Origin: an uncultured Lachnospiraceae bacterium
GTDB lineage: Bacteria; Bacillota; Clostridia; Lachnospirales; Lachnospiraceae
Length of the DNA stretch: 64,000 nucleotides
Direction of reading: 5' to 3'
NCBI GenBank assembly: GCA_900317555.1
Contig: ONHF01000004.1
Coordinates: 79,390 to 143,389, forward strand
The notes beneath the pieces are model-generated. The model was not told the origin of the DNA. It saw only the letters and a list, made by a program, of their open reading frames with translations, and ran no database searches. Shown here piece after piece: positions 1-64,000 of the stretch; within the stretch, counting starts at the first letter, position 1, and every line of letters begins with the position of its first letter. A program made the position numbers and the translations under genes.

Positions 1-1
1 C

Positions 2-1060
2 GATGTATCGGCAATCCACACATCAATTGAGAAATCTGGCAGTATGTTAAGCGACACATATGGAGGTGCTGCCGCGGCAAAGGCCGTATATGTGAATAAT
101 TTAGAGACAGGCCTTCGCTCAACATTCGTGATCGGAAGCGACCTGAACGGCGAATTCTACGTTCCAACCTCGTTGGATGATGCGCAGGCGCACTACATTC
201 TGTCTTCCGCCGACGGTGCCCCGTTGATTTACCGTATCAACTACGCCAATTCCGAGTTTTCCAAGAACAAGGTCACTATCCTCATGGATCTCGACCTGAC
301 GCACATGACCGCACAAAATACCACCTACGACGGTTCAAAGAAAGTGCTTTACGGTGAGAATGGCGTCAAGGAGAACTTCAACCACACCGATTCTGAATAC
401 GGCGACACATACGACACCAGCACCTTCGGCAATTTGCAGCAGCTGATCACATCCTCCGCTAAAAAGATCAGTCTTCTGCTGAAAGATGTACTGTTCCACT
501 CGGCGACAGGAAACAGCACAACGACGGAAACCGATACGGAGACGAAAACCACTACGCAGGGTTCCATCAACGGTACGTTAGTCGGTTACATGAAGGCTGA
601 TGTTGGTCATAACAGAGTTAAGGGCAATGTTTCTTACGTCTGGGGGGCCATGCAGGATGCAGTTGGCAGAGATGTCAATGCGAAAGATGATAAGGCTGAT
701 AAGGTAATGCTGACCACGCAATTTACAGAAACGACGCCAAAGAATAATCCGGTCACGCCGGATACGCCAAGCATAAATGACGCGCAGGACACGCCGAGTG
801 CAGCGGGTAACGCGGATGTGCAGAACACGCCGGTTCATCCGGTTGCACTGAGCACTCCGAATATACCGGGTGCTGATATGCGTTCTGTTACGCAGGCAAC
901 TGTTAACCATGCTGCAAACGCCGTGGCAGAAAAGAAGATATCCGACAGGCCGCAGACAGGAGATACAGGCAATCTGTACTTATGGTTCCTTTCCATGATT
1001 GCTTCTGCCGGATTATTCTTGACAGGCATTGTCCATTTGAAAAAGAAAAACATCAGATAA
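2..1060 (+). CDS. Sortase-anchored surface protein, 3' part (5' end outside window)
   Basis: The reading frame is open from the first bases of the window, so this is the C-terminal ~350 residues of a longer protein; the ATG at 44 is probably internal. The body is Thr/Asn/Asp-rich without cysteines, as in extracellular adhesin-like proteins. A Pro/Thr/Asn-rich spacer (about residues 230-300 from the ATG at 44) leads to a cell-wall sorting signal: RPQTG at about residues 302-306, a hydrophobic stretch, then a KKK-containing tail. RPQTG in place of LPxTG suggests a class-specific sortase. The body resembles VaFE-repeat/SHIRT-type Gram-positive surface proteins only in general style, and I cannot name a domain. 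A strong terminator follows directly, so it is the last gene of its unit. Confidence 0.75.
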   Translation, partial: DVSAIHTSIEKSGSMLSDTYGGAAAAKAVYVNNLETGLRSTFVIGSDLNGEFYVPTSLDDAQAHYILSSADGAPLIYRINYANSEFSKNKVTILMDLDLTHMTAQNTTYDGSKKVLYGENGVKENFNHTDSEYGDTYDTSTFGNLQQLITSSAKKISLLLKDVLFHSATGNSTTTETDTETKTTTQGSINGTLVGYMKADVGHNRVKGNVSYVWGAMQDAVGRDVNAKDDKADKVMLTTQFTETTPKNNPVTPDTPSINDAQDTPSAAGNADVQNTPVHPVALSTPNIPGADMRSVTQATVNHAANAVAEKKISDRPQTGDTGNLYLWFLSMIASAGLFLTGIVHLKKKNIR

Positions 1061-1070
1061 TTACCGGTCT

Positions 1071-1102
1071 GAGAGTGCGGCGTAAACCGCACTCTCTTTT
1101 TT
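1071..1102 (+). terminator. Rho-independent terminator after the surface protein
   Basis: A 10-bp perfect stem (GAGAGTGCGG / CCGCACTCTC) with a 6-nt loop is followed directly by TTTTTT, 10 nt after the stop of the surface-protein gene. Confidence 0.9.
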
Positions 1103-1209
1103 AATCCGAAGTATTCACCAGATCCGGGATTATCCAAACCTGCGGGTGAAATCACATAAATCGCATATCCCGTCTTGCGTCTTGGTGATCCGCCGCCGGG
1201 CGCGCCACT

Positions 1210-1248
1210 AAAAATACCGCCTACCCTGCTCCTGCAGAATAAGCGGTA
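1210..1248 (-). terminator. Terminator of the leftward radical SAM gene
   Basis: On the minus strand ATACCGC pairs with GCGGTAT, with an inner CTGC/GCAG stem, followed by a run of T. It closes the transcript coming from the radical SAM gene. About 75 nt separate it from the annotated stop, or about 37 nt from the stop of the alternative frame described under that gene. Confidence 0.65.
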
Positions 1249-1322
1249 TGTCCTTATCATATTTTCCGGCCATCTGCCGGTTTTCTATTCGCGGTCAAGC
1301 AACTTTCTGTAAGCGCCATTTC

Positions 1323-2324
1323 TCAGCTGCGTGATTTCCTCGAATTCTTCTCCTCGCCGCCCGTGCGGTTCGCGCCTTCAAAGTCACCGGCAAGCACCTT
1401 CCGTGCTACCTGCATGCGGAAGCCCGCGTCAATGAAGTCGCACTTACTGCAGAACGGATAGTTCTGCCGGCCCTGCGCAATCTTCTCCCGTGCCGCGCGC
1501 AGCTTTGAGCCGTTCCAGATTTCCGCAAGCGGCGTCCTGTTCAGATCCCCGAAATCCGTCACCTCGTAATTATCGCAGCAACACAGCCCCACTTTGCCGT
1601 TCGGCGTAATCCAGACGTCCGTAAATGGAAGAAGGCAGGCCTCGGTGACCGCCTCGCTCAGTGTCTCCTTTTTGTTCGGCGACGAGCCCGCGCGGTTCGT
1701 CAGAACCTCTTTGAGATACCGCATCTGAATCTGGATATCCAGATCTTTGAATTCGTCCGGATGCGCCTTGACGTAATCGTAGAGCTCTTTGATATTGTCA
1801 TGCAGCTTGTACTCCAGCGCGTAATTGTTGATGATGAGCTGATCGATGTACGGAGCAATTTCTTTCACCTTGTCGATGGTCAGAATCAGCCCGTTCGTGG
1901 ACATGAAGATGAACGCTTTCGGCAGTTTCTCCCGTGCGTACTTGTGCCGCTCGACGATCTTTGTGTCCAGAAGCGGCTCATTATTGCCGTACAGCGTCAG
2001 ATGTCCCTCATATCCCCAGTCCGCGAGCTGGTCAATGATGTTCCTGTAAAGGCCGTCGTCAATGACACATCTCGGCCGCTTCTCCGCGTTGACATTCGCC
2101 GTGCAGAATTCGCAGGTGGAATTGCAGCGGTTGATCGTCTCGATGTTCACGACCTGCGGCATCGGCGCGGTTTCCTGTGAAAGGAACCAGGCGCAGAATG
2201 CGTCCTGCGCTTTCTTTCTTGTTTTGAACTGCAGTTTCAGATACGCGTTGGACGAGAAGTTCGGGAACCACTGCCTTGCTTTATATCCGAATCTGCCTAA
2301 AAAACTGTTAATTGTAATCGGCAT
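1323..2324 (-). CDS. Radical SAM protein with SPASM-type C-terminus
   Basis: A 333-aa protein starting MPITINSFL; the longer upstream frame lacks a ribosome site, while this ATG has AGGGG 11 nt upstream. The radical SAM CxxxCxxC cluster is visible as CNSTCEFC near residue 70, followed by a TIM-barrel-like region. A second Cys group (GLCCCDNY and PFCSKCD) near residues 255-310 fits a SPASM/Twitch auxiliary Fe-S domain. Radical SAM/SPASM proteins of this layout often sit in surface-polysaccharide or lipid-modification clusters, and here it lies beside an FAD oxidoreductase and membrane glycosyltransferases. The substrate is unknown. The C-terminus looks shifted: after GGEEK the annotated frame ends in a short Ser/Arg tail, whereas the frame one base away continues for about 20 sensible residues (FEEITQLRNGAYRKLL) to a TAG at 1285. 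Confidence 0.8.
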   Translation of the reverse strand: MPITINSFLGRFGYKARQWFPNFSSNAYLKLQFKTRKKAQDAFCAWFLSQETAPMPQVVNIETINRCNSTCEFCTANVNAEKRPRCVIDDGLYRNIIDQLADWGYEGHLTLYGNNEPLLDTKIVERHKYAREKLPKAFIFMSTNGLILTIDKVKEIAPYIDQLIINNYALEYKLHDNIKELYDYVKAHPDEFKDLDIQIQMRYLKEVLTNRAGSSPNKKETLSEAVTEACLLPFTDVWITPNGKVGLCCCDNYEVTDFGDLNRTPLAEIWNGSKLRAAREKIAQGRQNYPFCSKCDFIDAGFRMQVARKVLAGDFEGANRTGGEEKNSRKSRS

Positions 2325-2361
2325 GTACGATTTACCCCTGTAAATATTGCAAAAAGAAGTC

Positions 2362-3966
2362 TCAGTCGACCTCCGCCGTATTCTCCTGCTTCTTTTCCGT
2401 ATCTTCTTCCTCGTGGTATTCCTGTTCGGTATTGACGTTCCAGACGTTGGAACGGTCCGTCGATCCGGAGAGAATATCCTTGACCGCTTCGAACGAAGTG
2501 CACATCGAGTGGTCAATGTTATTGTAGCGGTGCTGTCCGTTTCTTCCCACGCAAAACAGATTCGGCACCGTATCCAGCCACTTCCGCAGCGTATCCATTT
2601 CACTGTAGGTATCAAAATACGCGGGATACGCTTTCTTCACGCGTTCCACATGATAATCCAGCACATTTTTATCCGAATCGATCAGGCCGAGCTTAATCAT
2701 CTCCGTGATGCCGAGCTTTGCGAAATCATCATCCTTCATGTTCCACATCGAGTCGCCTTCGTTGCAGAAGTACTCGAGGCCCATCCAGACCGTATGCTCC
2801 AGATCCTTCACAAGATACGGCGACCAGTTGTTGTAAATCTGGAAACGGCCCATCTTGACAGTTCGATCCTGCACATAGACCCAGTTGTCAGGGACAATGT
2901 TTCCGACCGTCTTTGTTCCGGTTTCGTTTTTCAGATTCAGATGATTGATCAGGACGCCGACCGTCATATAATCGCGGTAAGGAAGGCCTGCAGCGATTCT
3001 TGCGGGCTCCGCCGGCACATCATTCATGCCCGCGACAAGATCCTTGATCGGCATGGAGGAAATGACAACGTCGCCTCTGACTTCCTGCCTTGTCCCGTCC
3101 GGTTTCTCATAGGTCACGCTGCTGATCCGGCCGTCCTTCTCTCTGTGGATGCCGACGACCTTCGCGTTCATCAGGATCTTTCCGCCCTTTTTGCGGACCT
3201 CTTCCGCGGTCACATCCCAGAGCTGACCGGGGCCGAGCTTGGGATAAGAGAACTCCTCGATCAGCGAGGTTTCAACCTTGCGGTCCTTTTTGCCAGCCTG
3301 TTTTTCGATCGCGTTCTTCAGAACCGCCATGATCGATACGCCCTTGACGCGCTGCGCGCCCCAGGACGGATCGATTTCCGAAGGATGTCTTCCCCAGAGG
3401 TTTTCGGTATAATACTCGAAAAACATCGAATAGAGCTTCTTCCCGAAACGGTTGATATAGAAATCCTCCAGAGATTTTTCCTCTCTCTTGTGCATCATGG
3501 ATTTCAAATAGGAGAAGCCGACTTCCATTGTTTTGGCGAAGCCCATGTTCCGGAAGGTCTGCGCCTTGAGGGAAATCGGATAATCGTAAAACTTGGAGTC
3601 GAAGAAAATACGGGATACGCGGTTTCTGCGCAGCATGACGCGATCCTCATTCTGCGGATCCGGTCCGCCCGGATTCAGCGTCACCTGCCTGCCCAGCGCG
3701 ATATCGTCCGCCGCAGGCGCGCCCTGCCGCGGCATCATCTTATCCCACCATTCATTGACTTCCGGCACCTTTGTGAAAAAGCGGTGGCCGCCCATATCCA
3801 TTCGGTTGCCCTTATATTCCACGGTTCTCGCAATGCCGCCGAACTTTCCGCTCTCTTCGAAAACATAGACGTCCATATTGTCCGACTTGTCCAGAAGCTC
3901 ATAGGCGGCGGTCAGGCCGGCTGGGCCGGCGCCGATCACAAGCGCTGTTTTTCTTTCGTTCTCCAT
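2362..3966 (-). CDS. FAD-dependent oxidoreductase (amine oxidase / UGM-like)
   Basis: A 534-aa protein. The start at MENERKT is chosen because the dinucleotide-binding motif [13 protein letters not shown] follows immediately and AGGAAAGGA lies upstream. The N-terminal Rossmann FAD site, the MGGHRFFT segment near residue 60 and the C-terminal [13 protein letters not shown] segment match the amine-oxidase/protoporphyrinogen-oxidase-like fold that includes UDP-galactopyranose mutase-type enzymes of glycan clusters. The reaction cannot be read from sequence. It lies 37 nt upstream of the radical SAM gene on the same strand, so the two probably form one transcript. It is divergent from the acyltransferase, and 267 nt of non-coding DNA between them must hold both promoters. 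Likely role: redox modification of a sugar or lipid in a surface glycan pathway (inference). Confidence 0.75.
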
Positions 3967-4233
3967 AGCAATTGAATCCTTTCCTGAATTCATAGTAAAC
4001 CAAGTTATTTTAACACGGTTCGCACTGCGTTGTACAGCCTGCCGCGGCGCTCCGGTGCGCTTTCTCTCCTGCCTGAACAGGCGTGGCACTTATTCTCCGG
4101 GGTGTCCGGCGTACTCCTTCTCCGGCCTGTGCCGGGGAAGCACCTCCGGTCTATAGACAATCGGTCCCCGATCCGATACACTGAAACTGTTAACTTTTCA
4201 TAAAAAGCGGCTACAGTGCCGGAAAGAGGAAGT

Positions 4234-5289
4234 ATGGCCAAAGACAATCAAAGTCCCCGTTCCTTATATATGTATATCGATTATCTTTCGGTCATCTCGT
4301 CTCTTGGCATCGTACTTCTGCATTCCCATGGCGAATTTTACAGCTTTGAGCCTTCGCTTCGATGGGCTGAATGCGTGCTTTTCGAGATTGTGTTCGGCGC
4401 AGCCGTCCCGTGTTTTTACATGATCAGCGGCGCGACTCTTATGGATTACAGAAAACGCTGTTCCACGAGAGAGTATTGCAGCCGCCGCATCCGCAAAACG
4501 GTGATCCCGTTTCTGTTCTGGAGCCTGTTCGCGGCCTGCTGGAGCCTGAAAACCGGGATGATTACCGCGGAGGATATCACGCCGGCGTCTCTTGTCAGCT
4601 GGATTCTGAACTCGAACCGCAATCCGACCTACTGGTTTTTCCTGCCGCTTTTCGCGATTTATCTTTCGATTCCGGTGCTGTCCCTGATCCCGGAAAAACA
4701 CCGCCGCGCGATGTTCCGGTACCTGATTCTCTGCGGGTTTCTTTTCGCGTCCGTGCTCCCGTTTCTATGCGGAGTTGCTGACATCGCCTGGAACAGCGAC
4801 CTGTCGTCCGGCGCCTTCGGCGGCTATGTCCTCTTTCCGGTAACCGGTTACTATATTCATGCTTACAATATTCCCGGAAAACTGCGGAAACTTTTATATG
4901 CGGCCGGTGCTGCAGGCTTTATCATTTGTTTTGCAGGCACGATAATGCTTTCTTATAAGGAAAACGGAGCCAGCCTTTTCCTTGTCGGCAACTTCAGTCC
5001 GTTCGTAATTTTGTATTCGGCCGCTGTTTTTACCTGGTTCCGCAATCACAGATTCCGCAGCGCGTTCCTCTGGAACGTGGTATCCTGTCTGCGTGACACA
5101 ACCTTCGGTGTCTATCTGCTGCACAAATACGGTCTGGATGTTACTGTACTGTCGTTTCACCGCATTTTCGGGCTGACCGCGTTTTCTCCGGCCTACATGC
5201 TGGGCGGCGGACTGCTGACGTACCTTGGCTGCATGCTGATCACGAAAGTTCTTCTGAAAATCCCGGTTCTCCGGCGGCTCGTATCCTGA
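4234..5289 (+). CDS. Acyltransferase 3 family membrane protein
   Basis: A 351-aa integral membrane protein with about ten hydrophobic segments. The N-terminal DYLSVISSLGIVLLH contains the His of the acyltransferase-3 (OafA/NodX/WecH-like) family, followed by a conserved basic loop (RRIRKTVIPFLFWS). This family moves acetyl or other acyl groups onto extracellular sugars or lipids. ATG at 4234 is preferred over an upstream GTG because AAAGAGGAAG ends 2 nt upstream. It is followed after 10 nt by a membrane glycosyltransferase on the same strand, so an operon is likely. Its position between glycan-related genes supports a role in O-acylating a surface polymer. Confidence 0.85.
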   Translation: MAKDNQSPRSLYMYIDYLSVISSLGIVLLHSHGEFYSFEPSLRWAECVLFEIVFGAAVPCFYMISGATLMDYRKRCSTREYCSRRIRKTVIPFLFWSLFAACWSLKTGMITAEDITPASLVSWILNSNRNPTYWFFLPLFAIYLSIPVLSLIPEKHRRAMFRYLILCGFLFASVLPFLCGVADIAWNSDLSSGAFGGYVLFPVTGYYIHAYNIPGKLRKLLYAAGAAGFIICFAGTIMLSYKENGASLFLVGNFSPFVILYSAAVFTWFRNHRFRSAFLWNVVSCLRDTTFGVYLLHKYGLDVTVLSFHRIFGLTAFSPAYMLGGGLLTYLGCMLITKVLLKIPVLRRLVS

Positions 5290-5299
5290 GGCCGGAGAA

Positions 5300-6865
5300 G
5301 TGGCAGAGAAAGGTGTTGTTTTGAAGAAAATCACAAGAAATCAGATTGCGCTCCTTTTCTATTTCGCGCTGATCTCCTTTGCCATGCTCCTGTTCGCGAC
5401 GAGATCATCGTTTCTGTACCCCATGAACAACTGGGATGATTCCAACAGTTATTTCACGATGGGAAAATCCATGTTCCGCGGAATCATGATCTACCGCGAC
5501 ATTTTCGATCAGAAAGGTCCGTATCTTTACCTGATTTACGGTCTCGCGTCGCTGATTTCCCGCACGGCTTTCACCGGCGTTTTTCTGTTTGAAATTCTCT
5601 TCGGCATCCTGGATCTGGCCGGTTTCTACAGAATTCTCCGGCTGCAGCTGCGGAAAAGGACAGCTCTCATTCTGCTGCCGTTTCTGTTTGCCGTGACTTT
5701 TTCTTCCTTCTCGTTTTACTGGGGAGGCTGCGCGGAGGAATTCTGCCTGCCGGCACTTGTCTGGACGCTGTATCTTCTCCTCTCCCGCCTGCAAAACCCC
5801 CACCGCGCTCCATTCTCCTGTCAGGAAATTCTGACCGCCGGCCTTCTCTGCGGCTATGTCGCCTGCGTCAAGTTCACGCTCCTTGGGTTCTTCTTCGCGT
5901 TTATGCTGATGGTTCTGTTCCTTTCGGGAAGCTTGGTTCGTTTCCTGAAATCCTGCGGCGTCTTCCTTCTCGGGATGGGACTGCCTGTCGTTCCCTGGCT
6001 CATTTACTTCGGCATCCACGGCGCGCTCTCCGACTGGTACCACGTATATATTTACACAAACGTCTTTCTGTATTCGACCTTCGGCGCGGCTTCCAAAGGT
6101 GAAAGCGCCGGGCAGAAGATATATGCACTCTCCAAAATCCTGTACTGGCTTTTCTTCGACAACTTCCAGTATTTTATATTCATCGCGGCAGGCATGCTCT
6201 TTATGCTCCTGCGCCGCGGCGAAGACCTTCTGCAGCGGCTTACAGTGCCGCTCCTCTTCGGATTTACCTTCCTCGGCATTTACATCGGCGGCGCACATCT
6301 TCCGTATTATGCGTTTCCGCTGACGGTATTTGCGGTCTTCGGCTTCATCGCGTTGGGATTGCTTCTGGAAGCGGTCATTGAAAAAGTGCGGCGTGCCCGC
6401 ACGAACATAGAGACGCCTACCGCGCTCCGGGGAAGGTCTGCAGCGACTGTCCTGTGTTGTTTTGTCGCGGCCGCGCTTTCATCTCTGATCGTGTACGCGC
6501 TGTCTCCGAACTCCTATTATCTTTCCTATACGAAAGACGACGTCTTTCTGACCCGCTTTGCCAGAGACATCCGGGAAGACACTGTCACCGAACATACGCT
6601 TTTAAATTACAACTGTCTCGACTGCGGGCTATATACGGCGGCAGATATCAATCCCACCTGCTACTGGTTCCAGACGCAGACACTCGCGATTCCCGATGTG
6701 TTCGATGAACAGCACCGATATATCCGTGAAGGCAAGACGGGTTTCGTTGTCTGCAGAGATGATTATCCGGATTTTATCACAGATCACTATGAGATGATCG
6801 ATCAGTTTCATCAGGTGATGGGAGACACGCAGCACGACTATTATCTGTTCCGGAAGGTCAGATGA
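5300..6865 (+). CDS. Polytopic GT39/ArnT-like glycosyltransferase
   Basis: A 521-aa membrane protein. After the first transmembrane helix the loop carries NNWDDSNSYFTMGK then YRDIFDQKGPYLYLIYG, the Asp-containing first extracellular loop and the YRD.F..KGP signature seen in PMT/ArnT-like (GT-C fold) lipid-linked sugar transferases. About ten further hydrophobic segments follow and the last ~110 residues form an outward domain. The annotated start is GTG at 5300 with GGAG upstream; TTG at 5321 with AAAGGTG is an alternative. It is 10 nt after the acyltransferase gene and 30 nt before a second GT-C enzyme. Donor (polyprenyl-phosphate sugar) and acceptor are unknown. Confidence 0.75.
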   Translation: MAEKGVVLKKITRNQIALLFYFALISFAMLLFATRSSFLYPMNNWDDSNSYFTMGKSMFRGIMIYRDIFDQKGPYLYLIYGLASLISRTAFTGVFLFEILFGILDLAGFYRILRLQLRKRTALILLPFLFAVTFSSFSFYWGGCAEEFCLPALVWTLYLLLSRLQNPHRAPFSCQEILTAGLLCGYVACVKFTLLGFFFAFMLMVLFLSGSLVRFLKSCGVFLLGMGLPVVPWLIYFGIHGALSDWYHVYIYTNVFLYSTFGAASKGESAGQKIYALSKILYWLFFDNFQYFIFIAAGMLFMLLRRGEDLLQRLTVPLLFGFTFLGIYIGGAHLPYYAFPLTVFAVFGFIALGLLLEAVIEKVRRARTNIETPTALRGRSAATVLCCFVAAALSSLIVYALSPNSYYLSYTKDDVFLTRFARDIREDTVTEHTLLNYNCLDCGLYTAADINPTCYWFQTQTLAIPDVFDEQHRYIREGKTGFVVCRDDYPDFITDHYEMIDQFHQVMGDTQHDYYLFRKVR

Positions 6866-6895
6866 ACCGTCCATGCGGAGAAAGTTTGCAGCGAT

Positions 6896-8656
6896 ATGAG
6901 ACTACTTGATTACTTTAATACAGCGGCTTCTGCCGTAAATCTGATCATTACAGCGGGCATTATCTTCAGCGCCGCGAAGGCACGGAAGCGCCCAAAAGCC
7001 GGTTCTGAAAACAGTGTGCGCAGACAGGACGCCTGTACTGATTTCTGCAGCGGCAGGCTGTACTGGTTTCTCGCGGCTCTTATGCTGGCCGGAGGAACCG
7101 CGCTCCGCTTTGTGAATCTGGCGGCTCTGCCGGACGGGCTGCAGCAGGACGAGGCGTCCATCGGCTATGAAGCATACTGCCTTGCGAACTTCGGAATTGA
7201 CCGCAACGGTTATCACTGGCCGGTTTACCCGATTACCTGGGGGTCCGGCGGCGGTTCTCCGCTGATGATCTACTGCAACGTGCTGACGACTAAGCTTTTC
7301 GGCTCCTGCGTGACTTCGATCCGGATGGTGCCTGCCTTTTTCGGCTCTTTAACGCTGGTATTGTTTTTCTGTCTTCTTCTGCGTCTTTACGGGCGCAAAA
7401 CAGCCCTCGCCGGCCTTGCAATCCTCTCCCTTACGCCCTGGCACCTGATGCTCTCAAGGTGGAGTCTTGACAGCAACACAGCGCCGTTTTTCGAGCTGAT
7501 TGCCGTTTCCGTATTTCTTCTGGCTGCAGAAAAAAAGAAGACTTCCCTGTACGCCGCGGCGGCCGCCTTGTCGGCGCTCTGCCTTTACAGCTACGGTTCG
7601 GCGAATATCGTAATTCCTTTATGGCTGCTTTTCTCCTGCGTGTACTGCATTCGCAGGAAGAGGCTGACGCCTTCGCAGCTTCTGATCAGCGGTGCCGTGT
7701 TCCTGCTTGTTCTTGTCCCTCTCATCATCTTCTACGCAGTGAATTTTCTGGGCCTTCCGGAGATCAGCACCGCATACATTTCGTTTCCGAAGTTTACCTC
7801 GAGCCATTTCGGGTCTGTTTTTCTTCCGCTGAACCGGGACTTTCCGGCAGCCGTACTGCGGAACATAAAAGGCCTGTTTCTTACGCTGACTTTCGGACAT
7901 AAAGAGGAAGTCATCTGGAACATGATGCCTGGCTATGCGCCGCTCTATTCGTTCACATGGCCTGTTACAATTCTCGGTATCGCAGTCTGTGCGGCATCCC
8001 TGATCCGCAGTATTCGCAGGAAGGCATATCAGAAGGACGCGGTTCTGGTTCTCCTTCTTTGCAGCGCGGCGGTCTTTTCCCTGCTCATCGAACAGGACAT
8101 CAACCGGCAGGTTTTCCTGTTCCTGCCGCTTGTCTACTGCGAAGTGAAAGGGCTCCGGTGGCTCTTCCGGCACGCGGGAAAGCTCACTTTGATTCCTGCT
8201 CTTCTCTTTCTGACCGGCGCTCTGTCATTTGGAAGAGATTATTACGGAGGAAGGTACAATCAGCTCTGCGCGAAAGATTTCATGCCGGGATACGGCGAGG
8301 CCATGGTTCTCGCCGACCGGCTTGCCACAGGCAGCGGGGCGCATGTCTATTCGACGTATACGGACGTCGCTTCCCCGTTCATGCTGACCTTGTATTACAC
8401 CAAATATGATCCGCATGCGTTTCTCCGGACCGTCAAATACAAAGATCCCTACGCGGAGTTCCGGGTGGCGTACGCATTCGGGCATTTCACCTTCGGACTT
8501 CCGGATAAGGATCTCTTATCGGATGAATATAAAAACGATGTCTTTGTTCTGACAAAAGAAGAGGCCTTGCAGCTTCTTGACGAAGCGCAGGACCGCGCGA
8601 TAGCGCTTACCGGTACAGAGTCCGGAAACTTCGTGGTGCTTGACAGGCAGAAATAG
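6896..8656 (+). CDS. Second polytopic GT39 family glycosyltransferase
   Basis: A 586-aa membrane protein. A short N-terminal helix and basic linker precede a helix and the loop ALPDGLQQDEASIGYEAY; the DEA.(I).Y motif is typical of GT39-like enzymes, whose acidic residues sit at the catalytic site. About eleven membrane segments follow, then a ~130-residue soluble C-terminal domain. GGAGAAAG lies 12 nt upstream of the ATG. It is the last gene of the rightward acyltransferase / GT / GT operon and converges on mmuM with a 48-nt gap, where I see no clear terminator. It probably transfers a sugar from a polyprenyl carrier to a surface glycan or protein. Confidence 0.8.
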   Translation: MRLLDYFNTAASAVNLIITAGIIFSAAKARKRPKAGSENSVRRQDACTDFCSGRLYWFLAALMLAGGTALRFVNLAALPDGLQQDEASIGYEAYCLANFGIDRNGYHWPVYPITWGSGGGSPLMIYCNVLTTKLFGSCVTSIRMVPAFFGSLTLVLFFCLLLRLYGRKTALAGLAILSLTPWHLMLSRWSLDSNTAPFFELIAVSVFLLAAEKKKTSLYAAAAALSALCLYSYGSANIVIPLWLLFSCVYCIRRKRLTPSQLLISGAVFLLVLVPLIIFYAVNFLGLPEISTAYISFPKFTSSHFGSVFLPLNRDFPAAVLRNIKGLFLTLTFGHKEEVIWNMMPGYAPLYSFTWPVTILGIAVCAASLIRSIRRKAYQKDAVLVLLLCSAAVFSLLIEQDINRQVFLFLPLVYCEVKGLRWLFRHAGKLTLIPALLFLTGALSFGRDYYGGRYNQLCAKDFMPGYGEAMVLADRLATGSGAHVYSTYTDVASPFMLTLYYTKYDPHAFLRTVKYKDPYAEFRVAYAFGHFTFGLPDKDLLSDEYKNDVFVLTKEEALQLLDEAQDRAIALTGTESGNFVVLDRQK

Positions 8657-8704
8657 TCCCATACTCCGGGTTGCTGCCGCATTGCGAAATCTCCCTCCGG
8701 AATA

Positions 8705-9679
8705 TCACGGCATTATCTTTCGTATGGGCTTTTTCAGGAATGCATCCCGCACCTCTGCCACCTGCCGTATGTGCTCGTCGCAGGTTGTGCAGCACCCGCC
8801 GACCGCCGCGGCGCCGCTCTCATAGTATATTTCCGCGTATTCGCGGAACGGCCTGCCGTCTGCCGCGCCGTGCCATGTTTTGGTTGCGGGGTCATAAATC
8901 TCCCCGCTGTTCGGATAAACCGCGACGGGAATGGATATTCCTTTCTGAATCTCTCCGATCAGAGAGCGGATGTACTCCGGCTTCGTGCAGTTCACGCCGA
9001 TCATCCGCAGATGCGGAAATCCTTCGGAAAGAGTCACTGCGCAGTCTCTGATGAGATCTCCTTCGCAGATATGTCTGCCATCTCTGCACGAGAAGCTGAT
9101 CCAGTAATCCGCTCCCAGCTCCTCGGCAATGCGGGCTTCAACGAGAACTTCCTTCAGAGAAGGCTGTGTTTCGAAAAGCAGAACGTCCGCGCCGGCATTC
9201 CAGATCAGCTCCGCGCGTCTTTTGTGGAACCTGTATAATTCGTCATCGGAGATCCCGTATGCCCCTCTGTACTCGGAACCGTCCGCCAGATAGGCACCGT
9301 AGGGACCGATCGCGCCAAGGCACAGCGGCCAGACTCTTCCCTGCGCTTTGCCTTCCTCTTCCCACCACTGCGCGCGCGCCTTCTGAAAAATCTCTACCGC
9401 GCTCGTAATAATTCTCTCCGCTTCTTCCTGCGAATAGCCGGCAGCAAGCAGTCCCGGAATTGTCGCCTGATAGCTGGCGGTGATACCGCAGTCCGCGCCG
9501 TCTCTGAAGTAGTTCAGATGAACTGTTTTGACAAGCTCCGGCTTTTCCGCAAGGCATCTTGCGGTCCAGAGTCTGTCACCCAGCTGACAGCCAAGACGCT
9601 CCAGCGCCGTGGACATGGAGCCGTCGATAACTGCTGCATTATTCAGTTCTTTAATCCAGTCCTGTGTAGAAAACCGCAT
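8705..9679 (-). CDS. mmuM: Homocysteine S-methyltransferase
   Basis: A 324-aa TIM-barrel enzyme of full family length. It transfers a methyl group from S-methylmethionine (or SAM) to homocysteine to give methionine in the cytosol. The N-terminal DGSMSTALERLG segment and the zinc-binding cysteines are visible: GVNC near residue 225 and GGCC near residue 300, followed by TTCDEHI. The start follows a perfect AGGAGGT. It is the last gene of a leftward operon with an amino-acid ABC transporter (15 nt downstream of the ATPase gene) and an M20 hydrolase. This suggests that the transporter imports a sulfur amino acid such as S-methylmethionine or methionine, which is an inference from context. Confidence 0.92.
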   Translation of the reverse strand: MRFSTQDWIKELNNAAVIDGSMSTALERLGCQLGDRLWTARCLAEKPELVKTVHLNYFRDGADCGITASYQATIPGLLAAGYSQEEAERIITSAVEIFQKARAQWWEEEGKAQGRVWPLCLGAIGPYGAYLADGSEYRGAYGISDDELYRFHKRRAELIWNAGADVLLFETQPSLKEVLVEARIAEELGADYWISFSCRDGRHICEGDLIRDCAVTLSEGFPHLRMIGVNCTKPEYIRSLIGEIQKGISIPVAVYPNSGEIYDPATKTWHGAADGRPFREYAEIYYESGAAAVGGCCTTCDEHIRQVAEVRDAFLKKPIRKIMP

Positions 9680-9694
9680 CTTCTGACCTCCTTA

Positions 9695-10447
9695 TTAAAC
9701 ACGGATAACTTTCCGGAAAAAGTCTTTCGCCCGCTCGTTCTTCGTATGATCAAAGACTTCTTCGGGAGTGCCTTCTTCTACGATGCGCCCGCCGTACATA
9801 AAAACAACACGGTCGCTGACCTCCCGCGCAAACCCCATTTCATGTGTGACAACCACAATTGTCATCCCGGAGCAGGCAAGCTCTTTGATAACGTCCAGAA
9901 CTTCCACAACCATTTCAGGATCCAGCGCACTCGTCGGTTCGTCAAACAGGATGACGTCCGGTTCCAGCGCAAGAGCCCGTACGATCGCGAGACGCTGTTT
10001 CTGTCCGCCGGAGAGCTTTGTCGGATATTCATTGATCTTGTCGGCAAGTCCCACTCTCTGCAGGAGCTGCACTGCCTTTTCCTCCGCCTGTTCTCTGCTC
10101 ATCATTTTGTTCGTAACCGGTGCGACCGTAACATTTTCCAGTACCGTCAGATGCGGGAAAACATTAAAATGCTGAAACACCATTCCGATCCTGCGCCTTG
10201 CCTGCGTAACGTCCGCTTTCGGAAGATTGATCTTCGTTCCCCGAAAAACAACATCGCCGGAATCCGGCGTCTCCAGAAGATTCATGCAGCGGAGCATTGT
10301 GCTTTTGCCGCAGCCGGACGGGCCAAGGACCGTCACGACTTCCCCTTGATGAATGTCCAGATCAACGCCGCAGAGTACCGGAAGGGAGCCGAAGCTTTTC
10401 CGCAGATTTTTGACGCTGATGACCACTTCTTTATTGTCCGCGCTCAT
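9695..10447 (-). CDS. Amino-acid ABC transporter ATP-binding protein
   Basis: A 250-aa ABC ATPase of the polar amino-acid (GlnQ/HisP/TcyN-like) family. Walker [10 protein letters not shown] at about residues 41-49, Q-loop VFQHFN, signature LSGGQKQR, Walker B VILFDEP and the switch His in VVVTHEMG are all intact. ATG at 10447 is preferred over the GTG directly before it because AAAGGAG is correctly spaced. It energises uptake through the permease encoded just upstream (gap 11 nt). The next gene is mmuM, pointing to a sulfur amino-acid substrate (inference). Confidence 0.95.
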
Positions 10448-10458
10448 CACTTCTCCTT

Positions 10459-11121
10459 TTATCTTTCATTTGCCTTCAACCGAACTTCAAGGTGATGCGT
10501 TGCTCTGGAAAGCGTAATTGTCAGGAACAGATACAGAATACCGGAGATTGTAAGCGGTTCCAGCGCAAGGAACGTGGAGGACTGTACCTTCTTGTACGCC
10601 GTCATCAGCTCTCCGATAAAGAAAGTCGAAGCAAGCGAAGTATTCTTGATCATGACGATGACTTCATTGCCGATGGCGGGGAGAATGTTTTTCACAGCCT
10701 GTGGAAAGATAATCTTTGTCATGACATTCCGCCTGTCCATACCCAGGGAAAGTGCCGCTTCGGTCTGCCCTGCGTCTACAGCCTGAATGCCGGCACGGAT
10801 AATCTCCGCGATATACGCGCTTGCATTGATGACAAGCGCGATCAGAATGCAGACAATATCCGGAATGTCCGGAATCAGGGACGGCAGTGCCAGCCAGAAG
10901 AAATACAACTGCAGGAGCATCGGTGTTCCGCGGATGATCTCGATATAGATGCCGGTTACTTTGCAAAGCGCTTTGACGCCGGACATTTTTCCAAGCGCAA
11001 TTAAAACGCCCAATATAGTGCCAAGCAGCACCGAAACGAGAGAAAGCCATACCGTATTCCACAAGCCCTGCGCAAAAATCAGGCCGTATTTTTGCAGAAT
11101 CAGAATAATGTTTTGAATCAC
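10459..11121 (-). CDS. Amino-acid ABC transporter permease
   Basis: A 220-aa HisM/GlnP-type membrane permease with about five transmembrane segments. The cytoplasmic EAA loop ([21 protein letters not shown] region, around residues 140-160) contacts the ATPase. It starts with GTG, supported by AGAGGTTT upstream. There is one permease gene only, so the transporter is probably a homodimer in the membrane. It lies in an operon between the binding-protein and ATPase genes, with a 38-nt gap to the former. Confidence 0.95.
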
Positions 11122-11159
11122 GGGTAAACCTCTTTTAAACAGAACAGGATTTTCTGTTC

Positions 11160-12089
11160 TCAGTTGACATCCAGTCCGAGAGCTTTGGCTTCCTGAACCG
11201 CTTCATCCAGCCACTGCTGATAAAGTCCCTTTTCCGTAACTTCCGCGATGATCGCGTTGACTCTGTCGCGAAGAGCAGTCTCTCCCTTGGGAAGCCCGAT
11301 GCAGTTTCCGTTCTTTCCACGTTCGAAATACTGCCCTTCAAACACTGCCAGCTTCGGATTGGATTTCGCGAACATTTCTCCATTGGGTATCGCGACGGAA
11401 ACCGCGTCAACCTTGCCGGCATCCAGCGCAAGAACCGCGTTGTTGATCAGGTCATACGTCACAAGCTCCGATTCCGGCAGCTGCTGCGTGGCGAGCGTCT
11501 CCTGAATTGTTCCGGACTGGAAGCCGACCTTTGTGCCTTTAAAATCATCAAAGGTTTTGTACTTGTCCGAATCTTCCGCCCGGATCAGCAGTCCCTGCTT
11601 AGACCCCTGCTGATAGATATCGGACAGGTTCATTGTCTTCGCTCTTTCCTCCGTGTAACCGAGTCCCGCGCAGGCCATGTCATATTTGCCTTCCGTAACG
11701 CCTGTCAGAACCGCGCTCCATTCAAGCGGAACAATCTCAAGTTCAACGCCAAGATCTTTCGCTATATATCTGGCAAGTTCCATATCCGCTCCACGGAACT
11801 GGTCCTGACCGGATTTGGTATTGTCGATGAATTCATACGGTGCAAAATAAGGTTCGCAGACATTCGTGATTTTGCCTTCCGTAAGGATCTTGTCCAGTCT
11901 GGTCTGCTCTGTGGCTGCGGCTCCGGCCTGCCCTCCGGATGCACTGTTTCCGGTCTGCTCCGTTGTCGCAGCTTTTGCAGACTCCTTTCCGGCAGCTGCC
12001 GGTGAAGCACTGCTGCCGCAGCCCGCAAGTAACGCTGCTGACAAAACTGCTGTTAATACCGCCCCATGGAAACGTTTGAACTTTTTCAT
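11160..12089 (-). CDS. Amino-acid ABC transporter substrate-binding lipoprotein
   Basis: A 309-aa family 3 extracellular solute-binding protein. A type II signal peptide ends in the lipobox LLAGC (Cys at about residue 24), followed by an Ala/Ser/Thr-rich linker to about residue 65 and a two-lobed binding domain (EPYFAPYEFID, DMACAGLGYTEER). It is anchored outside the membrane and delivers its ligand to the permease. AAGGAGCC precedes the ATG. The ligand is not deducible from sequence; neighbours suggest a sulfur-containing amino acid or a product of the M20 hydrolase. Confidence 0.93.
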   Translation of the reverse strand: MKKFKRFHGAVLTAVLSAALLAGCGSSASPAAAGKESAKAATTEQTGNSASGGQAGAAATEQTRLDKILTEGKITNVCEPYFAPYEFIDNTKSGQDQFRGADMELARYIAKDLGVELEIVPLEWSAVLTGVTEGKYDMACAGLGYTEERAKTMNLSDIYQQGSKQGLLIRAEDSDKYKTFDDFKGTKVGFQSGTIQETLATQQLPESELVTYDLINNAVLALDAGKVDAVSVAIPNGEMFAKSNPKLAVFEGQYFERGKNGNCIGLPKGETALRDRVNAIIAEVTEKGLYQQWLDEAVQEAKALGLDVN

Positions 12090-12120
12090 CTTACGGCTCC
12101 TTCCCTTACTGTGGTTCTTC

Positions 12121-12146
12121 CATTTGTCTATTGCATTTGTCTATTG
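12121..12146. repeat. 13-nt tandem duplication across the M20 stop codon
   Basis: Two perfect adjacent copies of CATTTGTCTATTG. The second copy contains the complement of the TAG stop of the M20 gene. It looks like a small replication-slippage duplication with no assignable function. Confidence 0.8.
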
Positions 12147-13472
12147 ATTCCGGCCTGTTTCGTTACCTTCTGCATCGTAGGAAACCGTCAGTACCGTGCC
12201 TGCCCGGTTCGCGTTGCCATTTGCCTTTTCATCCTCGATCAGCTGCTGCCTAACCTGCCGGAGCAGTGCCTGCGCCTGTGAATTCCGGAAAACTTCCAGA
12301 GCTGCGGCAGCCATGGCCTTGGCTGCGACATGAATCTTTGCATGAGCAAAGTCCGAATCAGCTACCGAAAGGAAGGCGGCGTCGTGTGTTTTGGCGTCGC
12401 TGTATTCTCCTGTGCCCATATAGGCGTAGCAAAGCGGTACAGCATAGGAAGTGTTTCCGATATCGGAACTGCCGGCTGTCGCGTACGGGTCCTGAAATAC
12501 GCTGATCTTCTCGCCAAGGGCCTGCAGGTTCTCTTCCAGAAGGCCTGAAAGCAGGCGATTCTGGTTGATATCAAATGTCGTATATTTATCTCTCCTGATC
12601 TCCAGACGGCAGCCGGTCATAAGACACGCGCCTCTTGCGCAGTTCACAACCTTCCGAATGACTTCTTCGAGATAATTCTTATCCGCGGATCTTACATAGA
12701 CTTCCAGAACCGTCCTGTCCGGAATGATATTCGGCGCGGCGCCGCCCTCGCGGACCGTACTGTGAATCCGGACATGTTCTTTCAGCTGCTGGCGAAGCAG
12801 GCCGATTCCCTGATATGTCAGGTTCAAAGCGTCGAGCGCGTTGATTCCGCGAAACGGGGCGCCGGATGCGTGGCTCGCCTTTCCAAGAAACGTAAACCAG
12901 AGAATTGTCATTGCAAGTTCATTGCGGGTGGTCGTAGTTTCCTGCCCGAGATGCATCTGAAATGCCGCGTCGATGTCCCGGAAAGCGCCGCGGTTGATCA
13001 GCGTGATTTTCTCGCTTGTCGTCTCCTCCGCAGGGCAGCCGAGCCAGACAATTCTGCCCCTGAAATTTTTCTCTTTTTTGTACTCTTTCAGAGCAGCTGA
13101 GGCCGCGAAGGTGCTGGCAGCAATCCAGTTATGTCCGCAGGCATGTCCATTCTGATTTCTTCCGGGGCCATACCCCGGCAGCGCGTCATACTCCGCAAGA
13201 AAAGCAATGGCAGGGCCGTCATCATCGCCGGACTCCGCGCGGAACGATGTCGGAATACCCAGATACGGAAAGGTCACCTTAAAGCCGGCTTTTGCAGCTT
13301 CCTCCGCCAGAAACTTTGAAGTAAATCTCTCTTCATTTCCCAGCTCCGGATGTCTGAATACGGTAGTACTGATCGCGTCCGCCTGTGCGGCGATCTGGTC
13401 CTCTTTTTCAAAGAGCAGCTTTTTGTCCGCTTCCTGCAGCACTTGATGGGTCAATAGCTTCTTCTGGTTCAT
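12141..13472 (-). CDS. M20 family amidohydrolase/peptidase (AbgB-like)
   Basis: A 443-aa cytosolic zinc hydrolase of the M20D type (amidohydrolase / aminobenzoyl-glutamate hydrolase-like). HACGHN near residue 112 and PAEETTSEK near residue 150 supply metal ligands and the general base; a central dimerisation domain follows; SSDIGNTSYAVP near residue 365 carries the last metal region. I place the start at MNQKKLL, where the homologous part begins. The extra 32 codons upstream overlap the promoter sequence. It is the first gene of the five-gene operon leading to the ABC transporter and MmuM, so it may deacylate or de-conjugate an imported amino-acid derivative (inference). Confidence 0.88.
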   Translation of the reverse strand: MNQKKLLTHQVLQEADKKLLFEKEDQIAAQADAISTTVFRHPELGNEERFTSKFLAEEAAKAGFKVTFPYLGIPTSFRAESGDDDGPAIAFLAEYDALPGYGPGRNQNGHACGHNWIAASTFAASAALKEYKKEKNFRGRIVWLGCPAEETTSEKITLINRGAFRDIDAAFQMHLGQETTTTRNELAMTILWFTFLGKASHASGAPFRGINALDALNLTYQGIGLLRQQLKEHVRIHSTVREGGAAPNIIPDRTVLEVYVRSADKNYLEEVIRKVVNCARGACLMTGCRLEIRRDKYTTFDINQNRLLSGLLEENLQALGEKISVFQDPYATAGSSDIGNTSYAVPLCYAYMGTGEYSDAKTHDAAFLSVADSDFAHAKIHVAAKAMAAAALEVFRNSQAQALLRQVRQQLIEDEKANGNANRAGTVLTVSYDAEGNETGRNQ

Positions 13473-13515
13473 TGTGTTTTCCGTCTTTTCGCTTTGATTT
13501 TCAGATATGCACGCA

Positions 13516-13546
13516 ATTATATCATTTCGATAGGAATTTAGAACAA
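13516..13546 (-). promoter_or_regulatory. Predicted promoter of the M20-ABC-mmuM operon
   Basis: A perfect -10 TATAAT lies on the minus strand at 13516-13521. A weak -35 TTGTTC lies at 13541-13546 with a long 19-nt spacing (TTCTAA at 16 nt is an alternative). It is 44 nt upstream of the proposed start codon. The poor -35 fits a promoter that needs an activator. Confidence 0.5.
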
Positions 13547-13566
13547 CAAATCGCTTTGCGTTAGGC

Positions 13567-13581
13567 ATAGCTTATAGCTAT
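13567..13581. promoter_or_regulatory. Inverted repeat ATAGCT-N3-AGCTAT (LysR-type box candidate)
   Basis: A perfect 6-bp inverted repeat, spacer TAT, of the form T-N11-A as used by LysR-type regulators. It lies about 20 bp upstream of the predicted -35 of the M20-ABC-mmuM operon, the usual place for an activator site. No LysR gene is in the window. Confidence 0.4.
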
Positions 13582-13683
13582 TTGAATATGCAATTTAAAG
13601 AAAAGCTGTTTGTTTTCTGCTTTGCCTTAGTAATGTGTTAAATTATATGAGCTCTCGTAGCTTTTGTATAACCGATGAAACAG

Positions 13684-13715
13684 AAAAAAGGCTCTGCGCC
13701 TTCGCGCAGAGCCTT
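13684..13715 (-). terminator. Terminator after the small membrane-protein pair
   Basis: A 12-bp perfect stem (AAGGCTCTGCGC / GCGCAGAGCCTT), 4-nt loop, followed on the minus strand by TTTTTT. It is 34 nt after the stop of the 104-aa membrane protein and shields the operon downstream from it. Confidence 0.92.
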
Positions 13716-13748
13716 CCCTCTTTCTATTATTTTTTCAAAAGCTGCCTG

Positions 13749-14063
13749 TCATTTTTTTCTGAATAACGCCGCCCTTATTACGCCCTTGGGATCTTTCACC
13801 AAGAGAATGATCAGCCAGATGATCAGTCCGAGCGCAACCACAGACAAACCAAGGTAGATTTCCTGCAGCATCTCTTCCGGCGAAGGTGTGAAATACTGCG
13901 CCCCGGTTTTCATATATGCAAAGACCGCGTCAACAAACCACATCAGCGAGGCTCCCCAGTACATCCAGCACAGCGCGCCTACCTGCATCTTGCTGTCCGG
14001 CGCGCCGATATACCAGATGACTGTGCTGATAACCGCAGCAAAAACTGTGATCAGTAAAGTCAT
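13749..14063 (-). CDS. Small membrane protein, unknown function
   Basis: A 104-aa protein with three predicted membrane segments (about residues 2-22, 28-50 and 70-90) and a basic C-terminus. I do not recognise the family. Its ATG overlaps the stop of the preceding gene by four bases (ATGA), so the two are translationally coupled and probably act together in the membrane. A strong terminator follows. Confidence 0.7.
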   Translation of the reverse strand: MTLLITVFAAVISTVIWYIGAPDSKMQVGALCWMYWGASLMWFVDAVFAYMKTGAQYFTPSPEEMLQEIYLGLSVVALGLIIWLIILLVKDPKGVIRAALFRKK

Positions 14064-14476
14064 GCCTTTGCGCCTTCCTGCCTTGCGGATGCGTTAAGCA
14101 CCCTTTTCTCGATCATGGAAGAAACAACCAGCATACCACACCATACAGCAGTTACAAAGCCTGCCATGGCGACGCCTGTGGTGCCCATCTCTGTCAGCAT
14201 GCCGGCGGTCTCTCCATCTCTTACCGCTGTGAGAAACGGAAAGTACGGAAGCACTTCCCCGTGCCAGAAATGTTCGAAAGCCAGAAGCCCCGAGCCTCCG
14301 ATCAGCAGCTTATTCAGCCAGCCAAGCTTGCGTGAAAACCTGATTTTTACTGCATCACAGCTCGTACCGTCTTCCGCGGTAAGCTTCACAACTTCTTTCT
14401 TCTCCCTGGTCTTTACCACGCGTGTAATCACGGATGTAACGACCGCCTCTGCTGCCGGAACGATAAAACATGCCAT
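14060..14476 (-). CDS. Membrane protein, unknown, paired with the next gene
   Basis: A 138-aa protein. The start MACFIVPAAEA follows AGGAGGGGG at good spacing. The first ~25 residues are hydrophobic, a charged loop with KTREKKE follows, and two further hydrophobic segments lie at about residues 60-80 and 95-120. The RKLGWLNKLLIGGSGLLAFEHFWHGE segment is distinctive, but I cannot assign a family. It forms a two-gene unit with the overlapping 104-aa membrane protein. Confidence 0.7.
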   Translation of the reverse strand: MACFIVPAAEAVVTSVITRVVKTREKKEVVKLTAEDGTSCDAVKIRFSRKLGWLNKLLIGGSGLLAFEHFWHGEVLPYFPFLTAVRDGETAGMLTEMGTTGVAMAGFVTAVWCGMLVVSSMIEKRVLNASARQEGAKA

Positions 14477-14526
14477 AACCCGATCCCCCTCCTGCAATTT
14501 CAAGCTTTATCAAGTTTACCACCTGA

Positions 14527-14739
14527 TCAGCCGAAAACAAAGCCTGTCATTGCCATCGAGCCCAAATTGCACACATTGTTGAATATTTCGGCATGATCCC
14601 CGTCCGCAGCACCCAGAACATACAGGAGCGGGAGAAAATGGTCCGGGGTCGGAACTGCGTAGGAAGACGACGGTCCTTCTTCATAATGTATGACCTCGTG
14701 ACTGAAACCCCGGATGTCACAGCTGTCGCACAGAGATAC
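14527..14739 (-). pseudogene. 3' remnant of a class III extradiol (LigB/YgiD-like) dioxygenase
   Basis: Seventy codons in one minus-strand frame end in a stop at 14527-14529. They contain TPDHFLPLLYVLGA, the conserved C-terminal His segment of LigB-type 4,5-DOPA/extradiol dioxygenases, and finish SMAMTGFVFG. Upstream the frame hits TAA at 14740-14742 and no start or catalytic N-terminal half exists. The missing 5' part would lie to the right, where the serine recombinase genes begin about 90 nt away. The simplest reading is that the prophage integrated inside this gene and the 5' half lies beyond the other prophage end, outside the window. Confidence 0.75.
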
Positions 14740-14828
14740 TTATTCTGCGAGTTGTAATACAAAAAGGACGCCAATCTACCGGAATGCCGGCAAACTAACG
14801 TCCACTAACGACTATGTATATTTTATTT
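14740..14828. other. Probable left attachment-site region of the prophage
   Basis: This is the transition between the truncated host dioxygenase frame and the first recombinase stop. Large serine integrases usually lie within about 100-200 bp of one att site. The core is short for such enzymes and cannot be fixed without the other junction, so only the interval is given. Confidence 0.45.
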
Positions 14829-16514
14829 CTACGCGCTGGTGCGTGATAGCAGCACAACGGTCTCGACTGTCTCCCCCTCAGCCCACCGAATTCCCTGGAT
14901 CTCCTCCCCGTCGACAGCGATCGGAAACCTGAGCCTTATCTCCTTTACGGCCTTCTTGACATCCCTCTCGTCCGGATCCAGTTCAATGCTCCGAATCAGG
15001 TTGTTGTAGAAGGTCTTTTTCTCCTCCGGGGACATCTTTGCGTACAGTTTATCATACTGTCGGAGAATTTCGTACATTTCCTTGACGGAGAGCCGTTCAC
15101 TTTCCATGCCGCCGATCTTCGCGGTGAGGTCATGGATGTCGTCCTCGGCTTCGGAGATTTTGTCGTAGAGGCCGTCGAGGCGGTCCTGCATGTCCTGAAC
15201 CTTCCGGTCATAGTGCCGGTCGGAGGGGTCCAGCTTCTCCATCATGGAGAGAAGGCGGTTCCTTGCGCCGGTGGCCTGCCGGAGCCTGTCCTGCAGTCGG
15301 GAGCGTTCCTCCTCGAGGGAGGAGACGTTGACCTGATTGCTGATTCTTGAGAGGCAGTACTCTCCGAAGTCGGACCGGCGGACGGTGTCGAGGACGGCCT
15401 GCTCGATGAAGGCGTCGAAGGCGGATTCCTCCCAGGAGGGGCTGTAGGTGCATCGGTGACCCTCCGCGTCCCTCTTTCCGTGATTGCACCGGTAAAAGTA
15501 GTCTTCCGCGACAGTGCCGTTCTTGTTCCGGCGTTTCCGGACATTGCCGGCCAGACCTCTCCCGCAGAGGGGGCATTTCACGATTCCGGAGAGAATATGC
15601 ACATGATTCGTCTTCTTGACGTTGATTCGCATCTTCCCCTGCCGTATCCGCTGTGCCTCGTCCCAGGTTTCCTGTGAGATGATCGGCTCATGCAGCCCGT
15701 CGTAGACCGGATAGTCTGCGTTCTTCACCCGGCGGAACCTGTCCCGGCTGCCCTTCACCTTCTCGAAGGTGTTTTCCCCGTACTTGATCTTTCCTATATA
15801 GACCGGATTGGAAATGATGTCCTTGATATGGGCAACGGTGAAGATGGAGAGTTCTCTGTCCTTCTTCTTTTCCTTCGAGTATCCGTGCCGGTTCATGTAG
15901 CTGGCAATATAGTCAAATCCCTCATGGTGCATGACATAGCGGTCGAAGATTGTACGGACGGCTTCCGCGTCCTTCTCGTTTATGGTGAGGACGCCTGTCT
16001 TCGGGTTCAGGTCGTAGCCGAACGGAGCCTGTCCGCCGTTCCACTTTCCTTCTCTTGCCTTCTGCCGGCGGCCTTCCATGGTCTGGACGAGGATGTTCTC
16101 GCGCTCGATCTCGGCGACGGCGGAGAGGACCGTGATGGTCAGCTTGCCGGAGTCCCTTGAGGAGTCGATGCCGTCCTGAACGCTGATCAGGTTGACGCCG
16201 TAGTCCTGGATGTACTGCAGGGAGTTGAGTACGTCGGCCGCGTTTCTTCCGAACCGGGACAGCTTGAAGACGAGGATGTAGCTGATGCCGTCCTTCTGTC
16301 CGGAAACGTCGTCGAGCATCCTCATGAACTCCGGCCGGCCGGTGATGCTCTTGCCGGACTTTCCGGCGTCGCAGTACTCCCCGGCGATCTGCATGTGCTG
16401 GAAGTCCGCGTATTTCTGAATGGCGTTCTTCTGTGCCTCGAGGCTGTAGCCGTCGACCTGCATCTCCGTGGAGACGCGAATGTAGGTGTAGCATTTTGTC
16501 TGCTTTCCGTTCAT
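14829..16514 (-). CDS. Large serine recombinase (second of a tandem pair)
   Basis: A 561-aa protein starting MNGKQTKC, with GGAGGAG upstream. The N-terminal resolvase/invertase domain contains YIRVST (nucleophile Ser near residue 14), the GRPEFMRML segment and VFKLSRFGRN. A 'recombinase' DNA-binding domain follows (about residues 165-280), then a zinc-ribbon with CPLCGRGL near residue 305 and a later His/Cys pair, a coiled coil at about residues 390-470, and a C-terminal tail. Its ATG overlaps the stop of the upstream recombinase gene (ATGA). Longer in-frame upstream sequence is a shadow of that gene. It catalyses site-specific integration or excision of the prophage, alone or with its partner. 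Confidence 0.93.
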   Translation of the reverse strand: MNGKQTKCYTYIRVSTEMQVDGYSLEAQKNAIQKYADFQHMQIAGEYCDAGKSGKSITGRPEFMRMLDDVSGQKDGISYILVFKLSRFGRNAADVLNSLQYIQDYGVNLISVQDGIDSSRDSGKLTITVLSAVAEIERENILVQTMEGRRQKAREGKWNGGQAPFGYDLNPKTGVLTINEKDAEAVRTIFDRYVMHHEGFDYIASYMNRHGYSKEKKKDRELSIFTVAHIKDIISNPVYIGKIKYGENTFEKVKGSRDRFRRVKNADYPVYDGLHEPIISQETWDEAQRIRQGKMRINVKKTNHVHILSGIVKCPLCGRGLAGNVRKRRNKNGTVAEDYFYRCNHGKRDAEGHRCTYSPSWEESAFDAFIEQAVLDTVRRSDFGEYCLSRISNQVNVSSLEEERSRLQDRLRQATGARNRLLSMMEKLDPSDRHYDRKVQDMQDRLDGLYDKISEAEDDIHDLTAKIGGMESERLSVKEMYEILRQYDKLYAKMSPEEKKTFYNNLIRSIELDPDERDVKKAVKEIRLRFPIAVDGEEIQGIRWAEGETVETVVLLSRTSA

Positions 16515-18370
16515 TTCTCCTCCTCTCCGAGGACCGCGTCCTCCGGAACCATGCGGAAGTATTTCAATGCTTCCAGGATATAGGCTGCCTTCTCCGGCGT
16601 GCATCCGGGCACCCGGTACTGGTTTTTCTCCGGCTTGTTGTAGGCTCTTCCCATCGGGAGTCCCATGCGGCGCTTGATCTGGCTTATGTTTAATGTAGAG
16701 ACCTTTGCTCCGTGCCTCTCCATCACAAAGGCCTTGATCTGCCCGTAGGTGGCCTTCGACTCTGCCCGGCTCTTGGGAAGTGCCGTGCAGTCGAGGGTGA
16801 ACTGGAAGGATCCGTTCTTCTCCCCGACCGGGATCCGGAAGGTGATGCTTTTCAGAAGTCTTCCTTCCTCCGGCTTTTCGAAGATCTCGACCCGGTCGAG
16901 GAATGTCCGGAAGTATTCTTTCCTTTCCCCAGCGTCCATCTTTTCCCATATCCGGTCGAAGTCACCGAGGAAGTGCATGACCTGCTCCCGGTCGAGCCTC
17001 CGCTTCTCGCCGTCCCGGCCTTCCCCGTTCAGCGCCCGGATTTCCTCCTCGGCCCGGTCGATATCGTCATAGAGCCCGTCAATCCGGCCCTGCAGGGCAT
17101 CGTATCTGTCCTCGTAGTCGTTGGACAGGATGTCGAGGGTGTCCTGGGCATCCATGAGGGCCGCCTGCTCTTCCCGGATTCTCCTGAGCCGGCCTCTTGC
17201 CTGCCGCAGGGCTTCCTCCCGGTCAGGCCCGCCGTCCTGCTCCCCGAACCTCTCCTCGATGGCTTTCCGGAATGCATCCGTATTCATCACCTGCTGAATG
17301 GCCTCCCGGACGGCCTCGTCCGCCTTCTCCTGTTTCACCCGGCCTCCGAATGAGCAGGTGCGGCCCTCGCACTTTCGGTGATACCGGCAGACATAATAGT
17401 GCATGTCGGCATACATCCCGCCATGGTTCGGATTGACCTTTTGATCCGTCGTGCCGACGAGGCCGGCCCCGCATACGGGGCAGCGGATGATGCCGGACAG
17501 GAGATGCTGTCTTGTCCTCTTTTCCTTCGCCCGGCTCTTCTCTGAAATGGCTGCCGCCTTGGCCTTTGCCTGCTGCCAGGTCTCTTCCGGGATCAGTGCC
17601 TCGTGGCTTCCCTTCGCGATGATCGTGTCCCTCCTGTCCGAACGCAGGCCGAAATGGACATACCCCGCATTGACCGGATTCAGGATAATGACTTTCACGA
17701 AGCTGGCAGTAAATGGAACCGTCCTTCCCCTGTATGTTCTCGAGAGGCCCATGTCGTTCATCTCCCGGGCGGCCGTGGACCATCCCGCCCCCTCCCGCAG
17801 GAAGATGGAGTACATCGTCCGCACCATGCCGGCTTCCTCCGGATCCGGAACAAGGCCCTGATCCGTCAGCCGGTAGCCGAACGGGGCGGTACCGCCTCCC
17901 CATCCGCCCTCCCGGATCTTCTGAATCCTTCCGGACAGGAACTGGACATTGATGTTCTCCCGCTCGATCTCCGCGACGGCGGACAGGAGAGACAGCATCA
18001 GCTTCCCTCCCTGTGTGGAGCTGTCGATGCCCTCTTCCACGCTGACGAGGTCGGCACCGTAGTCCTGGATCAGCTGCAGGGACCTGAGGACATCCGCCGC
18101 GTTTCGCCCGAAGCGGGACAGCTTGAAAACGAGGACATAGGAGATCCCGTCCTTTTCTGACGCGATGTCATCGAGCATTTTCCTGAATTCCGGTCTTCCC
18201 TTGACGTCATGGCCTGACCGGCCGGCGTCGCAGTATTCTCCCGCGATTGTGAGTTCCCGATATTCCGCGAATTCGGTCAGCCGCTCCTTCTGGGCGTCCA
18301 GGCTGTATCCGTCGATCTGTGCTGCGGTGGACACCCGCATGTAGATGTAGCATTTATTTCGTTTTTCCAT
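16511..18370 (-). CDS. Large serine recombinase (first of a tandem pair)
   Basis: A 619-aa protein starting MEKRNKCYIYMRVST; Ser of MRVST is the expected nucleophile. The resolvase catalytic domain (GRPEFRKML, VFKLSRFGRNAADVL), recombinase domain (about residues 160-275), zinc ribbon (CPVCGAGL near residue 310, later CRYHRKCEGRTC) and a coiled coil (about 390-470) are all present. It is close in plan to the downstream recombinase but with a different C-terminal ~100 residues (including QIKRRMGLPMGRAY). The frame upstream to GTG at 18403 has no ribosome site. Paired large serine recombinases with overlapping genes may divide integration and excision or form a hetero-oligomer; which applies here is not visible. 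Confidence 0.93.
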   Translation of the reverse strand: MEKRNKCYIYMRVSTAAQIDGYSLDAQKERLTEFAEYRELTIAGEYCDAGRSGHDVKGRPEFRKMLDDIASEKDGISYVLVFKLSRFGRNAADVLRSLQLIQDYGADLVSVEEGIDSSTQGGKLMLSLLSAVAEIERENINVQFLSGRIQKIREGGWGGGTAPFGYRLTDQGLVPDPEEAGMVRTMYSIFLREGAGWSTAAREMNDMGLSRTYRGRTVPFTASFVKVIILNPVNAGYVHFGLRSDRRDTIIAKGSHEALIPEETWQQAKAKAAAISEKSRAKEKRTRQHLLSGIIRCPVCGAGLVGTTDQKVNPNHGGMYADMHYYVCRYHRKCEGRTCSFGGRVKQEKADEAVREAIQQVMNTDAFRKAIEERFGEQDGGPDREEALRQARGRLRRIREEQAALMDAQDTLDILSNDYEDRYDALQGRIDGLYDDIDRAEEEIRALNGEGRDGEKRRLDREQVMHFLGDFDRIWEKMDAGERKEYFRTFLDRVEIFEKPEEGRLLKSITFRIPVGEKNGSFQFTLDCTALPKSRAESKATYGQIKAFVMERHGAKVSTLNISQIKRRMGLPMGRAYNKPEKNQYRVPGCTPEKAAYILEALKYFRMVPEDAVLGEEEK

Positions 18371-18423
18371 TCGGTGGGTCTCCGGCTGACAGTAGGTTTC
18401 CACTCAGAGGATACCGCCGGGCA

Positions 18424-18466
18424 TGAAAAAATACCGCCCGCTGGATTTCCCAGAATCGGACGGCAT
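18424..18466 (-). terminator. Terminator between small ORF and recombinases
   Basis: On the minus strand a 10-bp stem (ATGCCGTCCG with CGGGCGGTAT, two G-T pairs) carries an inner CTGG/CCAG stem and is followed by TTTTTT. It begins within 5 nt of the 51-aa ORF stop, separating that gene from the recombinase pair. Confidence 0.8.
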
Positions 18467-18469
18467 TTC

Positions 18470-18625
18470 TCATGAATTTCTGGTAAGTTTTTCCCCGGCC
18501 TCTTCCCTGAGGATTTCCCTCCCGTATTTCCCGATCATCTGCAGGACGAAGTCGGCGCAGCGTCTCTTCGCGATTTCCGCCTCTCTGTCCTCTTTCCGGT
18601 CCGGCCGGTCTTCCTGAATGCTCAT
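18470..18625 (-). CDS. Small charged protein (51 aa), unknown
   Basis: Starts MSIQEDRPDR and ends EKLTRNS; strongly charged, with one Cys and a predicted helix (ADFVLQMIGKYGREIL). GGGAGG is placed just upstream of the ATG and a terminator follows, so this is a real short gene. It is preceded by the bipartite motif at 18668-18695 that also heads three early genes. Its position next to the recombinases would suit a directionality factor or recombinase accessory protein, but nothing in the sequence proves this. Confidence 0.65.
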   Translation of the reverse strand: MSIQEDRPDRKEDREAEIAKRRCADFVLQMIGKYGREILREEAGEKLTRNS

Positions 18626-18667
18626 GCCCCTGCCTCCCTGAGTGGATGAATTCTTCCTTCATCTCTT

Positions 18668-18695
18668 CAAGGACAGCAGGGGCATGCTTCACAAC
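18668..18695 (-). promoter_or_regulatory. Bipartite prophage motif, copy A
   Basis: On the minus strand: GTTGTGA, 13 nt, TGTCCTTG, followed by AAG. It is preceded 7-8 nt upstream by an AT-rich ATATTATTC tract. It ends 42 nt before the start of the 51-aa ORF. The same two half-motifs with the same 13-nt gap occur at 49439, 55273 and 55697. Confidence 0.75.
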
Positions 18696-18713
18696 TGAAT
18701 CAGAATAATATTT

Positions 18714-19004
18714 TCACATGGCATCTCTCAGCATCGCCGCCATCATCTTTCTCTGCTTCGCGCTCATCCGGCCGACCTCTTCCCTGCAGGCCTTCTTCTC
18801 CGGGTCCTCCGGTATGTCCGCCGGATTGATCCGCGAGATGGTGAGCCGCCCGTCCTCGGTCCGAACATCGACCCTGTCTCCCGGCCGGTAGCCGAGTTCG
18901 TTCAGCCACACGCCCTCCAGGATGATGCAGAGTGCCTCGTTCAGGCTTGCGTAACGCTGACGGGATGCGTGGACGGTGAGCATTCTTCTTTCCTTTTTCT
19001 TCAT
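18714..19004 (-). CDS. SymE-like toxin / AbrB-fold protein
   Basis: A 96-aa protein. Residues about 8-60 (LTVHASRQRYASLNEALCIILEGVWLNELGYRPGDRVDVRTEDGRLTI region) match the SymE/SpoVT-AbrB-like swapped-hairpin pattern W.NELGF.PGD.V.V. SymE-family proteins are toxins of type I toxin-antitoxin pairs, where translation is blocked by an antisense RNA. A basic, Met-rich tail follows. It lies between the prophage cargo gene and the recombinases. No antisense RNA gene can be pointed to, so toxin activity is an inference. The 230 nt upstream hold no other gene. Confidence 0.7.
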   Translation of the reverse strand: MKKKERRMLTVHASRQRYASLNEALCIILEGVWLNELGYRPGDRVDVRTEDGRLTISRINPADIPEDPEKKACREEVGRMSAKQRKMMAAMLRDAM

Positions 19005-19231
19005 GTGCGTTTCCTCCTGATGAATGATATGGAATGAGTCCTTGTACCGGAATGGTAGGGACGGCGGAGTGCCCCGCCGGCAGAAGGAGGAGCGATGGGT
19101 GCCGCGGATCTGCGGCGGACTCCCCCTGTTCCATCATCCTAGCAGGAAATCGGATTCGGCACAGCCCGTTTTTTCATGGAGGAAGTGAAAATCGTGAATC
19201 TGCACAGCCGGGTTGATCTTTTTCTGGCAAT

Positions 19232-19273
19232 AAAGAAAAGACCCCCGCCCTCCCTTCCGGGAGAGCAGGGGTC
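19232..19273 (-). terminator. Terminator of the 827-aa secreted protein gene
   Basis: A long GC-rich stem on the minus strand (GACCCCTGCTCTCCC with GGGAGGGCGGGGGTC, one mismatch zone) with a 4-nt loop is followed by TTTTCTTTA. It sits about 80 nt after the stop codon. Confidence 0.85.
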
Positions 19274-19351
19274 CAGCCCATATGCTATGAGACTTATTTC
19301 AGGCCGCGGGACGAACCATAGTCCTTCAGCCTTGTTATGTCACATTGTTGC

Positions 19352-21835
19352 TTAATCTACAGAGTAGAAGGAAATCTCCTCATACTTCCAGCCAGGCCAT
19401 GTCTTTACGACAGAGTTCTCATGAGCGCTGCCGGTGTAGAGGTGGTCACCGTTCGTCTCGTTCAGCAGACGGTATACAGGAATGGTTCCGGTGGAAGCTG
19501 CGTGGAACTTAACGCCCTCGCCGGTGAATCCTGCCCACTTGCTTACAGTGTCATACTCATGCTTGCTGGTCGTGTAAACATGACGGCCGTTGGTGTTGTT
19601 GACAATACGGTATACAGCAACGCCTGTGGTTGCATCCTTGCCAAGAACCTTGATGTTGGAAGTCTCTTCCGTGAAGCCCTGTGCCTTGATGCTTGCGATC
19701 TCTACAGTATCGTTCGTGTAGAAGTGCTCGCCGGTCGAAGGGTTGACGAAACGACGAAGGGTCGTAGGCACGCTGGAGCCGACACCGACAATGACGTCTA
19801 CAGAGGACACCTGCTTTACGCCAAAGCCGTTCGTGGTGTAGTTGACCTTCTTGGTGATGGCAATATTGTCAGCACCCTGGAAATCGATGTTCGTAGCAGT
19901 TGAGTCGATATTTTCAACACTTCCTGCTCCGCCATTCTTGGCAGCTACACCAGGAAGGGTTACGCCGCCCTGAACGAATGTCAGAGTTGAATTTGCAGTG
20001 AGTGCATCGCCAGTTGTGATCGTAGTATCTTTTGCGACCGCATAAGCGCTGATGATGCCATAGCCAGTAGAAGATCCTGCAGCTACCTGGTTGGAATTAT
20101 CGCCAACGAAATAGAGTACTTCGCCACCAGCGGTTGCATAAGACAGCGGAAGAGTCTTATCCATTGTAGTTACAGACTTTACAGTACCACTTGCAGAACC
20201 CATATCTACGATAAGAATACCATGAGCACCTGCACCGATTTCAGAAGCACCTACCTGCTCAACATTTACGTCATCGCCTTTAATACCATTGCCGACTGAA
20301 CCTGCCGTGCACTTAGGGGATTTCGTAACCTCAACAATTGCTTTGCTCGTTGAGTCGTCAGTACCTGTCAGGATGGAATACTTCTTGTCAGCTGTGAACT
20401 TGGTTACGCTCTGGGCATCCGTGAAGGTAACATCCTTGTTGGTATCATTTACGCAGTCAACATTGACGGTCTTTACATTGAGATTCTGGGTCATCGTATT
20501 GATTTTGGCTTCGTCAACAACGTACTTGTCACCGTTGATGTCAACTTCCAGAGTTTTCCCACCGTTGGTGAAAGTACCTGCATAAGACGTCGTGGATACA
20601 GTGTTGTCGTGATCCCAGCCGACCTTCTTCAGAGCAGATCCGCTCATGAGTGCGCCGGTCGTCCCGGCAATTGCATCGTCACCGACGAAGTACTTGTCGG
20701 TTACTGTCATGTATGTAGCGCTGGTCTTGTCGGTTTTCGTCTCGTGATATACGGAATAGCCGCTCTTCGGAGCTACAGTCAGGCTCTTGCCGTCGTTAGT
20801 GCCGGTTGTGTTGGAAACGCAAACTGCAGTAACGCCGTCACGTACGTCCTTCAGCGCGACTGCACCGCTTACGACCTCAACGTCGGTTGTAGAAGCGTTC
20901 TTGGATCCGTCAGCACCGGCAATCTTAGCGTTGATTGTGTCGTTGCCGACAACGTAAGCTGCGCTAGCCGTCGTGCCGTCAAACTTGAGGGTATAGGCAT
21001 TTTCGAGTTTTGCGATCGCTGTCGAAGAAGCAATCATGGGAGTTTCCATCTTCTTCGAATCGTTGGAACCGCACCAAACTAACGTAGAGGGATCGTTCTT
21101 GAAAACACCGCCGGTGATGGATGCTGCCGTGAGGATATCGTTGTTGTTACCTTTCTCAACGATGTCGCTTTCAGTCATAGCGGTCGTACCGTCGGCTTTC
21201 TTTCCGGCAAGATACGTAGCAGAATCAGTAATCGTTCCTGCAAAGTTACCGCCTGTGACAGTAAATGAAGAAGATGCTACTGTCGTAGGCTTTGCAGAAC
21301 TGCCGGTGCCAGAATGAGCAGCACCGTCAGAGAATGTGATATTCCCGACGACATACCCTCCATTGATTGTCAGGTTTCCGTAATTATCTGTGATAGTTCC
21401 GGTGACCTTGCCGCCGTTCAGCGTGAGACTGGAAATATTCTGTGCAGTCGTGCTGGGAGTAGCAAAGGTAATAGACGCGATTGTACCAATTGTTGTGTCA
21501 CCGTCGCCGGTGGTGTCGCTTGCTTCAATCGTGACCTTGGCTCCTACGGCATCAATGGTGACTGCACCGATTGCGTGCTCACCGATATCGATCGTATAAT
21601 CACCACCCGCTGCGATTTCAAGTGTAGTGGAAGATGTTGTCGCAACGCCCGTCTTGATCGAATATTTACCGCCTTTGTTAAGGGTTACTGTATCGGTTGC
21701 CGTGATGAGGTACTCATTGTCCGCATCAACGCCTACGTTGTTTGCTGCGAAGACGTTCAGGCTTGCGACAGGAGCAAAGGTTACGGCCATGACCGCTGCA
21801 AGAGCGACAGCGCCGAACTTTTTAAGATTTTTCAT
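19352..21835 (-). CDS. Large secreted protein with C-terminal DUF5648-like repeats
   Basis: An 827-aa protein. A Sec signal peptide (MKNLKKFG... with hydrophobic core, cleavage near VFA at residue 30) is followed by ~650 residues rich in Thr, Ser, Gly, Asn and Val. The C-terminal ~139 residues carry three units of the DUF5648 type: RRFVNPSTGEHFYT, YRIVNNTNGRHVYT and YRLLNETNGDHLYT. Such units are common in secreted carbohydrate-active or surface proteins. No LPxTG, transmembrane anchor or cysteine pattern is seen, so it is probably released or bound non-covalently. It has its own terminator and lies in the lysogenic cargo region of the prophage, so it may alter the surface of the lysogen (inference). 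Confidence 0.8.
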   Translation of the reverse strand: MKNLKKFGAVALAAVMAVTFAPVASLNVFAANNVGVDADNEYLITATDTVTLNKGGKYSIKTGVATTSSTTLEIAAGGDYTIDIGEHAIGAVTIDAVGAKVTIEASDTTGDGDTTIGTIASITFATPSTTAQNISSLTLNGGKVTGTITDNYGNLTINGGYVVGNITFSDGAAHSGTGSSAKPTTVASSSFTVTGGNFAGTITDSATYLAGKKADGTTAMTESDIVEKGNNNDILTAASITGGVFKNDPSTLVWCGSNDSKKMETPMIASSTAIAKLENAYTLKFDGTTASAAYVVGNDTINAKIAGADGSKNASTTDVEVVSGAVALKDVRDGVTAVCVSNTTGTNDGKSLTVAPKSGYSVYHETKTDKTSATYMTVTDKYFVGDDAIAGTTGALMSGSALKKVGWDHDNTVSTTSYAGTFTNGGKTLEVDINGDKYVVDEAKINTMTQNLNVKTVNVDCVNDTNKDVTFTDAQSVTKFTADKKYSILTGTDDSTSKAIVEVTKSPKCTAGSVGNGIKGDDVNVEQVGASEIGAGAHGILIVDMGSASGTVKSVTTMDKTLPLSYATAGGEVLYFVGDNSNQVAAGSSTGYGIISAYAVAKDTTITTGDALTANSTLTFVQGGVTLPGVAAKNGGAGSVENIDSTATNIDFQGADNIAITKKVNYTTNGFGVKQVSSVDVIVGVGSSVPTTLRRFVNPSTGEHFYTNDTVEIASIKAQGFTEETSNIKVLGKDATTGVAVYRIVNNTNGRHVYTTSKHEYDTVSKWAGFTGEGVKFHAASTGTIPVYRLLNETNGDHLYTGSAHENSVVKTWPGWKYEEISFYSVD

Positions 21836-21855
21836 CTCTTATTGTCCTTTCATAG

Positions 21856-21921
21856 TCAATAGGTTACTAAAACTTTTTGGTTCTTGTCGTGTGACATTTG
21901 ATATCTCTTTTGTCTCTTCAT
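21856..21921 (-). CDS. Possible 21-aa leader peptide
   Basis: A short ORF, MKRQKRYQMSHDKNQ..., with AAGGAGG three bases upstream of its ATG. It ends 20 nt before the secreted-protein start. The strong ribosome site and the basic, Lys/Gln-rich peptide suggest a translated leader that may regulate the next gene. It could also be chance. Confidence 0.35.
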   Translation of the reverse strand: MKRQKRYQMSHDKNQKVLVTY

Positions 21922-22288
21922 AGCCTCCTTCCTGGGCATGGGAACTGTACGCCGCTGTGTGTTCCGTCCTCCGCTCGTCGGTTTCCCGCCGCTCCTTCCC
22001 GGAGATACGGAGTCCTCGGCGCTCATGCAATTCCCGACCAAAGACCGGCCCGCCGCGGGAACTGAAGATACCCCCGCGGAACTTGTTTTGGCGGCGGTAT
22101 CCGGCACTGACCACAATGGGCATGCGAGCCGGAATCCTTCCGTCTTCTGGGAAGGGACGGCCCGGTCCTTGATCCGGAACTGCTGAATTCTCTCCCTGAG
22201 TGAAATAGATTGGGAAAAGATGAAAAATCAGATTTGAATTCGATGGATAAATATTCAGATGTCGATGTACTCGAAATATATAGGAACT
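21922..22288. other. Non-coding stretch upstream of the secreted-protein gene
   Basis: Frames here overlap in several directions and none has a ribosome site plus a credible protein. It probably contains the promoter of the secreted-protein gene; I cannot fix the boxes. Confidence 0.5.
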
Positions 22289-22372
22289 GCGGTGCCTGTG
22301 AAACATTGTGCCAGGCTCCGCACAAGTAGTCGTAAATTATTCTTTGTTCTTCAGGTGCGGTGCCTGGCTCCG
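22289..22372. repeat. REP-like repeat pair
   Basis: GCGGTGCCTG occurs at 22289-22298 and 22357-22366. GTGCCAGGCTCCG at 22308-22320 and GTGCCTGGCTCCG at 22360-22372 are near-identical. The first unit can fold (GTGCCTG against CAGGC). Sequences of this kind (GTGCCTGGCTCCG with GTTTCA nearby) are familiar as dispersed REP-type palindromes next to IS200-like REP transposases, but no transposase is seen here. Confidence 0.45.
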
Positions 22373-22393
22373 TTTCATAGCCCCGGCTCCGCT

Positions 22394-22828
22394 TCAGTTT
22401 TTTGCTTTCCCGGGCTTCTCCCGGATATATTCCTTCGATGCCCGCAGCACCTTGATCAGGAAGGCAGCCTCCGCCGGGCTCGTGTCGAGAAAGAGGTTCT
22501 GAATCTCCTTCTCTGTCTCATCAGCAGTCATGCGCCCCGCCTTGGGCGGTGTTCCGAAAAGGATCTCGTCCGGGGTGACATGAAGTTCCCGGGCGACGGA
22601 TGTCAGGAGTTCAAGCGAAAACCGCCGGTGTCCTGACTCAACTGCGGACATGTACTGTACGGAAATGCCGGCCTGCTTGGCCAGTTCGTACTGGCGCATG
22701 CCCTTTTCCTTTCGGATTCTGGCTATTCGTTTTCCGGCAGCTTCATAGTCGATGAATTCTCCGGAATTCGGTTGAATTTTCTTCTTGGCTGCGGCTATGA
22801 CTGACCTCCTCCGGCCGTTCGGACGCAT
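22394..22828 (-). CDS. XRE-family transcriptional regulator
   Basis: A 144-aa protein. An N-terminal basic tail leads to a Cro/C1-type helix-turn-helix at about residues 30-88 (KRIARIRKEKGMRQYELAKQAGISVQYMSAVESG). Its C-terminal ~55 residues are acidic/helical. It lies just after the terminator closing the late operon and is transcribed leftward on its own. It may be a prophage repressor or a regulator of the neighbouring cargo genes. GAGG lies near the ATG; an internal start nearer the HTH is possible. Confidence 0.85.
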   Translation of the reverse strand: MRPNGRRRSVIAAAKKKIQPNSGEFIDYEAAGKRIARIRKEKGMRQYELAKQAGISVQYMSAVESGHRRFSLELLTSVARELHVTPDEILFGTPPKAGRMTADETEKEIQNLFLDTSPAEAAFLIKVLRASKEYIREKPGKAKN

Positions 22829-22940
22829 CGCGCCTCATACATTCGCCGGACAAGAACTTTTTATCACACTTAGCCTATAGCTTGTAGCGAGATTGTTCTC
22901 ATGTATGGTTGAGTATTTTCTCATCTTTCTCTGAAGACGT

Positions 22941-23010
22941 AAAAAAGAGGGAAAGACAGGCGCCCCGTCCGTCTGCCGTGCTTTCGCCGCGCAGCCGTCC
23001 GGGGTGCCTG
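22941..23010 (-). terminator. Terminator closing the prophage late operon
   Basis: On the minus strand CAGGCACCCC pairs with GGGGCGCCTG (one G-T pair), enclosing a second stem, then TTTCCCTCTTTTTTAC. It begins 17 nt after the endolysin stop. Confidence 0.85.
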
Positions 23011-23026
23011 CCCTCCCCTCCTGAAT

Positions 23027-23680
23027 TCACTTTCCCTTTCTCATCAGTTCATTTACCCTCTTCTGCACCGCATAGTAGTCGAGTCCGAGTGCTTCCAGCT
23101 TCTTCTTCCTCTCCGCCCCGTTCCCGTACTTCCCTGCGATGACGCCCCGTGCGGCCGCCTCGACGCTCATCTTCTGCACGATGACGGATTCCGCATCATA
23201 CTTCGGCGCAGCGTACCCGCGGATGTATCCCCATCCGACCGGAATGGTCCGGCGCCCGACGGCGTCCCTGTAGTTTCCTTCGATGACGGTGATCTTCCCG
23301 TCCGTCACGGCTTCGACCACACCGATATGGTCGCTCCACCCGTCATTGGGCTGCGAGGCCTTGTCCCAGTTGTAGGCGATGATGTATCCAGGCTTCGGCG
23401 TGGCCCGCCCATCCTCAATCCATATGCCCTTCTTCTGGAAGATGCGGACATGCTCCTCCACCCCGCATTCGGTCCCGATCAGATCCGTCATGCCAGCCTT
23501 GATGGCCGCGGCCGAGACGGTCGCGTCGCACCAGGAGTCCGTGTACTTCACCTTATAGCCCCTGGCGAGCGGCCTGTGGCTGTTGTAGATGTCGATGATC
23601 TGCCGGTACTTCCCGTTTGCTTCGGAAAAACCGATCCATCCCCTCATTATATTGATGAGACTCTGCGCTGTCCGTGCCAT
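23027..23680 (-). CDS. Endolysin: CHAP-type amidase/peptidase with CW_7 domain
   Basis: A 217-aa protein. The N-terminal NlpC/P60-CHAP-type domain (residues ~1-155) shows YTDSWCDATVSAAAIKAG with the catalytic Cys near residue 51, DHIGVVE with the catalytic His near 117 and VIEGN. The C-terminal ~45 residues (AARGVIAGKYGNGAERKKKLEALGLDY..VQKRVNEL) are a Cpl-7/CW_7 cell-wall-binding repeat. It cleaves peptidoglycan cross-links at the end of the lytic cycle. It is the last late gene, 1 nt after the holin stop, and has no signal peptide, as expected with a holin partner. Confidence 0.92.
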   Translation of the reverse strand: MARTAQSLINIMRGWIGFSEANGKYRQIIDIYNSHRPLARGYKVKYTDSWCDATVSAAAIKAGMTDLIGTECGVEEHVRIFQKKGIWIEDGRATPKPGYIIAYNWDKASQPNDGWSDHIGVVEAVTDGKITVIEGNYRDAVGRRTIPVGWGYIRGYAAPKYDAESVIVQKMSVEAAARGVIAGKYGNGAERKKKLEALGLDYYAVQKRVNELMRKGK

Positions 23681-23681
23681 A

Positions 23682-24155
23682 TTATTCTTCGCCTCCCTTT
23701 CCGTCTTTCTTCTCGCCCTTCTCTGCTTCCTCTTCTTTCAGCCGGCTGCTCTCTTTCTCAGCACGGTGATGCAGCTGCTCGAGGACCTGCTTCAGACTGT
23801 CCGGGACCGGCAGTCCCAGGTAGGCGCTGTTCTCGAGGAGAGATAGTCCCTCGTTGGAGATGTAGAAGAAGATGATTGCGGTCCTCAGCACGCCGGGCTC
23901 CCCGAGAACGTTGACGTCGATGACGTTCCCGATCCCGACCATGACGAAGATCAGGACCTTCCGGCAGATGCCCTTGAATCCCACATCCGAGGACAGCTTC
24001 CGGTCCGCAATGGCGCACAGCACCCCGGTGATGTAGTCGCAGATTACGAGAATCAGCAGTGCATAGAACATTTCATCCGCACCTCCCACGAAGTATCCTG
24101 CCCAGCCGCCGATGACGGCAAAGACTGCCTGAATCCCGTTCCAGAAATCCTTCAT
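23682..24155 (-). CDS. Phage holin (toxin-secretion/lysis holin family)
   Basis: A 157-aa membrane protein. Hydrophobic segments at about residues 8-25, 30-50 and 65-85, the conserved LILVICDYITGVLCAI segment and the C-terminal charged Glu/Lys-rich tail fit the Cph1/phi29-type family of Gram-positive phage holins. It forms the membrane lesion that releases the adjacent endolysin. It is followed directly by the endolysin and preceded by tail genes. Confidence 0.92.
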   Translation of the reverse strand: MKDFWNGIQAVFAVIGGWAGYFVGGADEMFYALLILVICDYITGVLCAIADRKLSSDVGFKGICRKVLIFVMVGIGNVIDVNVLGEPGVLRTAIIFFYISNEGLSLLENSAYLGLPVPDSLKQVLEQLHHRAEKESSRLKEEEAEKGEKKDGKGGEE

Positions 24156-24162
24156 AGTACGC

Positions 24163-25560
24163 TCATGCCTCCTGTGTCAGTGTGTATGTGATCTTCATTG
24201 TCTTTTCCGTTGTCTTGATGACCGGCGTCTCCAGGTTGTTGATGGAGGCGAGGTACGGTGTCAGCAGGTAGACCGTCCGGTATTCGCTGCCGTACGCCCC
24301 GCCCCACTGTAACAGCAGGTTCTTGTACTGGAACATGGGCGAGGACGCGTAGTAGAGCCGCGTCGCCCCGCTGACCTTCGTGACCTTGTCGTCCGGCCCG
24401 ATCTGGAAGTCCCAGCCCATGATGATGCCGTTCACGAGGATCATGTAGACCTCTCCGTTCGTGCTGCCGGCCAGCTGCTTCCATGCGGTCGTGAATCCGA
24501 AGGAGATCAGCGTGACGTCGGCGGAGTTGTTGATGTTGATCTTGTAGATGCCCTTCTTGTTGTAGGCGCGGACATAGAGGTACCCGTTCCGCAGCACGGA
24601 ATAGATGTCCCTCTCTGCGAAGGTGGATGTCTCGTCCCGCTTTCCGATCTGCATCAGGTAGGTCTTGGAGAGCGTCCAGGTGCCCTCCTCCACGCTGTAG
24701 TCGGTCTGGCTGATCTTGACCCAGTAGACGGTGGCATTCCCGGAGGAGTTCCCCGCGGAGGAGAATCCGTACCAGTAGCCGTCCTTCCCGTCGAAGAAGT
24801 CCCCGATCACCGCGTCGTAGCTGTCCGTGAACTTGAAGGTGCTGACCGCGACCGACTTCTCCTCAATGATGCTGGTGGTCGACTCGTTCAGCTGCTCGGA
24901 AAGTCCGAGGGTGAATGTCGGGACCCGCAGCTTTCGGATGATGACGGCGGAGTTCTTGAAGGTCAGTTCCGTGAGGATCTCCTTCTCGAAGTCGAAGTCC
25001 ACCGCGTCGTAGAAGGTCTGCTGCCGGGTCTTCGCGATGCCGTCCAGGTTCACGGCCTTCAGCTTCAGGAAGGTCGATGCGGTCCCGGCCGCGCTGCCGA
25101 AGGCGTTCTGCCCGCCCCAGCTTGAGGTCAGGGCGGCCGCGGCGATTGTCCCGTTGCCCTGGGACGGCGTGAACTCCCATACGAACTTATACCCGGTGTC
25201 CGTGGCCTTGCTCTCCGTCTGGTTCAGGCTTCCCCGCATGACGTTCGTCGTCGAGTTGACGTCGTTTCCCCCGTAGGCCACCGGCAGGTTGTCCGCTGCA
25301 GGATAGATGGTCGATGCGTCTTCCGGCAGCGCCTTCGTGAACAGGAGGATCCCGCCGATCAGCTTCGGGCAGATGGGCAGCAGGGTCTTGTACCACTGCA
25401 CCTCGTCGAGCGTGTCGCCTGTCGTGTAGTGGACGCCGAACGGATTGTAGGCGAAAATATCGTTCACCGCCTCCGTGATCATGTTCTCTTCCGTGACCGT
25501 CTCGACCTCCCCGGTGTTCGAGTCCGTGAGTTCGATGGTCATCACGCCCTTCAGTTTCAT
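24163..25560 (-). CDS. Phage tail tip / putative receptor-binding protein
   Basis: A 465-aa protein located between the long tail protein and the holin, the usual place of a baseplate or receptor-binding protein. It is Thr/Ser/Gly-rich with predicted beta structure and no recognisable enzymatic motif. The N-terminus MTIELTDSNTGEVETVTEENMITEAVN is typical of upper-baseplate proteins in Clostridia phages. Its start overlaps the stop of the upstream tail gene (ATGA), indicating coupled translation. Host-range role is an inference from position. Confidence 0.65.
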   Translation of the reverse strand: MKLKGVMTIELTDSNTGEVETVTEENMITEAVNDIFAYNPFGVHYTTGDTLDEVQWYKTLLPICPKLIGGILLFTKALPEDASTIYPAADNLPVAYGGNDVNSTTNVMRGSLNQTESKATDTGYKFVWEFTPSQGNGTIAAAALTSSWGGQNAFGSAAGTASTFLKLKAVNLDGIAKTRQQTFYDAVDFDFEKEILTELTFKNSAVIIRKLRVPTFTLGLSEQLNESTTSIIEEKSVAVSTFKFTDSYDAVIGDFFDGKDGYWYGFSSAGNSSGNATVYWVKISQTDYSVEEGTWTLSKTYLMQIGKRDETSTFAERDIYSVLRNGYLYVRAYNKKGIYKININNSADVTLISFGFTTAWKQLAGSTNGEVYMILVNGIIMGWDFQIGPDDKVTKVSGATRLYYASSPMFQYKNLLLQWGGAYGSEYRTVYLLTPYLASINNLETPVIKTTEKTMKITYTLTQEA

Positions 25561-27404
25561 GCGCTCCCTCCTGTCTCGATGAATGCGGCAAAGCCGTATA
25601 CCTTCTGCCTCTGAATGGTGTCGCTCCAGCTGTACCGGACGACCCAGTTGATTTCCTTTGATACGGTCTCCGTGAAGTCCTTCGGCGTGATCTTCGCCGT
25701 GAGCCGGAACGGCTGGATCTTTTCTTCGATAGTGATCTTCCCGTCCCAGGCTTCCTTCGCCGCCATGGACTGTCCGCCGACTGTCGCGATGACGTCTCCG
25801 ATGCCGATGGTCCCGGACCCGCCGGTGATCCGCAGATAGACGTTGAACGTGTTCGTGTAGTTTGCGATGATGCTCTCAATCGGGTAGTACATGCTGAGGA
25901 CATGCTTCCCGCTGTGCCAGGTCTCCACGAGTTTCGGCGTCTCGATGATGCTGTCGTTGAATTCGTAGGTCATGTAGACGGCCGCCTCCCCGTCGGTCTC
26001 GATTGTGACCGGCAGGCTGACGTTCACCGTCGTCTCCGGCGTGGCGGATCCTGTGCTGTCCGTCGCCGATGCATCCGAACTCCCGACCGTCATGGCGGGA
26101 ATCGTGATGCTCCCCTCTGCCGTCCCGGTCTGTGTGCTCTTGTCCGCCGCAACGTCGATGACCGCCTGCCCGAAGAACTGCATGGGATTGTCCTCGGTGC
26201 TGGCGAACTGGATGCTGATGATCTTCAGGTCCTTGTCGGAGAGGGAGAAGGCCGTAGCGTTCGTGAATACGTGGATCCCGATCTTCCCGGCCTCGATCTG
26301 GTTCAGAAGCCCGGCAATGTTCTTGTCGTTCTTCGATTTCGACTGGGCAAGGAGCGGGTTCTTCCCGACGCACTTGAATGTCTCCTTCCCGCCGATCCGG
26401 CACTGCATCGAGGTGATGGCGGCCGTCTGATCCGCGTCGGCCCCGTTCCCGGTGAACTGCAGCGCGTCCCCGAGGTCCAGTGCAGGATTTCCGATCGTGT
26501 CCGAGTCGAAAGGAACGTACTGGATCTTCGAAATTACATTCAGGATGTTCCGGCAGATGGCCTCCCGCGCGTCCTCCGTCCCGAACTGCAGGAGTGGGTT
26601 GACGCCCAGGTTCATGGTCAGCGCGTCGTCCGTTTCCAGCGCGTAGTACTCTGCGGTCTCCGTCTTCTTGTTTGTGGAACTCACCGCCGTGTACCGTGTG
26701 ATGAAATCCGAGAAAGAAGAGTTGAACCGGTGCTTTGCCTCGTAGGTCTGCACGGCCGTCATGCCGTACTGCCGCAGTTCCAGCTTTCCTTCCCGGTTGA
26801 TCACGAAGAATCCGGCCAGCACCTGCCCGACGTAGTACAGGCAGTCGCGGTAGGTCTCAATGTCGTTTTCGGAATAGATGGAAAGCGTCTCGGTCCCGTT
26901 GGTCATTGCCTCGATCTGCGCCTGCGTTTGCGCTGGTTCCACATTGCAGGCCTTGCAGCACAGGGCGATGAAGTCGTACGGGGTCCCGACCGTCTCGTAG
27001 CCGTTGAAACTGCGCTCGAACCGGAGCATGTAGTCGTACCCCTTAAGTTCGAGCACCTTCCCGGTCCGGTTGGCTTCGGACACCTCGTAGATGCCCATCG
27101 GGACCGCCTCGTAGGATCCGTCTGCGAGAAGCAGGTGATAGACCGGCTCCGCCTTTGCCTCCTTCAGCGTGTACCGGTCAATCTTCGAGAAGAGGCTGAT
27201 CCCGAACTCCGCTGCGTACACCGTCCCCAGTTCGATCTCCGAGGATCCGCAGCACTGCGCCGAGATGTACCCGCTCCCCTTGACGATGTCCTCCGGCCCG
27301 AACTTGTACACTGATCCCGCTGTAGTCGTGATTTTCCCCGACCAGTAGTAGCGGCGGGTGTTCTTCTGCACGGCAGTCAGAAATGCATCGCTTACCGGAT
27401 ACAT
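25557..27404 (-). CDS. Phage minor tail protein (tail-associated)
   Basis: A 615-aa protein. The N-terminal ~350 residues (SDAFLTAVQKNTRRYYWSGKI..., EIELGTVYAAEFGISLF, KGYDYMLRFERS) resemble the Gp37-like/Dit-Tal hub proteins of siphoviruses with DIETYRDCLYYVGQVLAGF in the middle. The C-terminal half is Thr/Ser-rich with repeated beta-sandwich-like segments. It is probably part of the tail tip. It begins downstream of the inserted three-gene cassette and its terminator. Confidence 0.75.
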   Translation of the reverse strand: MYPVSDAFLTAVQKNTRRYYWSGKITTTAGSVYKFGPEDIVKGSGYISAQCCGSSEIELGTVYAAEFGISLFSKIDRYTLKEAKAEPVYHLLLADGSYEAVPMGIYEVSEANRTGKVLELKGYDYMLRFERSFNGYETVGTPYDFIALCCKACNVEPAQTQAQIEAMTNGTETLSIYSENDIETYRDCLYYVGQVLAGFFVINREGKLELRQYGMTAVQTYEAKHRFNSSFSDFITRYTAVSSTNKKTETAEYYALETDDALTMNLGVNPLLQFGTEDAREAICRNILNVISKIQYVPFDSDTIGNPALDLGDALQFTGNGADADQTAAITSMQCRIGGKETFKCVGKNPLLAQSKSKNDKNIAGLLNQIEAGKIGIHVFTNATAFSLSDKDLKIISIQFASTEDNPMQFFGQAVIDVAADKSTQTGTAEGSITIPAMTVGSSDASATDSTGSATPETTVNVSLPVTIETDGEAAVYMTYEFNDSIIETPKLVETWHSGKHVLSMYYPIESIIANYTNTFNVYLRITGGSGTIGIGDVIATVGGQSMAAKEAWDGKITIEEKIQPFRLTAKITPKDFTETVSKEINWVVRYSWSDTIQRQKVYGFAAFIETGGSA

Positions 27405-27432
27405 GGCCCGCCTCCCTTCTGTTTATGGGCAC

Positions 27433-27462
27433 AAAAAAGGAGACCGGGGCAACCGATCTCCT
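27433..27462 (-). terminator. Terminator ending the inserted three-gene cassette
   Basis: On the minus strand AGGAGATCGG pairs with CCGGTCTCCT (10 bp, one T-G), loop TTGCC, then TTTTT. A second hairpin at 27467-27487 (AAGCAG/CTGCTT) has its T-run on the plus strand. The cassette is thus insulated from the tail gene downstream. Confidence 0.85.
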
Positions 27463-27493
27463 GGAAAGCAGGTACTCTGCTTTTTTATCTGAT

Positions 27494-28423
27494 TTATTGT
27501 TTGACAGAATTTATTTTTTCTTCAATCTTCTGAATGATATTATCTTTCAGTTCCTGCAGAAATGTTCTGTATGCACTGGGGCCCCAAGCCTCCGTATCCA
27601 GATTGCTCCTGTACTCCTGCTCAAGCAGAGGAAGTATCTCCAGGTAAAGCAGCAGATACAGTTTTGCAGAAAACTGATCCGGATCATTCTGAGGATCTTC
27701 CTCAAACACGCCCTTATAGGGTCTCTGATATTCAACAGTGGCGTTCTGTATTTTCACGCAGATATTCTCATGCTCAGAATATCTCAGATTCAGGATGACT
27801 TGATTCAGTTTGCGGCTTTCAAGCAGAAAAGATAGTGTGCTGATTACATTCATCACGGATTCGCCGCTTGCGGAAATGATTGTCTGAAGATCCTCCGTGT
27901 TTCCGCGTATCCCCTTTATTTCCTCCAATTCAAGGACTTTCTCTTCATCCGTCGCGGTATTTGCAATTTCACAGTCTGAATTGTACACTCTGCTGACAAG
28001 CCAGACAAAAAAGTCGCCGGGAAAATCAAAGTTCGATTTCTGAATTTCACTCTTTCCTGTGTAACCCAGTATTTTTCGAAGCAGTTTCTGCGCCGTGGAA
28101 TTCTGATCAACGATATAATATGTCTTCCCCTTACTGCGGTAAATGACAATCAGCCCGTTCTTCGCCAAGATACGATCCTCATCCGGCACATCGCCGGCAG
28201 TCACTGCATCATAGCTGTAATGGACTGCGCTGTAGGAAATTTCCTCTCCATTCAGCATCATCTTCTGAAGTACCGGATCTTCGAAGACCCTCCGGCACCT
28301 GATGTTTTTCCAGAAATAAGAGCCGGATCTTTCGTCGTCCTGAACCGGAGAAGTCATCTGATCCACGATTTCCCCAATACCGGCTTTTGTAATAGTATCT
28401 CTCCATCTGGTTGTTGCGCTCAT
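27494..28423 (-). CDS. Unknown protein C of the tail-module cassette
   Basis: A 309-aa soluble protein with no recognisable family. Mixed alpha/beta character: RILAKNGLIVIYRSKGKTYYIVDQ near residues 85-110, FFVWLVSRVYNSD near 140, a helical C-terminal half with FSAKLYLLLYLEILPLLEQEY, and a Lys/Ile-rich end. AT-richer than the tail genes around it. Its start overlaps the stop of the membrane protein upstream (ATGA). It is the last gene of a three-gene unit that has its own terminator. It may be a defence or superinfection-exclusion effector, from context only. Confidence 0.7.
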   Translation of the reverse strand: MSATTRWRDTITKAGIGEIVDQMTSPVQDDERSGSYFWKNIRCRRVFEDPVLQKMMLNGEEISYSAVHYSYDAVTAGDVPDEDRILAKNGLIVIYRSKGKTYYIVDQNSTAQKLLRKILGYTGKSEIQKSNFDFPGDFFVWLVSRVYNSDCEIANTATDEEKVLELEEIKGIRGNTEDLQTIISASGESVMNVISTLSFLLESRKLNQVILNLRYSEHENICVKIQNATVEYQRPYKGVFEEDPQNDPDQFSAKLYLLLYLEILPLLEQEYRSNLDTEAWGPSAYRTFLQELKDNIIQKIEEKINSVKQ

Positions 28424-29043
28424 ATACTTCTCCCGAAATTCACAACTGCATAATCAGAATCATAGCTGAGGAACATATGCTGCTTGATTTTTTCCGGCTC
28501 GATTTTAACTGTCCCTGTATAATCAATGTCATTCAGCTGCATGTCGATAATGTATTCTTCGGTGATATCCGAATCATTGTTCGTCTCATTTATCAGTTCA
28601 TCAATTCGGATGAAGATATCCCCGTTTCCATCCTGATGTATGCCTGCTCCTCTTTTTCCGACTGTGTACGAAGCCTGTTTCAACGCCTTGAACCGGATCT
28701 CGCTGCCTTGGATATTCTTTCGCTTCCCTGATATATGAACCCTCACTTTGAACTCAGCCATTTCCTGAGTCAGCAGAATCTGTGGGACACCGTTTCTGTC
28801 ACGTTCCTTCGACTCAAGTTCGACTTTCACCACTGTTTTACGGCGGTCAATTCTTCCGCAGATATAATCAAACAGCCAGTTCATGATTGCATCAAAGACC
28901 GTGAAATAGACAGTGATGCATACATCGTAGGAACTGCTCCGAGGTATAAATTTCATCAGGGCGAAGAGATTGAAATTTCCTGCAGCAAGCAGTGCGAGTA
29001 ATGCACCCGCAAACGAGAAGATGATTCTCACCAGTCTCTTCAT
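28420..29043 (-). CDS. Unknown protein B of the cassette, N-terminal membrane anchor
   Basis: A 207-aa protein. Two hydrophobic segments at about residues 5-30 and 42-62 (IIFSFAGALLALLAAGNFN and VCITVYFTVFDAIMNWLF) form a hairpin in the membrane; residues ~70-207 form a soluble domain with beta strands. The family is not recognised. It overlaps both neighbours by ATGA, so all three proteins are made together. A membrane component within a three-gene prophage unit is the layout of several superinfection-exclusion and abortive-infection systems, but that role is not shown here. Confidence 0.7.
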   Translation of the reverse strand: MKRLVRIIFSFAGALLALLAAGNFNLFALMKFIPRSSSYDVCITVYFTVFDAIMNWLFDYICGRIDRRKTVVKVELESKERDRNGVPQILLTQEMAEFKVRVHISGKRKNIQGSEIRFKALKQASYTVGKRGAGIHQDGNGDIFIRIDELINETNNDSDITEEYIIDMQLNDIDYTGTVKIEPEKIKQHMFLSYDSDYAVVNFGRSI

Positions 29044-29546
29044 TTTTCGAGGTGCTCCTTTACAAGAATCAGAAGCTGCCTCTCCAGTTCGCTGTCGCCA
29101 GAAGTGACTCCGATCAGGCCGTTTGACTGGACAAAGAACATCTCTGCATTTCCTGAAGTGGAATTCTTCCCGCTCATGGTGATTCGCTTTATTTCAATAG
29201 AGGATTTTTCTGCAATGTCACGGATGACCTTCATGAGGGCAAACCGGCCGTTCATGGTTCCTGTCCCGCTTTCACGGATTGCATCTGTTATCTGATCGGA
29301 CAGTTCCTCGTCCTCCTCCATCATCTGGACATCGTCAATCCGGTATGAGGGCACACTGAGGACAGCGGAAATGAATTCGGCCATCATTTCAGAAGTAATG
29401 GTCACCTGATGGTAATTCTGGGCCATCTGTTCCCTGATGAAGCCGTAATAGTCCTTCTGCTCGTCATAGAGAAGGGCATCCACCTGCTTTTCTGAGGAAC
29501 CCACGGGTTTCCAGAATATTTTCTTCTTTGTGTACCTCATAGTCAT
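29040..29546 (-). CDS. Unknown protein A of the cassette (first gene)
   Basis: A 168-aa soluble protein, acidic in the middle (MMEEDEELSDQ), with an N-terminal KKKIFWKP segment and a C-terminal beta-rich stretch ending SELERQLLILVKEHLEK. No family recognised. GGAGG lies 3 nt before the first ATG and 9 nt before a second ATG at 29540, which may be the true start. A perfect palindrome lies in the leader, so this is where transcription of the cassette is likely to begin. Confidence 0.7.
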   Translation of the reverse strand: MTMRYTKKKIFWKPVGSSEKQVDALLYDEQKDYYGFIREQMAQNYHQVTITSEMMAEFISAVLSVPSYRIDDVQMMEEDEELSDQITDAIRESGTGTMNGRFALMKVIRDIAEKSSIEIKRITMSGKNSTSGNAEMFFVQSNGLIGVTSGDSELERQLLILVKEHLEK

Positions 29547-29562
29547 GTGCCTCCGGTTAATG

Positions 29563-29576
29563 TGACAGTACTGTCA
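29563..29576. promoter_or_regulatory. Perfect 14-bp palindrome upstream of the cassette
   Basis: TGACAGTACTGTCA, 17 bp upstream of the first cassette start. A -10-like TAAGATATAGAT lies about 20 bp further upstream on the minus strand. The palindrome would overlap the transcription start, the usual place of a repressor operator. Confidence 0.5.
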
Positions 29577-29621
29577 GCATTCAGCCATCTATATCTTACC
29601 AGTATCCGCAGCCATACTCAA

Positions 29622-29984
29622 TCAGAATTCCCTCAGCGTGAAGCTTACGCTCCACAGCCCGCCGTACGAAGTATCCTGCACCAGCTTCGCCTTGAAGTCC
29701 TCGATGTACATGGCCGTGGTCTTCGCCTGGGCGGTTTCCGGATCGAAGTACTTCACCTCCATGCTGTCGAGCTGCTTGAATGCCGTCAGCTTTTTCATCC
29801 ATGTGGGACTCACGGAGAAGGTGACCGGGATTGTGACGACCCCGGTCCGCACGATGTCCCGCTGGACCGTGCCGGCCTCCGTCTCCCCGCCGGAGTCGGC
29901 CTCGACATCCTCCATCTGCACCTCATAGGAGTCCGGCCGGGGAATGGCGGTCCCGTTGAATGTCAGATACTGAATATGCGCCAT
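29622..29984 (-). CDS. Phage tail protein, DUF6711-like
   Basis: A 120-aa protein starting MAHIQYLTFNGTAIPRPDSYEV, with GGGAGGTAAGGG upstream. The short beta-rich protein with MEDVEADSGG.T..GTVQRDIVRTGVV fits the DUF6711 family that follows tape-measure genes in Clostridia phages and is probably a distal tail component. The gene order tape measure, this protein, large tail protein is interrupted after it by the three-gene cassette. Confidence 0.75.
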   Translation of the reverse strand: MAHIQYLTFNGTAIPRPDSYEVQMEDVEADSGGETEAGTVQRDIVRTGVVTIPVTFSVSPTWMKKLTAFKQLDSMEVKYFDPETAQAKTTAMYIEDFKAKLVQDTSYGGLWSVSFTLREF

Positions 29985-29987
29985 CCC

Positions 29988-32420
29988 TTACCTCCCTCCT
30001 GACCGCAGGTTCTGCCGGTTCTGGGCATTGACGACGAGTTCGTCGAGCAGAGTGTTCCCGACATAGACCGGAATGACGATGTCCCCGGAGGATGCGCCCA
30101 TGGCGGCGACGATGGCAGAGGTCTGCCCCGCGACCGCCTCTTCAATCATGTTCCTCAGGGAATTCACCCCGACGACCGCCTCCGCTCCGGCTTCTCCTCC
30201 ACCGAGCAGCTTCCCGCCCGCGGAGCCGAATATGGTCGGCGAGTCGAGGATCATGCCGTTGTTCATGGCCTTCCGGTACCAGTCGACGCTGATGTGCGGC
30301 ACGGACGGCGGATCCAGGCTGAACTTCCCGGACATGGAGAAGTGCGGCAGCTTCAGCTTCGGCAGTTCCCAGTGGAAGTTCATCATGCCCTTTATCTTCT
30401 CGATGGCGCCGGAGACGATGCTCTTCGCTCCTTCCCACACGGTGGAGAAGGCGGTCTTTATTGCGCCGAGGACCTTCTCCACAGTCGATTTCGCCGCATT
30501 GAGTCCGGTCGAAATCGTGCTCTTGATGCCTTCGACGGCCTTGGACACGGTTCCCGTAATCCCGCCCCAGATTTTCTCGACGACGCCTCCGACAGCGGTG
30601 AAGATCGTGCCCGTTACGCTCTTGACCGCGTTCCATGCGGCCGTAACCCCGGTCTTGACGGCATTCGCCGCGTTGACGGCTGCCTGTTTGATGTTCTCCC
30701 ACAGCTTGATCCAGAACTGCCGGAAGCTTTCATTGGTATTCCACAGGTAGATGAAGGCGGCCACGAGCGCAGCGATGGCCGCGATGACGATGGCGATCGG
30801 GTTGGCCAGCATGACCGCATTCAAAGCCGCAAAGGCTCCCTTGACCGTGCTGAGCGCCCCGGCCAGCTTCGGAATGACCGTCATGATTGTGCCGACCGCC
30901 GTCATCATCTTGCCGGTGATCAGCAGGAGCGGCCCGAGCGCCGCGGCGGCAAGCCCGATCTTCACGATGACCTGCTGCTGCGCCGGGGACAGGGCGTTGA
31001 ACTTGTCCGTCATGTCCTGCAGGAAGTTGACGACGCGCTGGATCGTCGGTGCCAGGGCTTCGCCCAGGGAATAGGCGAGGACATTGATGGAGGATTTCAG
31101 CTTCTCAATGGAGCCGCCGAAGCCGCCCATCATGGTCTGCGCCATCTCGTCGGTCGTCCCGGCGCAGGTCCGCAGGCTTTCGTTAAGTTCGTCGACATCC
31201 TCCGGTGCCGTGTTGATCAGGGCAAGCCACGGGGCCATCTGATTCTTCCCGAAGATGGCGGACGCGGCCGCGATCTGCTCCGACTCGGACAGATTGGCAA
31301 AGGCCTCGTGCAGTTCCTTCTGGATCTGTACGGAGTCCTTCATGGAGCCGTCCGTGTTCGTGACGGAGATCCCCAGCTGCTCCATCATCGTGGCGCCTTC
31401 CTTGGCCGGGGATACGAGGCGCGCGATGCCGGTCTTCAGGGAGTTGGCGGCCTTGTCCGCCTCGATCCCGTTGTTTGCCATGATGCCCATGTAAAGGGCG
31501 GCGTCATTTACCTTGTATCCTGCCGAGGCAAAGATCGGCGCGGCAACCGACATGGCCGAGGACAGGCTGTCCACATCGAGGGCGGAGTTGTTGCAGGCGG
31601 AGGCAAAGACGTCAGCGTACTTCCCGGCATCCTCGAAGGATCCGTGGAAGCCGTTGATCGTGGCGACGAGGCCGGACGACACCGTGTCGAGGTTCCCGCC
31701 CTCGCCGGCGGCCAGGTTCATGGCCGGTGCCAGGGCTGCGGCCGCCTGCTCCGCATCGAGGCCCGCCCTCGCAAAGTTCAGAGACGCATTCGCCGCGTCG
31801 TCCATGCTGAAGGTGGAGTTCGAGGCCGCGCTCTTCATGGCGCTGCCTAAGTGTTCCGCCTCCTCCGCGGTGTTGTTCATGGTCTTGTTGGCAAGCGCCA
31901 TGGTCTTGTCAACTTCCGCGAAGGTCTTGACGCCGGCGGTTCCCGCTGCGACGAGCGGAGCCGTGACGTACATGGACAGGTCCTTGCCGACGCCGGAGAC
32001 CTTCCCGCCGATGTCCTTCAGCTTCTCCCCGGCCGCGGCGATCTTCTGGACGGCCGTGGCCGACTGCTCGGCCTGCTTCTCGAGGTCCTTCAGCTTCTGG
32101 GTGGTCTCCTCGATCTCCCGCTGCAGGCCGTCGTACTGCTCCTGGGTGATGGTTCCGTTCTTGAGCGCCTCGTCAGCCTGCTTCTGGGCGGTCTTCAGCG
32201 TCTCGAGCTTGTTTTTCGTCTCCTCGACAGCCTGGGCGAGCAGCTTCTGCTTCTGCGTGAGCAGGTCGGCATTCCCGGGGTCCAGCTTCAGCAGCCGGTT
32301 GACGTCCTTCAGTTGCGACTGAGTGTTCTTGATTTCCTTGTTGACGCCGGACAGCGCCTTCGAGAGGCCGGTCGTGTCGCCGTTGATCTCGACGGTGATG
32401 CCCTTGATGCGGTCCGCCAT
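29988..32420 (-). CDS. Phage tail tape measure protein
   Basis: An 810-aa protein. An N-terminal coiled coil (about residues 15-110, rich in Lys/Gln/Leu) is followed by a TP901-type tape-measure core (AGTAGVKTFAEVDKTMALANKTM near 160, AASAIFGKNQMAPWLALI near 385), hydrophobic segments at about 490-560 (ALGPLLLITGKMMTAVGTIM; ANPIAIVIAAIAALVAAFIYLW) and a C-terminal region. It sets tail length and is released on DNA ejection. AAGGAGG precedes the ATG. At 810 aa it implies a modest-length siphovirus tail. Confidence 0.95.
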   Translation of the reverse strand: MADRIKGITVEINGDTTGLSKALSGVNKEIKNTQSQLKDVNRLLKLDPGNADLLTQKQKLLAQAVEETKNKLETLKTAQKQADEALKNGTITQEQYDGLQREIEETTQKLKDLEKQAEQSATAVQKIAAAGEKLKDIGGKVSGVGKDLSMYVTAPLVAAGTAGVKTFAEVDKTMALANKTMNNTAEEAEHLGSAMKSAASNSTFSMDDAANASLNFARAGLDAEQAAAALAPAMNLAAGEGGNLDTVSSGLVATINGFHGSFEDAGKYADVFASACNNSALDVDSLSSAMSVAAPIFASAGYKVNDAALYMGIMANNGIEADKAANSLKTGIARLVSPAKEGATMMEQLGISVTNTDGSMKDSVQIQKELHEAFANLSESEQIAAASAIFGKNQMAPWLALINTAPEDVDELNESLRTCAGTTDEMAQTMMGGFGGSIEKLKSSINVLAYSLGEALAPTIQRVVNFLQDMTDKFNALSPAQQQVIVKIGLAAAALGPLLLITGKMMTAVGTIMTVIPKLAGALSTVKGAFAALNAVMLANPIAIVIAAIAALVAAFIYLWNTNESFRQFWIKLWENIKQAAVNAANAVKTGVTAAWNAVKSVTGTIFTAVGGVVEKIWGGITGTVSKAVEGIKSTISTGLNAAKSTVEKVLGAIKTAFSTVWEGAKSIVSGAIEKIKGMMNFHWELPKLKLPHFSMSGKFSLDPPSVPHISVDWYRKAMNNGMILDSPTIFGSAGGKLLGGGEAGAEAVVGVNSLRNMIEEAVAGQTSAIVAAMGASSGDIVIPVYVGNTLLDELVVNAQNRQNLRSGGR

Positions 32421-32508
32421 GCCGTCCTCCTTTCCGCGCCGTCACATAGTTCGCATGAATAATATGAAGCCCCTGTCTGTACGGTTCCGGGCCTTTCAGC
32501 GGATACCG

Positions 32509-33053
32509 TCAGAAGCGGTCCATCATCTCCTGGGTGGCCAGTTCCGAGTACCCGTCCCAGCTGTCATTGACCATTTCCGAGTACATGTCGTTGACGGTCC
32601 CGATGGTCAGCAGGTCGAGATCCCGCAGGGATATCCCCAGCTGTACGCACCGCAGCAGGAACAGCGGCGTCGTCATTTCCCGGTCGGTGGCGGGAAGTTT
32701 TTTTTAGAGGCCACCTGCTGCTCGACGTTCATCCCCCACAGGTCGATGATCTGCGGCAGGATCTCATATATGGAAAAGGTGTTGAACTGGTCCAGCCAGT
32801 CGTCCGGACTGTCCGGAACGTGCTTCGGATCTGCGTGCCTTGCGCACAGCCACGCCAGGCTCTCGAATACGTCGAGCGAGAAGCTGTCGAGCCCGGAATT
32901 CTCCGGATCATTTTCGTCGACGCTCTGCTGCAGCTTCGCAAGGTCCCGGTAGATGTCCCGTCCGAATTTGTTCCGGTACATCCGGGGAATTGCCGCCGAC
33001 GCCCGGAACGTCACCGGGATTCCGTCAATGGTGATTGTCTTTGTCACTGCCAT
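32509..33053 (-). CDS. Tail assembly chaperone gpGT, made by -1 frameshift
   Basis: The extended product of the gpG-like gene. The gpG frame contains A-AAA-AAC in the correct register at 32697-32703. After a one-base backward slip the frame runs LPATDREMTTPLFLLRCVQL... for ~60 more codons to TGA at 32509-32511, giving about 181 aa. This matches the lambda G/GT arrangement in which the extended form binds the tape measure (encoded next) and the short form coats it. The extension has no start or ribosome site of its own. Frameshifting itself is predicted, not measured. Confidence 0.85.
32673..33053 (-). CDS. Tail assembly chaperone gpG-like (short form)
   Basis: A 126-aa protein in the gene order major tail protein, this gene, tape measure, which is the conserved place of tail chaperones. 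The N-terminal TKTITIDGIPVTFRASAAIPRMYRNKFGRD segment is typical of Gram-positive siphovirus gpG. It ends shortly after a run of eight A on the coding strand, where a fraction of ribosomes should slip to give the longer gpGT form. Confidence 0.88.
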   Translation of the reverse strand: MAVTKTITIDGIPVTFRASAAIPRMYRNKFGRDIYRDLAKLQQSVDENDPENSGLDSFSLDVFESLAWLCARHADPKHVPDSPDDWLDQFNTFSIYEILPQIIDLWGMNVEQQVASKKNFPPPTGK

Positions 33054-33069
33054 CTGCTTCCTCCGATGG

Positions 33070-33107
33070 AAAAAAATGCCGGGGCGGGGACTTGAACCCT
33101 GCTCCGG
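33070..33107 (-). terminator. Hairpin with T-run between major tail protein and gpG
   Basis: On the minus strand CCGGAGCAGGG and CCCCGCCCCGG form a 9-of-11 bp stem around TTCAAGT, followed by CA and TTTTTTT. It starts 18 nt after the major-tail-protein stop, so it probably reduces transcription beyond this abundant structural protein. The loop and lower stem resemble a tRNA T-arm plus acceptor end, but no tRNA 5' part is present. Confidence 0.6.
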
Positions 33108-33125
33108 GAAATGCTTCGTTGTTTA

Positions 33126-33722
33126 TCAGCCCGTTGCCTCCGTCGTATCCGCGGCCGTCTTCGGCTCGTAGACGCTGTCGTACCAGGCATTGTAGACAGC
33201 TTCCGTCGTGTTCGTCCCGGTCTTGACCTTGACGATGCCGGACGGAAGCGGGGAGACCTTGAGCGACAGCTTGTCGGTCTTGACCTCGGTCGAGTCCTCC
33301 TTCGTGTCGCCCTCGATCGTCGGCCGGGTGGCGCTGCAGTAGTACATGCAGTGGCGGATTCTCCGCTGGTCGCCGGTGAACTCGAAGAGCAGGGCGAAAT
33401 GCTCGGGCTCGGCGTCCTTGTTCTCGACGATGACCCCGTTCGCGTCCTCGGTCTCCTTCAGGATATCCGTGAGGAAGCTTTCGGGGATCAGGGCGATCTC
33501 CAGGTCGCCGGAATAGCCGTTGTTGTTGGACACCATGTAGTAGACGGTGTCGTCTGCGTAGAACGGGTCGTTGTCGCCTTCTGCGTCGAGCGACAGGCTT
33601 ACCGCGCCGGGCATGGCGACGGGCGTCCCGAACGTCACCTTGCCGTCCTCCCCGAGGGTGGCCTTGGCGTAGTGACAGTTCCTGAGGCCGAACTTGACCC
33701 GGTTCTTGATCTTGTCAGACAT
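33126..33722 (-). CDS. Phage major tail protein
   Basis: A 198-aa protein starting MSDKIKNRVKFGLRNCHYA, directly after AGGAGG; the longer upstream frame is a shadow. The phi13/TP901-type major tail tube family shows KFGL.NCHYA, VAMPGAVSLSLDAEGD and DNDPFYADDTVYY. It polymerises into the tail tube. It lies 4 nt after a tail-completion-like gene and is followed by an attenuator-like hairpin and gpG. Confidence 0.9.
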   Translation of the reverse strand: MSDKIKNRVKFGLRNCHYAKATLGEDGKVTFGTPVAMPGAVSLSLDAEGDNDPFYADDTVYYMVSNNNGYSGDLEIALIPESFLTDILKETEDANGVIVENKDAEPEHFALLFEFTGDQRRIRHCMYYCSATRPTIEGDTKEDSTEVKTDKLSLKVSPLPSGIVKVKTGTNTTEAVYNAWYDSVYEPKTAADTTEATG

Positions 33723-33726
33723 TTGT

Positions 33727-34053
33727 TTAACCTCCTGTGATCTGCGTTTCGTAACGCGCTTCATACATCTTCTCCGATTCAATCCAGACTTCTGTCTTCT
33801 GCCAGGGCAGCCCGTGCCGTCCGAGGATGGCTTCGACTTTCGCCTCGGCCGCCGGATCCTTGCGGTCGGTGTAGAGTTCGACCGCGAGCGTTTCGATCTT
33901 CTCGTATACGCTGTCGTCCGCGAACATGTTGTCCGTGTCCGGGCACAGGAAGACGAGGAAGGGCGGATCCGGTGCCTCGCCCTCGGCAAAGTGGTCGTAG
34001 GCGAGGGGCAGGTCTGCTTCCTCCAGCATCGTGACGACGTCTTCGTAGGTCAT
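33727..34053 (-). CDS. Tail completion / terminator-like protein
   Basis: A 108-aa protein starting MTYEDVVTMLEEADLPLAYDHF, after GGGAGGTAAG. The pattern PPFLVFLCPDTDNMFADDSVYEKIETLAVELYTDRKD is that of tail-terminator (gpU-like) proteins found between the HK97 gp10-like protein and the major tail protein in Clostridia siphophages. Its role is to cap the tail tube at the head-proximal end, assigned from family pattern and order. Confidence 0.75.
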   Translation of the reverse strand: MTYEDVVTMLEEADLPLAYDHFAEGEAPDPPFLVFLCPDTDNMFADDSVYEKIETLAVELYTDRKDPAAEAKVEAILGRHGLPWQKTEVWIESEKMYEARYETQITGG

Positions 34054-34095
34054 TTTCCGCTTACCTCCCTTTCCTATTCCGCTTCGGTACACCGC

Positions 34096-34479
34096 TTACC
34101 CTCCGAGCGTCAGCTTCGCCTTGATCTTCCGGACGAGTTCCTCCTCGCCCTTCTCTTCCGCGGGCTTGATATGCGGAATGGCAGCGACCCGGCCGCCGCC
34201 CCGCTTCGCGTGCCCGTGTTCAAGCAGATGGGCGATTTGGTAGCGGTTCCGCGAATGGACGGTGACCTCGATGCCCTCTGCATTCTCGGAGACCGTCTTC
34301 ACGGCCCAGCTCTTCTTGTACTTCCCTGTCCGCACCGGGGCGGATGCCGAGATGTCCTTCTTCACGGAGTTCCCGGTCTCCTTGACCGCCTCCTTCAGGT
34401 CCTCGGCGGCAAGGTCGCGGTACTTTTCGAGTTCCTCCATGACCGCATCCGAAAGTTCCTCCGGCTTTATCTTCTTCAT
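34096..34479 (-). CDS. HK97 gp10-family head-tail protein
   Basis: A 127-aa protein. The segment SAPVRTGKYKKSWAVKT followed by RNRYQIAHLLEHGHAKRGGGRVAAIPHI is the clear signature of the HK97 gp10/minor structural family. It acts in head-tail joining or tail completion. It lies between the head-tail adaptor and the tail terminator. Confidence 0.9.
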   Translation of the reverse strand: MKKIKPEELSDAVMEELEKYRDLAAEDLKEAVKETGNSVKKDISASAPVRTGKYKKSWAVKTVSENAEGIEVTVHSRNRYQIAHLLEHGHAKRGGGRVAAIPHIKPAEEKGEEELVRKIKAKLTLGG

Positions 34480-34528
34480 CGCATCCCCCTCTTTTGGTGT
34501 TCTGCTCCGTCGCCTCTTTTGGATCCTG

Positions 34529-34858
34529 TCACCGCTTTACCCGATCGCAGTGGAACTTGAGGCTCCGGTGCCGGTTGCCCATGGGGTTTACGTACAGGAT
34601 GTTGTAGAGGTGCCCGCCGGCGGCGATCCGGAAGTGATCCGATTCGACGGCCTGCAGTGCCGCGCACCAGCGGACCGTGAAGTCGGCGGTCTCCCGCGGA
34701 TTGGTCGTCCCGGCGGCAGTCTCCTCGGTTCCCGTCCCTGAAACAGTTGCGTAGCATGAATAATATTCTTCCGCCTTCGTCCCGTGATTCCCGTACTCAT
34801 CCGTCGTCACCGTCAGCTTTTCGAAGACGATCCGCGTGTTCAGCGCGCTGATGTTCAT
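34529..34858 (-). CDS. Phage head-tail adaptor
   Basis: A 109-aa protein starting MNISALNTRIVFEKL. The segments TVTTDEYGNHGTKAEEYYSCYATVSG and FRIAAGGHLYNILYVNPMG...R.LKFHCDRV fit the SPP1 gp16/HK97 head-closure (head-tail adaptor) family. Its ATG overlaps the stop of the connector gene by four bases. It caps the portal-connector complex. Confidence 0.85.
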   Translation of the reverse strand: MNISALNTRIVFEKLTVTTDEYGNHGTKAEEYYSCYATVSGTGTEETAAGTTNPRETADFTVRWCAALQAVESDHFRIAAGGHLYNILYVNPMGNRHRSLKFHCDRVKR

Positions 34859-35220
34859 GTCGCCGGCCTCCCTTCCCGAATAGAGAAAAGAAGACTCCGC
34901 AGCGTCAGGGTGAGGTCGCGGTGGTCCGCCTCCTCCCGATGCTCGTAGAGATAGCCCAGGGTATAGAAGACGGCCGTCCGCAGGACTGCCCGGTATTCCG
35001 TCGCTTCCCGTTCCGTGATTCCGGCTGCGGTGCACGCTGCGGCAAAGGCTGCTTCGTCGGATGCATCCGCTTCGACGGCCGCTGCTTCGCTCTCATTCAG
35101 CCGGGCAACATCGAGCGCCAGCGCCTCGGCGGCCTCCGTCAGCTGCGCGATCAGGGCGTCGTCGTCCGCGGCATCGACCCGGAGATAGTTTTTCGCTTCC
35201 TCCTGTGTGATCAGTCCCAT
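34855..35220 (-). CDS. Phage head-tail connector (gp6-like)
   Basis: A 121-aa protein starting MGLITQEEAKNYLRVD, after AAGGAGCG. The opening (T.EEAKNYLRVD..DDD.LI..L...A) is the signature of the HK97 gp6/SPP1 gp15 connector family. It contains an Ala/Glu-rich insert near residues 45-65. It binds the portal and precedes the adaptor. Confidence 0.88.
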   Translation of the reverse strand: MGLITQEEAKNYLRVDAADDDALIAQLTEAAEALALDVARLNESEAAAVEADASDEAAFAAACTAAGITEREATEYRAVLRTAVFYTLGYLYEHREEADHRDLTLTLRSLLFSIREGRPAT

Positions 35221-35234
35221 GCCGCGCTCCTTTC

Positions 35235-35921
35235 TTACGCTGTAACGGTCAGGTTGACGCTGAAGTACTTGCGCTCGCCGTCCCCGCGCTGGATGAAGTA
35301 GGCGTTCTCGTTGAGTCCCGGTGCCATCGCGTCGACGGCGATCGGGACATAGACGAGGGCGTCGCCCAGCCCGTAGGGCGCCCACGCGTTCGGCAGGTAG
35401 CGCGTGCAGTTGATCTGGATCTCCTGCGAGGTGTCCGAGGTGATGTTTCCGATGTTGAAGCCGCACATGATGTACTTGTGCGGCTTGTATGAATAATAGG
35501 GTGCCACCGTGATCTGCACCGCCTTCAGGGCGTCCGGATTGCAGGAAATGGAAATCGTCGTCGTGCTCTCATCGTACGACACCGTGCATGCGGCGGCATT
35601 CGCCTTGAGAACTTCGTCCGTTGTGTCCTCCGTCCCGGTGAAGGCGATGTCCGTCCGTGACGTCCCGCCCATGAGTTCGTTGGCGATGAGGGCGAGCCGC
35701 AGGTCGTTGACCTGCTCGATCACCTGCTCCAGCGTCGCTGACGTCGGCAGTGCCGGGGACAGCGTCGTCTGGTAGGTCTTCGGATACTCGAGGGCGGACC
35801 CGGAGGCGGATCCGCCGGAATCCGGCAGCCCGGTCACCTCTGCCCCGTCCAGGATCTCCAGCGTCCCGCCGATGACGGTGCGGTCGCCGCCCGGCTCCGT
35901 ATAGTTCTTTACGTTGTACAT
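35235..35921 (-). CDS. Head fibre-like protein
   Basis: A 228-aa protein. The N-terminus MYNVKNYTEPGGDRTVIGGTLEI matches the Phage_fiber_2/head-fibre family, followed by a Ser/Gly-rich linker and a coiled segment (TLEQVIEQVNDLRLALIANELM). The C-terminal half is beta-rich and may decorate the capsid. GGGAGGAATAA precedes the ATG. It lies directly downstream of the major capsid gene, as expected for a decoration protein. Confidence 0.75.
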   Translation of the reverse strand: MYNVKNYTEPGGDRTVIGGTLEILDGAEVTGLPDSGGSASGSALEYPKTYQTTLSPALPTSATLEQVIEQVNDLRLALIANELMGGTSRTDIAFTGTEDTTDEVLKANAAACTVSYDESTTTISISCNPDALKAVQITVAPYYSYKPHKYIMCGFNIGNITSDTSQEIQINCTRYLPNAWAPYGLGDALVYVPIAVDAMAPGLNENAYFIQRGDGERKYFSVNLTVTA

Positions 35922-35999
35922 TTATTCCTCCCGAAGCGGGTCCCGGCCGCAGTTCTCAGCTGCCTGCCGGCATCCGCTTTCCGTGATGTCCGCGGTTCC

Positions 36000-37220
36000 T
36001 TAGGCCTTCATGTCGAGGATGCGGATGCCGTCGGACAGGATCAGCTTGCCGTCGACGCGCTCGGTGCAGGTGAAGCCCACCTGGCCGTTGGTCGCGTACA
36101 GTTCGTTGAGGCGCTTGATCGTGCGGCCCGCGCGGTCGGCGATCCAGTAGCAGGAGAAGTCGCCAAAGGCAACGGCGCGCGCCCCTGCTGCCATGACAGG
36201 CACCTTCGGAGACGTATACAGTTCGTAGCCGAGCAGGCGGTCGGGCTCGCCGGCCGTCATGGAGGGCTGCCACATGTACGCCCCGTTGCCGTCCTTCAGC
36301 TTGCGGATGGCGGCGACGGTCGCGTCGTTCATGAGGAACTTCGCCTTTGCCCGGTAGGGGGATTTCAGCGAATAGACGAGGCTGATCAGGTCGTCGCTGG
36401 TGATGGCGGTTGCGCTTCCCGCGACAACGCCCTGGGGCGCTCCGCCGGATGCGGCAGCGGCGAACAGTCCGGTCGGCCGGTCGATGGCGGTCTGTCCGGA
36501 CTGGACGGCGCCGTTGATGAAGGCCTCCTCCTCGGCTTCTCCGAAGGCGCGGCCGAATTCGTCGGCGATGTAGCCTTCGATGTCGAAGAAGCTGTCGGAA
36601 AGCAGCTCGTCGGAGACCTTGATCAGGTCGGTCAGCTTGAACGCGTCGATGGACTTCTGCGCGAAGGTCGGCGTGCTTTCGGTGTACGCGCCGTTCTCGG
36701 CGGTCCATACGGCCTGGGTGTGCCCGTCGGCGACGGGGATCTTGCGCTCGTTGGCCGTGGTGATGATCTTGCAGCCGATGGACCGCATGACGTTGTTCTC
36801 GTCGAGTGCCTGAACGAGCGTGCGCTCGAACTCAGTCGGAACGAGATAGCCGCCGTTGCCGTCGGATCCCTCCTCGAGCAGGTCGCGGATGGCCGGGACG
36901 CCCGGATGGCGGATGTTGTCCCAGAAGGCCTTGCGATATTCGTCGGATGCGCGTCCGGTCCTGGCGCCGTCCTTCTGCGCGGCCGGTCTTCCGGTCAGCG
37001 GCGCGGACGTCGGCTGGGAGAGCATCGCGTCAATAGCCTCCTGCCTCTGCAGGCGCTCGATGTCGCGCGTCAGGTCCGTGACTTCCTTCTCCATGCGGTC
37101 ATACGTGGCGGCGTCTTCCGCAGAGACGTTCCCGCCGTTCTCGGAATGCGCGTCGAGAAACTCCTTAGCCGCATTCCACGCCTTCGCCCGCTTTTCCATG
37201 AGCTCCATGATGTTGTTCAT
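36000..37220 (-). CDS. Major capsid protein, HK97 fold
   Basis: A 406-aa protein starting MNNIMELMEKRAKAW. An N-terminal coiled coil (about residues 1-75, the scaffold-like delta domain) is followed by the mature capsid domain (FERTLVQALDENNVMRSIGCKIITT, TDLIKVSDELLSDSFFDIEGYIADEFGRAFGEAEE, AFGDFSCYWIADRAGRTIKRLNE). The delta domain is expected to be removed by the ClpP-like protease encoded just upstream. Length and gene order are standard for HK97-type phages. Confidence 0.95.
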   Translation of the reverse strand: MNNIMELMEKRAKAWNAAKEFLDAHSENGGNVSAEDAATYDRMEKEVTDLTRDIERLQRQEAIDAMLSQPTSAPLTGRPAAQKDGARTGRASDEYRKAFWDNIRHPGVPAIRDLLEEGSDGNGGYLVPTEFERTLVQALDENNVMRSIGCKIITTANERKIPVADGHTQAVWTAENGAYTESTPTFAQKSIDAFKLTDLIKVSDELLSDSFFDIEGYIADEFGRAFGEAEEEAFINGAVQSGQTAIDRPTGLFAAAASGGAPQGVVAGSATAITSDDLISLVYSLKSPYRAKAKFLMNDATVAAIRKLKDGNGAYMWQPSMTAGEPDRLLGYELYTSPKVPVMAAGARAVAFGDFSCYWIADRAGRTIKRLNELYATNGQVGFTCTERVDGKLILSDGIRILDMKA

Positions 37221-37233
37221 TTCAGTATCCTCC

Positions 37234-37977
37234 TCAGTGTGCGAGAAGAGACAGTCTCTTCTCAAGCTGTGCGACCGGAATGCCGGCCGGCTTCTCTTCT
37301 GTTTCCAGTGTCTTTGTCGTCTGCTTCGGAATCAGCCGCGACAGCAGTGAGTCCGTCACCGCCTTCCGGCTGAAGAGCATTTCTTCATTCGGATCAGCGT
37401 CCCCGTCCGCCTCCTCGCCCTCGCGGTACAGGATTCCGTCCGCGAAGCCCAGCTTTACGGCTTCCTTAGCGTTCATCCACGACTCCCCGTCCATCAGCTG
37501 AGAAATCTTGTGCCTCGACAGCGACGTCTTGATCTCATACGCGTTTACAATGGATTCCTTGACCTCGGCCAGCATGTCTATCGCCTTCTGCATCTCCTCG
37601 GCATCTCCGATGGCAATGGTGGCCGGATTGTGGATCATCATCAGTGCGACCGGGCTCATGAGCACTTTCGTCCCCGCCATGGCGATGACTGACGCGGCCG
37701 ATGCGGCCAGAGCATCGATCTTCACCGTGACATCCCAGCGGTAGTCCATGAGCATGTTGTAGATTTCCGCGGCCGCGAAGACATCGCCGCCCGGGCTGTT
37801 GATCCACAGGGTGATCGGTCCTTCACCCGCATCGAGTTCCGAGCGGAACTCCGCCGGCGTGACTTCGTCCCCGTACCAGGTCTCGTCCGAGATCTCGCCG
37901 TTGAGGAACAGCGTCCGGGGCGATCCGAATTCGTCGCCGCCTTCGTTCTTCACCCAGTTCCAGAACTTCCTTTTCAT
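37234..37977 (-). CDS. Head maturation protease, ClpP-like (S14)
   Basis: A 247-aa protein. The ClpP fold is shown by ITLWINSPGGDVFAAAEIYNML, the catalytic Ser in ALAASAASVIAMAG (about residue 97) and the catalytic His in MMIHNPATIAIG (about residue 120). It cleaves the capsid delta domain during head maturation. The ATG at 37977 has AGGAGGG at proper distance; the TTG directly before it is less likely. It lies between portal and capsid genes. Confidence 0.93.
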   Translation of the reverse strand: MKRKFWNWVKNEGGDEFGSPRTLFLNGEISDETWYGDEVTPAEFRSELDAGEGPITLWINSPGGDVFAAAEIYNMLMDYRWDVTVKIDALAASAASVIAMAGTKVLMSPVALMMIHNPATIAIGDAEEMQKAIDMLAEVKESIVNAYEIKTSLSRHKISQLMDGESWMNAKEAVKLGFADGILYREGEEADGDADPNEEMLFSRKAVTDSLLSRLIPKQTTKTLETEEKPAGIPVAQLEKRLSLLAH

Positions 37978-38093
37978 CAATGCCCTCCTGTATCCAATGT
38001 GATCCGGCTGTGAGGCTCAGATCTGAACTAGCCCACCCCGGAACTGTTTCCCAAAGCCTCTCCGGAAATGCCGTCTGATCCGCCTTTGTATCA

Positions 38094-38363
38094 TCAGCTG
38101 CGCCGCCATCCGGCATCCCTCTCTTCCTTCTCCAGGCGCTTCCGCCGGATCCGTTCCGCCTTCGCGCGCTGCCTCTGTCTTTTGCGCTCCGCCTTTTCGC
38201 GTTCCTTCTGCCGGACGCGTTCGCTGTACTCGCGCAGGTATTTCTCCTGTTCGACATCATCCTCGCCGTCCACCGGTTCATTCGAAATGAGTGCGATGAC
38301 CAGCAGGATGACCGCAGTCAGCGGAATCGCAGCGATCAGCCGCGCGACGTTCACTGCACTCAT
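38094..38363 (-). CDS. Small membrane-anchored, highly charged protein
   Basis: An 89-aa protein. One hydrophobic segment at residues ~5-27 (VARLIAAIPLTAVILLVIALI) is followed by an acidic stretch and then a Lys/Arg/Glu-rich helix to the end. Its ATG overlaps the portal stop (ATGA), which supports it as a real gene. No family recognised. Possibly a membrane tether acting during head assembly, which is speculative. Confidence 0.6.
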   Translation of the reverse strand: MSAVNVARLIAAIPLTAVILLVIALISNEPVDGEDDVEQEKYLREYSERVRQKEREKAERKRQRQRAKAERIRRKRLEKEERDAGWRRS

Positions 38364-39826
38364 TCGGCTTCCTCCCTTTTCCTGGCACCTTCAGATTCGG
38401 TCGATCCGTTCCCAGATTTGTTTCCCGGCCGGGTTCCTTCCTCTTCAGGCTTGCTGTCCGATTTTCCGGAGAAATCTTTTCCGCTTTCGTTCCTCTGACG
38501 GCCGCTCCTGGACGTTTCACTCCCCCGGCCGCGTGCAGATTTATCTGCGGCACTATCGGCCTCGACGTCTTCCTCTTCGGATTCACGCCCGGTACCTGCG
38601 AAGATTCCTGCGTCGGCCAGCTTCGTCATGTTCCCGTTGATGAGGTAGAGGTTTCCGCCTTCTTCGTCCGGGATCAGGTTCATGTTCTCGAGCACGCGGA
38701 TGTCGTTGGCGGACATCCACCCGTTCTGCCGGCCGATGGCATAGCCCTGCATGCGCGACTCGTAGTCGCCCCGCAGCAGCCCGTCGACATTGAATTTGAA
38801 GAAATAATCCTTCTTCTCCTCCTCCGTGAGCAGCGACCGCTCGAGCGACTGCTCCCAGCGGCACACCCACGGATCGAGCGTGTACTTGACGAACTCCAGC
38901 GACTGCTGCTCGATGTTGTCGAACGACGACTTCTCGAGGTCCCCGATCATGTGCGGCGGGATTCGGAAGATCCGCGCGATTTCGTCGATCTGGAACTTCC
39001 GCGTCTCGAGAAACTGGGCCTCTTCAGGGCTTATACTGATAGGGGTGTACTTCATTCCTTCCTCAAGCACGGCCACCTTGTTCGAGTTGGATGATCCGCC
39101 GAACGCCCGCTGCCACGATTCGCGCACCTTCTCCGGGTCCTTGACGACGCCCGGATGCTCGAGGATCCCGCCCGGAGTGGCCCCGTTGGCGAAGAACTTC
39201 GCCCCGTACTCCTCGCACGCGATTGCCATCCCGATGGAGTTCTTCGCCATCGCGATCGGCGAGTAGCCGACGAGTCCGTCGAATCCCAGTCCCGGAATAT
39301 GCAGGACGTCCTTCGGATCGAGCCGTACGATCGACCCCTTCATGGTCCGCGCCTCGTCCGTCGACGTCTGGTATTCGTAGTAGAGCGAGCCGTTCGCATC
39401 GCGGTCAACGCGCATGCGGTTCGGCATCAGCGGGTACAGCGCAACGACCTCTCCCTTGCCATTCCTTATGATCTGTGAATAACAGTTCCCGTACAGCAGC
39501 AGGTGCGTCATCATCGTTTCGCGGTAGATGAACGACGTCATCTCCGGATTCGGCTCGCTGTGCAGCAGGAAGTACAGCGGATGATCCGTCGCCTTCTCTC
39601 TGTTCCCGTCCGGAGCAGTCCGGTACAGGTGCAGCGGCAGCGATGCGACCGCCTCCGACAGGATCCGGACGCAGCAGTACACTGCAGTGACCTGCATGGA
39701 CGTTCGTTCATTGACGGCCTTCCCGGAGGCAGTGCCTCCGAAGTACACCTGGTACGCGCTCCCCGCGGTGCTGTCCTTGACCGCGGGCTTGTCCCTGCTC
39801 CGGAACATTTTTGAAAAGATGCTCAT
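38360..39826 (-). CDS. Phage portal protein, HK97 family
   Basis: A 488-aa protein. VYCCVRILSEAVASLPLHLY near residue 50, LLLYGNCYSQIIRN near 108, DVLHIPGLGFDGLVGYSPI near 170, the FRIPPHMIGDLEKSSFDNIEQQSLEFVKYTLDPW segment near 290 and the GWMSANDIRVLENMNLIPDEEGG segment near 370 are standard portal features. The last ~80 residues are Glu/Ser/Arg-rich and disordered. It forms the dodecameric DNA gate of the head. A small ORF overlaps its 3' end. Confidence 0.95.
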   Translation of the reverse strand: MSIFSKMFRSRDKPAVKDSTAGSAYQVYFGGTASGKAVNERTSMQVTAVYCCVRILSEAVASLPLHLYRTAPDGNREKATDHPLYFLLHSEPNPEMTSFIYRETMMTHLLLYGNCYSQIIRNGKGEVVALYPLMPNRMRVDRDANGSLYYEYQTSTDEARTMKGSIVRLDPKDVLHIPGLGFDGLVGYSPIAMAKNSIGMAIACEEYGAKFFANGATPGGILEHPGVVKDPEKVRESWQRAFGGSSNSNKVAVLEEGMKYTPISISPEEAQFLETRKFQIDEIARIFRIPPHMIGDLEKSSFDNIEQQSLEFVKYTLDPWVCRWEQSLERSLLTEEEKKDYFFKFNVDGLLRGDYESRMQGYAIGRQNGWMSANDIRVLENMNLIPDEEGGNLYLINGNMTKLADAGIFAGTGRESEEEDVEADSAADKSARGRGSETSRSGRQRNESGKDFSGKSDSKPEEEGTRPGNKSGNGSTESEGARKREEAE

Positions 39827-39869
39827 TCCCTTCCTCCGAAAGAAAAGGGCATCCGCTGTTGCAGATGCC

Positions 39870-41492
39870 TCAGATGAACAGTATTCCGCGCCGGTCGTAG
39901 ACGCTTTCCGCTGTCTCCCCGCCGTGCCGGATTGCCCGGTCGAGCGCCATGATCATGGCGACCGCGCCGTCGATCTTCTCGGTTGACTTTGCCTTGTCAG
40001 CCTTGATGTTGCCCGCCGGATCGGTCCGGATGTAGACGTTGCCCATCATCCAGGAGAGAACCGGGTTCCCGCCATGTGCGATGCGTTTCTCGAGGACCAG
40101 CTTCATGAGTTCCTTTGTCGGGCTGCTCATGTCCTTGAAGCCCTGGCCGAAGGGGACAACCGTAAAGCCCATTTCATCGAGATCCTGCGTCATCTGGACC
40201 GCGCCCCACCGGTCGAAGGCGATTTCGCGGATGTTGAACCGCTCGCCCAGCTTCCGGATGAATTCTTAGATGAATCCGTAGTGGATGACGCTCCCCTCCG
40301 TCGTCAGCAGCTTTCCCTGCCGCGCCCATATGTCGTACGGAACGTGGTCCCGACGAACGCGCTGTTCCATCGACTCCTCGGGGATCCAGAAATACGGCAG
40401 AATAATATATTTCCCGTCCTCTCCCTCCGGCGGAAAGACGAGGACAAACGCCGTGATGTCCGTCGTCGACGACAGGTCGAGTCCGCCGTAGCAGACGCGC
40501 CCTTCCAGTTCCTCCTCGCTGACCGGGAAGGAACACGCCTTCCACGCCTCGGACGGCATCCAGCGGACCGTTGCATTCGTCCACTGATTCAGCCGCAGCT
40601 GCCGGAAGGCCTGCTCGTCGCCTGGGGACAGGCGGGCGGATTCGTATGCCTCCCGCACCTTTTCCATGCTGACGGTGATGCCGAGCGACGGATTTGCCTT
40701 CTTCCACACCTCCGGATCGCCCCAGTCGTCGTCCATGTCGGCACCATAGATGACCGGGTAGAATGTCCGGTCGCTCTTGCGGCCCTCGATGATGTCGAGC
40801 GCCTTCTGGTGGACTTCGTAGCAGATGCTGTGGGTGTCCGTGCCGGCCGTCGTCAGGAAAAGATAGACCGGCTGGGTGCGGCTGTCGCCGCTTCCCTTGG
40901 TGAGGACGTCATAGAGGCGCCGGTCCGGCTGAGTGTGCAGTTCGTCGAAGATGACGCCGCTGACATTGAAGCCGTGCTTCGAGTACGCGTCGGCCGACAG
41001 AACCTGGTAGAACGAATTCGTCGGCAGGTAGATGAGGCGCTTCTGCGACTGAAGAATCTTGACGCGCTTCGCAAGGGACGGGCACATCCGCACCATGTCA
41101 GCGGCAACGTCGAAGACGATCGACGCCTGCTGCCTGTCGGCGGCGGCTCCGTAGACCTCCGCCCGCTGCTCGCCGTCGGCGCAGGTGAGATACAGGGCGA
41201 CAGCGGCGGCGAGTTCCGACTTGCCCTGCTTCTTGGGGATCTCGACGTACGCCGTCGTGAACTGGCGGTAGCCGGATGGCTTCAGGATTCCGAAGATGTC
41301 CCGAATGATTCTCTCCTGCCAGTCGATCAGCGTAAACGGGGTTCCCGCGAAGATGCCCTTGGTGTGAGACAGGCACTGAATGAACTCAACGGCATAGTCT
41401 GCCGCTGCGGCGTCGTAGTGCGAATCCGGCGCCATGAAGCGCGTCGGCCTGTAGTTCTTCAGTTTTCGCATCTCCCCGACGCCTTCACTCAT
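39870..41492 (-). pseudogene. Terminase large subunit interrupted by an in-frame TAA
   Basis: Together the reading frame covers ~540 codons, the usual TerL length. The first 408 codons hold the ATPase domain (Walker A-like PKKQGKSELAAA near residue 90, Walker B VIFDELH near 185) and the start of the nuclease domain (GGLDLSSTTDITAF). After VIHYGFI a TAA (plus 40266-40268) is followed in the same frame by EFIRKLGERFNIREIAFDRWGAVQ and the rest to the stop at 39870. A single base change would restore the gene, with no frameshift. The product would lack part of the nuclease domain unless the stop is read through. An ATG at 40193 could start a C-terminal fragment but has no good ribosome site. The ATG overlaps the upstream methyltransferase stop. 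Confidence 0.9.
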
Positions 41493-42814
41493 GTATCCTG
41501 TCCCCGCTGTCCTTCCCCAGAATAATAATTTTCCCTTCTCATCCTGCCGTCTTCATTCCAGACGATTCCCGCCAGAACGAAAGCTGCGCACGGAAGCGCG
41601 ACTCCGTTGCCCCACATCTTATACGCGGCGGCATCGGTGTACGGCTGCCACAGCCATTTGGCGATATGTTCTTCTGACCTCTTCCGCTTCCCGTAGGTGT
41701 CCGACCAGGCATCCCAGACGGTTTTCCACCGGCGGATGTCCTGATCCGTCGGATTTTCAGTCGCGAGGTCATCCGTCCACCAGTCGGGAAATCCCTGCAG
41801 GCGGGCGCATTCGGTCGGTGTAAGCCGCCGGACGGCATATTCGCCTCTATTGATCAGCGGCGGCTCCTTCCAGTCGCTTGCGTAAAGCGTATCTGCAACA
41901 TCCCTGTTTGCCAGCGTGAAATGCGATGCCTTGCTTGATTCGTAGACGCTTGCATCCGGAACGCTGTACAAGACAACTCCCGACTGCCCGGCCGCTCCTG
42001 CAGCGGAAAGCGTCGGTGCCGTCTCGTCCTGCCAGCCGATTGTCCGGCCGCCGCGCATGCTGTTCTCCATCCGAAATCCTCCGGAAAAGATGGTCAGGCG
42101 GTCAGAGCCTGTCTCTCGAGCGCCGTTCTGAGCGCTTCGGGCAGTTCTCTGCCACGCGCTGAAGCCCGCCGCAGAATACCCTGACACGCCTTCGGACTCA
42201 AATAGTATTTTTCCGGCACTGCATCCTCCAAGATCTCCGACAAGATAGATGCGTCTGCGGCGCTGGGGTACTCCCCAGCCACAGGCGTCGAGGACCCGCC
42301 AGGCAGCTGAGGAACCATTTCCCAGGATGCATCCGGCCCCCGGCCATGCCTGCGGTCGAGGAAGATGATCTTCTTCTCCCGCGAGAGAGCAGATTTCCTC
42401 GAGAACTGCTCTGAAATCCTCACCTCTGCGGCTTGAAAAGGCGCCCGGGACATTTTCCCAGACGATGTATCTCGGATAGTGTCCATCGGTTGCCTCCCTC
42501 ATCTCCCGGATTACCCGGACCGCCTCAAAGAAAAGGCCGGAGCGCTGGCCTGCAAGGCCTTCATGCGTACCGGCTACGGACATGTCCTGGCAGGGCGATC
42601 CGAATGTGATGATATCGACGGGTTCGATCTCTCCGCCGTTGATTTTCCGAATATCCCCCAGATGCTTCATCTGAGGGATTCTTTTTGTCGTTACAAGCAT
42701 TGGAAAAGGCTCAATCTCTGATGCCCATACCGGCCGGATGCCATTCAGCATTCCTGCCAGCGGAAACCCGCCGCTCCCGTCAAACAGACTGCCCAGCTTC
42801 AGCTGTCTCTCCAT
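41489..42814 (-). CDS. DNA (cytosine-5) methyltransferase
   Basis: A 441-aa protein. Motif I FDGSGGFPLAG near residue 12, motif IV with catalytic Cys (GSPCQDMS) near 75, motif VI WENVPGAFSS near 120, motif VIII QRRRRIYLVG near 187, the variable target-recognition region and motif X GNGVALPCA near 410 are intact. It makes 5-methylcytosine, presumably to protect phage DNA from host restriction. It lies between TerS (TGATG overlap) and TerL (ATGA overlap), so it is expressed with the packaging genes. Confidence 0.93.
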   Translation of the reverse strand: MERQLKLGSLFDGSGGFPLAGMLNGIRPVWASEIEPFPMLVTTKRIPQMKHLGDIRKINGGEIEPVDIITFGSPCQDMSVAGTHEGLAGQRSGLFFEAVRVIREMREATDGHYPRYIVWENVPGAFSSRRGEDFRAVLEEICSLAGEEDHLPRPQAWPGAGCILGNGSSAAWRVLDACGWGVPQRRRRIYLVGDLGGCSAGKILFESEGVSGYSAAGFSAWQRTARSAQNGARETGSDRLTIFSGGFRMENSMRGGRTIGWQDETAPTLSAAGAAGQSGVVLYSVPDASVYESSKASHFTLANRDVADTLYASDWKEPPLINRGEYAVRRLTPTECARLQGFPDWWTDDLATENPTDQDIRRWKTVWDAWSDTYGKRKRSEEHIAKWLWQPYTDAAAYKMWGNGVALPCAAFVLAGIVWNEDGRMRRENYYSGEGQRGQDT

Positions 42815-43356
42815 CAGTTCATGCCCTTCCTTGCCTTCAGCAGCCGTTCCATTGCGTCATCCTGCGGATTCGGTCCGTCATATCCGGCCGAGCAGTTTTC
42901 CTTCACGACCTGAAAGATTTGAAACCAGATCTGATTCACTGTCTTCATGTACTGCTGCGACATGGAAACATACGGAGAGGCGATTGCCGCCCCGGTGGTC
43001 GGATGCTTGGCTAGAAGCCCATACTCCGAAATACACTCTTCACACTGGATCCACCGCGACACGCTCATGGCATATTGCTCAATCAGCTGTCTGCTGATCA
43101 GCTGTGCACAGCCGCGGTCGCTCAGCCACTTCCATGTTTCCTTGTAGACTTCCTCCGCGCACAGGCTCTTTCCATCCTGCTGTTTCTGTTTCAGGAAGTC
43201 CCTGACCGGAGGCATGTCGTTCCCCGTCAGGTCGCCCTGCGTCGGTAGATCGATGACAGTTGCCTGCTGTCCTTCCGCTATTCTGTCGGCCAGTGCCTTT
43301 CTTTTCCGTCCGGCACCGGCCCGCGCTCCTCCGCGCCGTGTGCCGTCCTTCGCCAT
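42814..43356 (-). CDS. Terminase small subunit, P27 family
   Basis: A 180-aa protein starting MAKDGTRRGGARAGAGRKRK, after GGAGGCGGGAAT; the longer frame upstream is non-coding. The Gly/Arg/Ala-rich start and the segment WLSDRGCAQLISRQLIEQYAMSVSRWIQCEE.I fit the P27 TerS family. It recognises the packaging site and guides TerL. The neighbouring HNH gene upstream and the capsid genes downstream give the standard packaging order. Confidence 0.88.
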   Translation of the reverse strand: MAKDGTRRGGARAGAGRKRKALADRIAEGQQATVIDLPTQGDLTGNDMPPVRDFLKQKQQDGKSLCAEEVYKETWKWLSDRGCAQLISRQLIEQYAMSVSRWIQCEECISEYGLLAKHPTTGAAIASPYVSMSQQYMKTVNQIWFQIFQVVKENCSAGYDGPNPQDDAMERLLKARKGMN

Positions 43357-43514
43357 ATTCCCGCCTCCAGGGCCATATACCCCAAATGAAATCGATTTTT
43401 CGTGTAAATGACTGCACGCCGGTCTTGGAGCGGACACCTCACAGAGATTTCCCACGCCCCTCCCCGTTTGTTCACGCGCGTGTTCATTCGCACGAGGAAA
43501 AATGCATCCTCGAA

Positions 43515-43886
43515 TCAGTAACGATATTCGGGGTGACTGTCGTATCTGCCCGTCTTCTCGTCGTGGCATTTCTTGCAGAGTGCCTGCCAGTTCGACTCGT
43601 CCCAGAACAGCTTCGGATCCCCACGATGCGGAACCTTGTGATCGACCACGGTCGCCTTCACATACCGGCCGTGCTTCAGGCAGTTCTGACAGAGCGGATG
43701 AACGGCCAGGAATCTCTTCCTTGCCTTCTGCCACTTCGCGTCATATCCGCGCTGTGCTGCCGTCTGCCTGTCATCGTTCGCATGCAATGCCGCATGTTCA
43801 TCGCAGTATTTCTTTCCATGAGGTACGAGCCTCGGGCATCCCGGCTCAGCGCAGGGATGTTTCGGAAATCCAGGCAATGATGTCAC
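43515..43886 (-). CDS. HNH endonuclease
   Basis: A 123-aa protein. Zinc-finger-like CAEPGCPRL..HGKKYCDEH at the N-terminus and CQNCLKHGR...ATVVDHKVPHRGDPKLFWDESNWQALCKKCHDEKT form a complete HNH motif (DHKVPH catalytic His pair). HNH proteins encoded next to terminase assist cos-type DNA packaging in many phages. It starts with GTG just after a terminator, so it is probably the first late gene. Confidence 0.9.
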   Translation of the reverse strand: MTSLPGFPKHPCAEPGCPRLVPHGKKYCDEHAALHANDDRQTAAQRGYDAKWQKARKRFLAVHPLCQNCLKHGRYVKATVVDHKVPHRGDPKLFWDESNWQALCKKCHDEKTGRYDSHPEYRY

Positions 43887-43900
43887 CGTCCTGTTCCACG

Positions 43901-43930
43901 AAAAAAGCCCGGGGAACTGTCCCTGGGCTT
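43901..43930 (-). terminator. Terminator between late regulator and late operon
   Basis: On the minus strand AAGCCCaGGGA and TCCCcGGGCTT pair (one mismatch) around CAGT, followed by TTTTTT. It lies 83 nt after the DUF1492-like gene stop and 15 nt before the HNH start, so early transcripts should end before the packaging genes. Confidence 0.8.
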
Positions 43931-44012
43931 TCTGCTTTATCCTGATTCTCTACTGTAATAATATCAGATTCCCTGAATGAAGTAAGGTGAACCGGACTGC
44001 ACATTACTGCAC

Positions 44013-44480
44013 TCAGCTGTACTCTTTTCTTCCGACTGCAAGAACTTCCTCCTCGATATCCGGATGTTCCTCGAGAATTTCATCAAGGGCAGCAAGTGCC
44101 CGTCCGTGAAGCCGGTAGATCCAGCGAAGGCTGTAATGCATCTCGCCGGCGATGTCCTCCCACGACATATAGTGAATGTAGCGGAGTTCAAGAACGGACT
44201 GGCAGTCCGCGTCGGAAAGCATCCGGATGGTGGAGATCATCCGGTTTCTGACCTCGATCAGTTGCCTGACCTCCGCCCGGATCTTCTCTTCCATTTCCGA
44301 AATCTCGGAGATGCATTTCTCGAAGGGTGCCTCGATCGGATGATTCGGATTGTAGCTTCTCTCAAAACCAGAGCCGGAAACGCTGGTAGAGAGTTCATGC
44401 AGATTATCAATCTGCTTCAGATCCAGACGGATCCGGACGTCAAGCTGTCTGCCACTCAGAAGATATTCCTTTGCCGTCAT
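44013..44480 (-). CDS. Phage late transcription regulator (DUF1492/ArpU-like, sigma-4 HTH)
   Basis: A 155-aa protein starting MTAKEYLLSGRQLDVRI. A long helical middle (SEISEMEEKIRAEVRQLIEVRNRMISTIRML) leads to a sigma-70 region-4-type HTH at about residues 95-140 (CQSVLELRYIHYMSWEDIAGEMHYSLRWIYRLHGRAL). This family sits just upstream of the terminase genes in Firmicutes phages and activates late transcription. Its ATG overlaps the preceding stop. A terminator separates it from the late operon it probably controls. Confidence 0.85.
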   Translation of the reverse strand: MTAKEYLLSGRQLDVRIRLDLKQIDNLHELSTSVSGSGFERSYNPNHPIEAPFEKCISEISEMEEKIRAEVRQLIEVRNRMISTIRMLSDADCQSVLELRYIHYMSWEDIAGEMHYSLRWIYRLHGRALAALDEILEEHPDIEEEVLAVGRKEYS

Positions 44481-44707
44481 TCGCACTCCTCCTTCAGTCT
44501 GTTCAGAAGATATTCTCCATCGACCTTCGTCAGCACCCCGAACCAGGGAGATCTGAAGAACCGTTTGTTCTCCCTGATTACGCCTGCTGCCTCTGCATTT
44601 TTCGGGTTCTTCTTCAGCTTCTTTCTTGCCACGCGGTAATCTCTGCAGGCCTGAAGAATAATGGCGTTCGCCAGGCCTTCGTATCCGTTCAGGTCTTCCT
44701 GCTTCAA
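44477..44707 (-). CDS. Small phage protein, unknown
   Basis: A 76-aa protein starting from TTG (KQEDLNGYEGLANAIILQACRDYR), which overlaps the helicase stop; GGAGAGGAGG is upstream. The basic, helical RDYRVARKKLKKNPKNAEAAG region and the FFRSPWFGVLTKVDGEYLLNRLKEE end recur in early modules of Clostridia phages next to a DEAD helicase. Function unknown. It overlaps the late regulator start by four bases. Confidence 0.65.
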   Translation of the reverse strand: MKQEDLNGYEGLANAIILQACRDYRVARKKLKKNPKNAEAAGVIRENKRFFRSPWFGVLTKVDGEYLLNRLKEECE

Positions 44708-46089
44708 GATTTCTTCGCCTCCTCTCCAAGGTCGGCACGGACGGCAGCAATGAGCGAGTCCTGCGTCAGATTCTTCGTTTTCAGGGCTTCGAGGATCCGC
44801 TCGTCTATTGTGCCTTCCGTGACGATATGCTCGACAATGACTGTCTCCGACTGATGTCCCTGCCGGTAGATTCGATCGATGGTCTGGGTATAGAGTTCCA
44901 GGCTCCACGGGATTCCGAACCAGACGATGCAGTTTCCGTCTTTTGCCCCTTGCAGGTTCAGCCCGTGTCCCGCGCTTGCCGGATGGATGAGCCCGACAGC
45001 GATCTTCCCATCGTTCCACCTGCGGATGCTTTCGTCCGAGTCGATCCGCTCGAACGGGATCTTCCGTTCTGAAAGCCTCCGCTCAATCCTTTCCAGATCG
45101 TGCCGGAACCAGTAGGCCGTGAGAAGCGGTTTCCCGTTTCTTGCTTCGATGATGTCCTCCAGGGCATCCAGCTTACGGTCATGAAGGACCGTGACCTCGC
45201 CCGTGTCGGTATAGACAGCCCCGTTCGCAAGCTGGCTCAGCTTCCCGGTCAGAGCCGCCGCATTCGCGGCTGTGACCTCTCCGTCCTTCATCTGAACAGC
45301 AAGGTCCCGTTTCATCGCCTCATATGTTTTTCTCTCGGAATCCGACATGGAAACCTTCCACTGTGAGGAGACAAGTTCCGGCATCCTCAGGTGATCCTCC
45401 GCCCGCATTGAGATTGTGATGTCAGAGATCTTCTCGTAGATTTTTTCCTCCGCGCCAGACAGGGGCTTGTAGGAATAAACGATCGGCCCGTTCATCCTGT
45501 CCGGCCGAAAATATGCCTCCCTGTACTGTCCAATGAATCTGCCCAGGCGCTTTCCCATGTCAAGGGCACGGAATTCCGCATACAGATCCATGAGCCCGTT
45601 GGAAGACGGTGTTGCGGACAGTCCGACAATCCGGCTGACCTTCGGGCGGATCTTCATCAGCGCACGGAATCGTTTCGACTGCCAGTTCTTGAAGCTTGAA
45701 ATTTCGTCCAAGACGATCATGTCCATGTCAAACGGATATCCGTTCTTCTCGACAAGCCACTGAAGGTTTTCCCTGTTGATGATGCAGATGTCCGTGTCCG
45801 CCTTCAGAGCAGCCAGCCGTTCCTTCTCGGTCCCGGTCGCGACGGAATATGTAAGGTGCCTCGTGTGGTCCCACTTTTTGATTTCATCCGGCCACGAATT
45901 CCTTGCCACCCGCAGCGGCGCCACGACAAGGACCCGGCGGACCTCGAACCGGTCATACATGAGTTCCTCGATGGCGGTCAGAGTGATTGATGTCTTGCCC
46001 AGTCCACAGTCAAGGAAGATGGCTGCGACCGGATGATCCAGGATGAACCGGATCGCGTATTTCTGATAGTCATGAGGACTGTATTTCAT
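44704..46089 (-). CDS. SNF2/DEAD-box helicase
   Basis: A 461-aa superfamily 2 ATPase starting MKYSPHDYQKYAIRFILDHP. The Q-like motif is followed by motif I DCGLGKTSIT near residue 30, Walker B/motif II VLDEIS near 125, motif III GLSATPSSNG near 158 and C-terminal motifs V-VI (ASAGHGLNLQ, IDRIYRQGHQ near 390-420). It probably remodels DNA or protein-DNA complexes during phage replication or recombination. It overlaps the VRR-NUC gene by 20 bases. Confidence 0.92.
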   Translation of the reverse strand: MKYSPHDYQKYAIRFILDHPVAAIFLDCGLGKTSITLTAIEELMYDRFEVRRVLVVAPLRVARNSWPDEIKKWDHTRHLTYSVATGTEKERLAALKADTDICIINRENLQWLVEKNGYPFDMDMIVLDEISSFKNWQSKRFRALMKIRPKVSRIVGLSATPSSNGLMDLYAEFRALDMGKRLGRFIGQYREAYFRPDRMNGPIVYSYKPLSGAEEKIYEKISDITISMRAEDHLRMPELVSSQWKVSMSDSERKTYEAMKRDLAVQMKDGEVTAANAAALTGKLSQLANGAVYTDTGEVTVLHDRKLDALEDIIEARNGKPLLTAYWFRHDLERIERRLSERKIPFERIDSDESIRRWNDGKIAVGLIHPASAGHGLNLQGAKDGNCIVWFGIPWSLELYTQTIDRIYRQGHQSETVIVEHIVTEGTIDERILEALKTKNLTQDSLIAAVRADLGEEAKKS

Positions 46090-46351
46090 CCAGAATCCCT
46101 CCGATCTGCTCTCGTGAATCCAGGACATACACCCGGAAGCCCAGTCTCCGCAGCATACTGTGACGGGATTCCTGCAGCGGCCTGGGCTTTCTGCCAGGCG
46201 CCTTCACTTCGACAAAAGCCATGCGGCCTCCCGGCATCAGAACAAGCCGGTCCGGCATGCCGTCCATTCCCGGCGAGGTGAACTTCAGCGCAATCCCGCC
46301 GCGCTTTCTCGCCTGAACCGTCAGTATCTTCTCCGTCAGTTTTTCCCTCAT
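46070..46351 (-). CDS. VRR-NUC domain nuclease
   Basis: A 93-aa single-domain protein. The GGIALKFTSPGMDGMPDRLVLMPGGRMAFVEVKAPGRKPRPLQ pattern gives the PD-(D/E)XK active site (PDR, EVK). Short VRR-NUC proteins resolve branched DNA such as Holliday junctions or flaps in phage replication. It is between a Cys-rich small protein (ATGA overlap) and the SNF2-like helicase, with which it probably works. Confidence 0.9.
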   Translation of the reverse strand: MREKLTEKILTVQARKRGGIALKFTSPGMDGMPDRLVLMPGGRMAFVEVKAPGRKPRPLQESRHSMLRRLGFRVYVLDSREQIGGILDEIQSS

Positions 46352-46542
46352 GCCTGAACGTCCTTTCCGATGCGAATATGCATCCTGTTCCGATCATTGT
46401 TCGTGCCGAAAATCGCACGCGCACAGGCGGTTTTGCTGCACGGAGTGCAACAGGGAACCTGAAAATCCCTTACGCGCGGATGCATGCACGCATGCTCTTT
46501 CTCCTTCAGAAAAATATTCATGAATAATGAATTCCTGTTCAT
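46348..46542 (-). CDS. Small cysteine-rich protein (64 aa)
   Basis: Starts MNRNSLFMNIFLKEKEH, with GGAGGGAGGG upstream, and ends overlapping the VRR-NUC start. The cluster VPCCTPCSKTAC near residues 29-40 suggests a small zinc site. Function unknown. The strong ribosome site and the overlap with the next gene support it as real. Confidence 0.6.
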   Translation of the reverse strand: MNRNSLFMNIFLKEKEHACMHPRVRDFQVPCCTPCSKTACARAIFGTNNDRNRMHIRIGKDVQA

Positions 46543-46625
46543 CTGTTGCACCCTCCCTCCGGAAGCCCCGCCGCATAAGCCTTTTTCGCTGAACGGGACT
46601 TCCTGAACATGAGATGGAACGAACG

Positions 46626-48974
46626 TCACGGCTTTCTTCCATGCTTTCTCTGCCAGACGCGCTGACGGCCGTAAATGCCTGAAGACATGTACTTTCCGGT
46701 CTTCTCCCAGTCGTCGAAGTGCATCATGATGGCCGTGATGGCATAGCTGTCCGACCGCTGCATGTCCGCCTTCTGCCGGCCGAAACATTCGACCCAGATT
46801 TCCATATTGGAAACCGTCTCTCTGAGAATGACGCCCTTCCGCTTCGTCGGGTCCCCGGCATCCCTGATGTAGTCCAGCCGGTCGTAGACATCCATTTCAT
46901 TCCAGTTGTCCGGCAGCAGGGTATCGAGATAGTCCGCGACAAGGCCTTCCCGGTCGTCATGCTCCAAGGCATCGTTCTGTTCCTTCTCTGCGAGTTCGGA
47001 GAGGTCCGGCGGCAGGTAAAGTTTTTCTCCGTCGGCCGTCTCCTTCACCTCCGCCCATATCTGGTCGATCACATCCTGGGTGATTTCCCACGGATGCTTG
47101 TCAGACTTTCCAGTCACCCGGACGTTCCAGAAGCGGCGGTTCCCGGTAACATCCCTGAGATAGCCGTCCTCCGAGTTCGTGGTTCCGATGAAGACGTTCT
47201 GCCGCGGATGCGGGGATACCCGTCTTCCGAAGGATGCCCTGTACTTGTCATCCTGACGGCTGATAAAGGCCTTGACCTTGTCAACATCGGCTTTCCTCAT
47301 CCCGGCCAGTTCGCCGATCTCGAGGATCCAGTAGCCCTGCAGCTTTTCGGCCGCCGTTTTGTCGTTCATATCTGAGAGAGAAAGGCTGTCCGAATACCAC
47401 TGCATTCCGAGCATGGCAACTGCGGTGGATTTCCCGATTCCCTGCGGTCCGTTCAGGACAATGCAGTAATCGAACTTGATGCCCGGATGCTGTATCCGTT
47501 CATATGCTGCGCAGAGAGTTTTTCTCGTGACCGCCCGCGTGTAGCGGTTGTCTGCCGCCCCGAGATAGTCGATGAAGTAGGTCTCCGCCCTGGGAATTCC
47601 GTCCCATGCCGGAAGGGAGTCGAAGTATCTGCGGATCGGGTGATAGGACCGGTCGTCCGCGACCTTCTGCACAGCCAGCATGTAGTTGCTCTGGCTGAAG
47701 GTTCCGTACCTGTCATCGATGTAATTGATCAGCTGCGCGTCATCAGCGTCGCGCCAGAAGCGCGCCGGATGCTTCCAGGGAACCTCACCGACAATCTCCA
47801 TTCCGTCTGCCAGCTGATTGAAGACGATGCCCTTCAGGTTGCTGTCGTTTTCAAGGATCAGGCGGACGTTCCGGAGCGTGTTCTTCACCTTCCCGGTCTT
47901 CCGGTCATATTCCAGATGCTGCTGCCAGTCTTCCGCATCCTCGCCCGAAAAATCAGCGGACGCTTCCGCCTGTCTCGACCGAAGCGCTTCGGCCTTGACC
48001 TCCGGCAGCGTCATGGCGAAGCTGCACATCTGGTCGAAGCTTCCCTTCTCGTCCCCGAAGCGGTGGATCCGAACGATGTCGAAGGCATTGCAGAGTTTCA
48101 TGCAGGCCGGGTCCTTTGCATGGTGGCTGTAGACGAACTTTCCGTCGTCCTTGATCTCCACGCCCGGAAGGCTGTCTGACTCGACGAGGTGCCAGCGGTC
48201 TTCGCGGTCGGTGGGTTCATAGACATCCGGCAGAAACTTCTCCAGAGCCTTTGAGATCGGATAATATGCACGGTTGAAGAATCCGACGATGCCGTCCTTT
48301 GTAAGCGGATCCTGAACGGCGGCCGCTCCGGGTCTTCCGGCCTTCGTCTCCCTGGGAGAACAGGGCAGATAGATCGGATCCTTCCATCCGGGATGGCCGG
48401 CCAGATACCTGTCCGGATCCAGCCAGTCACCGTAGGCTTCCTTGAAGACGTATTCTCCGTCGCTCGGCGTGCTTGGCCAGTACATGAGCTGGTTCGGACG
48501 AAACGAGACCGGATCGAACCATTCCATGCCGATCTCCGATGCGATGTAGCGCGAAATGGCGTTGAACTCGTCCGGCGTCATGTCCCGCATTGACGGAATA
48601 ATGATCCGCGCCCTCGGAGCATCCGGCGTGCTGCTGTGCGTCGTGTACATGAACGCCTCGAAGGGAATCCGGCTCTCGAACCCGTCGATCAGTTCCCGGG
48701 GAACATGATCCCCGTCAAGGGCGATGCATGACCGGCTTTCGACTTCGTTTGCAAGCCGTCGTGTTCCCTTCAGCGTTCCGGCGACGAAGCCGCCGTGATC
48801 CTTGGCCCGCTGCTTCTCTTCCTTTGTAAAGGTCTTGTATTCGGCCGTCGTCTCCGGCGTACGCATGGTGGTCTTCATCTTCTCCAGGAGATCTTTGTAG
48901 TCGATCTTCCTGTTGACCCACCGCTTTGCCTGGCAGCTGTTTCCGCAGGCAATGGCTAATTCGCGCGTGAACAT
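46626..48974 (-). CDS. VapE-family primase/helicase-like replication protein
   Basis: A 782-aa protein. The N-terminal ~300 residues form a primase-polymerase-like region (SCIALDGDHV, THSSTPDAPRARIIIPS, LMYWPS). Residues ~430-680 are the virulence-associated E (VapE) P-loop domain with Walker A NGPQGIGKST near 507, EIGELAGMRKADVDKVKAFIS and FIGTTN.EDGYLRD.TGNRRFW. It probably primes and unwinds phage DNA with the family A polymerase. Its ATG overlaps the TAA of the upstream gene. Confidence 0.93.
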   Translation of the reverse strand: MFTRELAIACGNSCQAKRWVNRKIDYKDLLEKMKTTMRTPETTAEYKTFTKEEKQRAKDHGGFVAGTLKGTRRLANEVESRSCIALDGDHVPRELIDGFESRIPFEAFMYTTHSSTPDAPRARIIIPSMRDMTPDEFNAISRYIASEIGMEWFDPVSFRPNQLMYWPSTPSDGEYVFKEAYGDWLDPDRYLAGHPGWKDPIYLPCSPRETKAGRPGAAAVQDPLTKDGIVGFFNRAYYPISKALEKFLPDVYEPTDREDRWHLVESDSLPGVEIKDDGKFVYSHHAKDPACMKLCNAFDIVRIHRFGDEKGSFDQMCSFAMTLPEVKAEALRSRQAEASADFSGEDAEDWQQHLEYDRKTGKVKNTLRNVRLILENDSNLKGIVFNQLADGMEIVGEVPWKHPARFWRDADDAQLINYIDDRYGTFSQSNYMLAVQKVADDRSYHPIRRYFDSLPAWDGIPRAETYFIDYLGAADNRYTRAVTRKTLCAAYERIQHPGIKFDYCIVLNGPQGIGKSTAVAMLGMQWYSDSLSLSDMNDKTAAEKLQGYWILEIGELAGMRKADVDKVKAFISRQDDKYRASFGRRVSPHPRQNVFIGTTNSEDGYLRDVTGNRRFWNVRVTGKSDKHPWEITQDVIDQIWAEVKETADGEKLYLPPDLSELAEKEQNDALEHDDREGLVADYLDTLLPDNWNEMDVYDRLDYIRDAGDPTKRKGVILRETVSNMEIWVECFGRQKADMQRSDSYAITAIMMHFDDWEKTGKYMSSGIYGRQRVWQRKHGRKP

Positions 48975-49396
48975 TATTCTTCCTCCCCTGTTTCGTGGCA
49001 GTCTTCATCGAACCGGCGGATCGGCATGCCCTTCCTCTCCGCCTGCCGGATTTCGGCCTCCATGCCTTCCGTGACCGTGCTGCCGAACACCCACAGTTCC
49101 GCGGTCTTTGACAGCAATGCCCGGTCCATGAACAGCACAAGATCCCGCTCCTCCGGCTCACGGATGATTCCGTCCAGCATCAGATGCGGGCACAGCGGAA
49201 TCCGTCCCTGGTCGATGACAAACCGTGCATACCGTTTTGCTTTTTCAATGTTTCGTGAAACGTCGCCCGAATACGGCGAGCAGAGATAGATGATGGGCAT
49301 GAAGGGGAACACGGTCCCGTACGCGGACCGGATGGCTTCGAACGCCGTCGGATCGCGGTACCCTTCATGATTCCGGACGGTCAGCTTGTCTTCCAC
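48974..49396 (-). CDS. DUF4406/DUF7768-like (nucleoside deoxyribosyltransferase fold)
   Basis: A 140-aa protein starting from GTG (EDKLTVRNHEGYRDP), with AAGGAGGTG upstream. IIYLCSPYSGDVSRNIEKAKRYARFVIDQGRIPLCPHLM and ELWVFGSTVTEGMEAEI fit the small phage-borne nucleoside 2-deoxyribosyltransferase-like family. It could act on nucleotide pools or modified nucleotides; the substrate is unknown. It is preceded by bipartite motif copy B at 42 nt, so it probably heads the VapE transcript. Confidence 0.8.
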   Translation of the reverse strand: MEDKLTVRNHEGYRDPTAFEAIRSAYGTVFPFMPIIYLCSPYSGDVSRNIEKAKRYARFVIDQGRIPLCPHLMLDGIIREPEERDLVLFMDRALLSKTAELWVFGSTVTEGMEAEIRQAERKGMPIRRFDEDCHETGEEE

Positions 49397-49438
49397 ATGA
49401 GCACCTCCTTGAAATGGCAGTCGCCTGCTTCACTGCTT

Positions 49439-49466
49439 CAAGGACACGATGAACAGAAATCACAAC
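49439..49466 (-). promoter_or_regulatory. Bipartite prophage motif, copy B
   Basis: GTTGTGA, 13 nt, TGTCCTTG on the minus strand, followed by AAGCAGTGA as in copy C. An AT-rich tract (AAAAAAAATTC) lies just upstream. It ends 42 nt before the GTG start of the DUF4406-like gene. Confidence 0.78.
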
Positions 49467-49530
49467 TGAACAGAGGAATTTTTTTTGAAATGGATGGGAT
49501 TTTTGATGAATATGAAGGATAATGAGAAAA

Positions 49531-49564
49531 GAAACAGGCGCGCACCCTTTCGGATACGCGCCTG
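49531..49564 (-). terminator. Terminator after the 30-aa ORF
   Basis: On the minus strand CAGGCGCG pairs with CGCGCCTG, with a partly paired 14-nt interior, followed by TTTCTTTTCTC. It is about 20 nt after the 30-aa ORF stop. Confidence 0.75.
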
Positions 49565-49583
49565 CCCCGCAGTCACCTGAGGA

Positions 49584-49676
49584 TTATTTCTTATCGAACA
49601 CATCAATGATGCGAAGGATAATCTTCTCCACAGTGTGAATTGCTTCGATGATGACTTCGTCGCTCATGTTATTCAT
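49584..49676 (-). CDS. Small ORF, 30 aa
   Basis: MNNMSDEVIIEAIHTVEKII... with AAGGAGG six bases upstream. Amphipathic helical and without cysteine. It lies between the terminator at 49531 and the divergent plus-strand gene. Ribosome site and terminator support translation; function unknown. It could belong with the divergent gene as a small partner or antitoxin, which is untested. Confidence 0.5.
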   Translation of the reverse strand: MNNMSDEVIIEAIHTVEKIILRIIDVFDKK

Positions 49677-49786
49677 GGCAACCTCCTTGTGAAAGTGTTT
49701 TGACAACAGGCTACAGAATGAGGTCATCATCAATGATAATAATATTCCGCCGAATAAATTCGCGCAAGCTGCAGGAGGAAAAAAGC

Positions 49787-50728
49787 ATGAGCATTCCCTA
49801 TAACGACGAAGCCTATGAGGCTGTCATAAAAATAATTCTGAACGATATCTATTATGTGCCTGGACTTTCACTGGATACAAAAATTTCAAGACTCCGTACT
49901 TATACTGAAATCATTCTGCGGCGTCTGCTTGGCTGGCCAATGGGCAAAGAACTGACCCTCGGGGATAAAAATATAACTGCTGAGTTGAAGCGAAAAGGCT
50001 ATACAGAGGATATCTTCCGCCATGCTCTGAGAACCATTAATCGCCGCGGAAGCAATCGAACTCATACGCAGATAACGACTCCGGCAACTGATCAGGAATA
50101 TCAAAATGTCGAACAGAGCCTTCTGAACCTCTATGGCTATTTGTTTTATGTCTTCTTCCGGAAGTATCCCTTCGGATCCAACCCTGATATTATGTCAAAA
50201 TTCTCACTGCTCCCGCCGGTTATCCGATACATTGCGCTGAACGAACTGTATAAAAAGGATCCGCTGAACATCAATGTCATCGACAAGCTTTCCCTCGCCA
50301 TCATGAAGGCATTCAGTCTGGAAAGAGCCCTGGCATGGCTGGAGGAGAACAGGGAGGCTCTCAGCAAAATCTCTTCTGTCACGGATGCCGACAGAAAGGC
50401 TCTGATCGGATTATTCGGACTTGAGCAGGGAAATCAGATTGCCGATATGGGTGGGGACATGTACAGCCAATGCCGCACCAGAGTCATTCAGGTTGCCGAA
50501 CTGCGGAATAACGGCGGTATCTCCTATGATTCCTTTGAAACGGCTCTGAAGTACTACAAAGAGAACGGCATCGTTGAAGGTGACACCTCGGATGTGAAGG
50601 AATTCAACGACCTGATGGCCTTCGTGTACATCGGCCGGAAGGAAGCCGAGGAGCAGATTGCCTCCCTGGATGAGAGCCAGTATATAATCAACAGCATCAC
50701 CTGGGTTCTCCCTCCTGAACAGGCATAA
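49787..50728 (+). CDS. Plus-strand insertion gene, unknown (DUF4145/HEPN-like start)
   Basis: A 313-aa soluble, mostly helical protein starting MSIPYNDEAYEAV, preceded by AGGAGG. The N-terminal LDTKISRLRTYTEIILRRLLGWP segment is reminiscent of DUF4145-type helical domains; no R-x4-6-H HEPN active site is clear. It is the only plus-strand gene among leftward prophage genes from 14.8 to 56 kb, AT-richer than its neighbours, and ends in a bidirectional terminator. These are marks of a separately acquired 'moron' gene, possibly anti-phage. Function unknown. Confidence 0.75.
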   Translation: MSIPYNDEAYEAVIKIILNDIYYVPGLSLDTKISRLRTYTEIILRRLLGWPMGKELTLGDKNITAELKRKGYTEDIFRHALRTINRRGSNRTHTQITTPATDQEYQNVEQSLLNLYGYLFYVFFRKYPFGSNPDIMSKFSLLPPVIRYIALNELYKKDPLNINVIDKLSLAIMKAFSLERALAWLEENREALSKISSVTDADRKALIGLFGLEQGNQIADMGGDMYSQCRTRVIQVAELRNNGGISYDSFETALKYYKENGIVEGDTSDVKEFNDLMAFVYIGRKEAEEQIASLDESQYIINSITWVLPPEQA

Positions 50729-50734
50729 AATAAA

Positions 50735-50769
50735 GGCCGGACACCACACGATGCCCGGCCCGATTTTTT
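50735..50769 (+). terminator. Bidirectional terminator between the plus-strand gene and DNA polymerase
   Basis: The stem GGCCGG/CCGGCC (extending through CGGGC with mismatches) has TTTTTT on the plus side and TTTATTTTAT on the minus side. It serves both the plus-strand gene and the convergent DNA polymerase gene whose stop codon it touches. Confidence 0.85.
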
Positions 50770-52757
50770 CAGTCCTTCATATAGAATTCGCACTCGTACC
50801 CGTCCGCCCGGAGCAGCAGCCCGGGGATCCACGGCGGCGTGCGCCCCATCTTCTCGCAGATTGCATCGACCGATGCGTCCATCGGGCATTCCGCGATGAT
50901 TTCGTCATGAACATGAGCGACAATCTGCACATCCTTCAGGGTATTCATGGCATAGCAGAGGATGTCGCGGCAGACGGCCTGGGTGATGTTCTCGACCAGC
51001 TTTCCGCCGAAGGTCTCGGTCCTCTCCCACTTCTTCGTCTGTCCGACGTTCATGTAGGTGATTGATTCCGATCCGAACCTGTTGATGCCCAGCCGCGGTT
51101 TAACATAAGAGAGCCTGCGTCCCGACGGCAGTTCGATGAAAAGCATTCCGCTCTCGCAGATGAAGCGGATCCCGCGGACGGATGTCGTCCTCCGCTCCCG
51201 AACGGCCGTCTTCGCAGCGAGGTCGACGTCGTGCCAGAAACGGACGATGTGCGGATTCGCCCGCCGCCAGGCGTCGACGATTGGCTGCAGTTCGTCGTCC
51301 TTCAGACCCATCTCCCGCGCGCCCATCGAGATCAGCGCGCCCGTCGCGCCGCCGTAGCCGCATGCCAGGGTCGCAATTTTCCCACGCTGCCTCAGTTCCG
51401 AGTTGACGCCGTGCTTCACTACGGGCTTGTGAAACATGGCCGATGCCGTGGCGCAGTACAGGTCCTCACCGCGTGCGAAGGCGTCGATCGTGTGCTGCTC
51501 GCCCGCAAGGAACGCGAGGCATCTCGCCTCGACAGAACTGTAGTCCGCGACGACGAACTTCATGCCCGGTTTTGGGATCAGCGCCGTCCGGATCAGCTCG
51601 CTGAGTACCTGGGGCACAGAATCATAAATAATATTCACGGCCTCGTAATCCCCCGTCTTCACAAGGCTGCGCGCCTCCGCGAGATCCGGCATGGAGTTGC
51701 GGTACAGGTTCTGCAGCTGCACGATGCGGCCGGAAAAGCGTCCGGAACGGTTTGCGCCGTAGAACTGCGTCATGCCGCGGATGCGGCCGTCACTGCAGGC
51801 CGCCGACTTCATGGCGATGTACTTCTTCACGGATGTCTTTGCCGCCTGCTGCCGGAGAAGAAGGACGTCCTTCACCTCTCCCTGCGCCGTCTTCAGAAGC
51901 TCCGCGACCTGCTTCTTACCGAGAGAATCTGCAGGGCAGCCGTGTTCCTTCAGCCAGGAAAGAAGCTGGACCGGAGAGTTCGGATTGGCAAGCCCGGTGA
52001 TCTCCCGCATCTGCCCCATCAGGTCCTGCTGACTCTGATCGTCAAGAATAATGGCGCTGTCCACCAGTTTTTTATCAATCAGCACTCCACGGTCGTTGAT
52101 CCGCTCGCTCATATGATATTCGTCCCAGACGGAATCCGGCACCGGATACTTCTTCAGCCGGTCCTTGACTCCCATCTCCGTGACGACGTCCCTGATATTG
52201 TAGGCGCAGAAGGTCGACCATTTCTCCGGTGCGTCTTCGGGCCGGTTGACGGTACGGTACCCGTTCGTCTTCGTCGGCCTGCAGGGAATGCAGAAGAAGC
52301 GGATCAGGTCACGGCCTTCCGTCATCTTCTGTTCCGTCAGATGAAGTGCTTTGCCGACCGCGTCAAGCGAGAGCGGAAGTCCCAGGTATGCGGACCATAC
52401 CATGCTGCACTTCCATCCTTCCGGATCGAGGTAGTTTCCCGTACTGTCTCCCGGCGGGCCGTAGCCTTTGAAGATGTCCGGCCGGTGCCTTCTCAGCCAA
52501 GTCGATGAGGCGATCCGTTCGAACGAGGCATTGAAGGCCCACTTCTCAACCTTTGGATCCGCCAGCGCCCGGAGGATGTCGTCCGGCGGCAGGTCGCCCC
52601 TCGTAAAGTCGTACTGGACGACCGGTCCGTCATTGACAGACACGCCCATGAGGAGGATCCGTGAAGCCGGGGACTCCCAGTAGCGGTAGGCGCCGCACTT
52701 CCGGATGTCCTGATCGGAGAAGGACTCGTAGTCCAGGGACATTTTTTCAATTTCCAT
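50769..52757 (-). CDS. Phage DNA polymerase, family A
   Basis: A 662-aa protein starting MEIEKMSLDYESFSDQDI; ATG at 52757 is chosen because GGAGG ends seven bases upstream. The N-terminal region has a DnaQ-like LDYESFS.D metal motif. The polymerase domain shows motif A VVADYSSVEARCLAFLAGE near residue 400, motif B (RQRGKIATLACGYGGATGAL) near 465 and motif C AHVHDEII near 612. It replicates phage DNA together with VapE and the SSB-like protein. Confidence 0.95.
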   Translation of the reverse strand: MEIEKMSLDYESFSDQDIRKCGAYRYWESPASRILLMGVSVNDGPVVQYDFTRGDLPPDDILRALADPKVEKWAFNASFERIASSTWLRRHRPDIFKGYGPPGDSTGNYLDPEGWKCSMVWSAYLGLPLSLDAVGKALHLTEQKMTEGRDLIRFFCIPCRPTKTNGYRTVNRPEDAPEKWSTFCAYNIRDVVTEMGVKDRLKKYPVPDSVWDEYHMSERINDRGVLIDKKLVDSAIILDDQSQQDLMGQMREITGLANPNSPVQLLSWLKEHGCPADSLGKKQVAELLKTAQGEVKDVLLLRQQAAKTSVKKYIAMKSAACSDGRIRGMTQFYGANRSGRFSGRIVQLQNLYRNSMPDLAEARSLVKTGDYEAVNIIYDSVPQVLSELIRTALIPKPGMKFVVADYSSVEARCLAFLAGEQHTIDAFARGEDLYCATASAMFHKPVVKHGVNSELRQRGKIATLACGYGGATGALISMGAREMGLKDDELQPIVDAWRRANPHIVRFWHDVDLAAKTAVRERRTTSVRGIRFICESGMLFIELPSGRRLSYVKPRLGINRFGSESITYMNVGQTKKWERTETFGGKLVENITQAVCRDILCYAMNTLKDVQIVAHVHDEIIAECPMDASVDAICEKMGRTPPWIPGLLLRADGYECEFYMKD

Positions 52758-52816
52758 GTGCACCTCCAGCCGAAAAAGAGCGGGCTTCCGCCCGCCCTCC
52801 TTCTCATTGTTCAGTT

Positions 52817-52972
52817 TTAATGCGTCTCCGCTGTCCGCTTGTGCGCATGCTTCCGGAAGAATCCGACGATGCCCTTCACAAGCCAGTAGAGTCCGTAGAA
52901 ATCAAATGCCAGTGCCGCGCCAAGACCGCTCGACAGAAGGAATTCCCTCGCAAATTCATAATATGCGTTCAT
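52817..52972 (-). CDS. Small membrane protein (51 aa)
   Basis: MNAYYEFAREFLLSSGLG..., with a hydrophobic stretch at residues ~12-40 (LGAALAFDFYGLYWLVKGIVGFF) and a basic His/Lys/Arg tail. The upstream AAAGGAC is weak. It lies between the SSB-like protein and DNA polymerase in the same direction. Function unknown. Confidence 0.55.
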   Translation of the reverse strand: MNAYYEFAREFLLSSGLGAALAFDFYGLYWLVKGIVGFFRKHAHKRTAETH

Positions 52973-53027
52973 CAGGCTTTGTCCTTTCCGGGACTGCAGG
53001 CTTTACCCCGCAGTCCCTTCACATTTG

Positions 53028-53609
53028 TCAGGAGAGGAAATCCTCGTCTCCGTCGTCATCGTCATCATCCGCATCCGCGAAATCATCCTCAGCGCGGCTG
53101 CGGCCTCCGAACGGCTTGCCGTCCTTCACCTTCTGAATGTTGTTCAGTCCGCAGGCGATGCCCTTCGAACCGTTGACGTTGTAAGCGTAGAAGGAGATGC
53201 TGACACGGGCATAGACGCCGGAGTACACCTCGCTGTGATCGAGGATCTCGTTGCGGTCGAGGTCGACGATGCCGGGTGCCATATAGGACTTGGCGGAGAT
53301 GAACCAGCATCCCGCGAATTCCGGCTGATCCGGGCGTTCCTCATCGCCGTCCCTGAGAGGCGTGCGGATGGCGGAAAGGGGAGGAACGCTCTTCCCGTTG
53401 CCCTTCAGCTTGGTCTTTCCCTCCTCGTAGGCTGCCTCGATGGCCGCGCGGATCTTCTCAAGCGTCTTCTCGTCGGTCTTCGGGATATTGAGGACGCAGG
53501 AATAAGCTTCCCTGCCCCCGTTCAGTCCCGGCTTCGGGGTCCATACATTTGCATAGCTGAGTCTCGTCTGTGCGCTTGTGATTACCTTTGTAGCTGCCTT
53601 GTTTTTCAT
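53028..53609 (-). CDS. DUF2815 ssDNA-binding-like protein
   Basis: A 193-aa protein. KVITSAQTRLSYANVWTPKPGLNGGREAYSCVLNIPK and EVYSGVYARVSISFYAYNVNGSKGIACGLNNIQKV are the DUF2815 signature. The acidic tail (DFADADDDDDDGDEDF) resembles the C-terminal tip of single-stranded DNA-binding proteins. It probably coats ssDNA in phage replication next to the polymerase and the DUF2800 nuclease. Confidence 0.92.
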   Translation of the reverse strand: MKNKAATKVITSAQTRLSYANVWTPKPGLNGGREAYSCVLNIPKTDEKTLEKIRAAIEAAYEEGKTKLKGNGKSVPPLSAIRTPLRDGDEERPDQPEFAGCWFISAKSYMAPGIVDLDRNEILDHSEVYSGVYARVSISFYAYNVNGSKGIACGLNNIQKVKDGKPFGGRSRAEDDFADADDDDDDGDEDFLS

Positions 53610-53621
53610 GATGTTTTCTCC

Positions 53622-54749
53622 TTAATCATCAAAGTCTTCCTGTGCCGTTGATACATTGAGTTCCGGCCGCCTGTCCGTGTCGGGGACAAGGGTCGGTCTG
53701 CCCGGAGGCTTGTCAACGAAGCCGTCCAGGAGTTCCTCGAACTTCTGCTTTCCGAGCATCGAGGTCATGGCCGTGATGCCCTTCAGCTTCCGCTCGTATG
53801 GATCAAAGCCCGCGCCGCTGACCGCCTCCGCCACCGCCTTTTCATCGGTGTACTTCCGTGTCGAGCGTCCGGCGACAAGCTTGTGACCTTTCCATTTCTT
53901 TCCCCTGAGTGCCTCCTGCAGGGCGTATGCCTGCACATCGGATACCCAGGATGCCAGTTCCGCGGACCGGTCGAGAATGGCCTCAATCTCCTCGTCCTCA
54001 AGGGTGTCCGGCATGGCGAAGTCGTACCGGGCGAGTTCGAGATTGTATTCTGCCCTCTTCCGGCAGACGTTCCGGATCTTGCAGAACCGGCAGTGCGGTC
54101 CTGCTCTGTACTCGCCTTCTCCGCGCCAGGCCAGCTGCGCAGCCGGCTTCAGAACTTCTTCTGCCCACCGGAACATGTCCTCCCGGGGCATCTCGAAGAT
54201 GCTGACATTGTCCTTGCGCGGCTGAAAGATGCACATCCGCACCGTGTCGATGTCATAGATGCCGTCGAAGAGGAGGCACATGCCAAGGCCATAGCACATG
54301 AGCTGGGTGTTATGGTCCGCCGAAACTTCGACGCCCTCGCCATGTTTGTAGTCGATGACCGCCGAGGTGCCGTCCGCCGCGATGATGCAGTCCGCCGTTC
54401 CGAAGGATTCCGGGACATAAGCGGAAAGATCCAGGCGCTGCTCCACGAGGATGGTCGGGTCGCCGCAGTTTCTGCGGATCTCTTCCGCCTGTTCTGTGAC
54501 GAACGCCGTGTACTCATCGGCGCACCGCTGCATTTCAGCATCATAATGTGCCAGCTTGTTTCGCGGGTTCCGGGCCTTCTGGCCGGCGGCCTTCTTCACC
54601 TGGAACTCGCAGAGGCTGTGCGCCTCCGTGCCAAGTTCGGCATATTCGCTCTGCTGATCCGGAACTTCCGCATTCTTCTGAGCCGAAGGCGGGCAGGCGA
54701 GCCAGCGTGCGCTGGCGGAAAGGGCAAGATATGCGTGCTTGTCAGGCAT
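53622..54749 (-). CDS. DUF2800 family nuclease (PD-(D/E)XK, Cas4/AddB-like)
   Basis: A 375-aa protein starting MPDKHAYLALSASARWLACPPSA. The core has GTEAHSLCEFQ (His motif), FGTADCIIAADGTSAVIDYKHGEGVEV (D...DYK active site) and a C-terminal cysteine set CRFCKIRNVC near residue 235, suggesting an Fe-S cluster as in Cas4-like nucleases. Usually paired with DUF2815 in Clostridia prophages, as here (12-nt gap). It probably acts in recombination-dependent replication. Confidence 0.9.
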   Translation of the reverse strand: MPDKHAYLALSASARWLACPPSAQKNAEVPDQQSEYAELGTEAHSLCEFQVKKAAGQKARNPRNKLAHYDAEMQRCADEYTAFVTEQAEEIRRNCGDPTILVEQRLDLSAYVPESFGTADCIIAADGTSAVIDYKHGEGVEVSADHNTQLMCYGLGMCLLFDGIYDIDTVRMCIFQPRKDNVSIFEMPREDMFRWAEEVLKPAAQLAWRGEGEYRAGPHCRFCKIRNVCRKRAEYNLELARYDFAMPDTLEDEEIEAILDRSAELASWVSDVQAYALQEALRGKKWKGHKLVAGRSTRKYTDEKAVAEAVSGAGFDPYERKLKGITAMTSMLGKQKFEELLDGFVDKPPGRPTLVPDTDRRPELNVSTAQEDFDD

Positions 54750-55113
54750 GGCCGAGTCCCTCCGCATCCTTCATGAGTTCAGAATAATGTGAAGGATCAA
54801 TCTCCTTCAGCCTGCTGCCGCCGTACTTTTCAAAGAGTTCACGGATTTCCTCCTTGTACCCCTCCTTCAGCTTGACGGCGAGCACCGCACGGACGTCTTC
54901 CTTTTTGACGGCTTTCTCCTGAACTTCTTCCGCCATCTCAGCGTCCTTTGTCTTTTCCGCAGCCCCGGCTGTCTTCTCAGAAGTGCCGTCAGGCGCTTCG
55001 GCCCCTGCGGCAAGCTGTCCGGCGATGCCGATCAGCTTCTCTCCGCAGGAGCGGAGTTCGGCCGCAAGCTTCTCATTTTCCTTCTCTGTCACTGGCTGTG
55101 CCTCCTTTTCCAT
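54742..55113 (-). CDS. Phage early protein, unknown
   Basis: A 123-aa protein. The N-terminal half is coiled and Glu/Lys/Ala-rich; the C-terminal VRAVLAVKLKEGYKEEIRELFEKYGGSRLKEIDPSHYSELMKDAEGL module is common in Clostridia phages beside DUF2800 (it is sometimes given the unhelpful name rrp5-like). It overlaps the DUF2800 gene start. Possibly an accessory for the replication nuclease; unproven. Confidence 0.75.
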   Translation of the reverse strand: MEKEAQPVTEKENEKLAAELRSCGEKLIGIAGQLAAGAEAPDGTSEKTAGAAEKTKDAEMAEEVQEKAVKKEDVRAVLAVKLKEGYKEEIRELFEKYGGSRLKEIDPSHYSELMKDAEGLGHA

Positions 55114-55222
55114 TCTTCAGTTTTTCCGCCATGCGGTCGGCGATGACCGCGATCGCATGCAGGATTGTGCGCGGGTCGTTCCCGCCCCAGGAACCGATCC
55201 CTGTGATGTAAGCCGAATGCAT
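55073..55222 (-). CDS. Small early protein (49 aa)
   Basis: Starts MHSAYITGIGSWGGNDPR. The longer frame to 55297 would run through the bipartite motif, so the ATG at 55222 after GAAGGTGAGG is preferred. It overlaps the start of the next gene. Gly-rich N-terminus then a helix (TILHAIAVIADRMAEKL). Function unknown. Confidence 0.6.
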   Translation of the reverse strand: MHSAYITGIGSWGGNDPRTILHAIAVIADRMAEKLKNGKGGTASDREGK

Positions 55223-55271
55223 TGTCCTCACCTTCCTCTCTGTCTGCTGCCCTTTCGGCTTCCTCACTGCT

Positions 55272-55661
55272 TCAAGGACAGCTGCTGTCGGATTCACAAC
55301 CGAATTCCGAAAAAATCTTTTCCGCGTCCCAGGTCTCCGGCCGGCCGAAGCATTCTGCGGCGAGGATGACGTCTTCCGCCGTGAGGCTGTCGAATTCGTC
55401 GTCGCTGTGGTCGCCCATGAGAAGCATGTTCCCGGCGTAGATGTCGAGAATCTTCCCGTCGGAGTCCCTTACCGACCGGTTCAGGGGAAGGCCGTCCAGC
55501 TTTCCCGTCTCGCTGACCGCGACGCAGATGCCGTCGCCGATCGGCCAGGTGAATTCGGCCGGACCGCCGACAAGTTCGCGGATCCGCTTCCCGGTCGGTT
55601 CGATGCAGATCAGTTCCGGCTCCTTGCCGGGTTCGATCAGCATGGCTGCAATGTTCTTCAT
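55272..55661 (-). CDS. DUF3846-like protein
   Basis: A 129-aa protein starting MKNIAAMLIEPGKEPELI, after AAGGAGGTGCG. The segments GPAEFTWPIGDGICVAV, GLPLNRSVRD.DGKILDIYAGNMLLMG and the conserved LTAEDVILAAECF fit DUF3846, often found in mobile elements and phages. Its last codons lie within the bipartite motif copy C. It is itself preceded by copy D. Confidence 0.8.
   Translation of the reverse strand: MKNIAAMLIEPGKEPELICIEPTGKRIRELVGGPAEFTWPIGDGICVAVSETGKLDGLPLNRSVRDSDGKILDIYAGNMLLMGDHSDDEFDSLTAEDVILAAECFGRPETWDAEKIFSEFGCESDSSCP
55273..55300 (-). promoter_or_regulatory. Bipartite prophage motif, copy C
   Basis: GTTGTGA, 13 nt, TGTCCTTG on the minus strand, followed by AAGCAGTGA like copy B. 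The AT-rich tract GATTTTTTC lies upstream. It overlaps the 3' end of the DUF3846-like gene and ends 50 nt before the 49-aa ORF. Confidence 0.75.
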
Positions 55662-55696
55662 TTCGCACCTCCTTCTGCAGTACCTCTGCAGAATTA

Positions 55697-55724
55697 CAAG
55701 GACAGGGGATTGCCTTTTCACAAC
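55697..55724 (-). promoter_or_regulatory. Bipartite prophage motif, copy D
   Basis: GTTGTGA, 13 nt, TGTCCTTG on the minus strand; ATATTATTC lies upstream as in copy A. It ends 35 nt before the DUF3846-like start. Confidence 0.75.
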
Positions 55725-55816
55725 TTTTCATGAATAATATTCGGGCAGGAGAATGTTCTGCCCGCCGCGGCCCGCACCCGGCGAAGCCGGATGATTCCTC
55801 TGCGCGGGCCTGCGAT

Positions 55817-55847
55817 AAAAAAGCCCCCGGACCATTGCCGGCCCGGG
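55817..55847 (-). terminator. Terminator of the sigma-like gene
   Basis: On the minus strand CCCGGGCC pairs with GGTCCGGG (one G-T), loop of 6 nt, then GGC and TTTTTT. It is 27 nt after the sigma-like gene stop. Confidence 0.85.
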
Positions 55848-55874
55848 TACTTCAGGAGAATGCCGCCTGACGGA

Positions 55875-56342
55875 TTATCTGTAGTCCTTCAGCTTCTCAG
55901 CAAGCTTCTTCCAGACGCGCTGAAGAAGCTTTGATGCGCCCTGCTGCGTCATGCCGAGAGCAGCGCCGATGGCTGTGACGGTTTCGTCATCCGCATACAT
56001 GAGAGCCGCCTTCTTTTCCTTCGGTGGCAGTTCGTCGATGGCGCTGTGAAGCGCTTCGTACAGGATCTTCTGCTCCACGATGTCCTCGACAAGCGGACCG
56101 GGATCCTTCACATCGATGCCTTCCTCAAGCGTCTGCTCCAGGGAGTAGGGCTTTCCGCTGCGGAAGTATCTGCAGGCGGAGCAGTTGCCGTTGCAGCGGT
56201 TCCCTCCGGCTCCGATGCAGCGGCTGCGGCGTTCCTCGCTGCGCTGTGCATTGCGGACCGGCCGTACGTACGCCCGGTAGATATCTTCCGATACCTCCAC
56301 CTTCGTGCCCGCGATCGTCAGGTAGTACTTCTTCTGTTCCAT
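55875..56342 (-). CDS. Phage sigma-70 region 4-like protein with Cys cluster
   Basis: A 155-aa protein. The N-terminal domain has four cysteines (CIGAGGNRCNGNCSAC, about residues 42-57), a likely zinc site. The C-terminal half is a sigma-70 region 4 HTH (LPPKEKKAALMYADDETVTAIGAALGMTQQGASKLLQRVWKKLAEKL). No region 2 is present, so it is not a full sigma factor. It probably redirects or modulates host RNA polymerase at early prophage promoters; the four bipartite motifs are candidate targets (inference). It is monocistronic, with its own terminator. Confidence 0.85.
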   Translation of the reverse strand: MEQKKYYLTIAGTKVEVSEDIYRAYVRPVRNAQRSEERRSRCIGAGGNRCNGNCSACRYFRSGKPYSLEQTLEEGIDVKDPGPLVEDIVEQKILYEALHSAIDELPPKEKKAALMYADDETVTAIGAALGMTQQGASKLLQRVWKKLAEKLKDYR

Positions 56343-56668
56343 GATGTGCCCTTTCTGCCGGGCGTATGGGGCAGTCGGGACACATCGGAGAGTTTGAGGA
56401 CAGAGATGACCGGAGAATCGACAGGCCGAAAAAAAGGCGCACGAAACTGCGGTGGGTGCATCTCTGTTCCTTCTGCGGCATTGCTGCCGTATGTGGAACT
56501 TCTGTGCATCCCGCCGCCCTCATGCGCACTCGGACTTTGGAAAATTGTTTTTGAAGGATTCTCTTTCCTTCTGAAATCAGAATATCGCAGTCAGAAGATG
56601 GTGAAATCGACACCTCCTGTCGAGTCTCCTGAGCCGGAAAAGGGTGCAGAATACCGGTTTTTGAGCAT
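56343..56668. other. Non-coding control region upstream of the sigma-like gene
   Basis: No credible gene. It contains TCGACAGG at 56418-56425 and a 17-bp interrupted palindrome at 56607-56623. The promoter of the sigma-like gene must lie here. Short ORFs on both strands lack ribosome sites. Confidence 0.55.
56607..56623. promoter_or_regulatory. Operator-like palindrome TCGACA-N5-TGTCGA
   Basis: A perfect 6-bp inverted repeat with a 5-nt spacer (CCTCC) and no T-run. The same arms with the same spacing recur at 56739-56755, and a half site occurs at 56418. It is a candidate binding site for the prophage repressor, possibly the HTH part of the 674-aa protein. Confidence 0.5.
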
Positions 56669-56722
56669 AAAAAAAGAGCGGTAACCCGCCGGCAGACAAA
56701 CAGCCGGCGGAATACCGCCCTT
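56669..56722 (-). terminator. Strong terminator after the ImmA/IrrE-HTH gene
   Basis: On the minus strand GGGCGGTAttCCGCCGGC pairs with GCCGGCGGgtTACCGCTC around a 9-nt loop, then TTTTTTT. Confidence 0.85.
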
Positions 56723-56738
56723 TCAGGTTTTTGAAAAA

Positions 56739-56755
56739 TCGACAGGACCTGTCGA
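56739..56755. promoter_or_regulatory. Palindrome TCGACAGGACCTGTCGA (operator or terminator stem)
   Basis: A perfect 8-bp inverted repeat around one A, flanked by AAAAA and TTTTTT. It shares TCGACA-N5-TGTCGA with the site at 56607. It lies 27 nt after the stop of the 674-aa gene, so it could also act as a bidirectional terminator hairpin. Confidence 0.55.
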
Positions 56756-56781
56756 CTTTTTTCTGGTTTTATGAAATTTTT

Positions 56782-58806
56782 TTATAAGGGAGCCGCTCCA
56801 CACTCGCTGATGTATTTCTTTACGTTCTCAACGGTGTCTCCGTACTTATACATCAGGGCTGAGTCATAGACGACGTTGTCATCGCAGTTCAGCGTCAGCG
56901 GGCATCCGGCATCAGTCAGGATCTTGGTACTCGCCTTGTATGGAAGGTGCAGGGCAAGGCAGATCAGAATAAGCGTATGCTGATTGATATGCTCGCCGTT
57001 GATGCAGCGGCTGACCGTTTCCTTGTTGATCCCGGTCCGATCTGCGATTTCCTGGAACGTGATCTTGATCACGGAGTCCGTACGAAGCTTCTTTTTCTTT
57101 GCAATCTCCCTGTAGGTCATTGTCTCGTGCAGTCTGGCGACCTCCTCTGCCGGAATGCCCGACCGGTCTACGACATCCTTGTAGGACATCTCCTCGCGCC
57201 ATTCCATCCCTTTGCTGAGTGACCTCTTATAATCACCGTCCAGGGATTTTACGAATTTGTTTTCCTCCAACAGGATTGCCTTCCGAATCTGTTTCTGCTT
57301 TTCATCAGAGGAGTTCCGATACGGTCCGTTGTAGGAGAACGTAAAAGTGATCGGCGTCGCCTCGTCGCGGTCCAGAAAGCATTCACTGTGATAGCGCTCG
57401 CCGTATCTTGTCTCGATGGAGAGGTCAAATACGAGGCAGCATTCCTCCATATGAGTCCGCGCGTAATGGGTAAGAATGCTTCCGCCGTCCTCATCATATT
57501 CGATATACAGCGGGTTATTGAGAACGAAGTGATTTTCAACGAACTGAAACTCTCCGTCGGCTCCCGGCTTCAGCAGATCCGGGTTGGAATAGATCTGATA
57601 GACTGCCTCGTGTGCGCTGAGCGTGAATGTCTGATTGGACTTGAGGACACCTTTGACACCGGTTCTGTACGGCCGGACGTAGCCGCCGTCAACATAGATC
57701 TTTGCGCCGGCCGCCTCATCGTAACCGAGATCAATCAGGCGGATCTTGGCTGCCGTCATGGATACGCAGAATTCTTCCGCCAATGTCTCGATCATCGTGT
57801 CAATGAGATCGATGACGTCATAACCGAGTTTTTCCCGCCTGTAGATGGAGATCAGCTGTTCCGCCCGCTTCCTGAATGCCGTGCGGGGCATCTGTATCCG
57901 CGGGGCAAGGGCATTCGCCTGCCACTCCATCCAGTCCACGGCATCATTGCCGGAATGTCCCGGGATTCCTCCGGAGACCTCGCAGCTGACATTGGAAAGA
58001 CTCTGATCGTAAAGACGCGCAAGGGCAAACGCCTTCCGGTGACATGCCCAGTGAACGCATTCATGGATAATCGTGTTGTTGAATGCGCCGAGGTTGCGCA
58101 TGAAGAAGACATTCGGATCGATGATGACGGTACGGGCCGGAATCCGCTCAGTCACCATGCACTCCTTTTCGGCATCATAGAGTTCGGTTTCACATTCCCG
58201 GAAGAAGCTGCGGCCGAAGATGGAACAGTCCTCCGAGATCTGCTGCTTCCGCACGGTAAGCCCGAGTGCCCGTGCCACCTCCCCCGGATCGACCCAGCAG
58301 GGTTCGAGCAGCGCCTTCGGATAATAGGATCTCAGAAAGTCTTCAGCGATATCGTCAAGCCGTGCCCGGCTGATCACCGGAACCAGGGAATCGTCAAGTG
58401 CCTCCCTGGACCGGCTCTTTCCGTCGTATTCCCTGACGGAATCGATGGAGAAATCCTTCAGGTCCCTGTCCAGATCTCCGCTGCAGGAAGCCATGAGCCA
58501 AAATGTTATCTCTTCGTAGTCATCATAATGATGGTTGGCATCCGGAACTGTGATGAAGACCGACAGCGCGACGTCGAAGCGGATCTGCATGCCCGGCGCA
58601 TCTTTCGCCCAGACATGCTCGACCTTGACCTCCTGAAGTTCGGGCTCTCCCGGCGCATGGATGTTGTTGAAATCGTAATCGTCCGGATCCCAGCTGTCTT
58701 CGAGATACTCTTCTGCAGCTTCCTCGAACTCGCTGCTGAATGTGTTCTCCACATATTCAGTGAATGAACGGCTCTTCTTTCCCATACTACCCCCAATACT
58801 GTTCAT
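56782..58806 (-). CDS. ImmA/IrrE-type metalloprotease fused to HTH regulator
   Basis: A 674-aa protein. The N-terminal ~190 residues are acidic and unassigned (SFTEYVENTFSSEFEEAAEEYLEDSW...). A zinc-protease region near residue 248 shows NNTIIHECVHWACHRKAF (HExxH, with the WQANALAP segment downstream giving the third ligand zone), as in ImmA/IrrE proteases that cut phage repressors. A C-terminal XRE-type HTH near 595-640 (ITFQEIADRTGINKETVSRCINGE) is preceded by a second HTH-like stretch (TYREIAKKKKLRTDSV). Fusion of protease and DNA-binding parts in so large a protein is unusual. It may sense damage and control the prophage or the neighbouring defence genes (inference). Alternative start: ATG at 58785. 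Confidence 0.8.
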   Translation of the reverse strand: MNSIGGSMGKKSRSFTEYVENTFSSEFEEAAEEYLEDSWDPDDYDFNNIHAPGEPELQEVKVEHVWAKDAPGMQIRFDVALSVFITVPDANHHYDDYEEITFWLMASCSGDLDRDLKDFSIDSVREYDGKSRSREALDDSLVPVISRARLDDIAEDFLRSYYPKALLEPCWVDPGEVARALGLTVRKQQISEDCSIFGRSFFRECETELYDAEKECMVTERIPARTVIIDPNVFFMRNLGAFNNTIIHECVHWACHRKAFALARLYDQSLSNVSCEVSGGIPGHSGNDAVDWMEWQANALAPRIQMPRTAFRKRAEQLISIYRREKLGYDVIDLIDTMIETLAEEFCVSMTAAKIRLIDLGYDEAAGAKIYVDGGYVRPYRTGVKGVLKSNQTFTLSAHEAVYQIYSNPDLLKPGADGEFQFVENHFVLNNPLYIEYDEDGGSILTHYARTHMEECCLVFDLSIETRYGERYHSECFLDRDEATPITFTFSYNGPYRNSSDEKQKQIRKAILLEENKFVKSLDGDYKRSLSKGMEWREEMSYKDVVDRSGIPAEEVARLHETMTYREIAKKKKLRTDSVIKITFQEIADRTGINKETVSRCINGEHINQHTLILICLALHLPYKASTKILTDAGCPLTLNCDDNVVYDSALMYKYGDTVENVKKYISECGAAPL

Positions 58807-58850
58807 AGCTTCCTCGAGGCTCGGCAGGTTCTGCCTGCTGTATTATTCAG

Positions 58851-59495
58851 TTAACCTTCTGTAATCGCCTCTTTTACAGCTTCCTCTGCATCTGCTGCCC
58901 TGTTGTACCCTGTCTCTGCCTTGTTCCCGTTGCTGTATTCAAGTGTTACTCCGCCTTTTGAATTGCCCGGGTCAATCCAGTAATAGCCGGAATACTCATT
59001 GCCCTTCTCAAAATTGAAGTCCCAGTAAGTCCCGTAATTATACAGGACTGCTGACTTAAGCGTCTTGCTGCAGGAATACACGGCCGTCGTCAGGCTTCCG
59101 TCGTCCTGATTGAAGGATATCTCGACAGAGTCTCCCGCGTCCGCATATTTCTGTTTTGCCGCGCCGTCCGAATACGCTGCCTTGTATGTCCGTTCCTTCG
59201 GAGTGCCGCTGTATTCCTCGACAGTGCTGGCCAGCCCGTACTGCTCGATTGCGGCCTTGACATCGTCTTCCGAAGTGGATGCCGTGATGTTCAGAAACAT
59301 CGTCTGCAGATTGTCATATTCGGCAGGTGCTTCCGAATCGGAGATCTCGGTCGTATCGCTGGTCTGCTTTTCTTCTGCCTGAGTTGCCAAAGAGGTATCT
59401 GAACCTGTTTGTCCGCATGCGGACACAATAAATGCCAGAGCCATCAGGTTCAGCGCATAGATGATTTTTTTCTCATGGCAGCACCTCCTGACCAA
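58851..59495 (-). CDS. Putative lipoprotein, 5' end disturbed by an A-run
   Basis: A 214-aa frame opening from TTG without a ribosome site. The real signal peptide is seen inside it: KKIIYALNLMALAFIVSAC, a lipobox ending at Cys ~27. An ATG at 59474-59476 with AGGAGG at perfect distance is out of frame by one base within a run of seven A; eight A would give MRKKIIYALN in frame. So the gene is either slightly frameshifted or switched by slippage. The mature part is Asp/Glu/Ser-rich, then beta-rich with repeated Tyr (SGYYWIDPGNSKGGVTLEYSNGNK). Function unknown. It lies between the ImmA-like and coiled-coil genes. Confidence 0.7.
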   Translation of the reverse strand: MVRRCCHEKKIIYALNLMALAFIVSACGQTGSDTSLATQAEEKQTSDTTEISDSEAPAEYDNLQTMFLNITASTSEDDVKAAIEQYGLASTVEEYSGTPKERTYKAAYSDGAAKQKYADAGDSVEISFNQDDGSLTTAVYSCSKTLKSAVLYNYGTYWDFNFEKGNEYSGYYWIDPGNSKGGVTLEYSNGNKAETGYNRAADAEEAVKEAITEG

Positions 59496-59497
59496 AA

Positions 59498-60940
59498 TCA
59501 GAATACGGATTTTATTATGTCTGATGAGATGTTAGCCCCGGATCTGTGATCACTCGGCGTCTTGGCAAGCGTAAACCGATATCGGCTGTCCCCGTAGTAA
59601 TAGACCTTGTAATGCTTATTGTCCTCTTCATCAAAGATGAAGCCCAGGTTCTCCAGTTCTCTCTTCATGTTCGGCGTCAGCTGCTTATAGCCTTTCAGCA
59701 CCGCCTTGAGCGCTTTTGCCTTCTCCTCTCCTGTCCTCTTGTATCCGTTGGATCCGAGCACATCCTTGAGGATGGTTTCTCTGCGGCTGCCCTCGACGGT
59801 ATGGGAAAGCATATCATCTATTGCAGCCAGGAGGACATCCTTTACCTCGCCTTCATAGAAGTCATCTTCCTCGCCTGCAAAGAGGAGCGGCTCCTGATCC
59901 GTCGACATCAGTTTCTCGTGAAGCCCTGTATTTTCTGCTCTCAGCCTGTCATTCTCGCGGGAAAGCTGATCAATCTGTTCCCGATAGCCTTTGATTTCCT
60001 CGTCAACCGACTCCAGCAGATCTGAGATTTCCTGATTTTCCTGAATGGCCCTGGCCTTTTCGGATTCGGCTGCAATCCGTTCCTCTCGCTGGCTCTGAAG
60101 TCTGTCCCGCAGGAGGGAGTTGTTGACGCCCGACCAGGTGTACAAAGCCCCGATGATCTGACGGTTGCTGTACTGAATGACGTTACGCACGACCTTGTTC
60201 AGAAGAATATCGTCAGCGCCGGAATAGGAGCGGTAGAAGAACCTCTTATGCATGAGCGCACGGTTAGGATAATATACGCCGATGCTTCCGTTATACTCAT
60301 TCTGATCACTGCACCCTTCACGAATCAGCGAATTCAGGCGAGGCGACTCCTCGACAAGAATATGCGCCACGCCCTTCAGTTTGCTCGTCAGCTTCCAGAG
60401 GGTGACAGGATCCTCGTTCATGAAGGTTTTCGAGACATAGACAACCGGCAGCCTGTATTCTCTCACGCCGTTGATGATATCGACCAGCGTCTGTGCATTG
60501 TCTTCCGTGATGAAAATCGGCTTGTGCAGCACAGGCAGGTCGCCGTCGTCCTTCACATACCCCTCGTCGATCAGCATGGATACGAAGTGCGGCGTTGAGA
60601 ATTCAAGGCTGAGGATAAAGGCGCTCTCCGTATAGCTTCTGTCGAGCTGAATTGCCATCCGCATTTCATTGAAGTTCATGACATAGTCTGTGTCCCAGAT
60701 GGCGCCGTCCGCTTCCTTCTTCTCGAAGCGCACCGCAACGATGTTCCTGTTGCGGTATTCCTGAATATCGAGCCACAGCCAGTCATTTCCATAGCGGATG
60801 TTGTGTTCGCCGTTCCAGTGAAGATCCCTTATCACATTGTCGCTGTGCGGGCTTCCCTGATTCCACCGGACAACAAGGTCGATAAAGGCATCCGGCGTCA
60901 GGTTATCGTTGATATCCAGAATGGTTGAATACAGCAGCAT
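59498..60940 (-). CDS. Unknown coiled-coil protein of the defence island
   Basis: A 480-aa soluble protein. The N-terminal ~265 residues are globular (including VRFEKKEADGAIWDTDYVMNF and FITEDNAQTLVDIINGVREYRLPVVYVS). A long coiled coil spans about residues 275-350 (REERIAAESEKARAIQENQEISDLL...LRAENTGLHEKL). A C-terminal domain at about 365-480 ends YRFTLAKTPSDHRSGANISSDI, resembling a small RNA/DNA-binding or HicA-like fold in pattern only. The first half carries no motif I can name. Its position beside Vsr, LlaJI-type endonuclease and McrB suggests anti-phage or DNA-quality-control work. Confidence 0.75.
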   Translation of the reverse strand: MLLYSTILDINDNLTPDAFIDLVVRWNQGSPHSDNVIRDLHWNGEHNIRYGNDWLWLDIQEYRNRNIVAVRFEKKEADGAIWDTDYVMNFNEMRMAIQLDRSYTESAFILSLEFSTPHFVSMLIDEGYVKDDGDLPVLHKPIFITEDNAQTLVDIINGVREYRLPVVYVSKTFMNEDPVTLWKLTSKLKGVAHILVEESPRLNSLIREGCSDQNEYNGSIGVYYPNRALMHKRFFYRSYSGADDILLNKVVRNVIQYSNRQIIGALYTWSGVNNSLLRDRLQSQREERIAAESEKARAIQENQEISDLLESVDEEIKGYREQIDQLSRENDRLRAENTGLHEKLMSTDQEPLLFAGEEDDFYEGEVKDVLLAAIDDMLSHTVEGSRRETILKDVLGSNGYKRTGEEKAKALKAVLKGYKQLTPNMKRELENLGFIFDEEDNKHYKVYYYGDSRYRFTLAKTPSDHRSGANISSDIIKSVF

Positions 60941-61014
60941 ACAATCGCCTTTCTTACAATGAAACCCTTTAGCAACACGATCACATTAACCAAATAGCAG
61001 TCCGTTCCTCACAC

Positions 61015-61458
61015 TTATATTGCATCATCAAGCCGTGTCTTAATGTCAAAGATTGTTTCCTCGACCGTCTGCACGCACTCATCAGTATGCTTCAGAATAT
61101 CGTTGCCCCAAAACCGCAGAACGGTCCAACCCTGTCCATAGAGGGTACGATTAACTTCCTGATCTCTTTCTATGTTTCGTTTTATCTTTCCGTACCAATA
61201 AGTGCTATTCGTACCCTTCAGCACCTTCTGCTGCAGGCTGTCCCAGTCCTTGCCATGAAAGAATTCTCCGTCACAGAAAATAGCAATCTGATATTTCGTG
61301 ATGGCAATATCCGGCCGGCCTGGCAGCTTGGTATAATTCTTTCTATACCGTATGCCTTCATGCCATAAAGCCGTCCTCAATTTCACCTCAATCGCAGTGT
61401 CCTTCGACCGGATGTGTTGCATTGCTTTATGGCGTTGTTCCTTGTTCAGCACATCCAT
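61015..61458 (-). CDS. Very-short-patch-repair (Vsr)-like endonuclease
   Basis: A 147-aa protein. The Vsr signature is clear: RHKAMQHIRSKDTAIEVKLRTALWHEGIRYRKNYTKLPGRPDIAITKYQIAIFCDGEFFHGKDWD, with a C-terminal LYGQGWTVLRFWGNDI. Vsr nicks T:G mismatches from deaminated 5-methylcytosine. The usual F.HGCFWH loop here reads FCDGEFFHG, a divergent form often found with restriction systems rather than Dcm. It starts 27 nt downstream of the LlaJI-type gene, in the same operon. Confidence 0.88.
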   Translation of the reverse strand: MDVLNKEQRHKAMQHIRSKDTAIEVKLRTALWHEGIRYRKNYTKLPGRPDIAITKYQIAIFCDGEFFHGKDWDSLQQKVLKGTNSTYWYGKIKRNIERDQEVNRTLYGQGWTVLRFWGNDILKHTDECVQTVEETIFDIKTRLDDAI

Positions 61459-61484
61459 AGTCTCCGCCCCTCACAAGCCATCGC

Positions 61485-62918
61485 TCATAATCTAAGATCG
61501 TCGATGTTCATCTTTTTCCCAGACAAATAGTATGCATAGGCCAGTCTGGCTGGCAGGAGCCGAACCTCAATGTTTTCCAGACCCTGCTCAAAAAGGATAT
61601 TCATTGACACTTCGCCTTTATCAATGACGTAATCCTGCTCTGTCGGAAGAAGGAAGCAATTCCTGACGTTTCTGAAGCCGTGGTCGCTGATGAATTTCTG
61701 ATAAGCCAGCTGATACAGATATTGCTTTGTAATAGACTCAATTCCCGGCTGCCCCTGCGGACTTTTCCCCCGTTCCAATCGGGCCGTATAGTATTTGGCA
61801 TCAAAGATAATAAACTGATCTCCCTTGATTGTGACCAAATCCGGAATCAGCGTATCCGATGCATACTTCCCCGTGATGCTCCAGAAAGGCTTTTCTATCA
61901 AATCTATCAACCTTTCCTTGGGATTATAGCCTTCCTTCAGAGCTGAGGGCAATGTCAAAGATCCCAATGATGCATTCAACCGATTATCTAAAATATCTGA
62001 GCAGACATCTTCCCATATCAGATTAAAGCTGTTGCTTCCGATCAGGGAAAGCGCCTCCGGATCATCCATCTCGCCCTTATGAGCAATATAAGCATACATG
62101 GTCTTCAGAACCAGCTGCTTTCTGGTATTGAACTGTACATTCAGTTCTTTGCTTATCCTATAAAGGATGTAATCCGTCTCGCCAAAATCTTCTAAGTCCT
62201 TATCAGACAGGTCGACGCCTTCGAGATCAAAGAGATCCAGAAGATCCGCCTCTTTCAGTTCGTTGGAAGCCCTCGTAAGAACGCAGGCATGAAGTCTGCG
62301 AAAGTAATCGTATTCATTGGTACGGGTCTTCCTTGTTTTCAAATCCATATAATATGGACGGTTGCCGGAAATAATGGCAAAAGACTCATTGATTGTCCTG
62401 TCCCACAGAATTTCCCCAGATCCATTGTTCTCAATGATTTCTTCAGTACTCCCGTACAGCCCGTTTTCAAAATAATCATCAAGCAGATACAGCATTACAG
62501 CAAGGCGATTGAAGGATCTGTCCATATCACTCTCGTTGAACATCCGAATGATCTGCTCTCGTGTATTCCTCTTTTCAATTACTTTTAAAACTTGCTTCAA
62601 CTCTTCCTTCGGCTCGCTGGAGTGAAGCAGATATTTCGGATAGCATTTCAATACCCGCCCCGCGATTACAACAACTCCCACAAACACGAAAACGTAATAA
62701 TAATTCGTATCCCCCGGAATTACATCTGCAATCTCAGTGGATTCGTCGCTCAGATCCGCGAAATCCCCCTGTGGTCCGGATGCATCTACCACCCTTGCAA
62801 CGCCATATTCTTTCAGCCGCCGCAGAACAGGAACGATCTCATTCGCATCCATGGCAAGCAGGTTGCAGAGTTCCGGCTGAGTATAGCGCTTCTGTTCCCT
62901 GATGTAGACAGAAATCAT
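61485..62918 (-). CDS. LlaJI-family restriction endonuclease
   Basis: A 477-aa protein. The N-terminal winged-helix-like region (RYTQPELCNLLAMDANEIVPVLRRLKEYGV), FVFVGVVVIAGRVLKCYPKYL near residue 80 and the C-terminal PD-(D/E)XK site LIPDLVTIKGDQFIIFDAKYY near residue 370 fit the LlaJI/McrC-like family. It acts with the McrB-like AAA ATPase encoded immediately upstream (overlapping by ATGA), which drives translocation and triggers cutting. In classical LlaJI systems two C5 methyltransferases protect the host; none is adjacent inside the window. Confidence 0.85.
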   Translation of the reverse strand: MISVYIREQKRYTQPELCNLLAMDANEIVPVLRRLKEYGVARVVDASGPQGDFADLSDESTEIADVIPGDTNYYYVFVFVGVVVIAGRVLKCYPKYLLHSSEPKEELKQVLKVIEKRNTREQIIRMFNESDMDRSFNRLAVMLYLLDDYFENGLYGSTEEIIENNGSGEILWDRTINESFAIISGNRPYYMDLKTRKTRTNEYDYFRRLHACVLTRASNELKEADLLDLFDLEGVDLSDKDLEDFGETDYILYRISKELNVQFNTRKQLVLKTMYAYIAHKGEMDDPEALSLIGSNSFNLIWEDVCSDILDNRLNASLGSLTLPSALKEGYNPKERLIDLIEKPFWSITGKYASDTLIPDLVTIKGDQFIIFDAKYYTARLERGKSPQGQPGIESITKQYLYQLAYQKFISDHGFRNVRNCFLLPTEQDYVIDKGEVSMNILFEQGLENIEVRLLPARLAYAYYLSGKKMNIDDLRL

Positions 62919-64000
62919 GATTCTTCCCCGTTACTCGGCTGCCTTGAAAAAGGCTGCTGCCCCAGGTCTTCCGGCTCTGCATCGTGCTGGATTACCTCAT
63001 TGAAGATGCCGACGCCTTTAAGGTCAAATTCATGGCAGATTTCCGAATACCTGTTGAAGTTGTTGAAGCAGCCCTTGAAGAGATCCTGTCGCTTTTGCCT
63101 GGCAGCATCTTCAAACAGATACATGATCACCTTATTCTTGAAAGCTGTGCAAAACTTCTCGCTGTCGATTTCCGATCCATTTTCCGGGACGACAATATTA
63201 CGAGACAGGAAATATGGTCCCAGCTGCTTATCTTCGTTTATCCCTTTGTTCGCGAGATAGGAATTGATAGCCTTGCGCAGCTTGTTCCATTCGATTCTCT
63301 GCCGGGTTTCGCCTGATCCCACGATGACCGTCTTCCCTGAAATTTCAGAATCATTATCATCAATTCCGAGATAAGAAAAATCCCATCTCCGCTTGAACGC
63401 TGTATCCATCGGGAATACTCCCTGATCAGCCGAGTTCATGGTTGCCCAGATGAACATATTGTTCGGGATTCGAATTTTAGCGAACTGCTCAGGAGTCCCG
63501 CCAAGCTGTTCTGCAAGATATTTCCTGATATCCTCGCTTGCCTCAATTTCGTACTGGCTGGCTCCTTCATCGTCCCGATCAAGAAGCTGAAAAACATCCC
63601 CGAACACTGCTGCGACGTTCGCCCTGTTTATTTCCTCGATGATAAGGACATACGGCTGCGGGTCTTCCGTTCTGCTGTTTTTCAATGCTTCCGCGTATAC
63701 CCGCATAAACGGTCCTGGGACAAACTTGTAATAGATATCGGTTCCTTCCGAGACTGGCTTGTATGTCCCGACAAACTGGGCATAAGAATAGTCCGGGTGA
63801 AATGTGACCCGTTCATATCCTCCGACTGTCTCATTCTGAAGTATTTCTTTCCTGTCTTTTTCCAGACCGTAGCTTTTTCCGGTACCCGGAGCCCCAAAGA
63901 TAATGCGATTTCTTGCAAAGCGAGAAGCCAGGTTTGTGTGATACGTTGCCTCATGAAGGCTTGATATCGGCTTCGTATGTTCGGCCAGATTATTGACGTA
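62915..64000 (-). CDS. McrB-like AAA+ ATPase (5' end beyond window)
   Basis: The frame is open to the window edge; the ATG at 63706 is internal. Upstream of it the frame reads FGAPGTGKSYGLEKDR (Walker A, about 63885-63910), then FHPDYSYAQFVGTYKP. Inside are Walker B YVLIIEEINRAN, the GTP-type signature MNSADQGVFPMDTAFKRRW and sensor regions, as in McrB and LlaJI.B. It forms the motor of a restriction complex with the LlaJI-type endonuclease. At least 361 residues are present; the N-terminal DNA-specificity domain lies outside. Confidence 0.9.
   Translation of the reverse strand, partial: YVNNLAEHTKPISSLHEATYHTNLASRFARNRIIFGAPGTGKSYGLEKDRKEILQNETVGGYERVTFHPDYSYAQFVGTYKPVSEGTDIYYKFVPGPFMRVYAEALKNSRTEDPQPYVLIIEEINRANVAAVFGDVFQLLDRDDEGASQYEIEASEDIRKYLAEQLGGTPEQFAKIRIPNNMFIWATMNSADQGVFPMDTAFKRRWDFSYLGIDDNDSEISGKTVIVGSGETRQRIEWNKLRKAINSYLANKGINEDKQLGPYFLSRNIVVPENGSEIDSEKFCTAFKNKVIMYLFEDAARQKRQDLFKGCFNNFNRYSEICHEFDLKGVGIFNEVIQHDAEPEDLGQQPFSRQPSNGEES

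Follow-up and report, generated by a model that had tools for sequence, protein, structure and literature searches.

Some phages encode sigma factors that have middle or late promoters of their own, as gp55 of T4 and gp28 of SPO1 do, and phages phiEco32 and 7-11 reportedly also encode sigma factors with their own promoters. The late activators of Gram-positive phages, RinA, ArpU and LtrC, act on the late packaging and lysis genes. In the SigO-RsoA system of Bacillus subtilis, region 2 is supplied by a second subunit.

A legend of the Ca. Heliusviridae paper lists nine genes shared by these gut phages, encoding DUF2800, DUF2815, DNA polymerase I, VRR-NUC, an SNF2-like helicase, terminase, portal, Clp protease and capsid proteins (PMC9226167); the word "promoter" is absent from the main text of that paper. 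None of the results of our literature search names the promoter class described here, and our claim about the printed record extends no further than those results. The window analysed in this work, a 64,000-nucleotide stretch of an uncultured Lachnospiraceae genome containing a prophage, carries DUF2800, DUF2815 and DNA polymerase I of this shared set. Its DUF2800 and DUF2815 proteins are approximately 50-67% identical to those of the phages with PV0364xx accessions, and its DNA polymerase is up to 59% identical to theirs.

The arrangement proposed below resembles that of known phage sigma factors in that a phage gene would send the host polymerase to a few phage promoters with non-host elements. 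It differs in the protein, which is approximately 155-175 aa long, has a four-cysteine motif and shows no detectable sigma region other than region 4; in the -10-like box, which is TCC-rich; and in a dialect that differs between phages in step with the helix. The ECF (group IV) sigma factors described by TIGR02937 share the matched region 4 part, a similar size and a two-box promoter, but the window protein has no match to TIGR02937 positions 1-84. RinA, ArpU and LtrC are likewise small transcription factors of phages of Firmicutes, but the sites found here lead replication and recombinase genes, and searches of Pfam, PHROGs and NCBIfam with the window protein gave no match to any of these families. 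Finally, the same gene neighbourhood has a cis-regulatory RNA, the DUF2800 RNA (RF02960), but this 158-nt RNA lies before the sigma-like gene and is distinct from this motif.

Four copies of a two-box motif in the prophage

As a sequence-only reading of this DNA had reported, the window holds four exact copies of GTTGTGA-N13-TGTCCTTG, all on the minus strand and all with a 13-nt gap. None is expected by chance (100 dinucleotide shuffles). That reading had also placed the copies 35-50 nt before start codons, which held on recounting (distances below), and had described an AT-rich tract ending in TTC or TC, which is present a few nucleotides upstream of all four. One gene that it called DUF4406-like is now matched by Pfam to DUF7768. 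The copies and the features beside them are as follows.

18668-18695, minus strand: copy A, with box1 GTTGTGA, a 13-nt spacer and box2 TGTCCTTG; 42 nt upstream of the start of the 51-aa ORF
49439-49466, minus strand: copy B; 42 nt upstream of the start of the DUF7768 gene
55273-55300, minus strand: copy C; overlaps the 3' end of the DUF3846 gene, 50 nt upstream of the start of the 49-aa ORF
55697-55724, minus strand: copy D; 35 nt upstream of the DUF3846 gene and 3' of the terminator-like hairpin of the sigma-like gene
14829-16949: second serine recombinase, 706 aa; next after the 630-aa recombinase
16511..18403, minus strand: large serine recombinase, 630 aa; downstream of copy A
18470..18625, minus strand: 51-aa ORF after copy A, with no family match; the serine recombinase genes are next
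48974..49396, minus strand: DUF7768 (nucleoside 2-deoxyribosyltransferase-like) gene after copy B; Pfam E 3e-33
55073..55222, minus strand: 49-aa ORF after copy C; by eye, like the small ORF behind the first copy in relatives
55272..55661, minus strand: DUF3846 gene (E 4.5e-20), the first gene past copy D
55816..55852, minus strand: hairpin and T run, resembling an intrinsic terminator, between the sigma-like gene and copy D
55875..56342, minus strand: sigma-like protein, 155 aa, the proposed reader of the element
56429..56530, minus strand: leader of the sigma-like gene, with pairable ends GTGCGCATGA ... TTTCGTGCGCC followed by a T run

Copy C covers the last codons and the stop codon of the DUF3846 gene, so the earlier placement of one copy inside the 3' end of a coding gene stands. 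When up to three mismatches were allowed, the window yielded one additional match (268-295), with 1.5 expected. A dyad count over 14829-58806 (6+6 letters, gaps of 8-20) returned this motif as the sole non-palindromic dyad with four copies. The sequence-only reading had named many copies scattered through the host genome as the result that would speak against a phage element; the host assembly (2.29 Mb, 32 contigs, 87% complete) holds four exact copies, all in this prophage. Allowing two mismatches added nine places in the assembly, compared with seven for a reversed control pattern, which is no clear excess.

Exact matches were also present in 88 stretches of viral_contigs and at least 118 stretches of genome_contigs from unrelated organisms (contig names are given for 80 of the 88 and 80 of the 118 listed), and by our own estimate we judge these to be chance occurrences. 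Among the 206 matches listed, only L007 has more than one copy per stretch. L007, L016 and L020 correspond to IMGVR_UViG_2799112517_000001 and are 99.99-100% identical copies of the same prophage, not independent occurrences; the exact form of the motif is known from one genome only.

The sigma-like protein

The sigma-like protein consists of an N-terminal part with four cysteines and a C-terminal helix-turn-helix resembling sigma region 4. TIGR02937 matches residues 46-151 (E 6e-11) over profile positions 85-165 only, and its score of 42.2 bits falls just below the cut-off of 42.9. PF08281 matches at E 3e-5, with 24 bits against a cut-off of 25.7, while the protein of locus L402 scores 32.1. 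PDB matches (best 60 of 110) include region 4 of FliA and SigA. By sequence, the protein thus possesses the region 4 helix-turn-helix of the sigma-70 family, and reading of DNA by it is predicted. No sigma region 2 was detected with Pfam or NCBIfam profiles or among the best 60 of 110 PDB matches, and in a Pfam scan of five of the proteins no family matched the N-terminal part (E up to 0.1).

The leader ends GTGCGCATGA and TTTCGTGCGCC are common to the window and its relative G099 (L224) in a two-sequence alignment read by eye. In computed folds of the leader, pairing of these ends is not the main one. The leader is possibly an attenuator.

A counterpart element in related gut phages

The sequence-only reading had proposed a search for the motif in related prophages. 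The exact motif occurs in none of the 98 other genomes searched, but relatives have, at the same places, a two-box element of diverged sequence, typically YCGYTCAAA-N13-TCCAGTGG, and several of these relatives are named Ca. Heliusvirales in GenBank. The element was found by reading equivalent gene junctions. In 13 related loci, a mismatch scan with the window's letters gave nothing convincing, and a dyad scan gave no non-palindromic, non-AT-run dyad with four copies among those listed, because the relatives use other letters. A position-weight scan of 12 phage loci gave two strong copies in three loci and one weak copy in L401; nothing exceeded the threshold in the other eight, since the weights know only the TCAAA dialect.

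In the relatives, the element, again with a 13-nt gap, follows the stop codon of the sigma-like gene and recurs 4.3-5.1 kb beyond that stop, just past the polymerase gene. Its sites are after the sigma-like gene, at the DNA polymerase/DUF7768 junction and at the junction between the endolysin and the tandem serine recombinases; copies C, B and A of the window occupy these three places, and D is additional. Gene order and the small ORF suggest, in our reading, that copy C is the counterpart of the relatives' first copy after the sigma-like gene, while copy D is apparently an extra copy belonging with the DUF3846 gene. In the three loci checked for the recombinase site (L323, L314 and L291), a copy precedes the serine recombinases and in two of the three is visibly behind the endolysin, which fits the earlier suggestion that copy A belongs to the same regulon. 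Box1 of the window lies two bases farther from the TCC of box2 than does box1 of the relatives.

A regular expression for the element matched 33 of 49 distinct rows. Among 27 sigma-like loci picked by protein homology (L264, L272, L273 and L280 being weak matches, E 5e-7 to 1e-9), the element was present in 14, comprising 11 found by the regular expression together with the variants L262 and L401 and the window's own record; in about half of the 27 no element was recognised. Loci L286-L396 were picked by the element pattern itself and are uninformative on its frequency. Of the 113 matches to that pattern, 57 lie no more than 6 kb from a module gene.

One dialect per phage, and covariation of box1 with the helix

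Agreement between the element after the sigma-like gene and that past the polymerase gene could be compared in 22 loci (26 were given, four of which lacked the needed region). In 16 of the 22, box1 and box2 agree between the two places in 17-19 of 19 letters, against 13-16 letters for the best of 20 shuffles, while the spacers in those loci agree in only 3-9 of 13. The other six have no shared box pair; L233, with 16 of 19 letters against 14 in shuffles but unlike letters, was counted as one of these.

Mantel tests on 34 sequences, which do not fully remove shared ancestry from the correlation, revealed that distance between helices predicts distance between box1 sequences when the rest of the protein is held (partial r 0.49 for nine letters and 0.39 for eight, p 0.0002). 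With the helix held, the rest of the protein did not predict box1 in the same sequences (p 0.34 and 0.26), nor did the helix predict the spacer (p 0.66). One of the 34 is the window, aligned on the TCC of box2, and L225, L265 and L268 are weaker assignments, that of L268 not being borne out at its second site. The helix-box1 correlation was 0.48 in 24 dereplicated sequences (p 0.0002) and 0.35 with the pair L230/L231 left out (p 0.0015), and the partial r was 0.69 in the 20 sequences that remained when the window, L225, L265 and L268 were taken from the dereplicated set. The rest of the protein also correlates with box2 (r 0.41, p 0.0002); this was dropped as evidence because the neutral spacer correlates as well (r 0.57, p 0.0002).

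The pair L230/L231 (PV036431/PV036425) is a natural example of this covariation. Their proteins have six differences in the first 146 residues, with an abrupt change of helix from residue 147, and their genes are 93% identical over the first 438 bases; at both sites box1 is CTGTTCAAA in one and TCGGCCAA in the other, and box2 is identical. The L230 helix occurs in six further loci with box1 CTGTTCA(A/G)A. Another helix accompanies box1 TGTGGACC or GCGGACC, and yet another accompanies TTCGTCAAA on two different N-termini.

Hairpins and alternative explanations

An RNA function, either as a 5' UTR hairpin or as a nut-like antitermination site, was weighed seriously because of hairpins at the polymerase/DUF7768 site, where 14 of 27 cases show pairing between the spacer and an arm downstream (p<0.05), the stems differing between phages. 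Such pairing is not something that a plain promoter needs. Copy A likewise has an 11-bp inverted repeat reaching the start codon. However, spacer pairing is lacking elsewhere (1 of 22, 0 of 19 and 1 of 11 other cases, and 1 of 4 in the window), and RNA as the general function was rejected since the sites other than the DUF7768 junction are without hairpins. No Rfam family matched at the motif (E up to 5), and box1 tracks a DNA-binding helix. In 26 of 35 rows (a raw count without shuffled control), box1 is separated from the stop codon of the sigma-like gene by a terminator-like hairpin. In the relatives in which it was found, only 12-24 nt lie between the end of this hairpin and box1, a stretch in which another promoter would hardly fit. 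We therefore consider an RNA element improbable. The covariance model of the DUF2800 RNA matched neither the window nor the stretch 56300-56800 (E up to 5); at gathering score, this RNA was found upstream of the sigma-like gene in two of the 20 loci given (L232 and L268), and it may be commoner than that, as the sequence upstream of the sigma-like gene is cut short in some of them.

Alternatively, one dimer could contact both conserved half-sites, whose distance is fixed, making the element an operator of another phage repressor or activator, and a neighbouring 674-aa protein has a weak Cro/C1-like helix-turn-helix. The half-sites are, however, neither inverted nor direct repeats of one another, box1 follows the sigma-like helix, and many copies stand behind terminator-like hairpins; we regard an operator as more improbable still. 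A coding signature (SCE....CP-stop) was suggested by copy C, which is in frame and ends in the DUF3846 stop codon, but at copy A there is a stop codon just upstream in that frame, and third codon positions are conserved too. This peptide was rejected on the shuffles, in which no copies are expected, and on the recurrence of the two-box layout in other phages, and the likelihood of either a coding signature or chance is negligible. The sigma-like protein may not be a full specificity factor: it could bind box1 at -35 and recruit polymerase carrying the host main sigma, or a second phage or host subunit could supply region 2, much as in SigO-RsoA. Detection of region 4 only and the lack of a Pfam family in the N-terminal part fit such a partial factor, but box2 (TCCAGTGG in relatives, TGTCCTTG in the window) is unlike TATAAT, so the main sigma would need to work without its -10. 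We rate a partial factor as somewhat doubtful; it overlaps with the promoter reading preferred here and is not an alternative to it.

Proposed early gene control

The four motifs are very probably promoters of the prophage read by its own sigma-like protein. Irrespective of how box2 is recognised, we hold with considerable confidence that the element is a promoter and that the sigma-like helix reads its box1. The copies constitute a repeated, non-host two-box element on the same strand before genes, as expected of a phage-specific promoter class, and covariation indicates that specificity is set by the phage protein. The sequence-only reading had suggested either such a promoter class or the site of another phage regulator. 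Three comparisons favour promoters read with the sigma-like protein. Many related phages have the same element both downstream of the sigma-like gene and ahead of DUF7768; box1 varies with the helix, while the rest of the protein shows no such relation when the helix is controlled for; and PV036431 and PV036425 differ both in the helix and in box1, the latter at both sites.

In the proposed order of expression, the sigma-like protein would be the first product, its gene preceded by a leader whose end resembles a terminator, and would then bring host RNA polymerase to the four sites, with RNA starting at the element. Box1 GTTGTGA would occupy the -35 position, contacted by the C-terminal region-4-like helix-turn-helix, and box2 TGTCCTTG, 13 nt on, would occupy the -10 position and be read by the sigma-like protein or a partner. 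Copies C and D would switch on the replication genes, copy B the segment with DUF7768 and the helicase, and copy A the segment with the recombinases.

More tentatively, a widespread gut phage lineage may use a stripped-down specificity factor, in which a region-4-like reader is joined to a small four-cysteine domain replacing sigma region 2, and each phage may keep its dialect through helix exchange and change of box1 at all promoters together, giving natural orthogonal sigma-promoter pairs. The finding raises the question of what reads the -10-like box if the sigma-like protein is without sigma region 2. For a very common group of gut phages, it provides a wiring diagram of early gene control that can be tested, and it makes proteins annotated as hypothetical into candidates for promoter-specificity factors whose target sites are predicted. 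The natural pair of near-identical factors differing in the reading helix and the -35-like box would suit study of how region 4 specificity evolves.

Distribution of the motif in the window and its host

The bipartite motif consists of GTTGTGA (box1), 13 free bases and TGTCCTTG (box2). It occurs exactly four times within the window, each time on the minus strand, with an expected count of 0 from dinucleotide shuffles, bearing out the sequence-only reading, which had claimed four identical copies with a 13-nt gap:

18668-18695, minus strand, copy A: exact match, before two tandem serine recombinases
49439-49466, minus strand, copy B: exact match
55273-55300, minus strand, copy C: exact match
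55697-55724, minus strand, copy D: exact match, before the DUF3846 gene

Aligned, the four share both boxes and, as had also been claimed, an AT-rich tract upstream; the spacer is free. In A, B and C, GAAG directly follows the T of box2's TCCTT, and TGA(A/G)G lies about ten nt past it. The proposed search of the host genome found no scatter: in the assembly (2.29 Mb, 32 contigs, 87% complete) the only exact copies are the prophage's four, and allowing two mismatches adds 9 places, against 7 for a reversed control pattern. The exact motif is absent from the 98 other genomes searched, a set that includes 60 from the same genus. Among the matches listed, the sole IMG/VR record with several copies is this very prophage.

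The serine recombinase genes after copy A (14829-16949 and 16511-18403) are large, with 73% DNA identity over about 420 bases. Copy A also carries an 11-bp inverted repeat, CATGCCCCTGC ... GCAGGGGCATG (18676-18686 and 18623-18633), whose second arm takes in the start codon of the 51-aa ORF. Elsewhere in the host, a second helicase/DUF2800/DUF2815 module without the motif lies at G000:C21:52717-55125 (L249, L260); its helicase is 45% identical and has one TGA inside.

An equivalent element in related phages

Many phages, several bearing the GenBank name Ca. Heliusvirales, share the gene order sigma-like protein, small genes, DUF2800, DUF2815, DNA polymerase, DUF7768 and helicase. Reading their gene junctions revealed a two-box element at equivalent places in different letters: typically box1 is YCGYTCAAA, followed by 13 free bases and a box2 of TCCAGTGG or TCCATTGG. 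Regular-expression matches at the first place start 25-83 nt past the stop codon of the sigma-like gene (0-5 nt in loci L224, L225, L265 and L268). A second occurrence lies 4.3-5.1 kb after that stop, directly beyond the polymerase gene, and a third precedes small genes and then serine recombinases. In the three loci whose third-place gene content was assigned by Pfam (L323, L314, L291), the first large ORF downstream encodes a large serine recombinase. The gene ahead of the element in L323 and L314 codes for an endolysin-like protein (GH25 or CHAP with LysM), and a terminator-like hairpin lies between that gene and the element. Window copies B and A occupy the second and third places and C, by gene order, the first; D is apparently an extra copy, the DUF3846 gene being missing there in the relatives read. 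Locus L386 has tandem elements (659-760; box1 GGCTCAAA, then GGCCAAA) ahead of one small HTH-like gene.

Each phage tends to keep one dialect. A polymerase end was available for comparison in 22 of the 26 loci given. In 16 of these (12 of 18 without L310, L325, L326 and L338, which were fetched by the element pattern) the two boxes at the first place match those at the second in 17-19 of 19 letters at a constant 13-nt gap; the best match in 20 shuffles per locus was 13-16. Their spacers agree in just 3-9 of 13 bases. Examples are TCTGTTCAAA (L230), TTTCGGCCAA (L231), TTCGTCCAAA with TCCAGTGAG (L228), TCGTTCAAAC with CCATTGGG (L325), TTGCCCAAAA with CCAAGGGG (L402) and GTGACCAAAA with CCTCTT (L265). 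Agreement was at or below their own shuffles in L268, L266, L400, L399 and L411; L233 (16 against 14) has letters unlike the element and was counted as having no shared pair.

Box1 follows the helix of the sigma-like protein

Profile matches to the sigma-like protein are confined to its C-terminal part. TIGR02937 covers positions 85-165 of 165 at 42.2 bits (cut-off 42.9), and Sigma70_r4_2 falls slightly below cut-off for the window protein and above it for L402. Among 60 of 110 PDB matches listed are region 4 of FliA, SigA and ECF factors and NarL-type helices; neither these nor the profile searches revealed a sigma region 2, and box2 may be read by the same protein or by a partner. Four cysteines are invariant across ten aligned sequences, and a further set of 19 keeps three of them. 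A search of the host genome with the protein gave just one match at E up to 1e-10.

In 34 sequences with the element after the sigma-like gene, Mantel tests, which leave some shared ancestry in, showed that distance in the helix-turn-helix predicts box1 distance once the remainder of the protein is controlled for (partial r 0.49 using 9 box1 letters and 0.39 using 8; p 0.0002 for both). With the helix controlled for instead, the remainder did not predict box1 (p 0.34 and 0.26); the helix predicted neither the spacer (p 0.66) nor box2 (p 0.44). The result persisted among 24 dereplicated sequences (r 0.48, p 0.0002) and when the pair L230/L231 was left out (r 0.35, p 0.0015). The rest of the protein correlates with box2 (r 0.41) and with the neutral spacer (r 0.57; both p 0.0002); because the spacer is predicted too, the former is no evidence on box2.

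That pair, phages PV036431 (L230) and PV036425 (L231), presents a natural exchange. Their sigma-like proteins have 6 differences in the first 146 residues (93% DNA identity over that stretch) and then diverge abruptly to the end, which is the helix-turn-helix. At both sites, 4.4 kb apart, box1 is unlike (CTGTTCAAA vs TCGGCCAA), box2 is identical and the sequence after it nearly so. Six further loci sharing the L230 helix carry CTGTTCA(A/G)A; three of them are alike in the sequence shown. The first site reads TGTGGACC in L409 and L410, which carry a different helix, and the second site of L409 reads GCGGACC. L412-L414 and L401, whose helices are alike but whose N-termini differ, carry TTCGTCAAA.

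A promoter reading and its alternatives

In 26 of 35 rows (34 of relatives, one locus twice, plus window copy D; strict rule, no shuffled control), a terminator-like hairpin followed by a T-rich tail separates the stop codon of the sigma-like gene from box1. It ends 12-24 nt before box1 in relatives and 96 nt in window D. This arrangement suggests that transcription begins anew there. The spacing of the boxes resembles that of -35 and -10 elements, box2 is unlike a housekeeping -10, as the sequence-only reading had held for the motif, and the genes that follow serve replication and recombination. The earlier suggestion of a promoter class read with help of the prophage's sigma-4-like protein gains support from the helix-box1 covariation: the element is very probably a promoter whose box1 is read by that protein's helix.

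Two points weigh against it. Among 27 loci fetched by homology to the sigma-like protein, four of them weak matches, 14 have the element (11 by regular expression and three, L262, L401 and the window's own record, in variant forms); the other 13 may hold unrecognised dialects or no element. In 14 of 27 polymerase/DUF7768 junctions (p<0.05; L228 9786, L230 20416 and L262 11457 among others) the spacer pairs with sequence further downstream, by stems that vary with the phage; elsewhere it does so in 1/22 post-terminator, 0/19 recombinase and 1/11 unclassified cases, and in the window in copy A only. We read this pairing as an added hairpin for transcripts arriving from upstream; the promoter reading needs none.

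A leader in front of the sigma-like gene has ends that could pair before a T run, and these ends are common to the window (56429-56530) and L224, a 41%-identical relative (1415-1520, minus strand). It is a possible attenuator of the early switch; computed folds of single sequences prefer other pairings. In L232 (6125-6281) and L268 (3375-3534) the sigma-like gene has Rfam's DUF2800 RNA on its upstream side; 18 other loci given, some cut at that region, had no gathering-score match. From this position the RNA's likely target is the sigma-like gene rather than DUF2800. As a lead only, relief of termination may therefore be what turns on the sigma-like gene.

Phage-encoded sigma factors with dedicated promoters are well established. 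No description of this promoter class turned up among the literature listings searched, nor in the portions of PMC9226167 and PMC13432834 covered. What is new here is the reduced factor, the dialects and the natural exchange.
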